DNA from: Bryum argenteum
Lineage: Eukaryota > Streptophyta > Bryopsida > Bryales > Bryaceae
DNA: 64,000 bases
Reading direction: 5' to 3'
Assembly: GCA_037043015.1 (NCBI GenBank)
Contig: CM073321.1
Location: 39,948,420-40,012,419 of the forward strand
Position numbers and translations under genes: made by a program. This document shows, piece by piece, positions 1 to 64,000 of this stretch; the stretch's first letter is position 1, and each line of letters starts with the position of its first letter. The notes beneath the pieces were generated by a model. The model had not been told where the DNA came from, ran no database searches, and worked only from the letters and a program-made list of their open reading frames with translations.

Positions 1-1
1 G

Positions 2-857
2 AGGGGATATGGGGGTCACACAACAGATAATTATAATCGCAGCAATAACAGGAGTATGGCACCAATATCTTTTGGCATAGGAAGTGGTGGGTATTATCCC
101 GGTAGCAATATATACGGTCCAGGAACCACTACTCCTGAGACATATAGGGCAGAGCATCTAAGGGATACGTACCAATCCAGAGGCCAACACGATACAAGTC
201 CGAATGCTGGAGGAAGATATATGCCAACATATCCTTGGGATACATACGAGTCAGGAGGCCGATACGGTGGAAGGAGTGCTCCGGAGAGCTATACGCCAAC
301 ATATCCTCGGGAATCTAACGATGTCCCCGGCCAATATGGTAGAGGTAGTAGAGTCCAGTCAGTACCATATCCCAACACATCCAAGGGACACATACGAGTC
401 TCGAGGCCAGTATGGGAGAGGACCTAACATTCGAGAAAGGTACCCCACAACGTATCCTACTGGATCATACGATGCTCACAACCAATACGGTAGAGGACCT
501 GAGGTTCCAGATAGCTTTAGACCAACGTATCCAAGAGATACGCATGATCATCACGGCGAGTACGGTAGAGCTATTACCAATCCCGAGTACCGTACTCCAA
601 GTCAAGCAAGAGATGAATACGAGCCCAGTTGGAATTACCGGAACAAGGATCGTGAAGAGCATATCACTCAGTACCCATATCCTGGGTATGGCCAATATGC
701 ATATGGGAGTAACGACACTCCCCGCCACCATTCGAACTCGTGAAGAAGAAGATGCGAGTTTGAAAGACAACTACGAGAGGCAACAATTCAAAGTCAAGCG
801 GAGTGCATCCGCAAGCTTGAAAATGATCGTATTTATTTGATGACGGCGCTTGTATGA
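2..857 (+). pseudogene. Tyr/Pro/Gly-rich 24-residue-repeat protein, broken
   Basis: I do not recognise this gene. The reading frame is already open at base 2, so its 5' end lies outside the window. It encodes about six degenerate copies of a roughly 24-residue repeat of the form Y-x-PTYPRDTYESxGQYGRGP, rich in Tyr, Pro, Gly and Arg and probably disordered. Near base 350 the frame must shift from frame 2 to frame 3 for the repeats to continue. A TGA at 741-743 then interrupts the new frame, after which a helical, charged tail (core FERQLREATIQSQAECIRKL) runs to a stop at 855-857. One frameshift plus one nonsense codon in an otherwise continuous repeat protein indicates a recent pseudogene. A spliced gene that avoids both lesions is possible, but I see no convincing splice sites. 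Confidence 0.5.
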
Positions 858-2130
858 TGCTTATTCGCGAGGGCGGTTCTCAGACCAAGCAGGGCCAAGT
901 GGAACACATGATGATAAGGACTAGGATGCAAAGTAATTATACATTTACATATAGGCATGTTGTAATGTACTGTACGTACATGTAGTATTTGGATGAGAAC
1001 TCTATTCTCCATATGGTAGAGGTCATTTTTTAAGACCTTCTTAACCATGTTTTGTTGGTAAACGGACATCATATGAATGATATAAGGAATGTAGGACCAT
1101 GACCTATATTACACATTTATTTGAGTAAATATGTTATGATTCCATTTATTAACCACTAAGAATTTTAGTGTTTTTGGAAGCTTGAAAGTTGAAACCTCCT
1201 GCTCAAAACTACGATTTCCTACGTCTATGTACTCTCGGAGTATGTACGAATTATTTTTATCTATTTAATACATTCAACCGTAAGATCGTGAACCGAAGCG
1301 TATCTTAAGTTACTATTTTAAAAAGTGACCTTAGGATGTTTATCATTTGCGAGATCCTAACATCCAAATTTTGTTTAAAACTTTATTTGGGATTTGCTCC
1401 GGAGGCAGTGTCTCCACGGTGCAAAGGGGGAGTTGGATATTGTTACCAACAAAATTTTGGTCATATTTTTTCCCATGTATGTAATCAAGTGTAGTAAATT
1501 CATGCAAAATATGGGAGCCTCATTCCTCTTGATTGACATTCTTACAAGTTATTTTCTAAAAGCAGGTCCGAAAACAATACTATAGTAAAACATGCACGTC
1601 GTTACGTATATTTCGTATTATAAAGAACTTAAAGTGGAGTATGTGAGTGTAGGAGTTTGTGATTTTTGAGGTAACTTATTTCTAACAGTTTTCCATAATC
1701 TAAAATTTTGAAAAATTCTGAAATATGTAATTCATAATTTACTAATACATTTTGAGCTTGTGTTGGTAATTTCTGGAGGCTGCCACTGTAAAATTGGTAA
1801 ATATTATGACTTAAATATTTTTGGAATTTCAGTAGTGATTGGCTTATAAACATATGAGAAGAAAAATAGAAGATAAATCGCTAATTTTGAATTACCCAAC
1901 CAACACTTAAAAATTGAATCAATAGGTTTTTTTGGGCTTTACCCTAAAGGCCTCATCCAAATGGTGCAAAGGGGAAAATATTATAATAAACATAAGTGTA
2001 CTTGGTGGGCCAAAATTTGAAAGGCATGCAATGCATTTGAAACAAAGAGTATTGTTGGAGTGAAAATAGAACATGCATACTAATTCATAAACTATAATAA
2101 AACCGATATGAGTAAAACAAATTCTACGTT
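858..2130. other. AT-rich intergenic DNA, no gene seen
   Basis: No supportable coding region. A short motif containing GGTGCAAAGGGG occurs near 1,419 and again near 1,963, which suggests remnants of a decayed dispersed repeat. Nothing else is recognisable. Confidence 0.5.
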
Positions 2131-2133
2131 TTT

Positions 2134-3617
2134 CTATTTGTAATTTGTCCGAAAATGCTCATGAGGCGTGGGCCAATGAAACATTTCGCTAAAGCGTGAG
2201 ATGATATGGGACAACCCTCCAGCGCCGTCACGGCTCTCGTTGCATACTCTATCCATGCAAAGATGGAAAGCTTGTGCAAGGTCTTCATTGGAGAATACCG
2301 AAGTATTTTGGTTTCCACGTTGCAAGCTCTCGTACGCCGTAGACATGGTCATCTCATTAATTCTTTGTGCTATGCGGGCCGTGGCAAACTCCTCCGAAGC
2401 AATCGAGTATTTTGGAATAACCTGTAAATCCTCACCCGCTTTGTACAAGAACGCCATTTGTGGATCTACCCAATAACGTTTTCGCAGGGTCTCCACCATG
2501 TCCTAACGTTTTGTGAATGTATAAAGGGATTGCATTGGTTCCTGAACCGTTGTGGAAAAGCCCCAATCGCATACTCCGATATACTCTCGTGATTCATCAG
2601 CAGGGAAGTGGAGAAGGATATTATCTAGAGATATATTGTTATGGAGGTGGTGGCTCCTGTGGACCTCGTTCATGATATGCAACAACGCCCAAACAAGCTC
2701 TGTCCGTTTTTTACGGAATCGAATCAGTTGATGAGCCCAAATAACCTCGTCATCGAGTTAATTCCCAAAGTTCAAATGTACAAAAACATCGTCACCATAA
2801 TCCATATCGCGGTTCAGCATCTCTCGAATAGTCCCGCCATTCCACCAGAACGCATGGCCCTGATTCTTCACTGGATGAATGGCCACAAAGCGGATCACAC
2901 CAGGGTGTCTAATCCTTATCGCCATAGACTCATTCATATGCTCCAATTTTGCCAACTCCGGTCGTGTCAAGAAGTGAATGGAAGTTTTTGCAGCAAATTC
3001 CCAAAATGGTTCAATGCCTGCAACACCTTCAAAGCGAACTTTGATAATAGTACCATACCGTCACTTCAACCTCGTCTTGTCAACTCGTATGATTTGGGCT
3101 GTATCCGGAATGGTAACCAAATGAGTCAATCGCATGGTTTGAGTTTGTCGTCCCTCAATGGATTGCCACCATGTTCCAGAGCCTCGACGGTGTGAATTCT
3201 TTGAAAATGCCCTCATTTGGGCAGAAAAACAATCAGCCTATTCACCACGTCAACGAAATCCTCATCACCCTCCCGAAACATCCTTCCATATTTGGCTATG
3301 ACAACCTTGGGATTCCAGAGTGCATCCTTCACCCTATTATCCATCCACCACATGAACCCCCGTTTCTCTGTCTCTGCTACCCACCTCGGATGCTGAAGCA
3401 CTTCTATCATGAGTTCTCTAATTTCGAGCTTGAACTTCTCGATGCCCTCCTCCTGATATCTCACATATTTGCTTTCCAATGCTCGAAGATCATTGGCCTC
3501 ATAGAATTTGACGGTAAATTCTATCAAGAATACCTTACAAGCGTCACCCGGGACCTCATGAGCCTCGAACTTCTCAAAGAAGTTCGCACCACCCTTCCTC
3601 TTCTTCTCCTTCGGCAT
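2134..3617 (-). pseudogene. Protein-kinase-like pseudogene
   Basis: An intact N-terminal exon-like ORF (3,617-3,213, ATG start, basic PKEKKRK start) is followed, after a frame change near 3,200, by a kinase-like domain that stays in one frame from about 3,180 to 2,134. Visible parts are a glycine-loop/VAIK-like stretch (RYGTIIKVRFEGV ... WEFAAKT), a mid region (IRHPGVIRFVAIHP), a catalytic-loop equivalent HNNISLDNILL and a DWG in place of DFG. The frame is cut by TGA (3,061-3,063), TAA (2,758-2,760) and TAG (2,500-2,502). In the catalytic loop the usual Asp position appears to be Asn, so even the ancestor may have been a weak or pseudo-kinase. The kinase-family assignment rests on these motifs only. 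The gene lies next to a GC-rich palindrome array on its 5' side and a ParB-like pseudogene beyond it. Confidence 0.6.
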
Positions 3618-3839
3618 CTTGATCCCAAAATAGGAAATATGTAAAGAAAGTGTAGTAAGTTTTTAAAAAAACTTTTCCAAAAAAAAACAACAAAAACTCC
3701 CCCCGTATAACAAGTCACTTCCTTCCTCCAAAAGACAAGGAGCTAGTGGACAGGAATTACAAGAATTCCCAGCCAGAGACACTCCGCATCCTCTCTTCGT
3801 GAGAAATGGAGGAAAGAAGTGAGGGAAAAGGAGGCCGGT

Positions 3840-4335
3840 CGGCCTTTTATAGCGGCCGACGGCCCGCCCTGGATCCGACGACCGATCCGTCGCCTGGCCG
3901 ACCGATCGGACGGCCCGCCCGGATGGCCGACCGATCGGACGGCCCGCCCGGATGGCCGACCGATCCGACCGATCGGACGGCCCGCAAGGCTGGCTGACGC
4001 GGCCGACCGATCGGACGGCCCGACCACCTGGCCGACCGCGCGCCAGGCCGACCGCCCGCCAGGCCGACCGACCGCCCGCCTGGCCGATCGATCCGACCGA
4101 TCGGACGGCCCGACCGCCTGGCCGACCGATCGGTCGGCCGCGCCCGGATCCGACGGCCGTCGGGCATGCGGACGGCGCCCCGATCCAACGGCCCGCAAGC
4201 GTTTAAAATTGATCCGACGGCGAGGATTTGATGCGGTCGGCCGCCGTCCGATCTGACGGAGCGACCAGGGGTCGGTCGGCCAGACCGGGGATCAAACTTT
4301 GACGGCTGAGATGCTGCCAGGTGAATGATCCAACG
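3840..4335. repeat. GC-rich palindrome array (family P0)
   Basis: Repeated near-palindrome GGCCGACCGATCGGACGGCC and variants, at about 3,896, 3,925, 3,953, 3,999, 4,028, 4,081 and 4,121, initially spaced about 29 bp. It sits directly 5' of the kinase-like pseudogene and 3' of the ParB-like pseudogene. A second cluster of inverted motifs (GTCCGGAC, GTCCGCGGAC) follows at about 4,380-4,445. Its placement and style match the private palindrome arrays of units A, B and C, but its sequence differs. Confidence 0.75.
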
Positions 4336-4379
4336 GCCCCAGAAGTTACCAGGGACCGGGGTAACTCTCATTTACCCCT

Positions 4380-4445
4380 GCGGACCATGGTCCGGACTAT
4401 GGTCCCGGTCGACATAGTCCGGACTACGTCCGCGGACTAGGTTTA
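4380..4445. repeat. Cluster of GTCCGGAC-type inverted motifs
   Basis: Several overlapping 8-bp palindromes (GTCCGGAC twice, GTCCGCGGAC once, GGTCGACATAGTCC context) lie within 66 bp, between the P0 array and the ParB-like pseudogene. The function is unknown; it could be a 3' or terminator region of the ParB-like gene. Confidence 0.4.
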
Positions 4446-4607
4446 CCCCGAATGTCGACCGATTTGACAACCCTGACAATATCACGCTCGTCTGAGAGAC
4501 ACTCGATTAAGCACTAAATGAAAGACGGGTCCTTCTCATGCGAGCCTCGCCATGGAAGCCCACTGGGCCGCAGAAGTTGCGTTTTTCGTATCGTGAAATT
4601 TGTCAAC

Positions 4608-7143
4608 TCATCGTGCGCTTCGGGAAGGATGTCCACCCCTATGAACTGCAAAGGATGAGTGCGGAAGGTCGACCCCTTCCGGCAAAAACCTTGATGTAGA
4701 AGCTACGGGTCTGCAAAACAAGTCAAATAAGATGTTTAGTATGAATTCACTTGTCCGAATCAAAATCTTAAACCAACCAAAGAAAGAAAGTACCTCTTTC
4801 ACAGTAGGGATGGGAGAAGCCATTGGATTTGCTTCGCAACGCAGGGAAGCTGCCATGTTCAAGAAACATAGGGAGAGTCAAGTAAAATAGTTTAGAAGAG
4901 GTCGCTTCAATACCTACCGGGATAGGAGTATCCTCGATAAAGTGTGTGACAGCGTGAGAACGGTTGGAAGAGTGGCCGGAGTCGACATCCATGGTCCAAC
5001 GACGCGGAGATGGCGGAATCGAAACTCTAGGCTGAGAGGCTTGCGTCGAAGCGAAAAGATAACGCTCGACACGTCGAAGAATTGCAGTTGCGGCTACCGG
5101 TGAAGGTGTTGGAATGGGTGGGGACAATCGAGGTGGAAACGCCACAACGGTATTGCTGCAACTCCGGGCATTCCTCTTCGTCCTAGGCTTCGGAGCAAGT
5201 TCAGGCTCAAATGCCTCTTCTTTGTCGTCATCGTCAATCTTCATAGTATCTTCTCCTGCAGTCAATGGGTCCAAGAAAAGGATAAGGTCTTTCTCCTCCT
5301 CTGGAAAGAAGTTTGGTCGGCACTCAAGGAAGCAACCACCTGTGAGCAAAATCTTTGGGCAAATCATTAGTGTTGGTCTTCCGTCCAGAGTTTTGCAATA
5401 GAAGTAAGAATAGCCGGTTTCTTCTCATCAGGTTTAAACTTAATATGCTTTGGAAGGTGCGAAGACGAAAGAACGTCTTTGGCGATAAAGAGAAACCCTT
5501 GGAAGCCACACGTCGAGCGGAGCGTCCTTGATTGGACGGTTGAGTGGAAATCCGTAGACCTCACGTTCCTCGGTTGTAGCCAAAACCCTTTAAAATGGCT
5601 GGAGACTTTGGAGGTACAAAGTTTATGTAGACGCTCAACAGTCAAATCTAGATATTTGTTTTTGAAGGTAGTGTAGTATCTGTTGAGCTGCTTGGTAGAT
5701 AAAAAATGATATTAGGGGAAATGAATGATTAAAGGGAGACTATTAAAATTGGATAGTATCCAAGTAAACATGTACCTCTTGTTCCCAAACCAAGCCATTC
5801 GCACGATTGGCAATTGCTACCATCTTGTCGAACCTTTGGCCACGCCAGAACTTGACAGTCTTTGTGATTGCCTTCTCCATGGCACTCCAAACTCCATGGC
5901 CATTCCTTTCACTTTCGGGCACGGTCTGGTAATAAGTCGAGCAAGCAGCATCCGAGGCTGCAACGCATTGTCTCAGCATGACAACAATAAAGATGTTTGA
6001 AAACAATTAAAAAAGGCATAATACGCAATTGATAAGTGAACTTAATGGCGGAAATACGTACTGCGTAAAGGAATCTAACCAAAATATCCATCGTGAATAG
6101 ATACCATGATGGTGTTCGTGGTTTATACTCCAGACAAATATCGTAATCCTCTTTACTAATGAGCCTTTGAAAGCAGAAAACTTGAATTGGCCGAAGGTTT
6201 GAATTCTTTGCAACTTAGCAATGAGACTGTCTAAGACATGATCGTGTTCCGTTGACCAATGTGAAACAAAACATGATTAAAAAGCTTATCTCTCAAATAA
6301 AATGAGATGAAAATCATTGATTCAAATGACAAAAACACTTACCGTTTGACGTCGTTCATGGCGTTGAGGAGCTTCGAGCATTGTTCACGTCCGTCGAGCA
6401 TAATGCAGTCGACAGAAATGTACCAGTCAGGATTCGTAGAATGGTATTTTTAAATATAGCCCATGCAAGCTGTCACACGGTGATTGCCTTCATACACATA
6501 GAAGTATTTGTTCCGAAACTGATGGAAATCATGATCAGTAGACAAATATTCTTCGAACACGTCATTGGCCGTCTTCCATAGCAGGTTTGACCAAATCGTA
6601 TCGTCATCTTCGACCATTAAGTCCTTACCGTCAACGTCAAAAGGAGACACGTACAAGACTTGATTTCCCTCACGATACCCTTTTACAAACTCGTTTGTCA
6701 GCATCTCCACGTCGGAACTGACTATCGGACGCACCTTCGGATAAATCTTGAGTCGACAAAGTGGAATCATGAGACGAGATTTCATAATCGGTTTGATGCG
6801 AAGGTCAATGAGGACTTTGTTGTAGTCACTCTTCTGTAGCAACCTCATCTCATGTGCACTTCACATGGGATCCTAATTCCCCAAGTGAGGGGGCATGTGA
6901 ACGATGCCAAGTTCAACCCCACAAGGAGGCTTGGCGAGGTGTTTGTCGTTGGAATATGCTGCTCCTTTGTCGCCTCTCTTGCCGTGCCTTCATCCTCAAC
7001 AGGTTGATTAGTCTCAAAGGTGTACTAATCGGGGGATGGGGCATCCGAAGAAATATCGTCATCCAAATGAACAAAGTCAGGGATAATAGATTCCTGATTC
7101 AGTTGGGGAGTACTTAACCCCTTCTCCACGGGTGCACTCGATG
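4608..7143 (-). pseudogene. ParB-like domain gene, decayed
   Basis: Reading the minus strand, an acidic Ser/Thr-rich exon (about 7,143-6,850) leads, through a small indel near 6,850, into a ParB/sulfiredoxin-like domain (6,848-6,340). It shows KVRPIVSSDVEML, a hydrophobic core and the box YEGNHRVTACM, which aligns with GGQHTVKA and DGQHSVEA in the related genes at 19.3, 39.0 and 51.8 kb. A TAA lies in frame just after the box, and the exon ends at a GTAAGT donor near 6,340. Further exon-like segments follow: 6,260-6,070 with a frameshift, 5,970-5,776 ending at a GTACAT donor, 5,680-5,367, and 5,367-4,918 (Pro/Ser-rich) with a GTAGGT donor, then short exons to 4,608. Exon limits are approximate. 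ParB-like folds bind DNA or nucleotides; the role here is unknown. Lesions indicate a pseudogene. Confidence 0.55.
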
Positions 7144-7645
7144 AAGGTGATACTTAGTCGGACAAAAATATTCAAATACTCATATCATAAATTAAGTCTG
7201 TAGTAGAATTCAGTCACGTGAGTGCAAACAATCTAGTAGACATTGCAAACAAAATCAAGAACTCAATAGTAATCTTAGCAATTCTAGATGAACGTCTATG
7301 TGTAAGAATCGCCCTTGGCTCTAGCCTTCACATGATCAACTCAGTCAACAATAACTCTTGGAGAAGTCATTCTCATAGGGGAAGGAGGCATAGTTAAAGA
7401 TACAGAGAGTAATCCTATGACCGATCAACGACCAGGTAATACAACGATCACACAAAGTTGCATGTCGGATCTGCCACTATCAGTATTAGGCTCCTCATTC
7501 TCCTAATAATCTCAATTTTAGGCAAGACCTGCACATTTCAATACAAGATCTTATTTAACAAAGTCACCATCACAGGTCACCAGTTTCAAATATCCTGGTC
7601 ATCTTACCGTGGGAGGACAGTCCCATCTATGATCTAACGAGCGGT
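7144..7645. other. Intergenic, no gene seen
   Basis: No coding region, RNA gene or repeat that I can support. Confidence 0.4.
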
Positions 7646-7649
7646 GAGG

Positions 7650-8085
7650 TTGACTGCTCTGGCGCAGCCTTCTCCCGAGCTCACTCATCATTCAACAAAA
7701 TCACAGTTTAGGTGGATAGAAATTGCAACTCCAAAGAGCAACATACCTGCGGTGGATAGTATTAGAGTGAGCCTCCAAATGAACAAGCAGCTGCGTTGCA
7801 GAGGAGCCTCTGCATGCGATGGCCCTCTCCCGAGCTCACTCTTCATTCAACAAAATCACAGTTCAAGTGCATAGAAATTGCAACCCCGAAGGGCGAGGGG
7901 AAGGGTCCCTGCGCTGGCGCAACCCTCTCCCGAGCTCACTCTTCATTCAACAATATCACAACCGTTCAGGTGCATAGAAATTGCAACCCTAAAGGGCAAG
8001 GCGGAGGGTCCTTGCGCTGGCGCAGCCCTCTCCGGAGCTCACTCTTCATTCAACAAAATTAGTTCACGTTTAATAAAGTCACCAT
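7650..8085. repeat. About 104-bp tandem repeat, about 4 copies
   Basis: Four imperfect direct copies of a unit containing GCGCTGGCGCAGCCCTCTCC, then GAGCTCACTCTTCATTCAAC, then a stretch ending in GAAATTGCAACC. The first copy (about 7,660) and the later three (about 7,815, 7,910 and 8,015) differ in their junctions. Each copy carries the TGCGCTGGCGCA-type inverted core of the local palindrome family P4. Open frames across it are a by-product of the repeat. Confidence 0.7.
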
Positions 8086-8239
8086 TACAGGTTACCAATT
8101 TCAAATAAAACCACCATAACAAGGAAGAATGTGATTTGATATGTCACTAAACTATTAGAATATCAACATAGAAACTGATCGAGCACTCAAGTGAATCCTC
8201 TCTCTGAATTCGTGCATTGAATCCCAAGCGCTATCATCT

Positions 8240-8310
8240 AACAAGTCGTACTCTTGAGGGGGGAGGGTGCCTGCGCTAGCGCAACCCTCTCACCGAAATT
8301 TAGAAGTGCT
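8240..8310. repeat. P4 palindrome copy 1
   Basis: Contains GTGCCTGCGCTAGCGCAACC, near-palindromic around TGCGCTAGCGCA and flanked by GAGGG and CCCTC arms. It is preceded by ACTCTTGAGGGGGG and followed by GAAATTTAGAAGTGCT. The same extended sequence recurs at about 8,720 and 10,305. Confidence 0.7.
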
Positions 8311-8714
8311 TCCTAAACTGTGTATGTGGGACTCTCCTTGCCGCTTCCAACTTCGCTCACATTAATCAGAGTCCATCGATCCAACACCTTTATTAGAACG
8401 GAAACTAAGCACGGAACTGCTCCCAAAACCTTCTGAACTATGAAGGAAGTCTTCTACTTGCTGCTTGCTACATCATCAGAGTTCATAAATCCGACACCTT
8501 GATTAGAAGTGAAAATTAAGCATAGATCTGCACCAAATGTCTTCTAATTGCTTAATTGCCGCATTGCGATCGATGAAAGTTACACTCCAAGTGTGTTCAA
8601 GAAGCACTCACCTTCCAGAAATCGTACGATAAAAAAACCAAAAGCTCGTCCAAGATTAACTCTAACATGATGAACTCTTCCTCGATACTCACTTTACTAG
8701 ACTGCTAACCACGT

Positions 8715-8810
8715 TAGACCATCTAACGAGTCGTACTCTCGAGGGGGGAGGGTGCCTGCGCTTGCGCAGCCCTCTTCCTGAAATTCAGAAGTGCTCCCTA
8801 AACTGTGCAC
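8715..8810. repeat. P4 palindrome copy 2
   Basis: Extended copy of the same block: CTAACGAGTCGTACTCTCGA, a G-run, GTGCCTGCGCTTGCGCAGCC, then AAATTCAGAAGTGCTCCC. The shared flanks show that a block of about 90 bp, not just the palindrome, was duplicated. Confidence 0.7.
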
Positions 8811-9730
8811 GTGGGACTAAAGACTCCTCTGCCAACTCCTTTCCCTGTGCGTGTCCGTGTCACGCTGCCGGTGCACTTCCGGGCTGGCATCTCCGCTCAC
8901 TTCTCGTCGATGCATGGATTGCTGCTCATCACGCCGTGCAACAAAGCGGCTGGTGCTTCGATTGCCTTCACCAAGCAGCTAGCTAGAGAACGGAGGGCAA
9001 TACGGTGAAATTAAGCAATTGACGGCAGCAATCCAAGGGTGACCATGATCAACCATGACCCTGATCGACGGCGCCAACAAACCTGGCTCCACGTTCTTGG
9101 CAAATGGAACAAACGTGAAGAACACCTTGAGCAAGAGACCCATCTCTCGCCTTCTCGACAATTGTTCCATGTCCAACAGTTGAATGCCTTTCGAACTCTC
9201 CAACAGCTGCACCAGAGCATCGATTTACAGACAAAAAAATAAACTACAAAAAAGTCCTGACCAGACTCAAGTGCGCAAATGAGGAGCGAAGAGCGAAGAC
9301 CCCGTTTATGATTGTGCCTAGAAGAAGGGACCCCTGCGCCAACGCAGGAGTCTTCGAAAGTGAAACAGAGGCAGTGACAGTAGCAGCCTCAGTGATGCTT
9401 ACAGAAAGAAAAGCATTCGCACCGCACTCCTGACCAGACTCAAGTGCGCGAATGAGGATCAGATTGAAGTAGTCAATCCGAAAAGCGAAGGCATTTACTA
9501 CTCAGATGTTAGATTAGTATTTGTCGGAACAGTCATGCTTCCTCTACTTAGGCATCAGTTGTTGCAGTTGTGTACACCTTCTGCTCAGTCGGGGTGAACA
9601 CCTGGTTCTGAGGCTTGCGGACAGTTTGGACATGGTTTTATTCCACCTGAGCGTATTCATTAGATCTGGTTAGCTCTTGCAGCAGCTGCGTCCTCACGTA
9701 GTTTCGGAGTCTGGCACTCTACAGTTAACC
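8811..9730. other. No confident gene; possible decayed coding DNA
   Basis: Short open frames exist on both strands (for example a Gln-rich one on + at 9,039-9,242), but none shows a recognisable domain, splice context or homology to its neighbours. A palindrome-like CCTGCGCCAACGCAGG occurs near 9,333. The direct repeat CCTGACCAGACTCAAGTGCG occurs near 9,258 and 9,431. Confidence 0.3.
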
Positions 9731-9732
9731 GA

Positions 9733-10218
9733 GTGGTTACTGTTCAGTATTCATGTAGAATTGACGTAGAATGCAACAGACGGAAACTTTTGATATGTGT
9801 AGTGATTGAAGCAGCTATGGAGTTGCATGATCTGCTGGTTGGAAGTGCCGCACATGCGAAGCAGAAGTGGAATCATGTCCGTTCATTTATGCCAGTGAAG
9901 AAAGAGAGGATCCAGTACTGCTCTGGGCTCTCCGACGATCATGTCGAGCGAGTCCCTGACGAAGGAGCTTGTATGCGGTATTTGGCCCTGTCCAGGTTTC
10001 ATTACCTCTATGATTCGTGTATTTCAAGTTTGTCGGGCGTCGACAATTCGACAGTTCGACATGAAGTTCAAGTGCATCCAAGAGCTGCAAATAATTCTGC
10101 AACGCAGGCGAGCTTTGGCTTACCGAGCACCATGATCAACCAGATGCAGAACAATTTGTCGTCTCTCTCACTCGGCAGTCTGATAAAAGACCATTCCCGA
10201 GGACAGCTTAGTTGTTAG
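9733..10218 (+). CDS. Unrecognised ORF of 161 residues, doubtful
   Basis: This is the longest open frame between the P4 copies. I do not recognise the protein: it has a mixed hydrophobic/charged N-terminal half (around AAMELHDLLVGSAAHAKQKW), a central region with many polar residues and a Ser/Leu-rich C-terminus. There is no signal peptide, membrane helix or known motif. It could be an exon of a decayed gene in the 8-10.4 kb block or chance. The first in-frame ATG is used. Confidence 0.2.
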   Translation: MVTVQYSCRIDVECNRRKLLICVVIEAAMELHDLLVGSAAHAKQKWNHVRSFMPVKKERIQYCSGLSDDHVERVPDEGACMRYLALSRFHYLYDSCISSLSGVDNSTVRHEVQVHPRAANNSATQASFGLPSTMINQMQNNLSSLSLGSLIKDHSRGQLSC

Positions 10219-10299
10219 ATAGGTAAGAAATTGCTACATGCGCTTTGAAAGCCAAAGTGCTGGAAAACAAAACGACGCATCAGCTGATTTACTGGTCTG

Positions 10300-10395
10300 C
10301 TAACCACGACGTACTCTCGAGGGGGAGGGTGCCTGCGCTGGCGCAGCCCTCTCCCCAAAATTTACAAGTGCTCCCTAAAATCGATCAGAATAGGA
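10300..10395. repeat. P4 palindrome copy 3
   Basis: Third extended copy: CGTACTCTCGAGGGGG, GTGCCTGCGCTGGCGCAGCC, then AAATTTACAAGTGCTCCC. It marks the right edge of the P4 region. Confidence 0.7.
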
Positions 10396-10439
10396 AAGAC
10401 GCTGAAGACAAGTATTGTCACAGAAGAAGTTGATAAACT

Positions 10440-13240
10440 ACTTATAGTGATCGTTCTACTCGAAGCTCACTGCAACATCTAATCCGTGCATGCTAGCTTT
10501 CAAAATGGAAAGACATGATTGCCAATTTCACCACGACCAGGTATAACCATACATTCATAGTTTTTTTTGCAGAAAAGTGTAGAATTTAAACATATATACC
10601 ATTGAACTTTGAACTTTTACTATATTCAATACAAGTCTTAAAATGTTCCACTAGTCAATACAAAATTTGTTTTTAAGTCTCTTGTTTTTATTTCCCAAAC
10701 CAGCCTTGCTTTTGAATTCGAGTTTGTACCCAAGTGAGGAGTTTAGCTTTTCGCTAGGTTTTAGAGGTCTTATACTCTTATGTGGGCTTATTAAGATTTT
10801 TAGAGCTATTCTTGAATAAGAATTAGAATTTGAAAGGCCTCGAGTCATATCAACTATCAAAGATGGATATTTTTGACTCCACAATAGTTGTTTTGCATTC
10901 TATAGAAATAATTTACCATCTTAGCTTTAAACAATATGATCTTACAAATAGTGTAAAAGATTCAAATATTCTATTTGGTACACATGTATATATTCACATT
11001 ACTTAGGTACTAAAACATATAGTTAATAACCCCTATATGTCCCTAATGTTGTTTTTCTACATTTTTTAATGAATGGCAGAAACTTGAAGTGCCATAACTT
11101 CTTCATCTAAACTTTTCTTGAGAAAATCAACTAGGTTTGATCCCAAATGAAGTCTAGTTTGTGCATTGAAGCAACCAATCAAATAAATTATGAATTAATG
11201 GCATGCATATTAGTGAAGGTAGCTTTTGTTTGAGGGTCTTCAAACATTAAACTGGCTTTACCATTGCAAATCTAAATTTGTGAAATTAAACATAGTTTTC
11301 TATTTTATTTTATTTTTTGGAATTTTTTTCCTCTTTTTTCTTTTTTTCTTTTTTTCTTTTTTTTCTTTTTTTTCTTTTTCATAAGTGTAATTTTAAAATG
11401 ATTCTCAACAAGTTTTTAGTTAGTAGATTTTTGATCCATAAAAATCAAATGTTGGATATGCAATCATGTTTCTTTAAAACCCCAATTCCATTAAAATGGC
11501 ATTATTCTGGTAAAATGGCACACCTCAACTATTTGAACTGTAGTTCAAAAACCATGTGATATTACAGAACTTGATGGTGATATTATGAAAAATGAAGGAC
11601 AATGTATATAAAGGAGTGATATTATTTGATAAATTGTAATATTATAAAATACACCATTCTATAAGAGCACATATGTAAGATTTGGTGTGACAAAATGGCA
11701 CATGGCATAGTGCCATTTCAACAAAAGTGAGGTTACAATGAAAGAAGTAAAAAAAAGGATGATTTTTGAGGAGCTATAGCGCTTCCATCCACCATTAGAT
11801 TTCAACTTTAGTAATTCTAGGGATAGATTTTAATTAGAGTAGTTTTAGAGGTGAAAATCTTTGCAAGATCGAAGAAGTTCACAAGATCAAAGAAGTTCTC
11901 AAAATTAGGCATGGAGTTGAGTGCAAGGTGTCTATTTTTGGACTATGTTTTGTTCGTAAACATTTTGGCGGTTTTCACCAATGCAAGGCTATAATCTGAG
12001 CCAAGAAATTATATTTGATGAGTTTTTTTTGTACAATGGTGTTATTGAGATGGAGGAAAACTACTTTTTGGTTGGTAGATTTTTTATTGCCATCGGTTTG
12101 TTGGTATTTGGTAATATTTTTGACACTCTAAAGTGAAATTGATGAATGGTACAAGCTTCTTTGTGGTACTAATACGTTATGGTCTCACAATTCATGAGGC
12201 CTTATGACTCAAGATTTGCTCTACATGGCCTTCACCAAGTTTGCATAGTTGAGAACTTGAGATCTATATAGCTTGTGTTCATTTCCATCTATGACACATT
12301 TTTTTGAAAATATATTTTTTGGCTAAAAATAGGTTGGGTTGTTTATGGATTGAATATTTAAAAAATATTGAAGAACACATGGATTTTATTTACAAGTTCC
12401 ACCTAGCACGTAGTTTGTATGTGCATAGTAAGCCACTAAACTTATTAATTATTCATATTTTGTGAATAACAACTTCAAACTACAAAATCATGTCGTACAA
12501 GAAATTATTGTTATGCTAAAAATCAATGAGAGACCAACAAGCATCAAATAGTAATAGAGGATAGGACTGAGAGACCAACAAGGATTAAAAATTCCACTAT
12601 TACTATTAGGACTACACCACCAATTGAGATTGGAAAAAAGATGTGATTCTTAAACACTCAACACAACGGAGAGACCAAAAAGGATGAAGAAAACTATCAC
12701 TAAAAAAACTACTACACAAATTGAGATGAGGAAATGGAATTTTCAAACAATATGCATTATTTAAGTATATATGGACTTTGACTTGATTTATAGACAGAGA
12801 ATGGTGTGTAGGGATCGGGAGATAGCTCCATCATCAACACAAAAGATGAGAAAAAAAGTAATTGCAGACGAAAAGTACATGAAAAATACAAAATACACGA
12901 AGAAAAACGGAATGTCATGGTCTACGTATTGATTTGTTTACAGCATCCTCCGATGATAATTTTGTGATAGTAGTATACAATCTAAAGCAATGATGATTGA
13001 ATGAGATGAGCAAAGCCTGTGAAACAATAGAGAATCCGAGGGAATTCAACAAGAGTGATAACCTCAATAGACCCGGGCGAGTAATTATCAATTGGAATTT
13101 TGAACGACTGTGTGAATTCCAACCAGCGTGGAATTGAAGGGCAATGATCTTTACAAGTTCAGAACATTCTCGAATACATTCATGTAATCGAAGAAGTATC
13201 AATGGGGAGATCCATCAATGCAACCCTCGACGGCAATGTG
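10440..13240. other. AT-rich intergenic DNA, no gene seen
   Basis: No supportable gene. It contains T-rich tracts (about 11,310-11,380, TTTTTTC-like units) and three loose copies of a motif GAGACCAACAAGGAT with short spacers at about 12,530-12,680. Base composition contrasts sharply with unit A, which begins to the right. Confidence 0.5.
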
Positions 13241-13300
13241 GTCGTCAAAGGACTGCGAAGATCTTAACTTCAATCTACTCTTGTACAGTACAGTTGCTGT

Positions 13301-13879
13301 CTAAGCTCGCAAAAGCCGGCGACGATACTTTCCATCCATCTCACAGTTGGCGAGAAACTTGCTAACACTTTGATAAGAACAAAGAGGCAAAATGAAGGGC
13401 AACAACGCCGTGGAGATATTAGGGATGATGATCTGAGAATTAGGAATGTCCATCTCCCCCTTCCAAGACTTCGGGAAGTAACACCACAAATCACCATTCC
13501 GCCTATTCCTCCATTGGCAGTCATCAACCATTAGTATGCGATCGATACGGCAAACTCTCCAAGTTGGGTGATCTTTCGTTAAGCGGAGCATAAGTTTTTG
13601 GCAGTAAGGGTACCAGTCTGGATTGTGGCACTTATTCCGTCCATAGACGAATAATAGCTTCGCTCGAATGTCATGGGGAAGCAAATAGTCAATAGCAAGA
13701 CGTAGTCGACCTAGAGGCATAGAAGACCAGATGCCAACATGAAAGTGCTTAAGGAGAATCCGAAGGAAAGAATGCAGCCCGGGCCATCGACGGATTCTCT
13801 TCAAGTCGAACTGAGATGGGTAACTTCCTCCGTAATCTTCGAAGCAAAGGACACCATTGACTAAAAACACAATCACATT
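13301..13879 (-). CDS. Unit A: degenerate FCP1-like HAD protein (HAD-a), 3' exon
   Basis: Uninterrupted 192-codon exon that starts at a good acceptor (TTTATGCAG, minus strand) and ends at a stop. The layout follows the FCP1/NIF branch of the HAD fold: motif I position NVIVFLVNGVLCFEDY, then RRWPGLHSFLRILLKHFHVGIWSSMPLGRL (motif II, WSS), and RILMVDDCQ (motif III). The nucleophilic Asp of motif I is replaced (FLVNG rather than FDLNG), so phosphatase activity is unlikely. A matching gene lies at 34.2-34.9 kb in unit B with the same order relative to HAD-b. A start exon upstream (between 13,880 and about 14,460) was not identified. Plant HAD proteins of this family are nuclear or of unknown role; a regulatory pseudo-phosphatase is a guess. 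Confidence 0.6.
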   Translation of the reverse strand, partial: NVIVFLVNGVLCFEDYGGSYPSQFDLKRIRRWPGLHSFLRILLKHFHVGIWSSMPLGRLRLAIDYLLPHDIRAKLLFVYGRNKCHNPDWYPYCQKLMLRLTKDHPTWRVCRIDRILMVDDCQWRNRRNGDLWCYFPKSWKGEMDIPNSQIIIPNISTALLPFILPLCSYQSVSKFLANCEMDGKYRRRLLRA

Positions 13880-13915
13880 CTGCATAAATACGACACATTC
13901 AGAAAATGTTAGCAA

Positions 13916-14465
13916 AAAAGATTAGGGATACAAGTAGAGGAAGAATATCAGGGGATTCCCTCACGCTGTAAGAATAGAAAATCCCTTATAATCGATGGCA
14001 GTTAAAATGAACGCATAACAACGAAAGAAAGACAATATAAGAGAATGGATTAGAAAAGGATGAGGTCGAACAAAGTGAAACCTTTTGTATGATGTTTGAA
14101 GGTTCTAAGTAAACATACATAGATATGGATAACCAAGTGGCATACGAAATGAATAACCAAGTGTAATTAGAGAAAACTACTGTTAATGCCACTTACAAGG
14201 ATTAGTGTCAAATGATATGGCCCAAGCTACTTATCGGGGGATCGCCCCATATAAAAATGCGGATGCTACTTATCGAGAATCGCCCCATAAACAATTCCGA
14301 CTGCTAGTTTGAACTGACGATCAGCGTACTTGGGAACCATAATGAAAGCAATGAAAGGTATGGGGCGGTCGACCCATGGAGGTTCCAATACTGGTCATTT
14401 AGAAGTAGTATAGCACAAAATAGAATCTGTACAGGAGACATATGCGAAGTTCAGAACCTAAAGAG
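13916..14465. other. Unit A spacer with P1 palindromes
   Basis: Noncoding gap between the two HAD coding blocks. It holds degenerate P1 copies near 14,235, 14,270 and 14,358 (ATCGGGGGATCGCCCCAT-like). A 5' exon of HAD-a may lie here, but I cannot place it. Confidence 0.5.
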
Positions 14466-15121
14466 TTATTTTTTACGTAACATGTTGAGGACTTTTCGAG
14501 CATCCTCTTCAGACGCTGGCGGTAGACCACCCTCAAGTGGGTTGTTCATGACAAATTCAAAAACTCTTAGACCCGAATGAAAAAGTCTTTGTAGCCAGGG
14601 CTTCAGGACGGAAAGTAAGAAGGTGTCCTGACTTCCTGCCCAAGAACGAGGGTGTATCGCCGAGTGATTGGCATTCAAAATGCACTTCAGCGGAGTGTCG
14701 TCAATTAAGAGCATACGATCAGTGGAACTTAAAGAAAGACGACTCTGGATGACACGTAAATCCTTAAGCAAGAGGGGCTTATTAGGTGACACCAAGTAGG
14801 TCGAAGGCGTACAGTCCTCTTGAGACAGCAGCAAAATCGCATCTGGTCGGAACGAGCAACCTTTTGTGACTTTGTTGACCATGTCTTTCACATTCTTCAT
14901 GGTGGCGGAACTCCAAATGACCATAGATGCATTCGTATAGACGAAATTCAGAAGCTCTGTACAGCCCGGTCTTGGAAATACTGGCCTCCCTCCCTTTTTA
15001 GAATATTCGCCCCTCCAACAGATCAACCCATTCAGGTCAAACACAACTACGTATCGCGGTGGTAGTACCTTGGCTTTTTCTTCAAATGTCTTGGGCTTCT
15101 CGAGCGCTGTTGAGGGACTCC
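14466..15121 (-). CDS. Unit A: HAD-b exon (FCP1/NIF-like)
   Basis: The exon begins at acceptor CATTGCAG and is open to its stop. Motif I is FDLNG, with the nucleophile Asp present and the second Asp replaced by Asn as in the plant DLNG class. Motif II is in MVIWSSATMKNVKD and motif III in RMLLIDDTPLKCI. The order and spacing match HAD-b of unit B and the HAD of unit C. By phase it can be the C-terminal domain of the long gene upstream rather than a separate gene. Metal-dependent phosphatase chemistry is possible but unproven. Confidence 0.65.
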
Positions 15122-15269
15122 CTGCAATGATTCATCTATTAAGTTGGAGGAAGAAATGTGATTTGGCTTATACCGAAATTAACGAGGGAAGGACAAATTA
15201 GTATTTAGAGCATGTTGAGCGAAGAAAAATATATCTAACTAGAATAGAGGTAAGCAAAAATAACCTATG

Positions 15270-16743
15270 TACTCTTATTATCATGACACTCTTTATCTCG
15301 CTCCACAGGACTAACCACACTTAGTCCAGCGCATGATGCCGGGCGATCAAGCGATGGCACATTTACATCTGGACCTTGCTCGACCTGGTAACCAGTATTA
15401 GTTAATTGCAAAAGCTGACGTTCAAATGCCTTACGAAGTACAATACATTTTGAGACATCATGTTTAGAATAGAAAGACAAAGAAGGACGCTACAAAAGCG
15501 CGTGCAACTTAATTGGCTCTTGAAATCAATTACCTCTTGAATAGCCTGTCTTGTAGACTTCCGCATGACCTTTGACGCCACCAATTCCGTAGATACGTTC
15601 TCGGAAGGACATCTCAGCTTCTCTCTAGCTTCACCTTCCATATCCAGTTCGATCGGCGTTCTCATCGGTACGTCCACAGTCGATTGTTTGGTAGAACAGG
15701 CGACCATCGACAGAATCTGTAAAGGATCCTTACGAGGCTTGTCGTATGGATCCGGGGCAGATGGCACAATTGTGATTGAGGCATCGAGTACCGGTACACC
15801 AACATCTGTACCCGAAGATTTGAAAAGTACCAAAGACTCATTATCGGTATCCGCATCAAGAACAACATGGGAAACCCGTGCTTCAGGTAGAGATTCTAAG
15901 CATTGAACCTTTTCCACTGAACTCATTGGGCGACCCCCCGATGATAGATGTAAACTCCCCGAGTCGAGAAAGTCCGAGTATTCAGAAACGTTGCTGCAAC
16001 CCACCTCCACAAGACGGTCAGGCACGGTCGACTCATCAGGACCCACGTATTCTTGAAGTCTTCCTCCATCCAAACGCAAAGGAGACGGGTTGCGGAAGGG
16101 ACTCATCTGAACCACGTCAACTAAGGAGTCTTTCATGCATGGGTCCAATGCCAGTTGACAGTCGACCGCACCATCTTTGTATGGTACTAGATGTTGACTT
16201 TCAGACTCCGGAATTTGGATGGAGCGATCCACCGATGGGTCTTCTGACCTGAAAACTACAGTATTGAGTGCACCTGATTCCACCCGCTCTGAATCGCGTA
16301 GGTCTGCATCGGGTAGAACATTCTCCGAGTCTATGTCCTCAGCAATTTCATCGTGGACATGTGTAGCGTCTTCGAGTAGAGGCTGGCTGGGAGAACTTGC
16401 TGATTCGATTAGGTCAGGCGTGTGGACACGAGCAACGACCGAACGAGGGGCAGAATTACCTCCGACAATATCCACGGACTTCCTCTTCTTTGAAGGGACG
16501 TTGACCTGTATTGAAGCCATATGAGCGAGCTCGTCACCGATTGACTGAAAACGGTGCAGTTCAAAGGCAAGAAGGTTTTTTGGGATCCTTGAACGTCGAC
16601 TGTGCCCCGCATATTTACTAGCTAAAGATACTGAATCCGAATACCCAGAGCCAGACAGGTGAGCCCAGGAGATGGCATCAGTGAGAACAGCATTATACTC
16701 ACGAAGATCCCCGACATACACATTCTCATACGCGGTCATTTCC
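15270..16743 (-). CDS. Unit A: disordered-region exons
   Basis: Exon 16,743-15,537 begins at acceptor TCGTGCAG and ends at a GTAATT donor after STRQAIQE. It encodes a long acidic, Ser/Pro-rich, low-order region with an NLS-like PSKKRK. A short exon (acceptor TTTTGTAG, about 15,490) continues RPSLSFYSKHDVSK. P1-like sequences fall inside the coding part near 15,925 and 16,212 and are read in frame (GRPMSSVE; DPSVDRSIQ). No enzymatic motif is visible. Confidence 0.5.
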
Positions 16744-17446
16744 TGCACGACGAGATTATTATCTTGAAATTTGGGTAGCTATGAAATTATTGAGGAAGTA
16801 TGTAATTAATTCGTTCCGATTGGGGTAACTATGTATTTAATAGCAGTATAGTTCATTGTCATACCATGTTTGATTCCCTCTGAGAACCACCAACTTCGTC
16901 ATGAGCACTTGACTCAAATCCCAGAGACCGTGCAGTTGTCGGCTTGTTAGAAGTTGAAGCCACGATCGGTGCAGACGCCTCTTCATCAGCTTCGACGTCA
17001 TCTACTTGTGTCGCTTCCTGACCCTGGCCATCATTTCCACGATCGTCGTTGGTATCGTTGGCGACACCCAAACCTTCATCATTGCTAGCGACTTCGTCAT
17101 CGTCGTCACTGGTATCTGCAAGAAGTTGTGCCAGACGTCTGCTAGAACCTGCGCTTGCATCTTTGATGACGACCTCCGACATAGATCTTGCAAGTTGAGT
17201 GGAGGGAGCGATTGCTTCGGCGTTGTCCACAAACTCCAATACAATTGCAGTGTTCGTCTGAGGAAGATGAACAAGGAGACATCGGTCGGTCGCCCCATAC
17301 AATGAATAGCATATGCAAATAAAAAATGACACAGATACGAAATCGGAGACATCAGTCGATCGCCCCATAGTATGATTAGCAGAGGCAGGGGAGAAAATAT
17401 AGAAAAGCAAATTTAGTGTAGCGAGGAAATAAATTACATTCTTACC

Positions 17447-18825
17447 AATCCAATATTTGTGATGTTGGGTCCACCATGGACATTGATCAATAATACGCCG
17501 TCCCTAATGAAAGACTTGAGAATCTCCGCAGAAGTGTTGAGATTCAAGGACGGCTCGCCAGGACGTCGCCACTGTCGGTCCGCAATATCCTTCTTCCACT
17601 CTCTCGCTCGATATACTCCTTCCAAACAAGACCAAGTAGTACGTTTCTTTGTCATCATCTTGTAGTCGAAGGCCTCTTGCCTACGCACTTCGGGGTTCTT
17701 GGCAAAGACAAAGACTATGTATACAACATAGTCTCATCCGATGTTGCTCGAGGGGAAATCATCATCTGGTTGAGGAATGTAGTGAACAACGTGGTAGTCC
17801 CAGGGCTGCGAATTAAGTCTTGCTGACCGCAATTGAATCTCCTTCACCATTTCCACCATGCCGTCAAAGTCCGTCACAATGATAGCCGCTCCTATACAAG
17901 TGATGCGCTTCTTCTCGTCGAGCTCCTCGCAGGCATCAAAAATGCCAGTAAGTCTTCTGCCCTCCATCAGTCTAGCCTTAATATTGCCTTCAACAGTGGT
18001 GAAGCAGAAACAGAAAATCAGAACCTTGATATCTCTGTCAGCTAACCATTCTCTGGTCATTTGCTCTTGGATAGAGAAATCGAGATCTCCTCTGAACCAA
18101 TCAAAACTCTGGCACTTGTATAATTTGCTGAAGAGTTCTTGAGGAGTCTGTTCGACAGGAGCCGATTTGACCGCTGCATAAGAGAGAAGGAGACATTTGA
18201 TGTTCGAAGAAAGGTCACTGTGTTTGGGATTCTTCACCAAGTTGTTGGTGCGTAGTTTGAGAAACTCCTCTCCCCCCGGTAAAGACTGTACTTTGTCAAG
18301 TAAAGACATCATGACACTGCGATCAATCTTCTTCTCACGCTCGAACTTGTCCCAATCCGCAGCAGCGTATGGAATGTACTCCGGCTTCTTGCTTGGAAGA
18401 GGTTTGCTCTCTACTAAGTACAGGAGTTCATTCTTGAGGACTCGTAACCTCTTCTCCGTGTTGCAGAAGTCAACCATAGACATCAACGTCGCAGGTTCAA
18501 ACTTGGAGTTCGTGCTCTTTACGCAAATTTTCTTCTTCTGGATGTATTGCGCCACTGTAGAGACATCTTCATTCCGCATCCCATGGAGAATTTTCAAGTC
18601 GTTCTTGACAAACGGCTTCCTCGGATTAACAGCGACTTCATGTGGAGCCGGTTCCCTACCCCATTGATCAGGAAGCCTCCCTGCCAACCACTCTTTCTCA
18701 ATCTGAACCCAAACTTGGAAGTCAGGATCATCAAGATAAAGCAGTGGAACTCTCCCATCTCCTGCATTCTTTCTTTGAGTACCGTTACCATCGAAGATGG
18801 CCTTCAGTTGAGGAAGAAATTCAGT
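17447..18825 (-). CDS. Unit A: unknown central domain exon
   Basis: About 460 codons from acceptor TTGCTGCAG to donor GTAAGA after NITNIGLV. I do not recognise the fold. Homologous segments occur at 38.6-37.5 kb (ending NVTKLGLV at an equivalent donor) and at 52.2-53.4 kb (WIVNGGTTNKLHKL). Notable stretches include WIEKEW-like Trp-rich helices and AAIIVTDFDGMVEMVKEI. One in-frame TGA lies near 17,732. The conserved exon ending shared by A and B shows that this intron predates their divergence. Confidence 0.5.
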
Positions 18826-20433
18826 CTGCAGCAAATGCCCAAATACATTTGGTAAACATGCGAAGTAATGGCAACATGACACTACGATAGTTATTAGAAA
18901 GCAGAACTAATATTGAAAAACTGCAAACTTGAGTCTTATATGATCATCGCTAATGCATCGGGGGATCGCCCGATGTTGGACAAGAAATTAGGAATCCTCT
19001 AAACCTACAATAATGAGTTATCTTGGCGGAGGAGAATGATTTGACTTTAAACTTGTCGGAGTGAACGCGCCCACAGAGAGCTGGAGGAGGTTTTCCGCAA
19101 TCCGTCCAAGCGACACGAGCATTAGAGAGTTGCTCAATATAAGTCTGTTCAGTCCTCTCTCCAGCAACATCTTGATTCATGACTCGTGAAAGATAGAGGA
19201 GCATCTTATAGTTGGACTGATGGCACCACACACGTATGATGGCGAAGTTCGATAGCAGATTCTTCTTGAGGTCCGAAATATGTTTCGGACCAAGCACGAT
19301 TTTCTTGTGAGCTTTAACAGTGTGCTGGCCACCAATAATGAAGAAGTGCGTATCTGTTGTGATCTCGCTCTCAACTGGTGCACGGTCAAAGTAAACCGGA
19401 GTACCTTTATTACCGAAGGCCTTCAGCGGTAAGACAACCACATGAGCTCGGACGAGACTTATATCGGGGACGATGTCTATTGCCATCATTAAATGCTGAA
19501 GCCGATCCGATACGAGCCCACGGTAGACCATCTTCCCCGCTTCTGCAAGGTGCAACTTTCAGTAATTCACAAGCAGGTCAGTACCTAGAGGCCTCTAAAA
19601 TGCTCCAGTCCCCGCCCCCCAAGTGCCTGACGATGAATATACAGAGGGCTAAAAACCTTGTCATAGAGCACCCTGATTTCCTCTCTTCGTTCAGCTGTGA
19701 GAAGTTTCTTGTCCTTATCATTGTAAGTCACAGCCTCTTCAATCGTCAGTTCCTTTTTAGTGTCAACTTTTGACTTCTTCCCTGCTGGAGCCTTGCTTCT
19801 CTCCGTTCTTAGCTTCACTGGCGACTTTCGTTTCTTGGTAGGCGTCACATTATTCGGTGGAGGCTCCTCGGCAGCAAGTGCGGATTCGTGCTGGGCCTCG
19901 AGCATAATACCCCAGCCTACATTGAGGTTGGCATGAGTGATTCTCGGATCCTCGTCCACATCTAACCCCTTTCCTTTACAACTGTCCGAAAGTGCATAAT
20001 CTAACTTTTGGACATAGAGGCGCAGCCCATATAGTCGGTCTGGAGGATGTCCTATGAGTGCATCTTCGTGAACAACCAGGAAAATGAATGGCCACTTGTC
20101 ATTCGCTACTTCTAAGGGCAATACCTCCATGCCGGTGCTCGTAGTTTGGGATTTTCCATTTGCACTGGTAATTACTGGAACTATTTTAGCCCTGCCACTT
20201 GGAAGCTTTTTCCAGAGGAATCCCCAGCCTCCAATTGACGGCAGCACACTATATACTGCTGGGACTTTACTCTTATCAGGCATAAGCAGGTTCTCGTCAC
20301 GAAGCCAGTATTCAACAAAGCGACTGGTTCGAATCGGACGCAAGTCCTCCGGGGCTTCTTGAAATGATGGAAGTCTGAAGAAAGCAAAGCCAAGAATTAG
20401 GATCTGAACAAAAAGACATGCTTATTTACATGG

Positions 20434-21253
20434 GGCGATCAACCGATACACCCGTGGTTAATTGCGATTCAAAATTCCAAGTCACTAGTCCTCTCTATTG
20501 TAAACAGTCATCGGTCGACCACCCGATGGACAGTGGGAACACGATTAAAACAAATCATCAATTCAATACTTAGAAACACAAGTTTTGCAGCATCGGGCGA
20601 TCAACCGATGAATCAGGCTGGTCATCATCCGAATTCTAGAGGCTACGCACTTGTCGATTAAAACCTGTTTCTGAGTCTTAGTTCCATCATGTGAACAACC
20701 GTATTGCATAGGTCGATCGCCCCATGCCCGCTGAGATTTACTATAAGAGAACAGCAGAATCACTAAATATAGATTGACTGGTTGTCTGTCATCGGGCGGT
20801 CGACCGATGAATAGGCTTGGTTGTCTGGCATCGGGCGATCGACCGATGCATAGGACTGGTTAGCTGTTCAGTGCATCGGTCGATCGCCCCATGTCCACTG
20901 AGAATATGTATAACAAAACAGCAGTATCTGGTAATAGAGATGGACTGGTTGTGTGGCATCGGGCGATCGACCGATGTATAGAACTGGAGGTCTGACATCG
21001 GGCGATCGACCGATGTATAGGACTGCTTAACTGTTCTGTGCATCGGTCGACCGCCCCAAACACTGACCGAAAAATTTAAAGAAGCAATATCAGCAAGAAC
21101 AACTACGTCCTAATAGTCGTCCTCCATCGGGCAATCGACCCATATGCTGAAATTAGTGCTCAGAGACTGAGCGTATCGTACACAGTTCATCGTACGGACA
21201 GTTACTGCGCTAGAAAACACATGATATTGCTGCATCGGTTGATCCGCAACTGA
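20434..21253. repeat. Unit A P1 palindrome array
   Basis: About twelve copies of CATCGGGCGATCGACCGATG and variants in the first intron and 5' region of the ParB-like gene, at about 20,434, 20,508, 20,592, 20,709, 20,789, 20,829, 20,873, 20,957, 20,997, 21,040, 21,125 and 21,233. Several gaps are near 40-44 or 84 bp. A higher-order unit of about 166 bp (palindromes plus shared spacers such as ACTGAGATTTACTATA-like) is repeated. Further copies lie at about 17,280, 17,345 and 18,956 in introns. Confidence 0.85.
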
Positions 21254-21313
21254 ACCCCAGAATTCTAATGACATTCATTCTCAGATAGACACAAGAGCAC
21301 GAAGTGAACTTAC

Positions 21314-21528
21314 TTCACATTCGGAGGATCCGTACAGTCGGGATTTGCTTCTTCTGTCATTGCTTCTTCGCCGAGTAATTCCTTCTTTCGCTTTTCAAAC
21401 ACTTTCTGAACTAGATCAGGACCACGGCCACAAATCCGAGCAGTTTGCTTTGTACGCGCCAGAACTTTAACAAATTTGAGGCCGAACTGTCTACACAATC
21501 TGCATTCGAGGAAAAAAAACCGCTTCAT
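21314..21528 (-). CDS. Unit A: first exon with exact histone H3 tail motif
   Basis: ATG at 21,528; the donor GTAAGT after codon phase 2 joins in phase to 20,374. The encoded segment reads FVKVLARTKQTARICGRG followed by a Lys/Glu-rich helix (VQKVFEKRKKELLGEE). ARTKQTAR equals residues 1-8 of mature histone H3, but here it is internal, preceded by Leu. An alternative acceptor (CGAATGCAG near 21,507) could trim the first residues without removing the motif. The downstream sequence is not H3-like, so this is not a histone gene fragment in any obvious way. Confidence 0.55.
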
Positions 21529-21899
21529 CAGTACTCTATTCTATTTCAAAATGAGTCTGAAAACGCGAGATTTAGGGTTTGGCTTTTAAAAATCAGAGTT
21601 CTTCAATCAACGAAGGAAGCAACGTAAAAAAATTAGGAGGCAAACTGTCGCACCTCTCGAACTTTGAAATACAACTGGAAGCAGCTTACACACGTCTAAA
21701 ACATGAATCCGAAGGCAATGAAGCATTTTGTTTGATGGAACACAAACAAAATCATACACAGATGAACTTCTTGAACCCATTCCGAAGAATAATCTTAAAA
21801 TAACTCAATTCTGGAATCGCTAAGACTCTGAAAACGCAATTGTAATGCAAGTGAAGAATCATTATACCCCTAAACACAACGAAGACAATCAAACATAAG

Positions 21900-22240
21900 T
21901 GAACAATGAGCAATCGGCAAAACATTGGGAGATTCAAACCTCCGATGCGCAGCAGCTGCTTCGAAGCTTCACTTCACGGCGCTCTTCAAATCCGACGAGC
22001 ACACGGGCAGGGGTTTAAGAACTCATGCGCATTGGCACGCACGCAATGGGACTCACGCAGCGGTTTCAGAATCGAAGCAAAAATCACGCAATGGCACGCA
22101 CGCAGCGGAAGCAGAATCGAAGCGAAAAAAACAAATGAACGCAACGCGCGCTCACAGCTCACAACAGCAAGCGCGGGAAATGACTTTGTGACGTCACGCC
22201 GCCAAATCTACTCATTACGCCGCCACCTTCAGTCATGATG
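21900..22240 (-). promoter_or_regulatory. Probable promoter / 5' leader of unit A
   Basis: GC-rich stretch with repeated GCACGCA and CGCAGCG motifs, ending abruptly in AT-rich DNA at about 22,240. It lies 5' of the first coding exon found. Comparable GC-rich leaders precede the ParB arms of units B (about 40.9-41.0 kb) and C (48.6-49.1 kb). No TATA box or start site can be assigned. Confidence 0.35.
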
Positions 22241-22320
22241 ACCTTGCACAATCATACTTTCACTGTCCTCTATCACTTCGTTGTCATATATTTATACGTA
22301 CAAAATACAATATATTCATA

Positions 22321-22600
22321 CCCTTACCTTGGCTATCAATTATATTCTGGCTAATAATAATACCTTGGCTAATATTTATACCCTTACCTTGGCTATCAAT
22401 TATATTCTGGCTAATAATAATACCTTGGCTAATATTTATACCCTTACCTTGGCTATCAATTATATTCTGGCTAATAATAATACCTTGGCTAATATTTATA
22501 CCCTTACCTTGGCTAATATTAATACCTCGGCTAATATTTATACCCTTACCTTGGCTAATATTAATACCTTGACTTATATTTATACCCTTACCTTGGCTTC
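22321..22600. repeat. 60-bp minisatellite
   Basis: Three identical 60-bp units (22,321-22,500), each beginning CCCTTACCTTGGCTATCAAT, followed by shorter variants (CCCTTACCTTGGCTAATATT) to about 22,600. Because 60 is a multiple of 3, it gives a long open frame (22,281-22,664) that I do not consider a gene. It begins immediately beyond the 5' end of unit A, where a DUF7869 arm would be expected. Confidence 0.9.
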
Positions 22601-22659
22601 AAGAAAATACGTATTCAATTTGAATGCATATGTAAATAAAATACTTGTTATTTGCACTC

Positions 22660-23574
22660 GGTAATAAAACGAAATAATTTTATAATCAACTTGGAAACAT
22701 ATAATTATTCTTGATATTAGTATAAATTCATTTTCAAAGTGAAAATGAAGTTAATAATGTTTTTATTCACAGACTATGAGGAATATCACGTATGAGCATT
22801 TGGCTCATCTTTATGATCTTTATGAAAGGGTTTCATAGAAATCTAAATTTTAGAAATATTTCACATGTAAATATGTAATTGTATCGTGGGATGATGAAGT
22901 AGAAATGAATCAATAATGGGGTGATTTTGATGTACCCCATTCTGTATTACCAAATAAAATTCTTACAAAACATATTAATACAACTTACAATGACTAGGTT
23001 CACTTGCCAATTTTGAGTTGAATTTTGAAACTATGAGTTCTCCAAAGTAAATTTATAAGTTGAAACTTACGAGGCTACGATTTTTTTTCCTTTAAAATTT
23101 AGATGTCACAAGCTACACACTAGTATGTTTGAAATCAATCTAAGGTTGATTCATTCAGATTATCTTCAAGATCCATTTGACGTAAATTTCTCCTTTAATT
23201 TATTTGCAAAGCAATAATTAATTTCTTTAAAAAGAATTGGTTTCTACAAAATTAATGTCTTGTATGCTAATTTAATTTATTTTCATGTTCTATTTATGAT
23301 TATGAGTAGATATGATCATATGAACCTAATGGGAAGCTCTACAAACTCACTGCAATTGCTTATTAAATGATTGGAAGTCTTTGTGAATTGCATCATGGTG
23401 ACGTTCTAAAGACATGAAGAGGTTCTAAAGACATGAAGAGTCGCAAACACCTAAAGGCTTTAATTATTCAATATTAGTAAATTAACTATAATTGAATTTA
23501 TTTACAAAGTTGATCATCAATTACAATTTAAAAAGTGTTATTTGAAATCAAATCACACTTTTTTCTATCTTCTA

Positions 23575-23626
<52 letters not shown>

Positions 23627-24740
23627 GCATCATGTGTTTGGTAAGCTCTGTCATATAATATTGTCATTTTCTTGGGAATTAACCCTTTCATGACCAATCA
23701 ACCAAATATATTCGCTGAAGTGTGGTTATTGCATGATTGAGTAGAATCTGTGTGGAAACAGCAATATGTTAAAGAACAACGCCGGAAGAGGAGTGTGTGC
23801 TGGATCTACTACACAAAACAACGAAGCATTTGGACTTGTACTCCGCCCGGTAGAGCTGTCTATACATGGTGATGAGTATGAGATACGGTAGCTGGTCTAG
23901 AAAGAAGTGAGAAAGATTCACGAAATACGGCTGTCGAGTAAACATGACACCAATTCTAAGGGTTCCTTGGGAACATGGGAACATGGGAACATGGGGGTAC
24001 TACTCAATTGGCTCCGTCGTCAAAAGAAGAGTTGATTTCTTTTGGCAACCCAACACCGTCTATCAAAGCGTATACGTTTGTACAACCTGAAATTCTCCCC
24101 AAAAAGAATCAACGTCATGTTGTTTGCACACTGATTCTACGTCAAGGCTCGGTGTCTGATAAATGTGACCATGTCTGATTTTTCTATCTGACCATATTTG
24201 GTACAATATCCCATGTATTTCTCGTACGCTACCGTATACAAGGAACTGGGTTCTTGGTCTCTTTTCACATTTTCAGTTTTATAAATGCTCGAAATGCAAC
24301 GCTCATGGTGTTGTTGGATAGATCTTCAAACTCTACAATATTGACCACATGTATTTTGCCCAAGTCTCGATATTCTGGTCTCTAATTCTAGTGAAAATCT
24401 TCGAGGTAATGTACTACACTTGACTCGGAACTACGCTATGTACTACACTTAACTCGGAACATCATAATACTCTAGTTCATATGGTAGATCTGATCCATGT
24501 TTGGCCACTAGCATGTACATGAAGTTCACTACACATTTATACGGTCGGATCTTAATTTTGACCCTTCATTTGTTCAATGCACTCCAAAACACATCCAGAC
24601 ACCTCAAAAAAACCTCGTCTTCCAAAACAGGAGTGGTCATAAAAGGGTTAAAGTCACTTAATATACATAATTTTGAGATTACCAATACTTGTGCATGTAT
24701 TAATATATGGCATAATAGTCTTATCACTATACAACGATAC
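22660..24740. other. AT-rich intergenic DNA, no gene seen
   Basis: No supportable gene. It contains a pure T run (23,577-23,622) and short local duplications (GTTCTAAAGACATGAAGA twice near 23,405-23,440; GGAACATG repeated near 23,970). Confidence 0.5.
23577..23622. repeat. 46-bp poly-T tract
   Basis: Uninterrupted T run. On the minus strand it is a poly-A, which could be the tail of a retroposed sequence. No retroelement coding sequence or target-site duplication could be recognised next to it. Confidence 0.9.
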
Positions 24741-25180
24741 TCTTATACTTTCTATGCCGATTCCAAGTGTTGTGGGCAGATTTTGTGAAAGGCAAGAACA
24801 TGATCGTATGGTGCAAAAGATTTGCAACTTCTAGAATCAATTTTAGCTAGTGACTGATTATCAGACAGTATTACCTGAATGAATGATGACTTGAGGTCAT
24901 GATTTCTGACGTTATTCTTATATTTTCTATGCCGATTCCGTGTTTTGTGAGCGGATTTTATGAAAGGCAACAACATGATCATATGGTCGAAACGATTTGC
25001 AACTTCTAGAATCAATTTTTAGCTAGTAACTCATTATCAGGCAGTGTTACCCGAATGAATGATGACTTGAGGTCATGATTCCGGACATTATTCTTATCTT
25101 TTCTATGCCGAGTCCAAGTTTAGTGAGCGGATTTTGTGAAGGCAACAACATGATCGTATGGTCCAAACGATTTGCAACTT
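24741..25180. repeat. About 176-bp satellite, about 2.5 copies
   Basis: Direct tandem copies starting at TTTCTATGCCGATTCC-like sequence at 24,751, 24,926 and 25,102, so the period is 175-176 bp. Each includes AACATGATCGTATGG and GATTTGCAACTTCTAGAATC; the last copy is truncated. The length is in the range of nucleosomal or centromeric plant satellites. Confidence 0.85.
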
Positions 25181-25741
25181 AAGGGGATATTAAGTATTTT
25201 GAGACAATTTGCAATCTCAATTTAAATCAGTGGTTAAAAATAGTAAATCTGGTGTCAAGTAAAATGAGACCGAATTGAAAATGAGACTCGAATGAACCCA
25301 ACAAAAGAATGTAAGTTGAATCCTTGATACCAAAAATTCTATTAATATAATTGTTGATCATTAATATTCATTATTTTGAGACGGAAAGTATATTGAGACT
25401 ACTTCACATCTCATTACTCGAGTCATAGATTGCAAGCTTCAAGGACCAAAAAAGTATTATGCATGATGAATATCATTACTTCAAAGAAAAATATATACAA
25501 GAAGTAATCCAATGAAAGGACATATTAATATCTATAGAGAAATAAAATTATCACAACACTAATGGAAGGAAATAATCCCATGGAAATACATTGAAATGGA
25601 TATACCATCTTACTATAAATAGATAAATCATGTTTAACAGTAGTGTCATACTACTCTAATTTGCGTTGGCTACATTGCAATGAGAAAGGGTGTACCATTG
25701 AAACTAATATAATCTAATATAACTATATATTAACATGAAAA

Positions 25742-28558
25742 CTACTCATCAAACTCGATAATTGAGTCCTTAATAATTGAAATTTGTAGCTCCGGTATGC
25801 ACATCTTGGGATTAACGGTTTCAAGACGAAATCTTGGCTTCCAAGCTCCCATGATTGATGTTGTAGCCACCCAAGTTGGATCATAATCCATATCTTTACA
25901 CCAAGAGTTACCTCTTCTTGTATCCCACCCTTCGTAAGTGTCAGGATTGACATGTTTAGAAGATACTGGCTTCCAATACTCAATGTGGATTTCTTGAGGA
26001 TGCTCTACACTAGCATTTGGGTTGCTCAAAGCACGAGCTATCCAGAATTTCTTGAGATCTCCATCAGCCGGACGTAGCACAAGTAGGTATCCCTCATAAA
26101 CATCCCGTCCAACTCTGAATGATGCTTGTGGACGATCTCGTATTTGTCCTACGAACGGAGGATCAACAGCAAATTCCTCGCGCAATTCTCCGTTATCTTC
26201 AAATCGATCCTCTTCACTTGGAGAGTACCTAGAAGTAGGCCAAAATCCATCCCTAAACGTTGATGGAGCAGGGACGGGTAAATCTAAAGCCTCACAAACT
26301 GCTTTCCAATAGTAAATGGATTGTTCATGATGTCTACGATAGTCGCCTGTTGGATCAGCATCCGCCAAAGACTCCCACAAGCTCACAAAACCACTAATTC
26401 CCTTTCGAATGTCTTCTATATTCTTCATTTTGTTTGGAACTAGTATCGTAGGATCTCCAAGAGGAACCTGAGGTTGACCATTTGGCAAAACTTTCCACAA
26501 CCTAACCCCTGCACTATCTTGAGGAAGGCACTCGCTATCCGTACACAGAATTTTGTAATGCATCAAAGGCCAGCCGGAAGCATCTCTAAAAAACCTAAAT
26601 TGTTGGGCACTAGTATGCCTAGATAACGCCTCGTCGCCATCACAAAGGTAACCTTTGATGAACGTCTTGAAATCCGGAACTTCCTCAATTAAGTGAGGAT
26701 TTACCGGCTTATCCTCTGTGTCCATGAAAGATCTCATGAGAAGGGGAACAGTAGGGTAGCTGTTGGTCTTGAGCTTACTACTCCATCGCCCAAAAAGAGC
26801 ATCAATATCTTCATGAGTGGGACCCACAATAAGGAAGTTCAAGAAAATCTCTCTAAAAACGCCCTTGTACACGAGCAATGAAAAGAATGCAAAAACAAAC
26901 CGATTCTTACTATCCCCGCAAGCATTATCTAGCTGCAAGTGTAGCACCAAAGGAAGAGTCTTTCCCGGGATTGGAGCCTCTGGGAGAAGACCAAGCAAAT
27001 TCAAGCACATGTCCGCCCCATCCAAAACAGCCTCAGAGAGAGGGCTACTTCTACCACCACCAAACAATTGCCTGGAAGAGCACTTCGGAGGAGATTCCAA
27101 ATCTCTTAACAGTTGAGCAAATGAACCGATAGTATGATTAGAATCCGTGGGATATATATCGAGGCCGTAATGTGCGTAACGTACATCTCCGTGTCCATGA
27201 GCAATCATGCCTGTGATGGAAACCGGCAATTTCATGAAGGAATCGGTCGATTTACTCTTGTGTGAGAATTGCGGAGAGGTTGTCTTTGAATGAACCATTT
27301 TGTCATGAATAATGCACAAAGACGATTCGAGCCTTGCCTCAAACTCCGAATGGTTGCTATAATAGAGCAACCTATGCGCCATTTAAAAAGTATTATGACG
27401 TTTAAATTTCGCGTCATAAAGAGCCCATGCGCGACTGCCTCGAGTATTGGATGCTCGAAGTTGTTTGATTTTGTCACATTCACCACAACGCACAAATGTG
27501 TCACCCTTTTGCTTGGAATAATACTCTTGGAATGAGTCTTGTCTGATCCTACTTCGAGCCGAATTTAATATAGGAGGAAGACCGTGGACGACATTGATGG
27601 CATTCAGCTTTGGTAAATTGTCCCTTCGACGACAGGAAGAGGGCAAGCATTTGGACACTACCTTCTCGCCCGTATCAATAGTCTTTGTTCGATGCAGCAT
27701 GAGATCGGCAACATTTTCCACAATGGCTTGAAGGGATGCTGTGGCTTGCAATGTCTCGATATGAGGTTTCTTTGAACCACACTTTCCATGGTCCTCTGCT
27801 TGCTGCCCGTCTTGATAGGCATACCTCCACCGGAAAAATGTGGCACGTGACACGCCCATAATCAGGTACCACGCCACGCAACACACCTCAATACCCTCCA
27901 ACATAATCATGTCATTTCCGTCCGCCGCTTCGTGGACTTGACCATGCACACTAATGAGACAATGTTTTCTGAAGTAAACATCACCGCGAACATAGAACTG
28001 GAACCTCAGATCTTTAATTTTGGCTCGAGGATAGGGCTGCACACAGTTCTTTGGACAACAATAAGTTGTGGAAACAAAATTGATGGACTCCGGTGTAAGA
28101 AAGTACTCCTTCTTAGGTGGTGAATCCCGAAGACGCCTTTGACCTTTGCTCTCGTACTGGCGAAGACCAACTCGTGGTGGCTGACCAAAAACCTTGCAAG
28201 CCGCATTGAAGATGGCACGTTGGTCGTGGTCGTAGAGGCTTGCTCCGTTGAGAAGGACATGCGTGATTGGCTATGCACGCAAAGAGTAGATCCAACTGAA
28301 AGGAACCTCTGCTTCTACTAATGACTCTGCTATCTGCACGCAGACAAAGTCGGATCCGAGAGGCCGACCACCAGTCTCTGGGACGACGCTTGAGTCAACC
28401 GATTGACAGACAGCTTTTGCAACGTCGACACCGGCGTCATTCAGAAGAGTGACTCGTTTCGACACCCATGATGAACGGTTAAAACCCTCGCACTGTGCAA
28501 CTCCTTCAGGTAGAACTGGTGGACGGAAATCGACACCGTTGACAACGAAAGTCTCCAT
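25742..28558 (-). pseudogene. Unit C: intronless DUF7869-like gene, two nonsense codons
   Basis: One frame runs from ATG (28,558) to the stop at 25,742, 938 residues, broken only by TAG at 28,271-28,273 and TAA at 27,383-27,385. At the second stop the unit B homologue has Gln (NYQRACRH against TF*MAHRL), consistent with CAA to TAA. Visible parts: a Cys-rich Zn-binding-like segment (TTYCCPKNCVQPYP), a helix-turn-helix-like region (GVSRATFFRW), a CxxC (RCGECDK), then IIHDKM, GMIAHGHGDVRYAHY, LQLDNACGDSKNRFVFAF and FLIVGPTHEDIDALF. The GHTHED of relatives is GPTHED here. DUF7869 proteins are widespread in algae and non-vascular plants; an RNase H-fold transposase role is inference. The intron present in B and E is absent. 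Confidence 0.7.
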
Positions 28559-28656
28559 CCTACAAAAAAGAGGAAGATTGAAAAGATAACTTAGTGCTTG
28601 TTTAATAGCATAGGAGATGATCAAATATGAAAACCGAGGCAAAAGTTCCGCCACAG

Positions 28657-29285
28657 TTATCCCCCGCCCGTGGATAACAGACTATGGTTGGATATTATCC
28701 AGGCACCGGGGATAAAAACAAACCCTAAATGCCAATGTAAATTATCCCCGACCCGGGGATAATATTTTTGTGGGCGGATGCATGGTTATCCCCAGCCCGG
28801 GGATAACTATGTAACCGCCAAAAAAATATTATCCCCAAACCGGGGATAATATTTTTTGTGGGCAGTTGCATGGTTATCCTCAGTCCGGGGATAACCAATC
28901 TACCGCTTACAAAAAAATATTATCCCCGGCCCGGGGATAATATTTTCTGGAGGGCAGTTGCATCGTTATCCCAGGGCCGGGGATAACATAGATTTCGTGA
29001 GCAGTACAAATATTATCCCCGGGCCAGGAATAACTGTTTTTTGTGGGCGGTTACATAGTTATCCCCGGCCCGGGGATAACCATGCAACTGCCCACCATAA
29101 AATATTATCCCCGGCCCGGCGATGATATTTCTACTGCCCACGAAATTAATGTTATCCCCGGCCCGGGGATAATGGTTTTTTTGGGTGAATGCATGGTTAT
29201 CCCCGGGGCGTGGATAATCATCGGAGCATAGATTCGAGGAATAATCCCCACAGACAGTACAAGTTATCCCCGGCCCGGGGATAAC
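28657..29285. repeat. Unit C P3 palindrome array 1 (about 46-bp spacing)
   Basis: About fourteen copies of TATCCCCGGCCCGGGGATA at about 28,657, 28,695, 28,742, 28,787, 28,829, 28,873, 28,919, 28,965, 29,013, 29,059, 29,105, 29,152, 29,196 and 29,264. It ends about 100 bp 5' of the DUF7869 start codon. Alternating spacers (TTTTGTGGGCGGTTGCATGG and its reverse complement type) make the whole array inversion-symmetric. It reads as open frames on both strands, which I treat as by-products. Confidence 0.9.
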
Positions 29286-30050
29286 TCGCATTCTATTAAT
29301 AGTAAGTGCTGAAACACTGTCATTCATGCCTTGCACTCAATTTGCGAACATCGCTCACCTGCGAATTGCAGAATTCGAAAGGAAAAGAAGGGCTCGCAAC
29401 TGAAAAAACCAAGCACAAAAATTAGTACCGAATACAGAAATCGAAAAATACATGACGAGCAATAGTCTTAACTTGATTCATTATCAAACTAATGCAACAA
29501 TACTGAAACCTCTAAATGCGAAACTACATCAGATGCACTGAGCACCAACTGAAACTTCTTCTACACACACGCAACCTTGAACCTATACACCGGAACGAAA
29601 TATGAAATGAAGCGCACCTTGAGAGCACGAATGAGAGTGAGAAGAAAATGAAAGGACACTTGAGAGACAGAGTATGCAACCCGAGCCCGACCTCAACGGC
29701 AACATCGTGAGAGTATCTCGACGCCCGAAATCGTGCAAAATGCCGACAAATTTTGACGCAATATGGATTTTGTCTTGATTAGGATTCTAAATACGATTCC
29801 ACTTTTTAAAAGAGAATTTTGAAAATATCAGGCGGCAAAGGAATTTCGGCAGGAAACTAATTTTGGAGGGAAACCCATTTCTAATTATCGATTTTTTATT
29901 TATTACAAACAATATTGACTTTTATTTTTCTCTATAAAATTGAACATTTTATACATAACTATGAGAAGTAGAAAAAAAATACAAATTTGTATGAATGAAT
30001 TTATTGAATAAACTATAATAACTACAAAAATTAGAGTAACATATATTATA
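29286..30050. other. 5' flank of unit C DUF7869 gene
   Basis: Moderately AT-rich, no ORF of note. A long purine-rich stretch near 29,630-29,680 and a sharp loss of unit-like composition after about 29,890 suggest the edge of unit C lies here. Promoter elements cannot be assigned. Confidence 0.35.
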
Positions 30051-30360
30051 TATAGTATATTATATTATATTATATTATATTATATTATATTATATTATAT
30101 TATATTATATTATATTATATTATATTATATTATATTATATTATATTATATTATATTATATTATATTATATTATATTATATTATATTATATTATATTATAT
30201 TATATTATATTATATTATATTATATTATATTATATTATATTATATTATATTATATTATATTATATTATCTTATATTATATTATATTATATTATCTTATAT
30301 TATATTATATTATATTATATTATATTATATTATCTTATATTATATTATATTATATTATAT
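30051..30360. repeat. (TATAT)n microsatellite
   Basis: About 60 near-perfect TATAT pentamers with occasional TATCT variants. Degenerate TATA-rich sequence continues on the right to about 31,500. Confidence 0.95.
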
Positions 30361-31659
30361 GATTTTACATCTTAAGAACAATATATATATATATAATTAT
30401 CCTATAGTATATTTCTATATGATATTCTTTTATTATTCTATATTCTATTATTTTGTACTATATTTGATTATCCTAGATTATAGTACATTATAAGATATCA
30501 TATTATAGTATATTATACTATATTATACTCTATTATAATGTAGTATACTATATTATAATATATTATACTATATTACACTAATTATTCGATAGATTATATT
30601 ACATATTATACCATGTGATACTATATTGAACTATATTAAGTTGTATACCATTGTGTTAAGTTATGTTATAATAGATTATATTGTCCTATATGATTAAAAT
30701 TTATGTGAAATAAATATTTATTATTTTGTATTCTATTATACTATATTACACTATATTGTACTATGGTATACTATAAAAATCGATACTATACTTTATTAAA
30801 CTATATCATACTATTATTTACTAGAATTTCCTATAATTTCCTACAATTTCCAATATTTTCCTATAATATCTTGTATTATATCGTATTATATTATATTTTG
30901 AAGTTTTTTTTATATTTTATAAAATTTAGAAATTGTTATTTAATATTATATTATATTCTAATATGATATATTTTCCTATATGATAATGAATTACATTATT
31001 TGTGTTATGTAATATTATATGAATATTATATTTTATTATGTTTTAAAACATATTTATATTATCGTTTTATATTCTATTATAATAAAATATACTATGTTAT
31101 ACTATATTTTAGTACATTATACTACGTTATACTATATTATGCGATATTAAATTGTATACCATTATGTTAAGGTATGTTATGTCAGATTATAATTATTTCA
31201 CTACATGATTATAATTATTGTACTATATGATTATAATTTGTCAATTCCTATTGCACGATTTTTAAAGTTATTCCTTCTTGAATTTGCAATCATTTCTAAC
31301 TTGATATTTAGTCTGATCCCCTTTAACTCCGAAATATAAAAAAAGGAAGAAGTTTGGTATATTATAATATTGTATACTATAGTTTATCATCTTATATTAA
31401 AGGATACTAAGTAAGATTTAATATATACTATTATATTCTATTGTACTATATTGTATAATATTATACTCTATAATATTATATCTTAATATGTTATTTTATG
31501 TTATACTATATTATAATTCATTATATGTACCTAAACTTCTTTTTCATAATAGCAATGACAACTAGCTTGAGAGAATTAAAATTACGCCTTTGAAGGCTTG
31601 GATTGAATGACTCACACATTAGAAATGCTATTTAGATTTAGTTCAAAAAAATCTTATTA
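30361..31659. other. Degenerate AT-rich DNA, no gene seen
   Basis: Decayed (TATAT)-like and TATTATA-rich sequence without coding potential. Confidence 0.6.
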
Positions 31660-31965
31660 TGATATCAAAGAAGAAGAAAGGTGATGACGCTTCCAGCGAC
31701 TCCGACGGTGACGATTCGAACAACTCGGAGTAACGTGCGGGTTATCAGGCATCACCAACAGCACCATCAGCGGAGGCAATGGAGACATCTCTTCCTAGGT
31801 TCACTCCGATGAGTGAGGAGCAGCACGCGCAAGGGCCTGATACTGAGACCCAACGCCCTGGTAAGGAGCCTATGCTAGTGATCCTGTCGACGCTCGTCAT
31901 GACGACGATAGTGCCTGTTCAATCATCTGCGGGTGTTGAGGTCGGATCATCAGGCAACTAAAGCT
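31660..31965 (+). pseudogene. Fragment of a unit C-type ParB-arm gene
   Basis: From about 31,765 to 31,955 the sequence matches 53,377-53,565 of unit C closely, for example the shared CATCAGCGGAGGCAATGGAG, AAGGAGCCTATGC and GCCTGTTCAATCATCTGCG. It encodes METSLPRFTPMSEEQHAQGP against METSPPISTPMGDEHQAQGR. Upstream it carries an acidic KKKKGDDASSDSDGDDS stretch not seen at the same place in C. It ends in a TAA within AT-rich DNA. It must derive from a second C-like copy rather than from C itself, because the upstream sequence differs. Confidence 0.7.
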
Positions 31966-33530
31966 CTATTGACTTATACATATATAACATATAATAGTTG
32001 AATACAAAAATAACCGTTTGTATAGAGTCCTTGAATAATGTAAGAGTACATTTTATGGTACAAAAATAGTGTTAGTTTATTTTTCTTTTTATGAAGTACA
32101 TGAACTCTATGGTTTTATTGTTGAATAATATCAAACACAATAAATAAATGTTACTTTCCTTTGAAAGATCTATGATACCTTCAAATTTATTTTAATACTT
32201 GGTGTCATCATGGTATAGTAGATCTTTGGGGAATTTTCTTATTTTTTTGATTCCTTATGATTTATTCTCTACTAAAAGAGCAAATGGAGATTAGTATTAA
32301 TGTGTATTTGTCATACATAAATTGGATGAAATTTCATCTATTTGGTAATAAATTATTCCATACCTTATTTACAATATGTGTATTGCATCAATGTTTACCT
32401 ACCATAGATGAAATAAACCAAAGTTTCAGTTATATAATTACATGGCAATAGTATAACATGTTCTAACTGTACAATCAATACTCACATAGCTAAGGTTTTA
32501 AAATACAACCTTAGATTTGAAATGAAATTAGATTAAGAAATTTCATTGACATAACTGTACAAACTTATTTGACATCGATTTTGTTTCCTAACATGGCAAT
32601 TTTACGTAATTCCTATCAAAAATTACACTGATATTAAAACTTAGAATGTTTCTGAAGCTTCTAAACTTAGCATATAATACATAGAATTCTAATCTACCTA
32701 ATCATAGGATCATAATTGTCAATGTTTCTATCTTGAATACATAGACTTTTTGAAATTTTATCTTCAACTTATTTAGGAATATATGTACAAACAGAAACAT
32801 ATGTAATTTAATACTAAAACTTTTGAAAAATCATTTTGGAAAACAACAAAGAATTTGCATTTTGTATAGTAGCATATATTTATAAGACAAAGGTCTTTCA
32901 CATAATTTAGATAATACTTTATAGAACAGACCTAAAATAGTCTTGTATTCAGAACTTAACCCCTAAATTACCTTGTTGCAAGACGGTCTAAGTCACAAAA
33001 TTTCACTTTCCTTTAGATTAAGTTCAAAAAATCTCAATCTAAGTATTATTTGAAAGATTCAACCATAAGATCTCAGATTTCACTTGACATTCCTCCACAG
33101 ATTAAATTTAAACCGTTCATTTTTCCCCATTTGTGAGATTATAATGGTCAAAGGTGGCTGAGTTTTTTCTCCTGCGGGAACCTCCAAAACTTGTTTCGGG
33201 TTTTAAGGAAAGTTAGGGGTTATACATGATCTTCCAAGGAAACAAAAGTTCATTTGAATAGAACACCAAGTCAAATTCTCTAAAAAAAAACAAAGAATGA
33301 CTACGCATTCTAAACTTGGATTAAGAACTGAAAAGTTTTTCAAAACTCTTTGCATACCAAATTTATTTAAAAAACTAAGTATTGAAGTAAAAAAAGTAGA
33401 AAAAAAAGTAAGCAATGTTTTTATTTATTTTTTCCTTTCATTGCCATGACCATGAATAGATTAGTATTCTAAATTAAGACATAATATACTAAGAACGGGT
33501 ATTTAACTAATTCTGGACAATTTGACAGTC
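31966..33530. other. AT-rich flank of unit B
   Basis: No gene. The segment 32,640-32,960 is similar, in the same orientation, to 47,880-48,080 on the other side of unit B (shared motifs GCATTTTGTATAG, TATAAGACAAAGG, TTCACATA, AGACC). Confidence 0.5.
32640..32960 (+). repeat. Left member of a direct repeat flanking unit B
   Basis: Similar to 47,880-48,080: CTAATCTACCTAATCATAGG against CTTATCTACCTAATAATAGG, then TTGCATTTTGTATAGTAGCA against ATGCATTTTGTATAGCTGCA and ATTTATAAGACAAAGGTCTT against ATGTATAAGACAAAGGTTTT. Diverged, and clearly older than a fresh target-site duplication. Confidence 0.6.
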
Positions 33531-33714
33531 CAGAAATCAATAGGCTTCCGTCCGACACACCTCAAAGGAGCAAAACAAGGCAAGGTGGAAAATGAGAATG
33601 ACTGACATTATTAGCAAGTCGGAGAAATTATAGATGAATACACTCTTAGAGTAGGAAACAAATCCGTTTCATTAAAAGAATAAACGGATATTCCAAACGA
33701 AGCTCGTCCCACTA

Positions 33715-34060
33715 GCATGTGGTATCGGCGCGCAGCCGACTGCACTAACTTCGTATCAATAAATATTACAACACCCTATACAATATACAACAACACTAGG
33801 TATCGAAGCAGACAGAAATTTAACATAGGTGAACTGCAGCGGTGTCGGCTCGCAGCCGATAAGCAACAACGCGACTCCATCATCGACTTCCTCCTTTCTG
33901 GCGCTCCATATTCAACAATCCAGGATATTAATCCCGGGCAAATCTTGATTTGAAGACCAACAGCGACAAGTCGACGAGTGCGAGTGCTGACCGGCTCATC
34001 GCAGGTTGTGCTACACCGGCTGATCGCCTGAAGTGTCGGCTCGCAGCCGATAGGCATGCA
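33715..34060. repeat. Unit B P2 palindromes, 3' flank of HAD-a
   Basis: Copies of the P2 family (TATCGGCGCGCAGCCGA, TGTCGGCTCGCAGCCGATA) at about 33,722, 33,842 and 34,034 in the 3' flank of HAD-a. These are the leftmost P2 copies and approximate the left edge of unit B. Confidence 0.8.
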
Positions 34061-34196
34061 GACTAAGTAAAACCTAGGAACACTGCGATCTGAGAAGAAC
34101 ACCGTACTTGAGGGAATGAGCAACTTCATAATGAAGTTGACCGGGTCTATTAGAAAGACTCATATATTGACTAACAGATTCGAACTGGTATAAGGG

Positions 34197-34930
34197 TTAG
34201 ATGAACGGAAGAATATATGTAGCTATATTCGGAATAGTAGTGCTTGAAGACGTCAAATCACCTCGAAAAGGATAAGGCATGTAGCAGGCAACATCCGGCG
34301 CCAACCTTAATGCCAGTGGAGAAACATCAACGAGGAGAAGTTGGTCGGGCCTGCACACCTCAAGGGAACGACGCTTGCAATAGAGAGTCTTCAAGAGCTT
34401 GTAACACCACGGAAAATTCATAGGACGATCACAAAATTCTCTACCATAAACAAAGGATAGCCTGTCGATGACGCCAGAATGTAGAATGTAAGATAGGAGA
34501 GGCCTCAAGTCACGCATCGGCATCGTACACCAGAGACCAACATGGAAGCGCTCCAACAACATGGCAAATAACTTCGTTAGACCTGGCCGCTTGATTACAT
34601 TACGGTGAGCATTCCAACGATCCGTCGGAATATTAGGGCTGATGTAGCATAGCAATCCAGATACGAATAGAATGATACATTTCTTGGAGGAAGAAGTATG
34701 AGCAATGTCATAATCCAAACGGCAGTCACCCTGAACAATACAAGCCTGAAATAAGTCAGATCGATGGTTAGAAAAGCAATAGATAAGGGCAGGCATATCG
34801 GCCGGCAGCCGACAAGAAGACAAAACCAATTTAAACATAGAAGTGTCGGCTGGCACCTGACAAAAGAAGAAAACAAACTAGAGAGTCCATGAGTAAAGAC
34901 GTCAAGGAGACAATGACAAGAAGAAGCCAT
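34197..34930 (-). CDS. Unit B: degenerate FCP1-like HAD protein (HAD-a)
   Basis: Exon 1 starts at ATG (34,930, MASSCHCLLDVFTHG) and likely ends at CAG|GTGCCA near 34,858. The intron holds two P2 palindromes (about 34,843 and 34,796). Exon 2 (acceptor TTATTTCAG, about 34,746) runs to the stop at 34,197. The domain follows HAD-a of unit A: CIILFVSGLLCY (motif I with the nucleophile Asp lost), RPGLTKLFAMLLERFHVGLWCTMPMRDL, and LLLVDVSP (motif III altered from DDSP). A pseudo-phosphatase is likely. The order HAD-a 3' of HAD-b is the same as in unit A. Confidence 0.55.
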
Positions 34931-35330
34931 GGATCCTAAAGCTAAAAGGAAAACAAAAGCAAACACCAAACATAAGAACCGATACCAAGAAAGGGAATAT
35001 GATAGAAAACTCTCCATGTTAAGATTAAGAGAGTCTTCACAAATTAAACATCCTCGAAATATACAGTTAAGAAAAAGTCTCGAGTGGAACCCTAGAAAAT
35101 TTACAGTACTAGAAGAAAATCTAAGTGATCTATAAATTCTAGCTCGCTAGATCATCGAATTGGATGATTGAAAAATCTATACACCCATGCTAAGGACATG
35201 TATTCATATGGTAATCTATGTAGGGTAACAAGAGGTGTATCGGCCGGCAGCCGACAACTGGAGCATCTTGAACTTGCTCCACCATCTTGAACAACTCGAA
35301 CGCCAAGGTCGAGAAGTAATCAATCCATGA

Positions 35331-36106
35331 TCACTCCCTCCTACCAAAATCAAGCATCCTGTACTTCTCGTACAGCGGATTTCCCGGGAGCATACGGCGC
35401 TTCCCTAACCTTGCGTGCTCCAACATAAACTCAGGAATATTTTTTTGAGAATTATAAAGCTCGAATATCAGAGGCTGCAGAATCCTCTGAAAGTAAGGCT
35501 GGCCACTCACATTCTGCTCCGAGGTCAAAGTGTAGGTGTGAGGGTGGAATGCATTGTAAGGATTGTTCAAAACGTTCTTGTAGGGGGAGTCGTCGATGAG
35601 AAGCATGTTATCAGAATTAGCACCACGAGCCCTGAGGTCAGGACTCATTTCCAGGAGATGCTCAATTGACTTAATAAAGAAGGGCCGGTCAGGATTATCA
35701 GGCTCCTGGTAGCAACTCCGGAAGCAATATCCCTGATCAAACTCCAAGCAGTTCCTAGGGAGCATTGGACAAACGGAGCGAATAAATTCGATCCTCGGAG
35801 TAAGGTTCTTCGCAGTGACCGAGGACCAGAAACAAATTTGCCAGTCAGCATCGACGCAGAACTGAATTACTGACTGAAGGCCAGGTCTTGCCCTTGCCTC
35901 CTGCTTCTGCCACCGGGGACGATCCCCACCAGAAATGATCCTACGAGGAACGAAGTGAATGAGAGTGCCATTCACGTTGAACAGAATAAAATATTTACGA
36001 CGGGCTACCTGCCCTCCAGTTGAGAGAGGAGTCGAAATGGAGGTGCCCTGCCGCGATCCATGAGACGCGGAGTCCACGAACTCCTTGTTCTCAGATTGAC
36101 CTGACT
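35331..36106 (-). CDS. Unit B: HAD-b exon
   Basis: Open from the acceptor to the stop. FCP1/NIF-like HAD with motif III DDSP intact but motif I FNVNG instead of FDLNG, so the catalytic Asp is missing. The region between motif I and RPGLQSVIQFCVDADWQ is longer than in HAD-a and rich in Arg. It joins in phase to the acidic exon at 36,516. Confidence 0.6.
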
Positions 36107-38780
36107 CTGCATGAGATTAGAGCATTTGTACAATAAGCAAAAGAGCAGCAAGAATTACGCAACAAAGTGAGAAACGAGCGATACAGAGGTGGCAGTGGAT
36201 ACAAATAACATCAAACACCATGATAGAAGGGAGAAGAATAGTGCAAAGAAAGGACATGATGACTTGTCGGCTGGCAGCCGATAAGCCGAAAAATACTGCT
36301 GAGAGAAATCAACATCGGAGACAAGGGATACAGGCGGAAACGTGAAACGATAATAGGGAGTCGGTTGGCAGCCGATACAGTCTTACAGGGGAAGGAACTG
36401 GCCGAGCACGTTGCAACCAGGAGATTCTAATAACAAAACCATTCTAGAACCTAAAATGCTTATGCAATGGTGAGAAGAGACTATATACAAGAAACGCCGT
36501 CGTCTAGGACAAACCTTCAGGTAATTGTTGTTGCTGCGGGGAAACATGATCCGCCGCAGGTTGAGACAAAGCCTCGTTTGGGGCGTCGATGGCGAACACA
36601 TTATCGTCTACAAGGGCCGCCTCGTTTGGGGCGCTGATGTCGTACACGTCGTCCTCCTGGAGAGCCTCCTCGTTTGTTGCGCTGACGTCGTTTGCGTCGT
36701 CCTCCAGGAGGGCCGCCGAATCAACGGCAACTTCCCTTCAAGTATAGAACGCCTGCAATGCCGATTGAGCCCTCTGAACTTCCCTACATGAAGGAGCGGG
36801 AGATGTCGGCTGCCGGCCGATAAGGGCAGGAACGGATTGCGAAGGACTCTGAGGGGCACGAGACGGAGGAACCTGCTCCACGACGATCACCTCGTCCTCC
36901 GGGGCATTTTGCAAATCAACCTGCATCGTGGTCGCAGCACAAGCAGGCAGATCTGCTGTAGTATCAGGAGGCGGTGCTGACACGGTGACAACGTGTCGGC
37001 CGGCAACCGATACAGGCGGAGGGATGAGTGTGGCAGTCGATTCAGGGGGAGCCGTCGGCGTGGTTGCAGGTGCGAGTGACATAGGAGTAAGATCAATCTC
37101 CTCCAGCACTTCTTGAATCCTAACACCAGAGGCGGGACGTCGTCCAGGGTTGGCAGGCTCGCGGGACGAGACTGAGGGACCAGCGTCGGTCTCCATATCC
37201 TCGGAAGACAACGGTGGAAGCTCGACCCTATCCAGGTTGAGTCCCTTCGCACTTTGGACTGCCAACTTGACATGGTCCTGACTTTTGACGAACTCGATCA
37301 CGGACCTCACATTTCTCTACAAGACCAAGAACAAGAGTAAGAGATCCAAGGGAACCAAATAAGTACTGGAAAACGAATGAGGTGAAATAGACCAATATTA
37401 GAAGGTGTCGGCTGGCAGCCGATACAAAGCAAAGGAGAGGATGCCTTACCAATCCAAGCTTGGTGACGTTTCCGCTACCCCAGACGTTGATGACGGTGAC
37501 CTTCTTCGCGGTGAGAGTTGGCTTCAGCAACTTCTCGAGCGTGTCATGGTCGACACCGCAGAATCCCCCATTCCAATCGACAGCACTTTTAGGAGATGCC
37601 TGGAACCAATCGATTGGCTTTACAATTCCAGTATACTTCCTGAAAGTAGTCCAACTATCATCATCCCCGCGTACCTTTGGGTACGTCATGTTGAGTGTAA
37701 CAAGCGGGGAAGATTCCGTCACCGTCTTCTTGAACCCCCCCCCGAAGACACGGCTTGTAATAGACCGTCTGAACATACCATTCCGTATCTTCGGTTGTCC
37801 AGACTGCACAAAGAAGATCCCGTTGCTTCGCGCTCATGATGAACAACATCGGGATTGGGTAGAGAGGCCGAGTTGGAGTGACGTCGTGACCGTCCATCGT
37901 GAGGTCCTCATCCGGTATGGCCAATAGCTTCGTAGATCTCGTGCAAGACATCTGCAACTGTGTCCGCGAATTTGCACTCGAAATGCGCCTTCTCGGCATC
38001 GACCTCCTCCGTCGTAACCTCGACCTGAGAATACGTCTGAAGGATGGTGCTGAATATGGGCGGCGCAACACCGTTCTTCGACTTGTCAGTCGTCGGATTC
38101 ATTGCGCTGGCGCGACCATTGAGCCATTCATTCCCATCCGTATATTTCTTCAGGTCTGTCCAGATGTTGCGAACGACACTCGGGGTGAAATGGTGCTCCT
38201 TCGCCAACTTGTCCCAGTCTGAATCTGGGTATGGCGACCAGTTCGCATCCTTGCAAGAAAGCGGATATTTATTAAGCTGATACATAAGCTCGGTTGATAC
38301 ACCCGGTCGAGCTTCTTGTCGCGGCACCAATCCGGCAGTGTGAGTCTGTCCTTCGTCCTGCTGTTGGCCTTGATGCAGACGCGATTCGCGATGACCTCCG
38401 CCGCAAGCTCTTCAAGGTCGCAGTCACGGAGACCGAGTGTGGGGACAAGGTCAGTCTTCGTGATGTTCGAGATAGGTGTCCGCTTAATTAGTCCTTGCTC
38501 TTTGCCGTCGTCGCCAATGAGCTCACCTGCTTCCCAGGCATTGAAGACCTCAATCCACGTATTCCAGGCCTTGTCACCGACGAATACTAAGGGGAGCTTC
38601 GTAGACACCTTCTCGTTCACGAAGTGCGCCATGACTTGCGCCTTCGCAGACTGAAGAACAACCAAAAATATTCAGATGTATGAAGGCAAGAAGAAGAGCT
38701 GTCGGCTGGCAGCCGATAGCTGTAGATTAATGTAATGTGTCGGCTGCCGGCCGATAGAAAAGGCAGATGGTAACGATACC

Positions 38781-39297
38781 TCAAAGGCCAGTGACGGCTT
38801 CCCGCCTCCCTTGTGTAGCTCAGGGCACCCGAGACGCTTCCATGCCGCCCTCCCGAGTTCCGCGCACGATCGGAAGTTTTCTTTTGCGACCTTCTCTGCG
38901 ATATTAAGATTAAGGGCGTTCGACACCCTCACAAGATTGATGGGGTCCCTTGAGAACACTGGGATGATCTCGAATTCGAGAAGCTCCTTTTTGGCATCCG
39001 AGCCCTCGGGGTACTCGTCCGCCAACTCGCGGCAGGCTGTCACTGTATGCTGACCACCGATGATATACCAGTGGACGGTAGGGTGTTGCTACCAGGGAAT
39101 TTTCGGGGCGGTGTCGGGGTCTGTGTCGTTTAGCTTCCACATATCCAACTCCCCTGGCATGGAATCCATCACAGCCATCATCCCGGTATCGGTTTCAAGT
39201 GGAATACCATTCAAGTGGTTCCCGTTTAAGCGGAATACCATGGATCTCAGGCTTCTTCCGGATCGCCCCGTAGCCCTTGTAGATGGCTTTCACCTGC
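38781..39297 (-). pseudogene. Unit B: ParB-like domain exon
   Basis: Starts after acceptor TTCTTCGCAG and ends at donor GTATCG after GGKPSLAFE. The box IIGGQHTVTA is the counterpart of the ParB GERR/GHH-type box. An indel upstream of TDTGMMAVMDSMP and a TAG shortly before the box disable it. The following intron (about 38,657-38,780) carries two P2 palindromes; the corresponding introns of A and C each carry one copy of their own palindrome. Confidence 0.6.
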
Positions 39298-40334
39298 GAA
39301 GAACATAACAAATGAACAATCATGAATCAGAGATGATCAGAGGATGTATCGGCTGCCAGCCGATACATAGAGCAGAACCTCATAAGAGCAGGTGAGAAAA
39401 TCAAAATACCTGGCCCAGACGATCTTTCGCGATGCGTCTGTACTTGAGCTTGTCCGGAGCGATGTGTAGCTTCTCGCTAGGAATAACCTCCGGCAACCTC
39501 CGCTTCTTGTAGGGGAAGAGGTGACCAAGACCAGTCTCCAATGCCTTGTAGATTGCGTCGATCTCGACGTCCTTCATCTTCGAGGTCATTTGGTTGCCCT
39601 TAGTCAGGGCCTCGTCTAGGGAATACTCGATGGCATCCTTAGACGATTTCGCCCGTCTCCTGGGCTTGCTGGGATCTTGTGACCCTTGGACGTTTTCATC
39701 GCCGTCATTGCCAAGATCAACCATCTCTGCTGCAGGTCGCTTCTTCTTCAAAGGAGTTGGCTTCCTCTTCGACGACGACGGAGCCATAGCCGCTGCTGCA
39801 TCGATGGCGTTGTTACTATCCAACCTTGCGTAATCGATAGCGGACCACGCATCCATGAACTCCTCGATGGTCGCAGGCGCAACTCCATTGAAGGTCATGC
39901 CCTGCTTAACCGCCGGCTCACCGCAAACCGCCTCAGTGCATGCTGCCCACAGCATTGATACGGCGATGTAGTCGGTCGGGGCAGAGGGATCCCTCAGGGC
40001 CGGTAGGCTTATGAGAATGTCGACGTGCTCCACATTCTCCAAAATTTCGAGCACATCACCGTACCCAGGGATCATATTACCCTTGTAGAGGTACGAGCAA
40101 GCAATCTCGATTCGCTGGCTGGGGAGGACTCTCCAGCATAGTCCTCACTGCTGGATGGTTGGATTACCCGCCCATACTGCACGCGGGACGATGTCTCCAT
40201 GCTTGACATCCGTGTGTGCAAGTTCGACACCAAGCAGTCTAGCTAAGGCTGGTGGTTTTCTACAGAATAAAGACATGTGAGAGTATATTAGTAAACGCCA
40301 GTAAACGTACATTACTGTATATCAGTAAACGCAT

Positions 40335-40765
40335 ATCTTATCGACTGCCAGCCGATAGTGACAATGCACAAATATTCAGCGCTGACATGCATTGGTTACG
40401 ATGATAGTCTAATGACCTATAGCAAATAGCATGCTATTGGCTGCCAGCCAACAGAATAGAAGCTATCGGCTGCCAGCCGATACACGAGGCAGTGTAACGC
40501 GCTAAGGCAGAGGAGCTACTAACGGCCCGCGAGTACACTAAGCATTACAAGAGAGCAGGCTACAGCATAAGGGCTATCGGCTGCCAGCCGACACACTAAG
40601 CACTGTATTCTAAGTTAATACATCACTCGAGCTGTCAGCTGCCAGCCGATAGCTTGTGAGCTATCAGCTGCTAGCCGACGGCTCACAAGCTATCGGCTGG
40701 CAGCCGACAGCTCACAAGCTATCGGCTGGCAGTCGACAGCTCACAGGCTGGCAGCCGACACACAA
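40335..40765. repeat. Unit B P2 palindrome array
   Basis: About eleven copies of TATCGGCTGCCAGCCGATA / TGTCGGCTGGCAGCCGACA between the two divergent genes (about 40,338, 40,437, 40,463, 40,573, 40,634, 40,662, 40,691, 40,720, 40,745). From 40,634 the copies are 28-29 bp apart and separated by AGCTCACAAGCT-type spacers that are themselves nearly self-complementary. Confidence 0.85.
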
Positions 40766-42097
40766 GGCACAAGAAGATGACGAAAAGCTGAAAATGAAAC
40801 GACGCCAATCGAAACGGCGCAAACTGAAACGTCACAAAAGAGCTGAGTCGGCCTACGTCTTCGACGACGCCATCGGAGCTGTATCGGCTGGCGAGTGCTC
40901 GGTGTCGGCTGGTGTGTAAATTGCCTCCGCTCCCGCGCAAAGCTGTCCGCTGGTGCGTAAGGAATGTTGGCTGCTGCCTCCGCTCCCGCGCAACGCTGTC
41001 GGCTGGAGCGTAAGAAATGTCGGCCGCTGCTAGAAACGCTAAACCCTAAAACTAAACACTATCAGCTGCAAGCAGAGTAACGGCTAAGGCAAGAAAGCAG
41101 AGAGGAAAGGTGTACATGAAAGCAGAGAAGAGAGAAACAGCAAGGAAGGAGAGATGAGACAGCGCGTAGCGAATGAGAGGAGGAGAGAGCAAGTAGCAAA
41201 TGAGAGGAGAGAAATAGAAGAGAGGAGAGAGCGAAAGTGTGGAGAGAGCAAAAGTGAGAGCAGAGCGCAAAAGTGAGAGAGGAGAGCAAATTACAAATGA
41301 GAGCAAATGAGGGAGGGTGAACGGTTTACCCCCTCCGCGATTTTCGTAATGATGGCTATCGACTGCCCGCCGATTTGCGCCTTGCCCGCTTTTCAATCGG
41401 CTTGCCCGCTCTTGCATCCGCTTGCCCGCCCGCCAAAATTTTCTGAAGCTCGCGCCGCCAAAACGTCATTTCAAAATTTTTCATCCATTTCATCATGCTT
41501 TTCATCCTGCCTAGCAATAAGCCCTCCAAAAATTCAAAATCATTTGAAATTTGAGTTTGAAATCTTCTTGATTTGAGCGCCATCCACGCTCTGTCGTTTC
41601 AGATGGCTATCCATTCCCAACTGTTTCTAACATTTCATTTCATTTCTCGCGTGTTTCCTGACGCTCTGAGCGATTTGCTTTGTTGTTTTTGTAGTTTTCC
41701 CTGGCCAGAAATAGTCAAGAATTGCGTCATTGTGTTCCCCGTGTTAGTGCGCTTCTTTCTATATAGAGAGCAGTAGATAGCAGCCTTTTATTACTTCAGT
41801 TTTCACGATTTAATAGCTAGAGGCTCAATACCCTAGTATTAGACGCCAGCCGACATAGTGAATGACACCAGCCGATACGATTCCTTAGGAATCAGTCGGA
41901 TCTCCTTATATCGGCTGCTAGCCGATATAGAACTATCACGTGTCCGTCATTGTCCTGTCTCCCGGGTTTTGCAGAACAAGGTATCGGTCGGTAGCCGATA
42001 CCTGAGGTGGTTGTGTCTACTGCACCTGTCTCAATATTTCCTACGTCTCCTCAAGCTTTTAGATTCGCAATTGTGTCGGCCGGCAGCCGATAGATCA
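40766..42097. promoter_or_regulatory. Unit B divergent spacer / 5' leaders
   Basis: Lies between the ParB-arm gene (minus) and the DUF7869 gene (plus). It contains a short GC-richer segment (40,860-41,040), a long purine-rich AGAGAG-type tract (about 41,090-41,300), a second GC-rich segment (41,320-41,460) and P2 copies in the presumed DUF7869 leader at about 41,910, 41,985 and 42,074, the last ending a few bases before the ATG at 42,098. No core promoter motif can be assigned. Confidence 0.4.
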
Positions 42098-45000
42098 ATG
42101 AAGAGATCATGCTCCATCATGCTGGAAACCGAACCGATTGACAGCTTTCTCAAGAACGGCGGTTCCGGGAGATGGCGTATAGAAAAGGGCACAGTTGTCG
42201 CTCTGTCATTCGCAAAATTTTATTATGCTGGTACTGCTTCTATCAACCGAATTATCTCGCGAAAGCCATTTCTTTTAGACGTCCACGTTCTTGACGTCGC
42301 TCCAAATATTAAGATGATCATTCCGTTTCCCACTCCTAGCATTAAGTTTCTAAGTCAGTGTCCTGGTAACAACATTACATGGGACGTGAATGACGTGAGA
42401 CCCTTCGTTGATAACCTCAATGAATCATCCGAGCCTATCGGCTGCCAGCCGACACCCGGGCCATTAGATGAGAAGCCCATAAATCTGTTCCTCACTCTCT
42501 CTGTTAACATGGAGGTTGCTCTATTGCATGTTGACGGGACCGATCATCACTGTGTCGGAGTGGGCGTCATCGTTGAGTGCTCGCCTAAGGGCACCTGGGA
42601 GGGTTTTCGCGTCCCGCATAGCTTCTTTGCAGTTGTCAAGCTCACTATGGTGTATAAGGACTTTGTTGGTCTAGTAGCGTACTGTGAGAATCCTTCCCTC
42701 ACTCTGCTTAGCGAGTGCCTTGGGTACAAAATCCTTTGGAGCGGTTACAAACTTCGTCCTCTCGACGCTACGCCGCTGAATGGCAACTCTATCGGCCGGC
42801 TGCCAATACACCCCACGCTGAGGAGTGTCAAGGTTGAACCTCCCAGCGATGACGGTGGCAAAGACTCACCCTTCACTGACTGCTGTGGTAGTTCAGGTAA
42901 CCCGCATTATTCAACCGGTCTCTCTCATTTTGAGGGTAGCGACGACTGTGGGTCCGGGACGAATCCGCCAACCCGCGTCGATGTCCTCTCCTCTCAAGGA
43001 AATGAATCTGCTAATGATCTTCATGCTACGCCGTTTGACAACGGTATCTTCTCGCAGCCCTCTTCGGATAGTTCTGGTGGCGATAGCGCTGTCAACTTTC
43101 GCCCCTCTGTCTCACGCGGAACTGAAGATTTGCGACCGGATCCTCAAACGGTCCTGGATCGGCCTGACTGGAGGAATAAGTGCTGCGACCTACTGAACGA
43201 GGATCTTACCTTTTTTGGGCAGGCAATCATTCAAGTCTGTCTTCCGGATGAAGCCTGCGATGAGGATCTTTTTGGCGATACAGATGTGAGAGTAATGTTC
43301 ATATCACAGCACGATACCCTACAGCTCACGACAATGAGATGGCCTCTTTCGCGGACTCGACTTGAAGGCGGTCAACTCCTGTCAGACATTGTCATGCTCT
43401 GCTCTAAGGCCGCTCAGAATTCCACCTTCGAACATCCGGGACTTCAGGGCGTGCCTTGGAATCCCTACAGGTCCGTTCGTCGTAGACTCTTGTCAAAGGA
43501 GCAGCCCGCTGGGTCTGGGCTTAAATCGAAGACCTCGGATGATGAAATTCGCAAGGTTAGTTCACAGCTGTGCTGCAAGAGTAGGTGCTGTCAGACGTTT
43601 CCGTGGGAGTCTACTCGAATCCTACGTCGTAAGTACTATGCTTGCTCTTTTGAAATTAGAAGAGAGACAGCGTATGCCGTTCAAAGTCAACTTCATGTAC
43701 ATGAACCGGGAGGCAGGAAATTCATCACGCTTGAGAATGTTGAGGTCTGCAAGAACGCTTGGTATATCATTCACGGTGTCTCCATATCATCTTACCACGT
43801 CTACAAGGCTGCAGCAATGGGTGGATCAGTGAGCGGATCGCATGGCAATTCTGGAGTTGTTCGTCCACGTCCGCATACGATTCAGGCCAGAGCAACTCTG
43901 CAGAAGATTATTGACGAGAATGCGGACCAGATGCCTAACGAGTTCAGGCTTATTGGAAATAAGCGAGTTGACAATCTGAAGGTTGTTCCATCTGCGCTCA
44001 ACTGGGACACCATGCGCGAGCAAGTGAATCAAGTAAGTCCCAATCATTCTTATTTCCTCTTCGTCCTCGATGTCGGCTGCCGGCCGATACACTAGGTTGC
44101 TATGTTTTGGTTGTTTCCAATTAGACCATTCTTCTTTTTCTTCTTCTGTCAATTCCGTCGTGGCTTATCTAGTCAATGATGTGCTACTTGTCGGCTGGCA
44201 GCCGATACTCCGTTAGCGATTAGTTCCTGCTTATGTCAGTGCAGTTTTGTCGGCTGCCGGCCGATAGGAGGCGTCGACCTGGATGTTAACATGCTTCCTT
44301 ATCACCTCCTTCCAGGTGAATATCAAATGCCACCATAAGCCGGTCTCTCAGTCCACCATCAGTCAGCTTCGAAAGAACCACTTCAAGAACGTCGAGGTTC
44401 AAGGTGTTGGGAGCAGCTTCTCTAAGTGTACTGAGTGTGACTTCCTTGTGGAGTGCATATCCAAGTACCCAAGGGGCTGTGATGAATGGCAGGCATTAGT
44501 CGATGACCGGAATCGCCATCTCAATTATCAGCGTGCCTGCCGCCATATATATGGTGGCTGGAGTTCCCAGTCCTGCGAGAACCCCTCTGAGTTTCTATGT
44601 ATAATCCATGACAAGATGGATACCACGAAGACGGCCATTCCCAGAATGCAGAGGATTACAAAAGCCGCTGCTGGCCTTGGACAGATTCCGGTCTCTGTTA
44701 CCGGCATGTTGACACACGGCCACGGTGATTGTGCATACGCACACTACTCCACTGCGCTCTGGCCGGGGGATTCCAACTTCACCATCTCTTCTTTGTGTCG
44801 TGTACTGCGAGCGCTTGAGAAGCCACCGGTACGTGAATCCCGGGAGCTCTTTCCCACACCTCCACAGAACAGCTTCTTCCAAGCATTGCTACATGGAAAG
44901 TCTAGGTGTTTCGCATCAATCCCACCCGCCCTCGGGACTCAATTTGGTCCTTCACAACCTGGACGTCCGCTAGTTCCGCTTCCGTGTAAGCTATTCCTGC

Positions 45001-46301
45001 AACTTGATAATTCCGCGAAGGACAATAAGAACAGATTTGTCATGGCCTTCTGCTCTTTGCTGACCGCTCGGCGCATTTTTAGAGAGGTCACTGTTGGGTT
45101 CCTCATTGTTGGCCACACTCACGAGGATATTGATGCCCATTTCAGTTACCATTCCAAGCTCATCAAGCGGAAGAACACGTACGTTCTAGGCGATCTCATG
45201 AAGGCCTTTATGGACTCGCAGAAGACAATCGAGTTCATTCCTGAATTCGTTCAAGAGGTTGCGGATTTCAAATCCTACGTCAAGGACTTTCATCACGACG
45301 GTGTCAACAAAATTGTTGGACTTGGTGATATGCATCTTTTCAAGTTCTGGGTCGAAGAAGACGGAGACGATCGCGGCTGGCCTGTCATGAGGTATAAGCG
45401 GAAATCCACTGATTCTTCATGGCTCCCACCCGGTCCCCCCGTCAAGATGTGGACTTCTGACGAGCAAGGAAGACCTAGAATTCCATCTAGCAACCCACGT
45501 CCTGTTCCATTTAAGCCGTTATGGGGCGTCACGGAGGTGAACCCCAACAAGTTGAACTCTGTGAAGGAGCAAGCTCGTGCCTCGGAGTGCAATGACAAAC
45601 AGGGTTTCATCAAGCACGGTATATCTAAGTTCATTGAGTTCTGGAAGTCCGGTATGGCGCGTAACAGACGTTACTGCGAGGAGATGGCTGGAGTTGTTGG
45701 CTACTGGGAGCGAATCAACCGAGAGATCAATTCACCATTACCGTCTACCCGTGACGTTCTTGTGGAAGGTTTTTGGCCTATTTCAGACTGGACTCGTGAT
45801 CATTCTCGTTCCTCCCAAGATTCTGGATCTAGCTCCTCTTTCTCATAGGACATTACGCCTTAGGATGATGCAGATGCTTATCCTTACTGTGGTCCTGCTA
45901 AAGACCGACCGAGGCTTAACTTTAATCCATTCCGTGATGTTCTTCTTGGTGACTTTGTCTTATGCCGCCCCAGCGACGACCATTTCCTTCCTGTATGGTT
46001 GGGGCGTGTCCTTGAGTGTGTTGATCTGACGCCTGGTCCTACCTATGGCAATTTCAAGATCGAATGGTGGACCCCTATGCGAGCTAAGAAGGAAGGAAAA
46101 TTGATCATCGCTAGGGAGTGCTGGACACGCCGCTGGCATAAGGAGCCTTGTCTTCCTCAGATTGTGAATGTCAACATTGTTCTGTTCTCTCATAGGATGC
46201 CGTCACATGCAAGGAAAGGTCCACCAGCTACACATATCATTCCCGAGCAGGCCGCTGCAGCTGCAATGTCTAACCTTGAGGCCGCTGGAGCTGTTCTCTA
46301 A
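42098..46301 (+). pseudogene. Unit B: DUF7869-like gene, two exons, two TAG codons
   Basis: Exon 1 is 42,098-44,032 (645 codons); intron 44,033-44,315 (GTAAGT...CCAG, three P2 palindromes); exon 2 is 44,316-46,301, interrupted by TAG at 45,846-45,848 and 45,861-45,863. About 1,306 residues. The N-terminal part holds two tandem related segments (PTPSIKFLSQCPGNN ... VRPF and ENPSLTLLSECLGYK ... LRPL). Then come a Ser/Asp-rich linker, a Cys-rich segment (QLCCKSRCCQTF), an HTH-like region (GVSISSYHVYK), KCTECDF, IIHDKMDTTKTA, THGHGDCAYAHY, LQLDNSAKDNKNRF and GHTHEDIDAHF, and a C-terminal domain (FVLCRPSDDHFLPVWLGRV). All presumed catalytic motifs are intact, so this is the best preserved copy. 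I chose the ATG at 42,098 because the open frame upstream is palindrome-bearing leader. Confidence 0.7.
44033..44315 (+). other. Intron of unit B DUF7869 gene with three P2 palindromes
   Basis: GT-AG intron, phase 0. P2 palindromes at about 44,071, 44,189 and 44,248. The unit E homologue has an intron at the same codon position with a different palindrome, and the unit C homologue has none. Confidence 0.8.
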
Positions 46302-46319
46302 GTTGTTCCTCATACATTT

Positions 46320-47210
46320 GTATCGGCTTCTGGCCAACACGCTTCATGTGAGCCTCCCTCGCATCCTCCCACTCTATGATGGACCTGCTCTGCACTTGTC
46401 GGCTGCCGGCCGATACTGATCTCATATGCTTTCCCACCAGAAACTCCGACCTCCTATCGGCTGCCGGCCGACACCACGCTCTAGCCGCTGGTTCTTATCC
46501 GACTCACCTCACTACTGCGTTTAATGTCTATAATCCGTGCATACCCGTTGTATTTTTGCTACGGCATACTCATCATTATCAATATGCTGCAGCTCATTCC
46601 ATTACTCTTGTTTTCGGTCTTTCCTATCCATGACAGTTGATTGGAGTATATTCATCGTTTTCACGATTGTAGCGTTCATTGGTTGCTTTGTTGTACTTCC
46701 TCCTTCTCTCTAGTTTACTGTTTTCGGCTGGCGGCCGATAAGTGACTTAGCTACCTATGGCTTTCCGATACTCTATATCCTACTCTCTCTTTAATGTAGC
46801 GATCATTGTATCGTACACTTTTAATGTACTCCTCTTTGTTCATTCGTCTCGCTTTTCTCGGCTGGCGGCCGATATTGGACTTTGCTGTTCATGGCATTGT
46901 ATCCATGTATCCCTCTCAATCATATTGAATTGATCTGTGTATGAATGAGTGTGCAACCTTTTGGATTCCTTTTCTGAGCTGAGTTCTGAAATTGTTACTA
47001 CTACTTCGTCATATTCCTTGGGCTTCTATCGGCGGCCGTCCGATACGGAATTTCACCTAATGTGGGTTGGGGACGGGAACTGTAGTCTACGGTCTAAGGT
47101 TCAGGGTTTAGGGTCTAGGGTTCAAGGTCTTTAGGGTTTAGGGTTTAGGGTTTAGGGTTTAGGGTTTAGGGTTTAGCGGTTTTAGTTGTATTGGCCTTCG
47201 GCCGATATAA
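46320..47210. repeat. Unit B 3' tail with P2 palindromes
   Basis: Noncoding. P2 copies lie at about 46,398, 46,455, 46,722, 46,858, 47,026 and 47,190. Composition changes to very AT-rich at about 47,215, which I take as the right edge of unit B. Confidence 0.7.
47083..47177 (+). repeat. Interstitial plant telomere repeat (TTTAGGG)n
   Basis: Degenerate then perfect TTTAGGG units: five to six perfect units near 47,140-47,173, preceded by variants such as GGTTCAGGG and GGTCTAGGG. Located about 30 bp inside the right edge of unit B and followed by a last P2 palindrome. Confidence 0.9.
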
Positions 47211-47489
47211 TTTAGATAGTTTTTTTTTTTACATGCACTTTTCAATATATAATGCTTGATTTTCAATATATCTTGCTTGGTTTTCTTTTATTTATTAATC
47301 TGCCATACATTTTGATACTTATGTTTTTAGTGAAAATATCCATAAGTTCGGAATTTGTCCATAATTTGTTAAATATCCGTTTAAGGAAAGATGACTACTT
47401 TTGCGTTCAAAACTAAGTGAAAATATCTACAAAAAAATTGAGAATGAATAGACATCCTAAACTTTGATCAAATGTTCTAGAATATTTTA

Positions 47490-48530
47490 AGTGATTTTCC
47501 ATTTCAAATAGTGATTTTCCATTTCAAATACAAGAAGTACTAATTTTAGAATACAATCTAAGAATACATGAATTGAAATTTATAATAGAACTTTAGAACG
47601 TACAAATACGTGGACAATTTTAACCATAGCAAACTAAGACAAAAATTGATGATTATTCAAATACAAAATCAAAATTCACTTTCTGAATACAAGAACTTAA
47701 TCTTAGAATACAATTTTAGAATACCTGAGTTTAGTTTTAGAATACTAGAGTTTAATTTTAGAATTCAAATTAAGAAAGCACTAATTCAAATTTAGAATGC
47801 AAGATTTAGAATTCAATTTAGAATAAACAAATTGAGGATTTAAGCTTCATCCTTACGATGCCTATAACCATGTGCATGGTCATGGTCACTTAGTATATAT
47901 TAGTTAAAATTCTTATCTACCTAATAATAGGCTCATATTTGTGAATGAATCAACTTTGAAATCATGGACTTTGAAAGACAACAAACAATATGCATTTTGT
48001 ATAGCTGCAAAATATGTATAAGACAAAGGTTTTTCACATACTAAACTTAGTAAAAACTTTGTAGAGCAGACCATGAATACATTAGTGTTCTGTTGTTTGT
48101 GTTCTTGTTTTGTTTATATTTGTTCTTTTTAGTTTCTCTCGAATATCCTTAAAAATTTACATGTCCTTGACATGATGAAATAGTGGTTTACCATTTCAAA
48201 TACAAGTATTACTAATTTTAGAATACAATCTAAGAATACATGAATTTAATTCTAGAATACAACTTTAGAACGTACGAATACGTGGATGATTTTAACCGTA
48301 GCAAACTAAGACAAAAATTGATGATTATTCTAATACAAATTAAAATTCACTTTCTGAATACAAGCAAGAATTTAATCTTAGAATACAGTTTCAGAATACT
48401 TGAGTTTAGTTTTAGAATACTAGAGTTTAATTTTAGAATACAAATTAAGAAAACACTAATTCAAACTTAAAATGCACGATTTCAAATTCAATTTAGAATA
48501 TACAAATTTAGGGTTTAAGCTTCACACTTA
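47490..48530 (+). repeat. Tandem duplication of an about 350-bp AT-rich segment
   Basis: The segment 47,540-47,880 is repeated at 48,195-48,540 (offset about 660 bp). Shared stretches include AGAATACAATCTAAGAATAC, GCAAACTAAGACAAAAATTG and GATGATTATTC, with the end CCATGTGCATGG. Each copy is full of GAATACAA-like units. No gene. Confidence 0.8.
47880..48080 (+). repeat. Right member of a direct repeat flanking unit B
   Basis: Similar to 32,640-32,960 left of unit B, same orientation; see that entry for shared motifs. Confidence 0.6.
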
Positions 48531-48639
48531 CCATGCCTATAACCATGTGCATGGGCATGGTCACCTACATGTCCATGCCCATGCATATGGTCATGGGCAT
48601 GCCCATAAGAGTAATGATGGGGGTGGGTCATGATGACCC

Positions 48640-49725
48640 CCCCCCGCCGTCATTCCGTGCTCATTCGACCCGCTCATTCTCTGCTCTGTCGCCCTCACTC
48701 TCCCGGCTACTCCGCTTCTCCCTGCTCCGTCGGCGCAGTCATTTGCACTTGCTCCGTCTGCTATTCACTGCGTTCGCTCCCTCCTGCGGTGTACGTGGCG
48801 CCCACTTCAATTGTTTCAATTCGTTTTTCCTTGTTCGTGTTCGTGTTTGCTGCTTTCACTCCGCAGTCGGTGTCCAAGCTCTTGTTCGCTTTTGTAGCTC
48901 CGCCTGCTCCCGCTGTGTTCTTCGCCGCTTTTGTTGCGAAATTTTTACTGCGCCGCTCCCGCTGTGTTCCGCGCCGCTCCTGCTTTTACTCCGCAGTCGC
49001 TGTCCGAGCTTCGCAGTCGCGCTCCTGGTCGCTGTTCGACGTCCCAGCTGCTGCATTTGCGTTCCCGCATTTGCATTTGGCGTGTTCAGGTTTGTATTTG
49101 CTTTGCTTTGTGTGTTTGAGGTTTGTGTTTGCTTTGCTTTTTGTAATTTAGGTGTGATCAGTTCTCAACGCATTTCAGGGTTTTACTTTGAGAGTTGTGC
49201 GTCACTGCATGCAAGTCTATTTTACTTTTTTCTTGTCTTTGTCTTCTTTGTTGTTTTGAAGTTCTTGGGTAGTTGGGATCAGAGTCTTCAGTAAGCTAGC
49301 TTGTAAGTTTGAATGAGGTTTGATAGTGTCATTGATGATTTGTTACATTTTTCAAAATTGAATTGCTATACCTGTGTAGATAGCCTTTGACGAATCTAGT
49401 AGCTGTGAATTTGTACTAGGGTTTGAGATGATTAAGTTGAATTTGCTTTTGTTCTCTCAGGTGATTGCTATTGTGGTGTTGCAAGTCTTCTTATTCACTG
49501 TCTGGAATCAGCATCACATTCGGATTGACTTTGAAATAGCGCATCAGGCCTTCACTCAGCAATCTTTCTAGTGAGCTCCCATTCTTCTTTGTTTTGCTTG
49601 GATTGAAGTACTGATTCGAATTGATTCAAATTGCTGTTGAATGCTAGAATCTACGGCGTATGTAGATATAGGCTTCGATTAACATGATTCCCTTTATGCC
49701 CATGCACGATATTTCATCACTGGCT
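48640..49725 (+). promoter_or_regulatory. Probable promoter / leader of unit C ParB arm
   Basis: From 48,640 to about 49,140 a pyrimidine-rich, GC-rich segment (CTCCG, CCGCT motifs) follows AT-rich DNA abruptly. It then becomes a T/G-rich leader up to the palindrome array. The long frames across 48,533-49,294 are low-complexity and not convincing as protein. The position 5' of the ParB-like gene resembles 21.9-22.2 kb in unit A. Confidence 0.35.
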
Positions 49726-49731
49726 ACCAAA

Positions 49732-50612
49732 GTTATCCCCGGCCCGGGCATAATATTTGCGCAGAACCGCGTATTTGTCTAATATACGAAGGAATTATAC
49801 CCGGCCCGGGGATAATATTGACATTTTCCATGACTTTTTACAAAAAAGACAACTAATTATCCCCGGGCCGGGGATAATTCCTAGAAAACAACCTAGAAAT
49901 TGTACAAAAGAACAATAATTATCCCCGGCCCGGGGATAATATTGTCATTTTCCATGACTTTTTACAAAAATGACAACTAATTATCCCCGGGCCGGAGATA
50001 ATTCCTTAAAAAAACCAAGTAACTGTTAAAAACAACAATAATTATCCCAGGCCCGGGGATAATATTGTCGTTTGCCATGATATTCTACATAAACAGACAT
50101 CTTATTATCCCCGGGCCGGGGATAATTCCTAAAAAACCAAGTAACTGTACAAAACAACAATAATTATCCCCGGCCCGGGGATAATATTGTCATTTGCCAT
50201 GATATTTTGCATATAATGACAACTAATTATCCCCGGCCCGGGGATAACTTCATAAAAGACAACCTATATACATTACTAAACAGCAACAATTATCCCCGGC
50301 CCAGGGATAATATTGGCATTCGCCATGTTATTACACAAATTAGCAAAAAAGTATCCCCGGGGCGGGGATAATATGTGCAGTTCCTCCTTAGGTCTACTGA
50401 GTAGATTGTAGCCGAGCCCAAGAGAAATCTCTAGAACAATCGGACAAACACCCCGATGAAGTTATCGTTAACCCCGACCCCGAGATAATTCTGCCTTGCG
50501 TATTAGTTCTACAAAGAGCAACAACAGATTATCCCCGCGCCGGGGATAATTCCTTGGCCTAACCGTAGAAATTAGCTAGACTAGACAGAAAATATCCCCG
50601 CCTCAGGGATAA
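49732..50612. repeat. Unit C P3 palindrome array 2 (about 62-bp spacing)
   Basis: About fourteen copies of TATCCCCGGCCCGGGGATA or variants at about 49,732, 49,795, 49,857, 49,918, 49,980, 50,041, 50,103, 50,163, 50,227, 50,289, 50,350, 50,463, 50,528 and 50,590. Two spacers alternate (one with TTGTCATTTTCCATGAC, the other with CCAAGTAACTGTACAAAAC), so the real period is about 123 bp. It ends about 60 bp before the ATG of the ParB-like gene. Confidence 0.9.
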
Positions 50613-52070
50613 CTAATTTATTAAGGCACTAGTATTAATGAGTTGCCATTTACGATTGCAGAAAAAACGATGGCTCTCAGCGCCACAAATCCCCTAGACA
50701 TGACCTTGGACAAAGTCCAGAACCCATTCGGGTTCGACCCATTCCTGCGCAATAACGATGACGAGAGCCTTGATCTCTAGCTCTTCAAGGATGTGGTCGT
50801 GAGCTGGTTACTAAAGATCGTTAAGAACCATGTCCTCGTTATGACCAAGTTGGTCATGACGGACCCTTTTCTTCCCTTACACCAGAATGTGAGGGTAACA
50901 GCATTCAAGGCACACAGACAGAAGTATATGTTGCTCAGGTGTGTCCATCTACAGCAAGACGAGGGTAGAGATCCTTACCACTTTGGAATTGTGGTAGAGG
51001 TCGGTGTAGATTGCGGTGCACAGTTCGATCCGCATGGCTTTCTTGTGGAACTACACAAGACTCGGCATGGCTTTCTGAAGTTCTGGGAGGACAACATCAA
51101 TAGCTGGGAGAACATCAACCAAGAAGATACAGTTCGTAAGCTGACGACAATGTTGTCAAGACTGTCACAGACGCATGAAGGATCAAGTAGTAAAGCGGCT
51201 AAGAAGAAGAAGGCACCCGCCGCCTCTGCACTTGTCCTGCAGTCTGAGACTTCAGCTCCGCTATCTAGTGGTGCTCTACCGGCACCTCCGCGAGTGCCTG
51301 CAAAGAGGCTGATGAATGATACGATCGTTGCAGGCGGTGCCGCCCCCAAGAAGAAGAGACAGCGTACCGCTCCCCCTGCAACTGCAAGTCAAGGATCGGC
51401 CTTAACTTCCGTAGTCGAAGTGCCTGCCCGACAGAAGAAGGAATCATCGAAACCTTCTGCTGAAGTGGCAGACTATGTGAGGTTTGCTTCTGAGCAGATT
51501 GTCTTCAACCAAAGTTTCAAAGACTATTTCTTGTTCAAGAAAGAACAGAAGCTGGTGCCCATTTCCCAGCTTGAGAGGGGAAAGCACACGTGGGTTGTGC
51601 GAAGTCTCGAAAGGGACATCGTAACGAACACCAAGCAATTTCTCGCAATGATGGGAGATGTTACCCGGAGGCAGACTATTATCATCACTCCCATTGACGC
51701 CAATGGAAATTTGCTCTCTAGGCGGCCGACAACATGGGAGGAGATCAAAGATGGAAAATTTGCCATCATTGATGGCCAGCACTCCGTGGAAGCCTCAAGG
51801 GAGCTTCAGAACGAGCCCGTGACAGAGGACAGGAAGAAAGAACTTCTATCGTGGTATGCCTACATTCTTTACGAGACCGACCCAAAGCGCCTTACAGCGA
51901 TTTCGGCATTCTACAACACCACGAACCCTCTGAAGCACGCCCAGCCAACGTGGGGCAACCAAATAAAACATGGAAGGTCTATTTGGATCGACTGTGGGCG
52001 TCCGTCCGCAAGCGTGAACGAGAACGCGACTCGGAATAACGACTCGGTCTACAATCCTACCAATTTTAAG

Positions 52071-52202
52071 GTAAGACAATACACGTTTCCCATAGATTAT
52101 CCCCGGCCCGGGGATAATCCACCTTCTATTTCAGAGTTTGTCCCACACGTATTCATAGTTCTTTCACTCATCGCATCTAACATTTTTTTCATGTTTTCTC
52201 AG
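52071..52202 (+). other. 132-bp intron carrying one in-frame P3 palindrome
   Basis: Donor AAG|GTAAGA and acceptor TTTTCTCAG|AAA, phase 0, length divisible by 3 and without an in-frame stop, so retention would add 44 residues including DYPRPGDN. The corresponding introns in A and B carry P1 and P2 respectively. Confidence 0.75.
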
Positions 52203-55200
52203 AAATTTACGGATCTTCTGTCAATCCGGTATCGCAACATCAATCCCAACAAGGTAGGGAAGACAATTTTGACAACATCGGACCTCAAGCACGAGATTCA
52301 GATCATCAAATTTCTAGACAGCATGTACGATAAGTTCGCGGAGTTCCTCGAACTTCATTCGCTTGGAAATCTGATAAACCCCGACATAGGCGGAGCTTAT
52401 CGCATGAACCCAACGTACTTCACGAACGACAAGCATCATGTGAGCCGCGAGCTTTTCAGGAAGTTCGGAAATCTTTCCGATGATGACATCGACAGGGTCA
52501 TCACTTACCTTGTCCACGTTGAAACCGCCGAAGGTGCGCTGAAGTATCCAAGGTTGTCCTTCCACAAGACGAAGTACTTCCATCGCCTGAGCCACGCCTG
52601 AGGTGACTGGATTATTCGTCAAAAGTGCAAGGGAGTCGTGTACCAAGAGTTGAAGGCGGTCAGGCCATCTCTTCCATTCTTCCTTCCCAACGGCGGAGCG
52701 TTATGCCCAGAGAAATGGAAGATATGGAAGTCGAGGAAGGGCTTCTCGACGGCGTCGTGGAACATGCTGCTCAGCCACGTCGAGGCAAAATTCTACTCGA
52801 CCCGACTGCAGAATCAGGAGAAGTTCAAGACGGCCGGGGAGATGAAGTCCATGTTCCCCAACACCGAGGACTTCTTCAAGGGCTTCTTGCGGCAGAAGTC
52901 CAAGCATTGGAAGTCCACGAAGGCTTTTGATCTTCGGACCTTCGACTCGAAGGCCATGACTATTACTGGCCAATGGTCAACGCAGGTGCCTGCAGGAACA
53001 GTTTCGATGGGGCTGTTCGACTTGCGTGACACACCCTTCTCGCTTTGCAAGGACTCCAATGCTGGAAAGATGTTCTTCAAAGCATTGGTAGCAAAGTTCG
53101 CGGTGATATCAAGTCCAGCTTACACCGACCCTACTGTATGGGTCTGGATCGTGAACGGCGGCACTACGAACAAGCTTCATAAACTGAAGGCGATGATTCA
53201 GCTCAGCCACCCCACCTACACAATGAGCACGTCCAAGTACGTGGTGGCAATAGCTGAGAAGATCTTCAACGCGCCAGCCATAGAGAGATCTGCAAACGAC
53301 GTGTTCATTGTCTTCTTGTTCAAGAAGACACCAGAAGGGCAAGCCTTCATCGGCACAAACCCGTCGGAGTTCAAACCCATCAGCGGAGGCAATGGAGACA
53401 TCTCCTCCTATCTCCACTCCGATGGGTGATGAGCACCAGGCGCAGGGGCGTGATACCGAGATCCGACGCCCTGGTAAGGAGCCTATGCCAGTGATCCCGT
53501 CGAGGCTCGTTACGTCGACGACAATGCCTGTTCAATCATCTGCGGAGGTTGTCGTCGGAGCATCGGGCAACCCCGAGTCGCGTAGGCCATTGAAACGTCG
53601 ACTCGATCTCGCAGCTGAGACCACGGCCCCGAGTCAACCATTGGATGGGGCATCGTGCGCCATGCCCAATTCTACTGTTGCTCCTGCGGTGGACACAACC
53701 CCTCAGAGTAAAGTCCTTAACAGACGGGGGAGACCACTCTATGCATTCGTGGCGCCCACCCACGTATTCATAGATCTGAGTGACGAGGAAGGCACGGATC
53801 CGGCGGATGAATACTATGTCGTCGATGTCCCAACTCGTGAAGGCAAAACCATCGAGCTCCCGACGTCGACACCTTCAAGCTCCCGGCGTCGGAACCGGCC
53901 AGTTGATGATTCAGACCTGGCAGCTCTTGATGATGACACGGCGGTGAAGAAGGAGAAGGTTGTTGTGATGTGCAACCCCTCTACTGACCCAATGGCAAAT
54001 GCGGCAGGAGTTTCGCCTCCTCCAGGTGCTCCGGTTGTGAAGGTTGAAGAACACTACCTGGCGAATAAAAGGAGGCTAGCCGAGGAGGCCAGACTGGTAA
54101 AGGAGAAGGCCCGAAAGGAAGCAGAGGACGCTAAGATTCTTGCAGAACATAACATCGTCATGGAGTGGCTGAGGAGCGGCAAGCCGATGCCTGCCCACAT
54201 GGCTGCAATTATTGCAGGCGAGCATCCGGATCTTCCTTCCAGCTCGGGCACCCCGAGTTCCGAGCCTGGTGCAGATTATCCCCGGCGCGGGGATAATAGT
54301 GCCTCCACCACCGCGGCTGTACCGGGCAGCGAGATGGAGCCCTTGCCGCTGTCCTCGGGCACAGCCACAGCAGATTATCCCTGGGCCGGGGATAATCTTG
54401 CTGCGACCGGCTCCGACTTCCAGGCGCAGCCCATTCCCTCTGAGAGGGAACCAGAGCATGTCGTCGATGGCGCTGCTGAACCTCAGACTGTTGCCGATCA
54501 GCCCGGTAACTTTGGAGATTATCCCCGACCCGGGGATAATTGAGACTCTTCTGTCGAGGAGTCCCCTCCCGACGACCAACCTGCTCTGGGTCCTGATTCA
54601 TCGTGTGTTGCACCCGCTGCTGCAGTGGTTGAGACTGCTCATCCACCTGACTCAGGTCAAGAGCTCTCGCAGTACGACTTGTTGGTGAATTATGCTCGGC
54701 CCGGGGATAATGAGGAGCCAACAGGCTAAGTGGAGGACACCGTGGGTGCTCTAGGTGCTATAGAGGCGAGCGCGGAGGTCATACCTGATCCCACTGCAGC
54801 TCCGGCATCCGAGAAGCAAGAGATCGCAAACACTCCGCCAAGGACTCAGGTCGATGCCGATGACGAGTAGTTGGTGGACTATTCGTCTAGCCCGACCAAC
54901 GCGATTCAACCGCAAGAGCCACATGATAATGTAAGTGCTTTCACCCTCCCCCCAAAACTGCATAACTCGTCGTCGTCACAACCGTTATGATTTTGTTTGC
55001 TTGGCCTGAACGCTCCCGATTCGCTTGGCCTGAACTACGCTTCTTCGTCTATTTTCTCGTGCAGGAGATCGACGACCCTTACTCGTTATGTTTTTTCTGG
55101 AGTTGTCAACGTTTGTTGTGGTGCGTCATGTATTATAGATTTTTGGTAGTAATAGTTCTCAGCTTAGTGTTTCGGTCAAAGTTGACAAACACATGCCCTG

Positions 55201-55467
55201 TACATGATTGATGTAAATAAAATTATTTTTGATATCAATATTTTTGCCTTCAAATTGAAGTGTCATTTGATGTTCCTCAATGTCTTTCTCAGTTCACCTC
55301 TGTGGGATTCATTCTGCGCCCACGGGCTGTGAGATTGCTTCAGAATCCGATCGATCTAGCCCCAATGCCATGGATGCAATGCATGCCGTCATTGTGGATT
55401 TGCTCAGATCGCAGTGTCTCTGCTTTCAATCAGGTATCCTCAACATTATCGTTTCCTTTGATGCCAG

Positions 55468-56280
55468 GTAGAATTAATTTCCCAATTTGAGTGCGTCTCG
55501 CGGCTGAGGTCTGCACTCGGGCAGACGGCGCCGCCTCGATGGTTGAATGTTGTCCTCGACATCAACGGGATCCTTTGTCAGTGTGGGCATCTGCCATCGC
55601 TCCAGAAGAATTCTCTCTTTTTCTCTCCTGGAAACCGGCTCTACGTGCCGGACATCCCACCGAAGGTGCCTCCAAAGGCAGTCTTTTGCCGCCCGGGAGT
55701 GAGGGAATTCTTGGAGACTATATCCGCCCATGTTGCGAGGGTTGTGATATGGAGTTCGATGAAGAAGTCCACTGTTGAGGCCGTCATCGACTACCTCTTC
55801 AGTGGACTTCCTAAGCCTTTCGAAATCCTCAGACAAGAGTCTTGTGGCTTGGTTGAGGTTAGCAGCGGTGTCTATTTGTCATACCCAACCAATGCGCAAA
55901 AGAGGATATTTTTGAAAACGTTGTCCTCTGCGGTGTTCCCGCTTAGTAACGGTGCTGTTGTGTTTGGGTTGGATAACACTCTCCTCATTGACTACAGTCC
56001 TGAGAAGAGTATTTGCAACCACACCGGAAACGCCATTTTCCTCCAGCCTTGGACAAAATCTAGCCGGGAGGACAATACACTGTCCGCCGTGCTTACTCCA
56101 TGGCTACTCGCTCTTCTCGCCACTTGCAGGCCTGAGAATCTTCGGTCCTATGTCGACAATCATAGGATTGGTATTCCGCCTCTCAATAAGTATAGCAATT
56201 TAGGGAGGTTTATTTTAGACGGTATGGCGCAGTCGCATAGGAACTTAGGGCATACTTACGAAACTCCTTCCTTTCCTTAG
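55468..56280 (+). CDS. Unit C: FCP1-like HAD exon
   Basis: Acceptor TGATGCCAG at 55,467, phase 0, open to TAG at 56,280. Motif I LDINGILC keeps the nucleophile Asp with Asn at +2; motif II WSSMKKS; motif III LLIDYSP (second Asp of DDSP replaced by Tyr). The preceding exon ends FNQ| at a GTATCC donor (55,435 region). It has the best preserved motif I with that of unit A HAD-b. Confidence 0.65.
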   Translation, partial: VELISQFECVSRLRSALGQTAPPRWLNVVLDINGILCQCGHLPSLQKNSLFFSPGNRLYVPDIPPKVPPKAVFCRPGVREFLETISAHVARVVIWSSMKKSTVEAVIDYLFSGLPKPFEILRQESCGLVEVSSGVYLSYPTNAQKRIFLKTLSSAVFPLSNGAVVFGLDNTLLIDYSPEKSICNHTGNAIFLQPWTKSSREDNTLSAVLTPWLLALLATCRPENLRSYVDNHRIGIPPLNKYSNLGRFILDGMAQSHRNLGHTYETPSFP

Positions 56281-56770
56281 TCATTGTCTCGATGACAGTT
56301 AGGGCGCTCTTTATTCCTTTTTGAAGACGCAATAGATAATTATGTATATGGGTTGCTACAGTATGAATCAGGTTGGATTAATAAAGAAGCCGATTATTGT
56401 ATCATCCTTTATGTACCACATCGAAATGTGCTCAATTTTTATTTGTGATTTGTGGATGCTTGTTCACTTTGGATTGATGCTGATGATTGTTTCTGTTGTA
56501 TGACTCTTTCTTTGTTGTTAGTTAGGATGTCATTTCTGCCCGGCCCGGGGAAAATCTTTGGAAGTATCAGCTTGTATGATTTCAGTCTTCTGTTCTCTTT
56601 ATGTCGAATTTGATTTCACTTGTTGTTTTCTTCTTATGTTCTTGTATGCTTTGTGCTTGTGAACCTAACGTCAGTTCCCCCCGCTTAAGTTATCCCCGGT
56701 TCGTGGATAACTCTTGCATGTTCCTACGTCCATCTTTTCCTGACCGAGTCCTTGCATTTTTGATTTTGTT
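56281..56770. other. 3' flank of unit C HAD exon
   Basis: T-rich noncoding DNA with two degenerate P3 copies (about 56,540 and 56,690), the rightmost members of the family in the window. Confidence 0.5.
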
Positions 56771-56774
56771 CGAC

Positions 56775-57625
56775 AAGTCAAGGCGTCTTCCACCCTTGTC
56801 GAGTCCGGTGAAGAGGATGATGTCTCCAACGAGACCTCCGTCCCGGAATGTTCTGTTTCACTCTCGGCAAGTGTTGCCGCCTCTCTCGCTTCGAGGCATT
56901 TTGATATGTTCACGGCTTAGGACGCAGCATCCGCAACAATGGATTTTACAAGAGATAGTGTTGATGACAATGTTGTTGACAACCCGCCGAGTCGTGGTCT
57001 TGTTCGGACTCCTGTTTGGTTTCCGTCTCCCCTGAAGCGGCTTCATACATTACCATCGCGGCGACGCTCCATGTCGCTTGATGCTCATAATTCGAAAACA
57101 CCTCAGAGGCAGTTCTACTCCGGTGTGGGTGCTACGGACGTTCCTTTGCGAGATTCAATTGTTCCTCCTTCCACCATCAATGTGGGTGGGACGTCCAATA
57201 CATCACAACCCGCGATCCAAGTCAACAATTACAACAGTAGCAGGGCAACAAGATCCCTCGGCGGTGCCCCGCGACAACTTCGTTCAAAGGGGGATTTCTT
57301 GCCTCTTGCAAAGCCACTAGCATCGCGACACCCACCATTAAGGCGAGCTTCTTGCACACCCCAGCCGTATCCTGCGCATGGGGAATCGGCAGCTCCTTCA
57401 TCCTCTCGTCCTTCGCGTTCTCTTGACTCCCTTCGTAGGCGTGATGGGGAATGTTTTGACACCTGGTTTGCCCGTCGGAGTGAGACTTTGGGTACTAATT
57501 GCTTGCCAAACTCCCGTCGCAATGATCTTATTCGCACGCTTATGAAGCACCACGAGGCCGAAGCCAAGTTGTTGGAGAATTGCACCAAGCTGAATGGCTC
57601 TAAGTCTAAAGAGACAAAGCCTTAA
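56775..57625 (+). pseudogene. Unit C: Ser/Arg/Pro-rich protein with H3-tail-like segment
   Basis: A frame from about 56,775 (acidic, VESGEEDDVSNETSVPE) to the stop at 57,625 is broken only by TAG at about 56,921 (GCT TAG GAC). From the ATG at 56,939 it encodes 228 residues, rich in Ser, Arg and Pro, with a charged C-terminal helix (HHEAEAKLLENCTKLNGSKSK). At 57,239-57,292 it reads SRATRSLGGAPRQLRSKG, resembling histone H3 around residues 7-23 without Lys14 and Lys18. I recognise no catalytic domain. It follows the HAD exon in the place where units A and B have HAD-a. Confidence 0.4.
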
Positions 57626-57749
57626 TGTCCCTCCACCGTGGTCTTCCTACTCGGTTCTGATCAGGGATGTCACAGCGTCCGGACGTCCGCAGGGGGCTAT
57701 GGGAGCGTCCGTGACTTAGAGATTTTGGACTATTTACCTAAGGTAAAAG

Positions 57750-57870
57750 GGGCGACCGATCTTCGTCCCGGGCGACCGGTCTTCGGCCCGGGCGACCGGT
57801 CTTTGGGCGGGGCGACCGGTCTTTGGGCGGGGCGACCGGTCTTTGGCCCAGGCGACTGGCCCGCCGACCG
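57750..57870. repeat. 20-bp tandem repeat with GACCGGTC core
   Basis: About five head-to-tail 20-bp units of the type GGGCGACCGGTCTTTGGGCG at 57,750, 57,770, 57,790, 57,810 and 57,830, followed by a degenerate copy. The core GACCGGTC is a perfect palindrome. It marks the transition from unit C to the CACTA-like segment. Confidence 0.85.
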
Positions 57871-58870
57871 GCCCAACCCGGGGCGACCGGTAGAGCAGTG
57901 GCCGTCTGATCGGTCGATCGTGTTGAGAACTTGCACAGTATCCGAAGCCCCTTGTGGACGTCGGAGAGCAGGCGCCAACGCTCCCCAACACAGTAGGAGA
58001 CGCAAAGACGTTCACAGAAGTCCACTCCCATGACGATATGGAGACGAGGGACGCTGGCCGCGAAGCTTCTCCGGAGGACACGGCCGTGGACGCTTCTATA
58101 GAAGTAAATGATGGGCTTGCACCCACGGAGATGGCAATGGAAGGGCCAGTGGAACATGGGGTCACAAAGGAGGCCCGGAAGGAGCGCAAGGGACAGAGGA
58201 TGCAGCCACTCTGGTAGAGCTCCGCTCACCTTCACACAAAAGCAGTCATCAACAAAAAGATGTGACGGATATTAAGACTTGCTCCAAGACACCCTCTAGC
58301 GAGAAGACGGGCTCTTATCAAGTGTGTAAGAATTTCGTCGTCAGATTCCGACGTTAGGTCTGACATCAAATTCCGTCGTCAATGACAAATTGCTTCACAA
58401 TTATTTGACATTTATTTGCGCCATAGTTGACATTATTTTCCGTCACAAATGACATAGTCTTGCATCATAAATGACATAATTTTGCATCACAAGTGACATT
58501 TATTTGCGTTGCAGGGTGACATTGTTTTCTGTCACAAATGACATAATTTAACAATATTCCGTCACAATTGACAGAAGTCTGTGTCATGCATGAAATTATT
58601 CGGTGTATTAAATGACATTATTCTGTGTCACAATAGACATAGAAACACGCTTGCAATGATATAAGCAGCTTGTGTTTTTTTTCCTTAAATTATATGTGAC
58701 TGAAACAAAGAGCGTTTCAAGTCACACGACTCTTCCTGTCTGATGACACAAATTCACTTTGAGGTGATATAAGAGAGCGTTTTCACTGACATCAGATACC
58801 GTCTCATTGTTCACAAATTCAGGTTTTGCATGACATAACTTGCTTGCGTTTTCACTGACATCAAATACTC
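57871..58870. other. Subterminal-repeat DNA, no confident gene
   Basis: A short acidic open frame (57,954-58,217) has no recognisable domain. From about 58,330 many copies of GTCACAAATGACAT-like inverted motifs (GTCA-N4-TGAC) occur, typical in style of transposon subterminal repeats. Confidence 0.4.
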
Positions 58871-60688
58871 CGTGATGATCTCCACTTGCTTGAAAGACAA
58901 CCACGAGCTGCAATGCCTACTAGAGGAGGACGACGTCTTCACTATGAAGTAGGCCGTTGGCTATATCCTTTGGTGGCCCTGTATTGGCTTAATGCGTGCT
59001 CAAGTAGACTTTGAAGGAGCGCCTACAGAAACCGCTGAAATAAGCCCGCACGAAATTCAGCATCAGGAGTGGAGGACAACAAGCCAAGCCGGAGCAAAGA
59101 AAGGGAAATCTCCTATGAAGGAAAAGAAAGCTCCTTCTCCATCAAAAGAGAAGGTCACATCACCACCAAAAGAAAAGAAGAAGCGAACTAAGACGAAGGA
59201 GGATGCCGCCAACACCCGCAAGAGAGTCGCATTTGATGAAGCGTTAGAGGTACGTGACATAGCGCGTTTTCCCTCAAGGCTTACATGTAAGGTATACATG
59301 CAAATTGATGCTCCATTTACAATTGAAACTAGTTTCTCGCTCTGTATTCTAAAACGCAGGTCAACTCGTCTCAATTATGGTCTTCGACGAGTAGATCACG
59401 GGCAGCACTGAAAGATACTAACCATTTGAAGGCGTTGGTGCAAGCTGTTGCTTTCCTCTACCCTCGTGATGATCCATCCATTGTGTATACAGGATGAAGC
59501 TGGGGATTCGGAGAAGTTGACATCTCCAAAGACTATGCCCTAAGTTGTAGACTAATGGCTTTATCACTAGTGGTGTTTGCTAGCATTCTGAACCACGGTA
59601 GCCTTTATGTGTTTCTTTAAAAGTCTGAGTGACGTCAGTAATACACGTTCTGTTGCGTTCTATTTTATGTCAGAGTGTATTATGCATGACGTTTGACATA
59701 CGTCATGGAACGTGTCTTGTAACGTTATGAATGACATTATCGTTCATGTTAATGATTGTCTACTTGTGTCATTTAGGACGCTAACTACGCGTCAAACTCA
59801 ACAGTGCGTGGTGTAACTTGAGACACAAAGAAGGAAATTGGATGCATCACTGGTAACGTTGCGCACGTCACCATACATGTAATCGCGTTAGATTCTGCAA
59901 CATACGTATGCAACACTGTCAAAATGAACAAAACATTGTATCAGGCTTGACACAAAATCCATGGGACACATACGTTAATATGTGTCAAATTTAACACAAA
60001 TTCCAATGTGGATGCGTCATTTGTGACGCAACCCAAGTCACCATAGGGTTAGATGCGTTTACGTAAACGCGTTAAAATTTCTAACATATGTGTTAAACAA
60101 CGCTAAAATAAACAAAACATTCTGTCATTTTTGACAGAAAATCCAGAATATCTACGTCACTACAGACGTGCCCAACGTCAACCAACGTCTTAGGACGTTT
60201 TGGAAATCGCGTTAAAACAGAGGAGACAAGTGTTCCTCAACGTCAATGTGGACACTATCTCCTGTTTCTTTTGACACAAACTCCGAACTTCTTTCACATT
60301 CCAGAATGTGGTCACGTGTCACGATCTCAGCCACCAAAATTCAAATGCCACGTGAGATTTCCGATGCCACATCAGATCAGATTTTATTCATCACAAGGAT
60401 GAAAACTTGTCCCACGTGGCATATACAAACGCGGGAAAAGCTGAAATGGAAAGGAATTTACTTATCAAGTTACTCACCCTAGGTAACTTTGCCAACTTTA
60501 AAGACGTCATTTTGACATAGCATGTTAAATCCCCGTTAACATTTTTTAACAGGACATATTAAACTCAAAAGACGTTTGTGACAAATTTAAATAATTTGCG
60601 TCACTTTTTCTGTCCGCGTTAAACCATGTTAAACCGAGTTAAAAACAGCATAAAAAACAATGTCCGAGGACCCTGTTTTCGTCTAGTG
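58330..60688. mobile_element. CACTA-like DNA transposon remnant
   Basis: The right terminus reads, on the minus strand, CACTAGACGAAAACAGGG starting at 60,688, followed outward by TAA as a possible 3-bp target-site duplication. CACTA ends and 3-bp duplications are characteristic of En/Spm transposons. Subterminal GTCA/TGAC and GTTAAA-type motifs fill 58.3-58.7 and 59.6-60.65 kb. The left CACTA end was not found, so the left coordinate is only where the subterminal-type repeats begin. Confidence 0.45.
58874..59497 (+). pseudogene. CACTA-associated ORF, spliced, one TAG
   Basis: Exon 58,874-59,249 and exon 59,360-59,497, joined by a GTACGT...CGCAG intron in phase 0. It reads ISTCLKDNHELQCLLEEDDVFTMK, a TAG at 58,950, then AVGYILWWP, a segment reminiscent of the acidic-plus-GxxVxWP region of plant En/Spm accessory proteins. 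A Lys/Pro/Ser-rich linker and a helical C-terminus (LKALVQAVAFLYP) follow. The family link is weak. The fragment is short and 5'-incomplete. Confidence 0.4.
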
Positions 60689-60699
60689 TAATCTTAGAA

Positions 60700-63600
60700 T
60701 ATGACGCGTACAACACAGCGCCAACGTCGATCCACTCAGGACGACGGTCCTCCACAACCCACCTAGCAGACCAACAATTCGTACTTCTTTGCCATGTCTC
60801 GCGCTGCGTTTTGGGCCTCTCAATACTGGATAAGAAACTTCCCGTACTTAGCAATACCCTCCTCCCTACAAACAGGGGACACTGCCCGACCTAGCCACAT
60901 AGGGCATATTGCTGGGTTTTCAGGTCTTGGGAGGACCCACCAAAGGGGAGCGATCTGGCGCCAAGGGTTAAATCTTTCTTCAAGCCTCTCATTAGCAGGT
61001 CCGGAGTACGCCTCAATTTCTTCGTCCTCCGGAGTAACGTCCAGTGGTAGCAAAGTCAGACATGGGACGGGGAACAAGGGCCCTGGCCAATCGTGAAGCG
61101 GCCAGAAGCCCTCAACTAATCGAGACGATGTGGGGGGCAAAGGCTTTTGGATTTCTGTCAGCACTCAAGACAAGTACTCGACATATGGTTCGAATGCAGC
61201 AGCAAATGTTGAGCACCTCCTCCGACCACTCTCCCAGTATTCAATCCATTTACAAATTCCATGCATCATGAAAGTCCATCGGTTTGTTCTTTGGCTGCAG
61301 CCTCCTGCGCCTTTGCTTGATTCCCTGTTTGTGATGGAACTTTGCAATCCCACATATGCTTGAAAGGAACCGGATTCAGATCACCAGACGGTAGTTAAGG
61401 TAGCCTGTTGATGTCCTCTTTCCAAAGACAAATTGGTGGTTTGTTATGCGGTTGCCACTGGGAATCCAGCGCTGACTTCTTCCATCTCATTACTGGCCAG
61501 CCGTCCGAATCAACATAGAATTTGAAAAGGTGCATCTCCCCAAGTCCAATCAATCGATAGCATTGGTAACCCTTGACGTAAGACTTGAAATCTGCAGTGT
61601 CTTGCACAAACTCTGGCATGAACGACAATTCTTGAGACTGCATGAAAGCTTTCATAAGGTTTGCAAGCACGAAGGTATTCCTGCTCTTGAGAGCTTTCGA
61701 GAGATGGCTAAAGTACGCATCAATATCTTCATGAGTATGTGCCACTAATAGAAACCTAGATTGGATATCCTCCAATACCCCCTTGGCCGTAAGCAATGAG
61801 AAAAATGACATCAGGTACTTGTTTTTGTTGTCCTTCGCTGAATCCTCTAATTGAAGATACAGTTTCTTAGGCAGTGGAGACACGCCAAAGAATTTGTTCG
61901 GATCCAAGACCGTTAGGGCATCGGTGCACTTGAATTTTCCGCGTAACAATGCTTCAAAGAGAGAATTAGCTGGTGGATGAGGAAAGAGTGTCCTCGATTC
62001 TCGAAGCTTTGCAAGAGACGAAATTGTGGCATTGGGTACGGAGGACCAGCAGTCCAGTGAGTAATGCGCATAGGCGCCGTCACTGTGGCCATGAATAACC
62101 ATTCCCGTCACGTTCATTAGAAGCTGGCCCAAGCCAGCCGTTGCCTTTGTTGTAGTCCTCATCCGTGGAAGAGCTGTCTTCGCGGTATCCATTTTGTCAT
62201 GAATCACACATTGATTTTCTTGAGAATTCCGCTTTGACTCTTCACGCCAAGTTGCATATAGCCGACGACAAAATGTCTGCTGAAGGGCGTTGCACTCGGT
62301 ACATTTTGCAAAACTACTCCCAATGGGTTTGATAGCAACGTTATTGAACATGCCCGTCTTGCTTCCGCTAATTGCAGACTGACTAAACGGCGGCAGGCCG
62401 TAGCAAAGGTTCGTCTGCGGAAGAATTCAAAGAAACCAAGTTAGATGAAAATCGACTCATTTACTATTACAAGCGAAGCAGACATATTACTACAAATATC
62501 TAGACCCAAGAAGCCTCGCTCAGGCATGGGGCGCACGCCCCAGCCCGACCTTACAAACATCTCAATTTGAAGGTAGGAATTTACCTCATTAACATCGGCG
62601 TGAACTTTCGTCTAGTTGTTAAAGGCCGGAAGATACTCCAATGTGTCGATTCGGCGGGGTTATCTGGTTCCGCGCATTTGGTTAGGCATCTGATCAGCGT
62701 TCTCCGACACAATTGCTGCAATTGTGCCTATAGCTTGAACCGTCCCGATGCCAGGACGCTTGATGCCTTTATTTCCATGCTGACCAAAAAGAACACCTAC
62801 CTTAAAGTTCCGAATGTATCGATGGAATCTTGATCTGGCGATACCATGAATTTTATACCACGCCATATTGCACAACTCAAGTCTCATCAGCGTCATCAAC
62901 TTCACTCTGACCCCCTGTTTGGAGTGCATTTCTCCACTGGCCGCAATGCAGTACTCACGCCCGTCCTGTTACTCTTTTAGATAGAACAACTGTCTAATAG
63001 AGCAAGTATGTGACGAGGGAAATCGTTGGCAACACAGTAAATTGCAGCAATTCTCCGCGCTAATTTGTCGAATCTCGGTGTCTCCCGTCATTTTGGTGTA
63101 CAAGGAAATGACAAGACTTTCATGGCACTTCCTGCTGACAAATCAATAGGGAGGTTTCTGAATCCCCCCCCCCCCATATATGCGTGAGGGTCGATGACTT
63201 CCGGCAGGGACGCGAAGTGTTGAAGTGTGTCAGTCAGGGATCGACCACTGAATGCAAAAAAGCATTTTGAAAGGGGCCACTTTTTATGCGTCATAATGGA
63301 CATGATATCACCGGTCATCACCTGAAGTACAGTGACTCCAACAGAGTCCTCAACAAGAATACCATCCTAGTAGGGGTCAATGGAATCTCAGCAGTTGATT
63401 CTACCCGAAGCCATAACAACCCCGTCATCACCCTTCCTACCTCGTGTCCCATCCACGGGGATCTTGGAATATAAGGAGAGTCCACACCCTCATCACTATC
63501 ATCAGTGTGGGAGTCTTCCGGTGGAATCATCAAGTCTATGACTTTCCAAAGCACACTCTTATCAACAGATTGACCGAGGACACTAACACCTACCCGGCAT

Positions 63601-63893
63601 GGATGGAGAGGCAAAGATGAAAATAGTGGAATGATCTTGGATGGCCGTAGCAATACAAAGTCATTACTGTTGTCAAGCGAATGAATACCTTGCTAGTTGC
63701 CAGCAAGATGTGCTTCAAGAATAAAACTTGACCCCACCTCCCCAATCCCAGGATAAAGAAGTGTGACATCCATCCCATACCGATACACAATGTCGTGTGA
63801 ACTTCTTCCACTAACCCAATTAGAATTTGGGAAGCTACCCGATGCCATTATATAGAGCAAACGTGTATCGAGGGCTTGCCCAATGCAACTCAC
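60700..63893 (-). pseudogene. Unit E: DUF7869-like gene, multiply damaged
   Basis: Read on the minus strand, 63,893 to about 63,090 gives weakly conserved N-terminal segments (frame changes near 63,320). Then 62,960-62,585 has the HTH-like region (GIARSRFHRY) and ENADQMPN, cut by a TAA and a TAG; the latter sits where unit B has Trp. Intron 62,415-62,584 (GTAAAT...CCGCAG, phase 0) is at the same codon as in B. Exon 2 reads KCTECN, IHDKMDTAKTA, HGHSDGAYAHY, LQLEDSAKDNKNKY and VAHTHEDIDAYF to 61,395, with further homology in shifted frames to about 60,700. Three motif changes (HGHGD to HGHSD, LDN to LED, GHT to AHT) argue for an inactive protein. The 3' end is truncated by the CACTA terminus. 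The 5' end may extend past the window. Confidence 0.6.
62527..62542. repeat. Single palindrome (P5) in unit E intron
   Basis: TGGGGCGCACGCCCCA, inverted except for the central CA, located in the intron that in unit B carries three P2 palindromes. This is the only copy seen before the window ends. Confidence 0.6.
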
Positions 63894-64000
63894 TAGAGGT
63901 AAGATATCAACACTTGAATCTCACGTTCGCCCGAGGTCGTTCGTGTCCTTGGCCAATCACTGAGATCGGGTGTTGCGAGATGATCAACTTGCCGGTGATG

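Follow-up and report, generated by a model that had tools for sequence, protein, structure and literature searches.

The 64,000-bp stretch of Bryum argenteum DNA analysed here (contig CM073321.1; hereafter the window) touches on the question of how, within one nucleus, a transposon family tells DNA of its own kind apart from the DNA of closely related families. The original prediction described homologous multi-gene units, each tagged by a palindrome of its own, and its interpretation is supported overall: private palindromes together with homologous gene sets were confirmed in A, B, and C.

Nested transposons with two divergent genes

The units of the window are DNA transposons with terminal inverted repeats (TIRs), belong to several families, and are ~14–22 kb in length. 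That they are large mobile elements, as had been proposed, is borne out by the TIRs detected at element ends, where the termini read AAGGGG, AACGGR, and ATGCAY, and by 4-bp target duplications, which are exact in nine of ten full-length elements. Among the termini listed, convergent pairs prevail (57 versus 2), with a median spacing of 14.2 kb for B and 21.5 kb for C. Four homologous units, A, B, C, and E, had been described; their genes are indeed homologous, but the elements are nested rather than side by side (B inside C, C inside A, and F inside E), and E is a copy of the A family. The start of A was corrected to 12752 and that of C to 25181, where C interrupts A; only the left junction was observed, and the window yielded no transposase half that would complete A. 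Comparison with C1 indicated that the last ~685 bp of the right part of C, including the HAD-side terminus, are absent. All three nested insertions lie in the spacer between divergent genes, too few to claim a preference. The features are located as follows:

12752..25180, minus strand: element A, left part, with the accessory gene on the minus strand; HAD-side terminus ATGCATTATTTAAG at 12752
13304..13921, minus strand: A HAD1 domain; weak NIF match, motif-I Asp absent
14359..21144: A palindromes CATCGGGCGATCGACCGATG, 17 sites at ≤4 mismatches
14469..15131, minus strand: A HAD2 domain (PF03031), motif I DxNG
17737..18906, minus strand: A central domain
18953..19558, minus strand: A ParB/Srx-like domain, IIGGQHTV motif
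19588..20421, minus strand: N-terminal part of the A accessory protein
25181..33493: left part of element C, with its transposase-side terminus (AAGGGGATATTAAG) at 25181
25745..27382, minus strand: DUF7869 core of the putative C transposase (Pfam and the fold of relative P0032)
27386..28270, minus strand: N-terminal part of the putative C transposase; HTH match below the cut-off
28658..29283: C palindromes TATCCCCGGCCCGGGGATA, first array, 14 sites
33490..33493: target duplication TAAG (4 bp), left of B
33494..47381: element B, 13,888 bp, TIR AACGGGTATTTAAC / AACGGATATTTAAC, inserted in C
33723..47045: B palindromes TATCGGCTGGCAGCCGATA, 37 sites at ≤4 mismatches
34200..34877, minus strand: B HAD1 domain, weak NIF match
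35334..36116, minus strand: B HAD2 domain, motif I NxNG
37911..38671, minus strand: B central domain, two ORFs
38675..39088, minus strand: B ParB/Srx-like domain
39404..40144, minus strand: N-terminal part of the B accessory protein
41843..44092, plus strand: N-terminal part of the putative B transposase, six in-ORF palindromes
44268..45845, plus strand: DUF7869 core of the putative B transposase
45864..46298, plus strand: C-terminal part of the putative B transposase
47382..47385: target duplication TAAG (4 bp), right of B
47382..57661: right part of element C, the half with the accessory gene; 21 palindrome sites
49734..50611: C palindromes, second array, ~62-bp spacing
50781..52598, plus strand: C PH-like N-terminal part and ParB/Srx-like domain; the end of this ORF is probably intron
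52602..53426, plus strand: C central region
53284..54540, plus strand: C low-complexity, disordered-looking ORF, in which palindromes read as YPRPGDN
55462..56277, plus strand: C HAD2 domain, motif I DxNG
60689..64000, minus strand: element E, transposase half, which goes on to 66292 and again from 81711
61398..62426, minus strand: DUF7869 core of the putative E transposase

The elements have two divergent genes, the DUF7869 gene and the accessory gene. Pfam DUF7869 was matched in B, C, and E. The gene may encode a DDE-type transposase: an RNase H-like order, an invariant Asp, and a predicted fold that weakly resembles integrases, Mos1, IstA, and TnsB support this assignment without proving it. 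Two distant relatives were found on prokaryotic contigs (MAG contigs L029 and L030), which contain none of the A, B, and C palindromes. On viral contigs, 43 stretches matched a pattern, and none of the 43 encodes a relative. No mention of DUF7869 was found in the literature searched.

The presence of a ParB/sulfiredoxin-like (Srx-like) domain in the accessory protein is likewise supported, not proven. Its fold was taken from P0121, a C-family relative; Pfam, NCBIfam, and PDB sequence searches did not name a ParB domain, and PDB profile searches gave no relative for the HAD alignment, while hits for the remaining two alignments stayed at chance level. At least 14 relatives of the accessory protein were found, and none of the 14 has a listed Pfam domain. 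Pfam NIF/HAD was matched in A, B, and C. In catalytic HAD phosphatases (NIF), motif I is DxDx(T/V); HAD2 has DxNG, or NxNG in window B, instead of this motif, and the motif-I Asp of HAD1 is absent wherever readable. Judging from their sequence, the HAD domains, without the usual catalytic residues, probably act as protein–protein modules. Rfam gave no matches in the window.

Family-specific palindromes in the window and beyond

The palindrome of each family is 19–20 bases long and is its own. At ≤4 mismatches, all sites in the window lie within the interval of their own element (A 17/17, B 37/37, C 35/35) and none elsewhere. The 49–50 composition-matched control palindromes per family (≤3 mismatches) gave a mean of 0.00–0.02 hits over the stretches of the family. 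The palindromes had been described as filling noncoding DNA, and this holds for most of them; sites were also found inside ORF blocks, which may contain introns (1/17 in A, 10/37 in B, and 4/35 in C).

The claim that every unit has its own palindrome stands for A, B, and C and fails for E, which is an exception, with the genes present and almost no palindromes. E has no palindrome site at 60689–66290 at ≤4 mismatches, and one site at ≤3 mismatches was found in all E sequence examined. E is interrupted at 66293 by F, another B-family element, and matches A1 at 78–88% on both sides of F, which indicates an older A-family copy and rules out E as a separate lineage. Frequent 8-mers considered as a private E palindrome proved to be one local tandem repeat.

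Many palindrome copies sit in short tandem arrays. These arrays, the in-ORF copies, and the near absence of palindromes from the A-family copy E would fit functionless repeats spread inside each element by slippage or gene conversion. Such an origin is improbable: the sites are kept better than their flanks in position and sequence (sites exceeded flanks in 10/10 conservation comparisons), and the palindromes of the host element are absent from the foreign element nested in it.

Exact B palindromes number 100 among the matches listed, all on contig C1. Of these, 77 are near (≤25 kb) a listed B-type terminus, or 84 when TIR variants are included, and two are near a C-type terminus; no own-family terminus accounts for 16. 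The 100 listed C palindromes behave similarly, 74 being near C-type termini versus 3 near another type. Among the matches listed, 21 of 30 B clusters and 9 of 15 C clusters are near their own termini, while random placement gives 1.4 and 0.9, respectively. Thus, scatter independent of these genes was looked for and was not seen among the listed sites. Nor was mixing within units: the A/D, B, and C types never occur together in 16 stretches (≤3 mismatches); since most of these had been picked for their palindromes, they test the lack of mixing and nothing else.

A fourth family, D, was found via its termini and has its own palindrome. The half-sites differ at 1 of 18 positions between A and D, at 1 between W_B and B1, at 5–6 between A and B, at 6 between B and C, and at 10 between A and C. 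This distance roughly parallels protein distance measured as identity, in line with the proposal that the palindrome changes with the lineage. Four families with homologous genes share a nucleus, even nested in one another, each with a private palindrome.

Gene-less MITEs of 194–360 bp were also found. The B palindrome is present in 10/10 B-type MITEs (~340 bp) and the D palindrome in 6/6 D-type MITEs (194 bp), both sets being chosen by termini; 4-bp target duplications flank 13 of 16. Palindromes in two MITE types speak against functionless repeats, whereas the MITEs show no extra conservation of the palindrome sites, which such repeats would allow. Transcript hairpins serving, e.g., as processing or termination signals are a highly improbable alternative. 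Inverted repeats are able to fold and some sites lie within or between exons; however, the sites occur in both orientations, the A consensus has one non-pairing position, and the gene-less MITEs keep their sites.

Peptides resembling translated palindromes were searched for in 134 proteins (≤1 residue different). One was found for B (P0001, B clade), one for C (P0123, C clade), five for A, and four for D, the A and D strings, such as NSVDSPM and HLAIAR, being apparently unrelated. Compared with shuffle means of 0.45 (B), 0.7 (C), 1.3 (A), and 0.85 (D), these counts give no evidence of such peptides. Two strings, VGCPPT (Ceratodon P0044) and YHRSGD (P0124), were spotted by eye only.

Possible recognition of own DNA

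The sequence data suggest that the palindrome may be a self-recognition tag that shifts as transposon families diverge, a reading that we infer and that is helped by the presence of palindromes in MITEs. We consider it fairly probable that the palindromes are family-specific putative binding sites for the recognition of own DNA in mobilisation. An element-encoded dimeric DNA-binding protein would bind them; the ParB-like accessory protein is the likeliest candidate, followed by the N-terminal part of the transposase. Such binding would enable a family to recognise its own DNA, also that of its MITEs. Local duplication would enlarge the arrays of full-length elements, both near the divergent genes and within introns, and these arrays may in addition mark the copy or relieve its silencing. 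As palindrome and protein would change in step, each family would have its own code.

It is rather doubtful that the sites, in the manner of CACTA subterminal repeats, are bound by the N-terminal part of the transposase on its own, the ParB-like gene being otherwise engaged. The HTH match in this part, below the cut-off, and the two sites of each B MITE, which mostly lie ~47 bp from one end and ~74 bp from the other, are consistent with it; however, full-length elements have sites throughout, also far from the ends.

A further form of the binding-site reading, of rather low probability, is a co-opted nuclear ParB-like system, in which the protein would load onto parS-like palindromes, coat or bridge the copy, and hand it to the transposase, with lock-and-key coevolution. 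If so, each family and its MITEs would be a closed recognition group, and coevolution of palindrome and ParB-like domain would split transposon lineages. Since the palindromes are private, multi-copy, and present in the MITEs of two families too, specificity, protein, and evolution are directly testable, and the moss families offer natural candidate protein–site pairs.

Comparison with known systems

Sola-1 transposons produce 4-bp target duplications; these and TIRs are features of the Sola superfamily, and the moss elements have both. The closest known systems appear to be the giant Sola-1 with ParB of Ectocarpus and the VANDAL/VANC motifs; the moss elements are set beside Sola-1 by these element features. 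According to the available text, Sola1-1_Ec32 of Ectocarpus is a giant Sola-1 transposon of 21.5 kb, whose authors suggest accessory proteins binding and modifying their own transposon (PMC12477816). The fusion partner of its ParB is a DNA methyltransferase (PMC12477816, available text), whereas in the moss elements the ParB-like domain is joined by central, disordered-looking, and HAD parts; Pfam gave no DNA methyltransferase match. The stem "palindrom" does not occur in the available main text of PMC12477816. Target duplications of 4 bp are described for Sola2 (PMC3627910, available part), and Sola1 of Physcomitrella is listed in a review table (PMC9033089, available part).

In Arabidopsis VANDAL elements (MULEs), the VANC protein recognises short motifs repeated in the noncoding DNA of its own family, and these motifs form tandem repeats divergent between related families (PMC5735166, available text). 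The moss elements likewise have a family-specific motif repeated in noncoding DNA, a 19–20-bp palindrome compared with the 9-bp YAGTATTAY of VANDAL (PMC5735166, available text). MITEs are not mentioned in the available text of PMC5735166. VANC-like anti-silencing, in which the accessory protein would bind the motifs and strip silencing marks, transposition itself being independent of the palindromes, is unlikely. Tandem arrays that hold palindromes are present, and the layout agrees with that of VANDALs, whose motif arrays lie within introns and upstream of genes, grow by tandem duplication, and diverge between related families (PMC5735166, PMC10398659, available texts), but gene-less MITEs keep palindromes that control of gene silencing alone would not need. 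VANDAL elements also have another transposase and other accessory domains (DUF1985/DUF287); Pfam listed neither of these domains for the 30 window ORFs scanned (E ≤0.1) or for 9 relatives.

CACTA/EnSpm elements have CACTA termini, 3-bp duplications, and subterminal repeats. The moss elements resemble them in short repeated motifs bound, as predicted here, by an element protein, and differ in having no CACTA termini or 3-bp duplication and in sites spread through the element. Bacterial ParB–parS combines a ParB-fold protein with palindromic sites, and the moss elements similarly have a ParB-like domain and palindromes; the moss system, however, is a nuclear eukaryotic transposon. The ParB motif contains arginines, whereas the moss ParB-like motif reads GQH[S/T] without them.

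Termini, gene content and nesting of the elements

The genome scanned (G000, 258.8 Mb in 25 contigs; the window is G000:C1:39948420-40012419) contains element ends that are alike across the three families: ATGCATTATTTAAGTATATATGGAC in A, AACGGRTATTTAACTAATTATGGACAA in B and AAGGGGATATTNNKTATTTTGAGACAA in C. C-type ends number 77+89 at up to two mismatches; B-type (210+201) and A-type (98+94) ends were counted at up to three, and some of both belong to MITEs and to a fourth family, D. Reversed-pattern controls gave 0. Pairing was analyzed for the exact ends among the matches listed (85 for B; 100 for C, of 166 C-type matches). Among these, neighbouring ends no more than 60 kb apart converge in 30 (B) and 27 (C) cases, with one case each in another orientation, and their median spacing is 14.2 kb (B) and 21.5 kb (C). 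The 4-bp duplications are exact in nine of the ten pairs read out, the tenth being CAAA/CAAG. Given the converging termini, their spacing and the duplications, these elements are TIR DNA transposons, as the original prediction of mobile elements had it.

The same prediction held that the units share homologous kinds of genes, and in the window the comparison of ORFs and the Pfam search agree on this. DUF7869 is matched in B, C and E (an older A-family copy), and NIF-type HAD domains are found twice in A, twice in B and once in C, the matches of HAD1 and of one HAD2 being weak. A region with the II[GD]GQH[ST]V motif is common to A, B and C. The organisms named among the 120 listed of 425 DUF7869 relatives are the mosses Ceratodon purpureus (P0032, P0044) and Physcomitrium patens (P0056), which points to a moss as the probable host.

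The element borders were obtained by aligning the window with the fetched relatives.

Elements in the window and to its right
Element A: starts at 12752
Element C: starts at 25181, exactly where A ceases to align with its relative A1
Element B: 33494-47381 (13,888 bp), nested in C, flanked by TAAG on both sides
Element E: 60689-66292, resuming from 81711, opposite orientation, older A-family copy
Element F: 66293-81710, B-family, inside E, without a clean target duplication

The empty site for the B insertion was found in stretch C1, a C-family relative. Comparison with the same stretch indicates that about 685 bp are missing from the far end of C, so the nesting of C in A is visible from one side only. 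C, truncated at its end, and E, truncated at its start, are separated by 3 kb (57662-60688) without a long match among the fetched elements; C and E may therefore have been joined by a deletion or rearrangement. On either side of F, element E shares 78-88% identity with A1; the observed/expected CpG ratio of E is 0.69 versus 0.84-1.05 in the other 15 stretches compared, as if it were an old methylated copy. All three nested insertions (B in C at 33494, C in A at 25181, and F in E at 66293, to the right of the window) separate the transposase half of their host from its accessory half. Several repeats were also noted: interstitial plant-type telomere repeats (TTTAGGG)n at 47098-47182, inside B, some 200 bp before its right end; a TATAT-rich array at 30042-31140 in the spacer of C, with related arrays in stretches C1 and C3; and GC-rich short tandem repeats at 3895-4091 and 57750-57856, outside the studied elements.

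Specificity and conservation of the palindromes

At up to four mismatches, the window contains 17 A, 37 B and 35 C sites, every one within its own element despite the nesting of B in C and of C in A. A de novo palindrome search puts the family arms first in stretches of all three families (A, B and C); in the window copy of A, 11 palindromic sites were counted in total, hardly above shuffles (6-9). The site matrices end sharply at 19-20 bp and the flanks are near-random, with the exception of a fixed T/A adjoining C sites.

Mixing was compared in 16 stretches: the window copies W_A, W_B and W_C, elements E and F, and the relatives A1, A2, B1-B4, C1-C3, D1 and D2. Nine of them (A1, A2, B1-B4, C1-C3) had been picked through palindrome matches and therefore serve as a test of mixing. 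At up to three mismatches, B palindromes are confined to the six B stretches (28-44 each), C palindromes to the four C stretches (29-44 each), and the similar A and D patterns to the A and D stretches (10-28, with one in E), while the mean for matched control palindromes is 0.00 to 0.02 over the stretches. No mixing of types was seen in these stretches, A and D counting as one type at this threshold.

Genome-wide, the forward counts at up to one mismatch are 98 (A), 605 (B) and 1039 (C), and the reversed control gave 0. Of 100 exact B sites listed, 77 have a listed B terminus no more than 25 kb away (84 when terminus variants are included) and two are near a C terminus; the 16 without a B terminus nearby may belong to decayed copies. 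Similarly, 74 of 100 C sites listed are near a C terminus and three near a B terminus. Clusters near their own terminus make up 21 of 30 (B) and 9 of 15 (C) among the matches listed, compared with 1.4 and 0.9 at random. The listed B and C palindromes are thus not scattered independently of the elements. Contig C1, which holds the window, is 17% of the genome, yet it carries 30 of the 85 listed exact B termini and 28 of the 41 exact A palindromes; the p-values of this enrichment are too small, since the sites are clustered. Is this contig transposon-rich, or is it a sex chromosome?

Sites are more alike than their 25-bp flanks in 10 of 10 pairs, although picking the sites in one partner inflates this difference. 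Between the window B and B3, sites are 85.3% and flanks 57.0% identical, and 17 of 21 sites are at the same place; in the C2-C3 pair, site identity merely equals overall identity. Element E is a counter-example: at 78-88% identity to A1 it lacks nearly all A1 sites, chiefly through alignment gaps that take in the palindrome-rich stretches of A1 (6675-7510 and 13334-13692).

Divergence of the palindromes and their putative role

The fourth terminus type, D, emerged from the A-terminus scan. D1 was picked by its terminus pair, and so was D2, where a one-mismatch A-palindrome match had already been noticed. Both carry the gene set (ParB region 52-59% and HAD1 61-74% identical to A), and their palindrome, ATCGGGCGATCGCCCGAT, differs from that of A at one half-site position.

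Half-site distance and best-segment identity of the ParB region
A-D: 1 of 18; 52-59%
B (window B-B1): 1 of 18; 68-71% (window B to B1-B4)
A-B: 5-6 of 18; 28-32%
D-B: 5-6 of 18; 36-38%
B-C: 6 of 18; 30-37%
A-C: 10 of 18; 27-29%
D-C: 10 of 18; 22-27%

Palindrome distance and protein distance agree roughly in rank over these few families, which is consistent with the predicted change of the palindrome with lineage. Within B, the sites of a given element change in concert: TGTC-for-TATC half-sites, counted on both matrix sides, account for about 56% in F, for 38% in the window B and for 7-15% in B1-B4.

The palindrome is a putative binding site of some element protein; that E is an A-family copy makes this reading slightly less likely. 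DUF7869 was not found in the literature searched, and the available parts of the literature on ParB-carrying or giant transposons, moss Sola elements and palindromic subterminal sites contain no description of these elements. The nearest systems in those parts are an Ectocarpus Sola-1 element with a ParB-methyltransferase (PMC12477816) and, alongside it, the VANDAL/VANC system (PMC5735166).

The terminus scans also list end pairs a few hundred bp apart, and 16 such MITEs were fetched from among the listed matches, picked by their termini alone. All ten B-type MITEs (303-360 bp) contain B palindromes; each has two, with the exception of L062, which has one plus a remnant, and the usual distances to the two ends are about 47 and 74 bp. 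All six D-type MITEs (194 bp) have one A/D-like site at 4-5 mismatches. For each MITE, 0 of 100 shuffles matched the pattern of its own family equally well. At 5-9 mismatches the C pattern also aligns with these B-MITE sites, in many cases more closely than with shuffles, a result of the shared outer bases. Of the 16 MITEs, 13 have exact 4-bp duplications. In the B MITEs, the sites are no better conserved than the remaining sequence, and each MITE type may come from one founder. That these gene-less derivatives keep both termini and palindromes is an argument for a role of the palindrome in recognition or mobilisation in cis, and not in the regulation of the element's genes alone. Besides the two palindromes, the B-type MITEs (L059-L068, about 342 bp) have a central imperfect inverted repeat.
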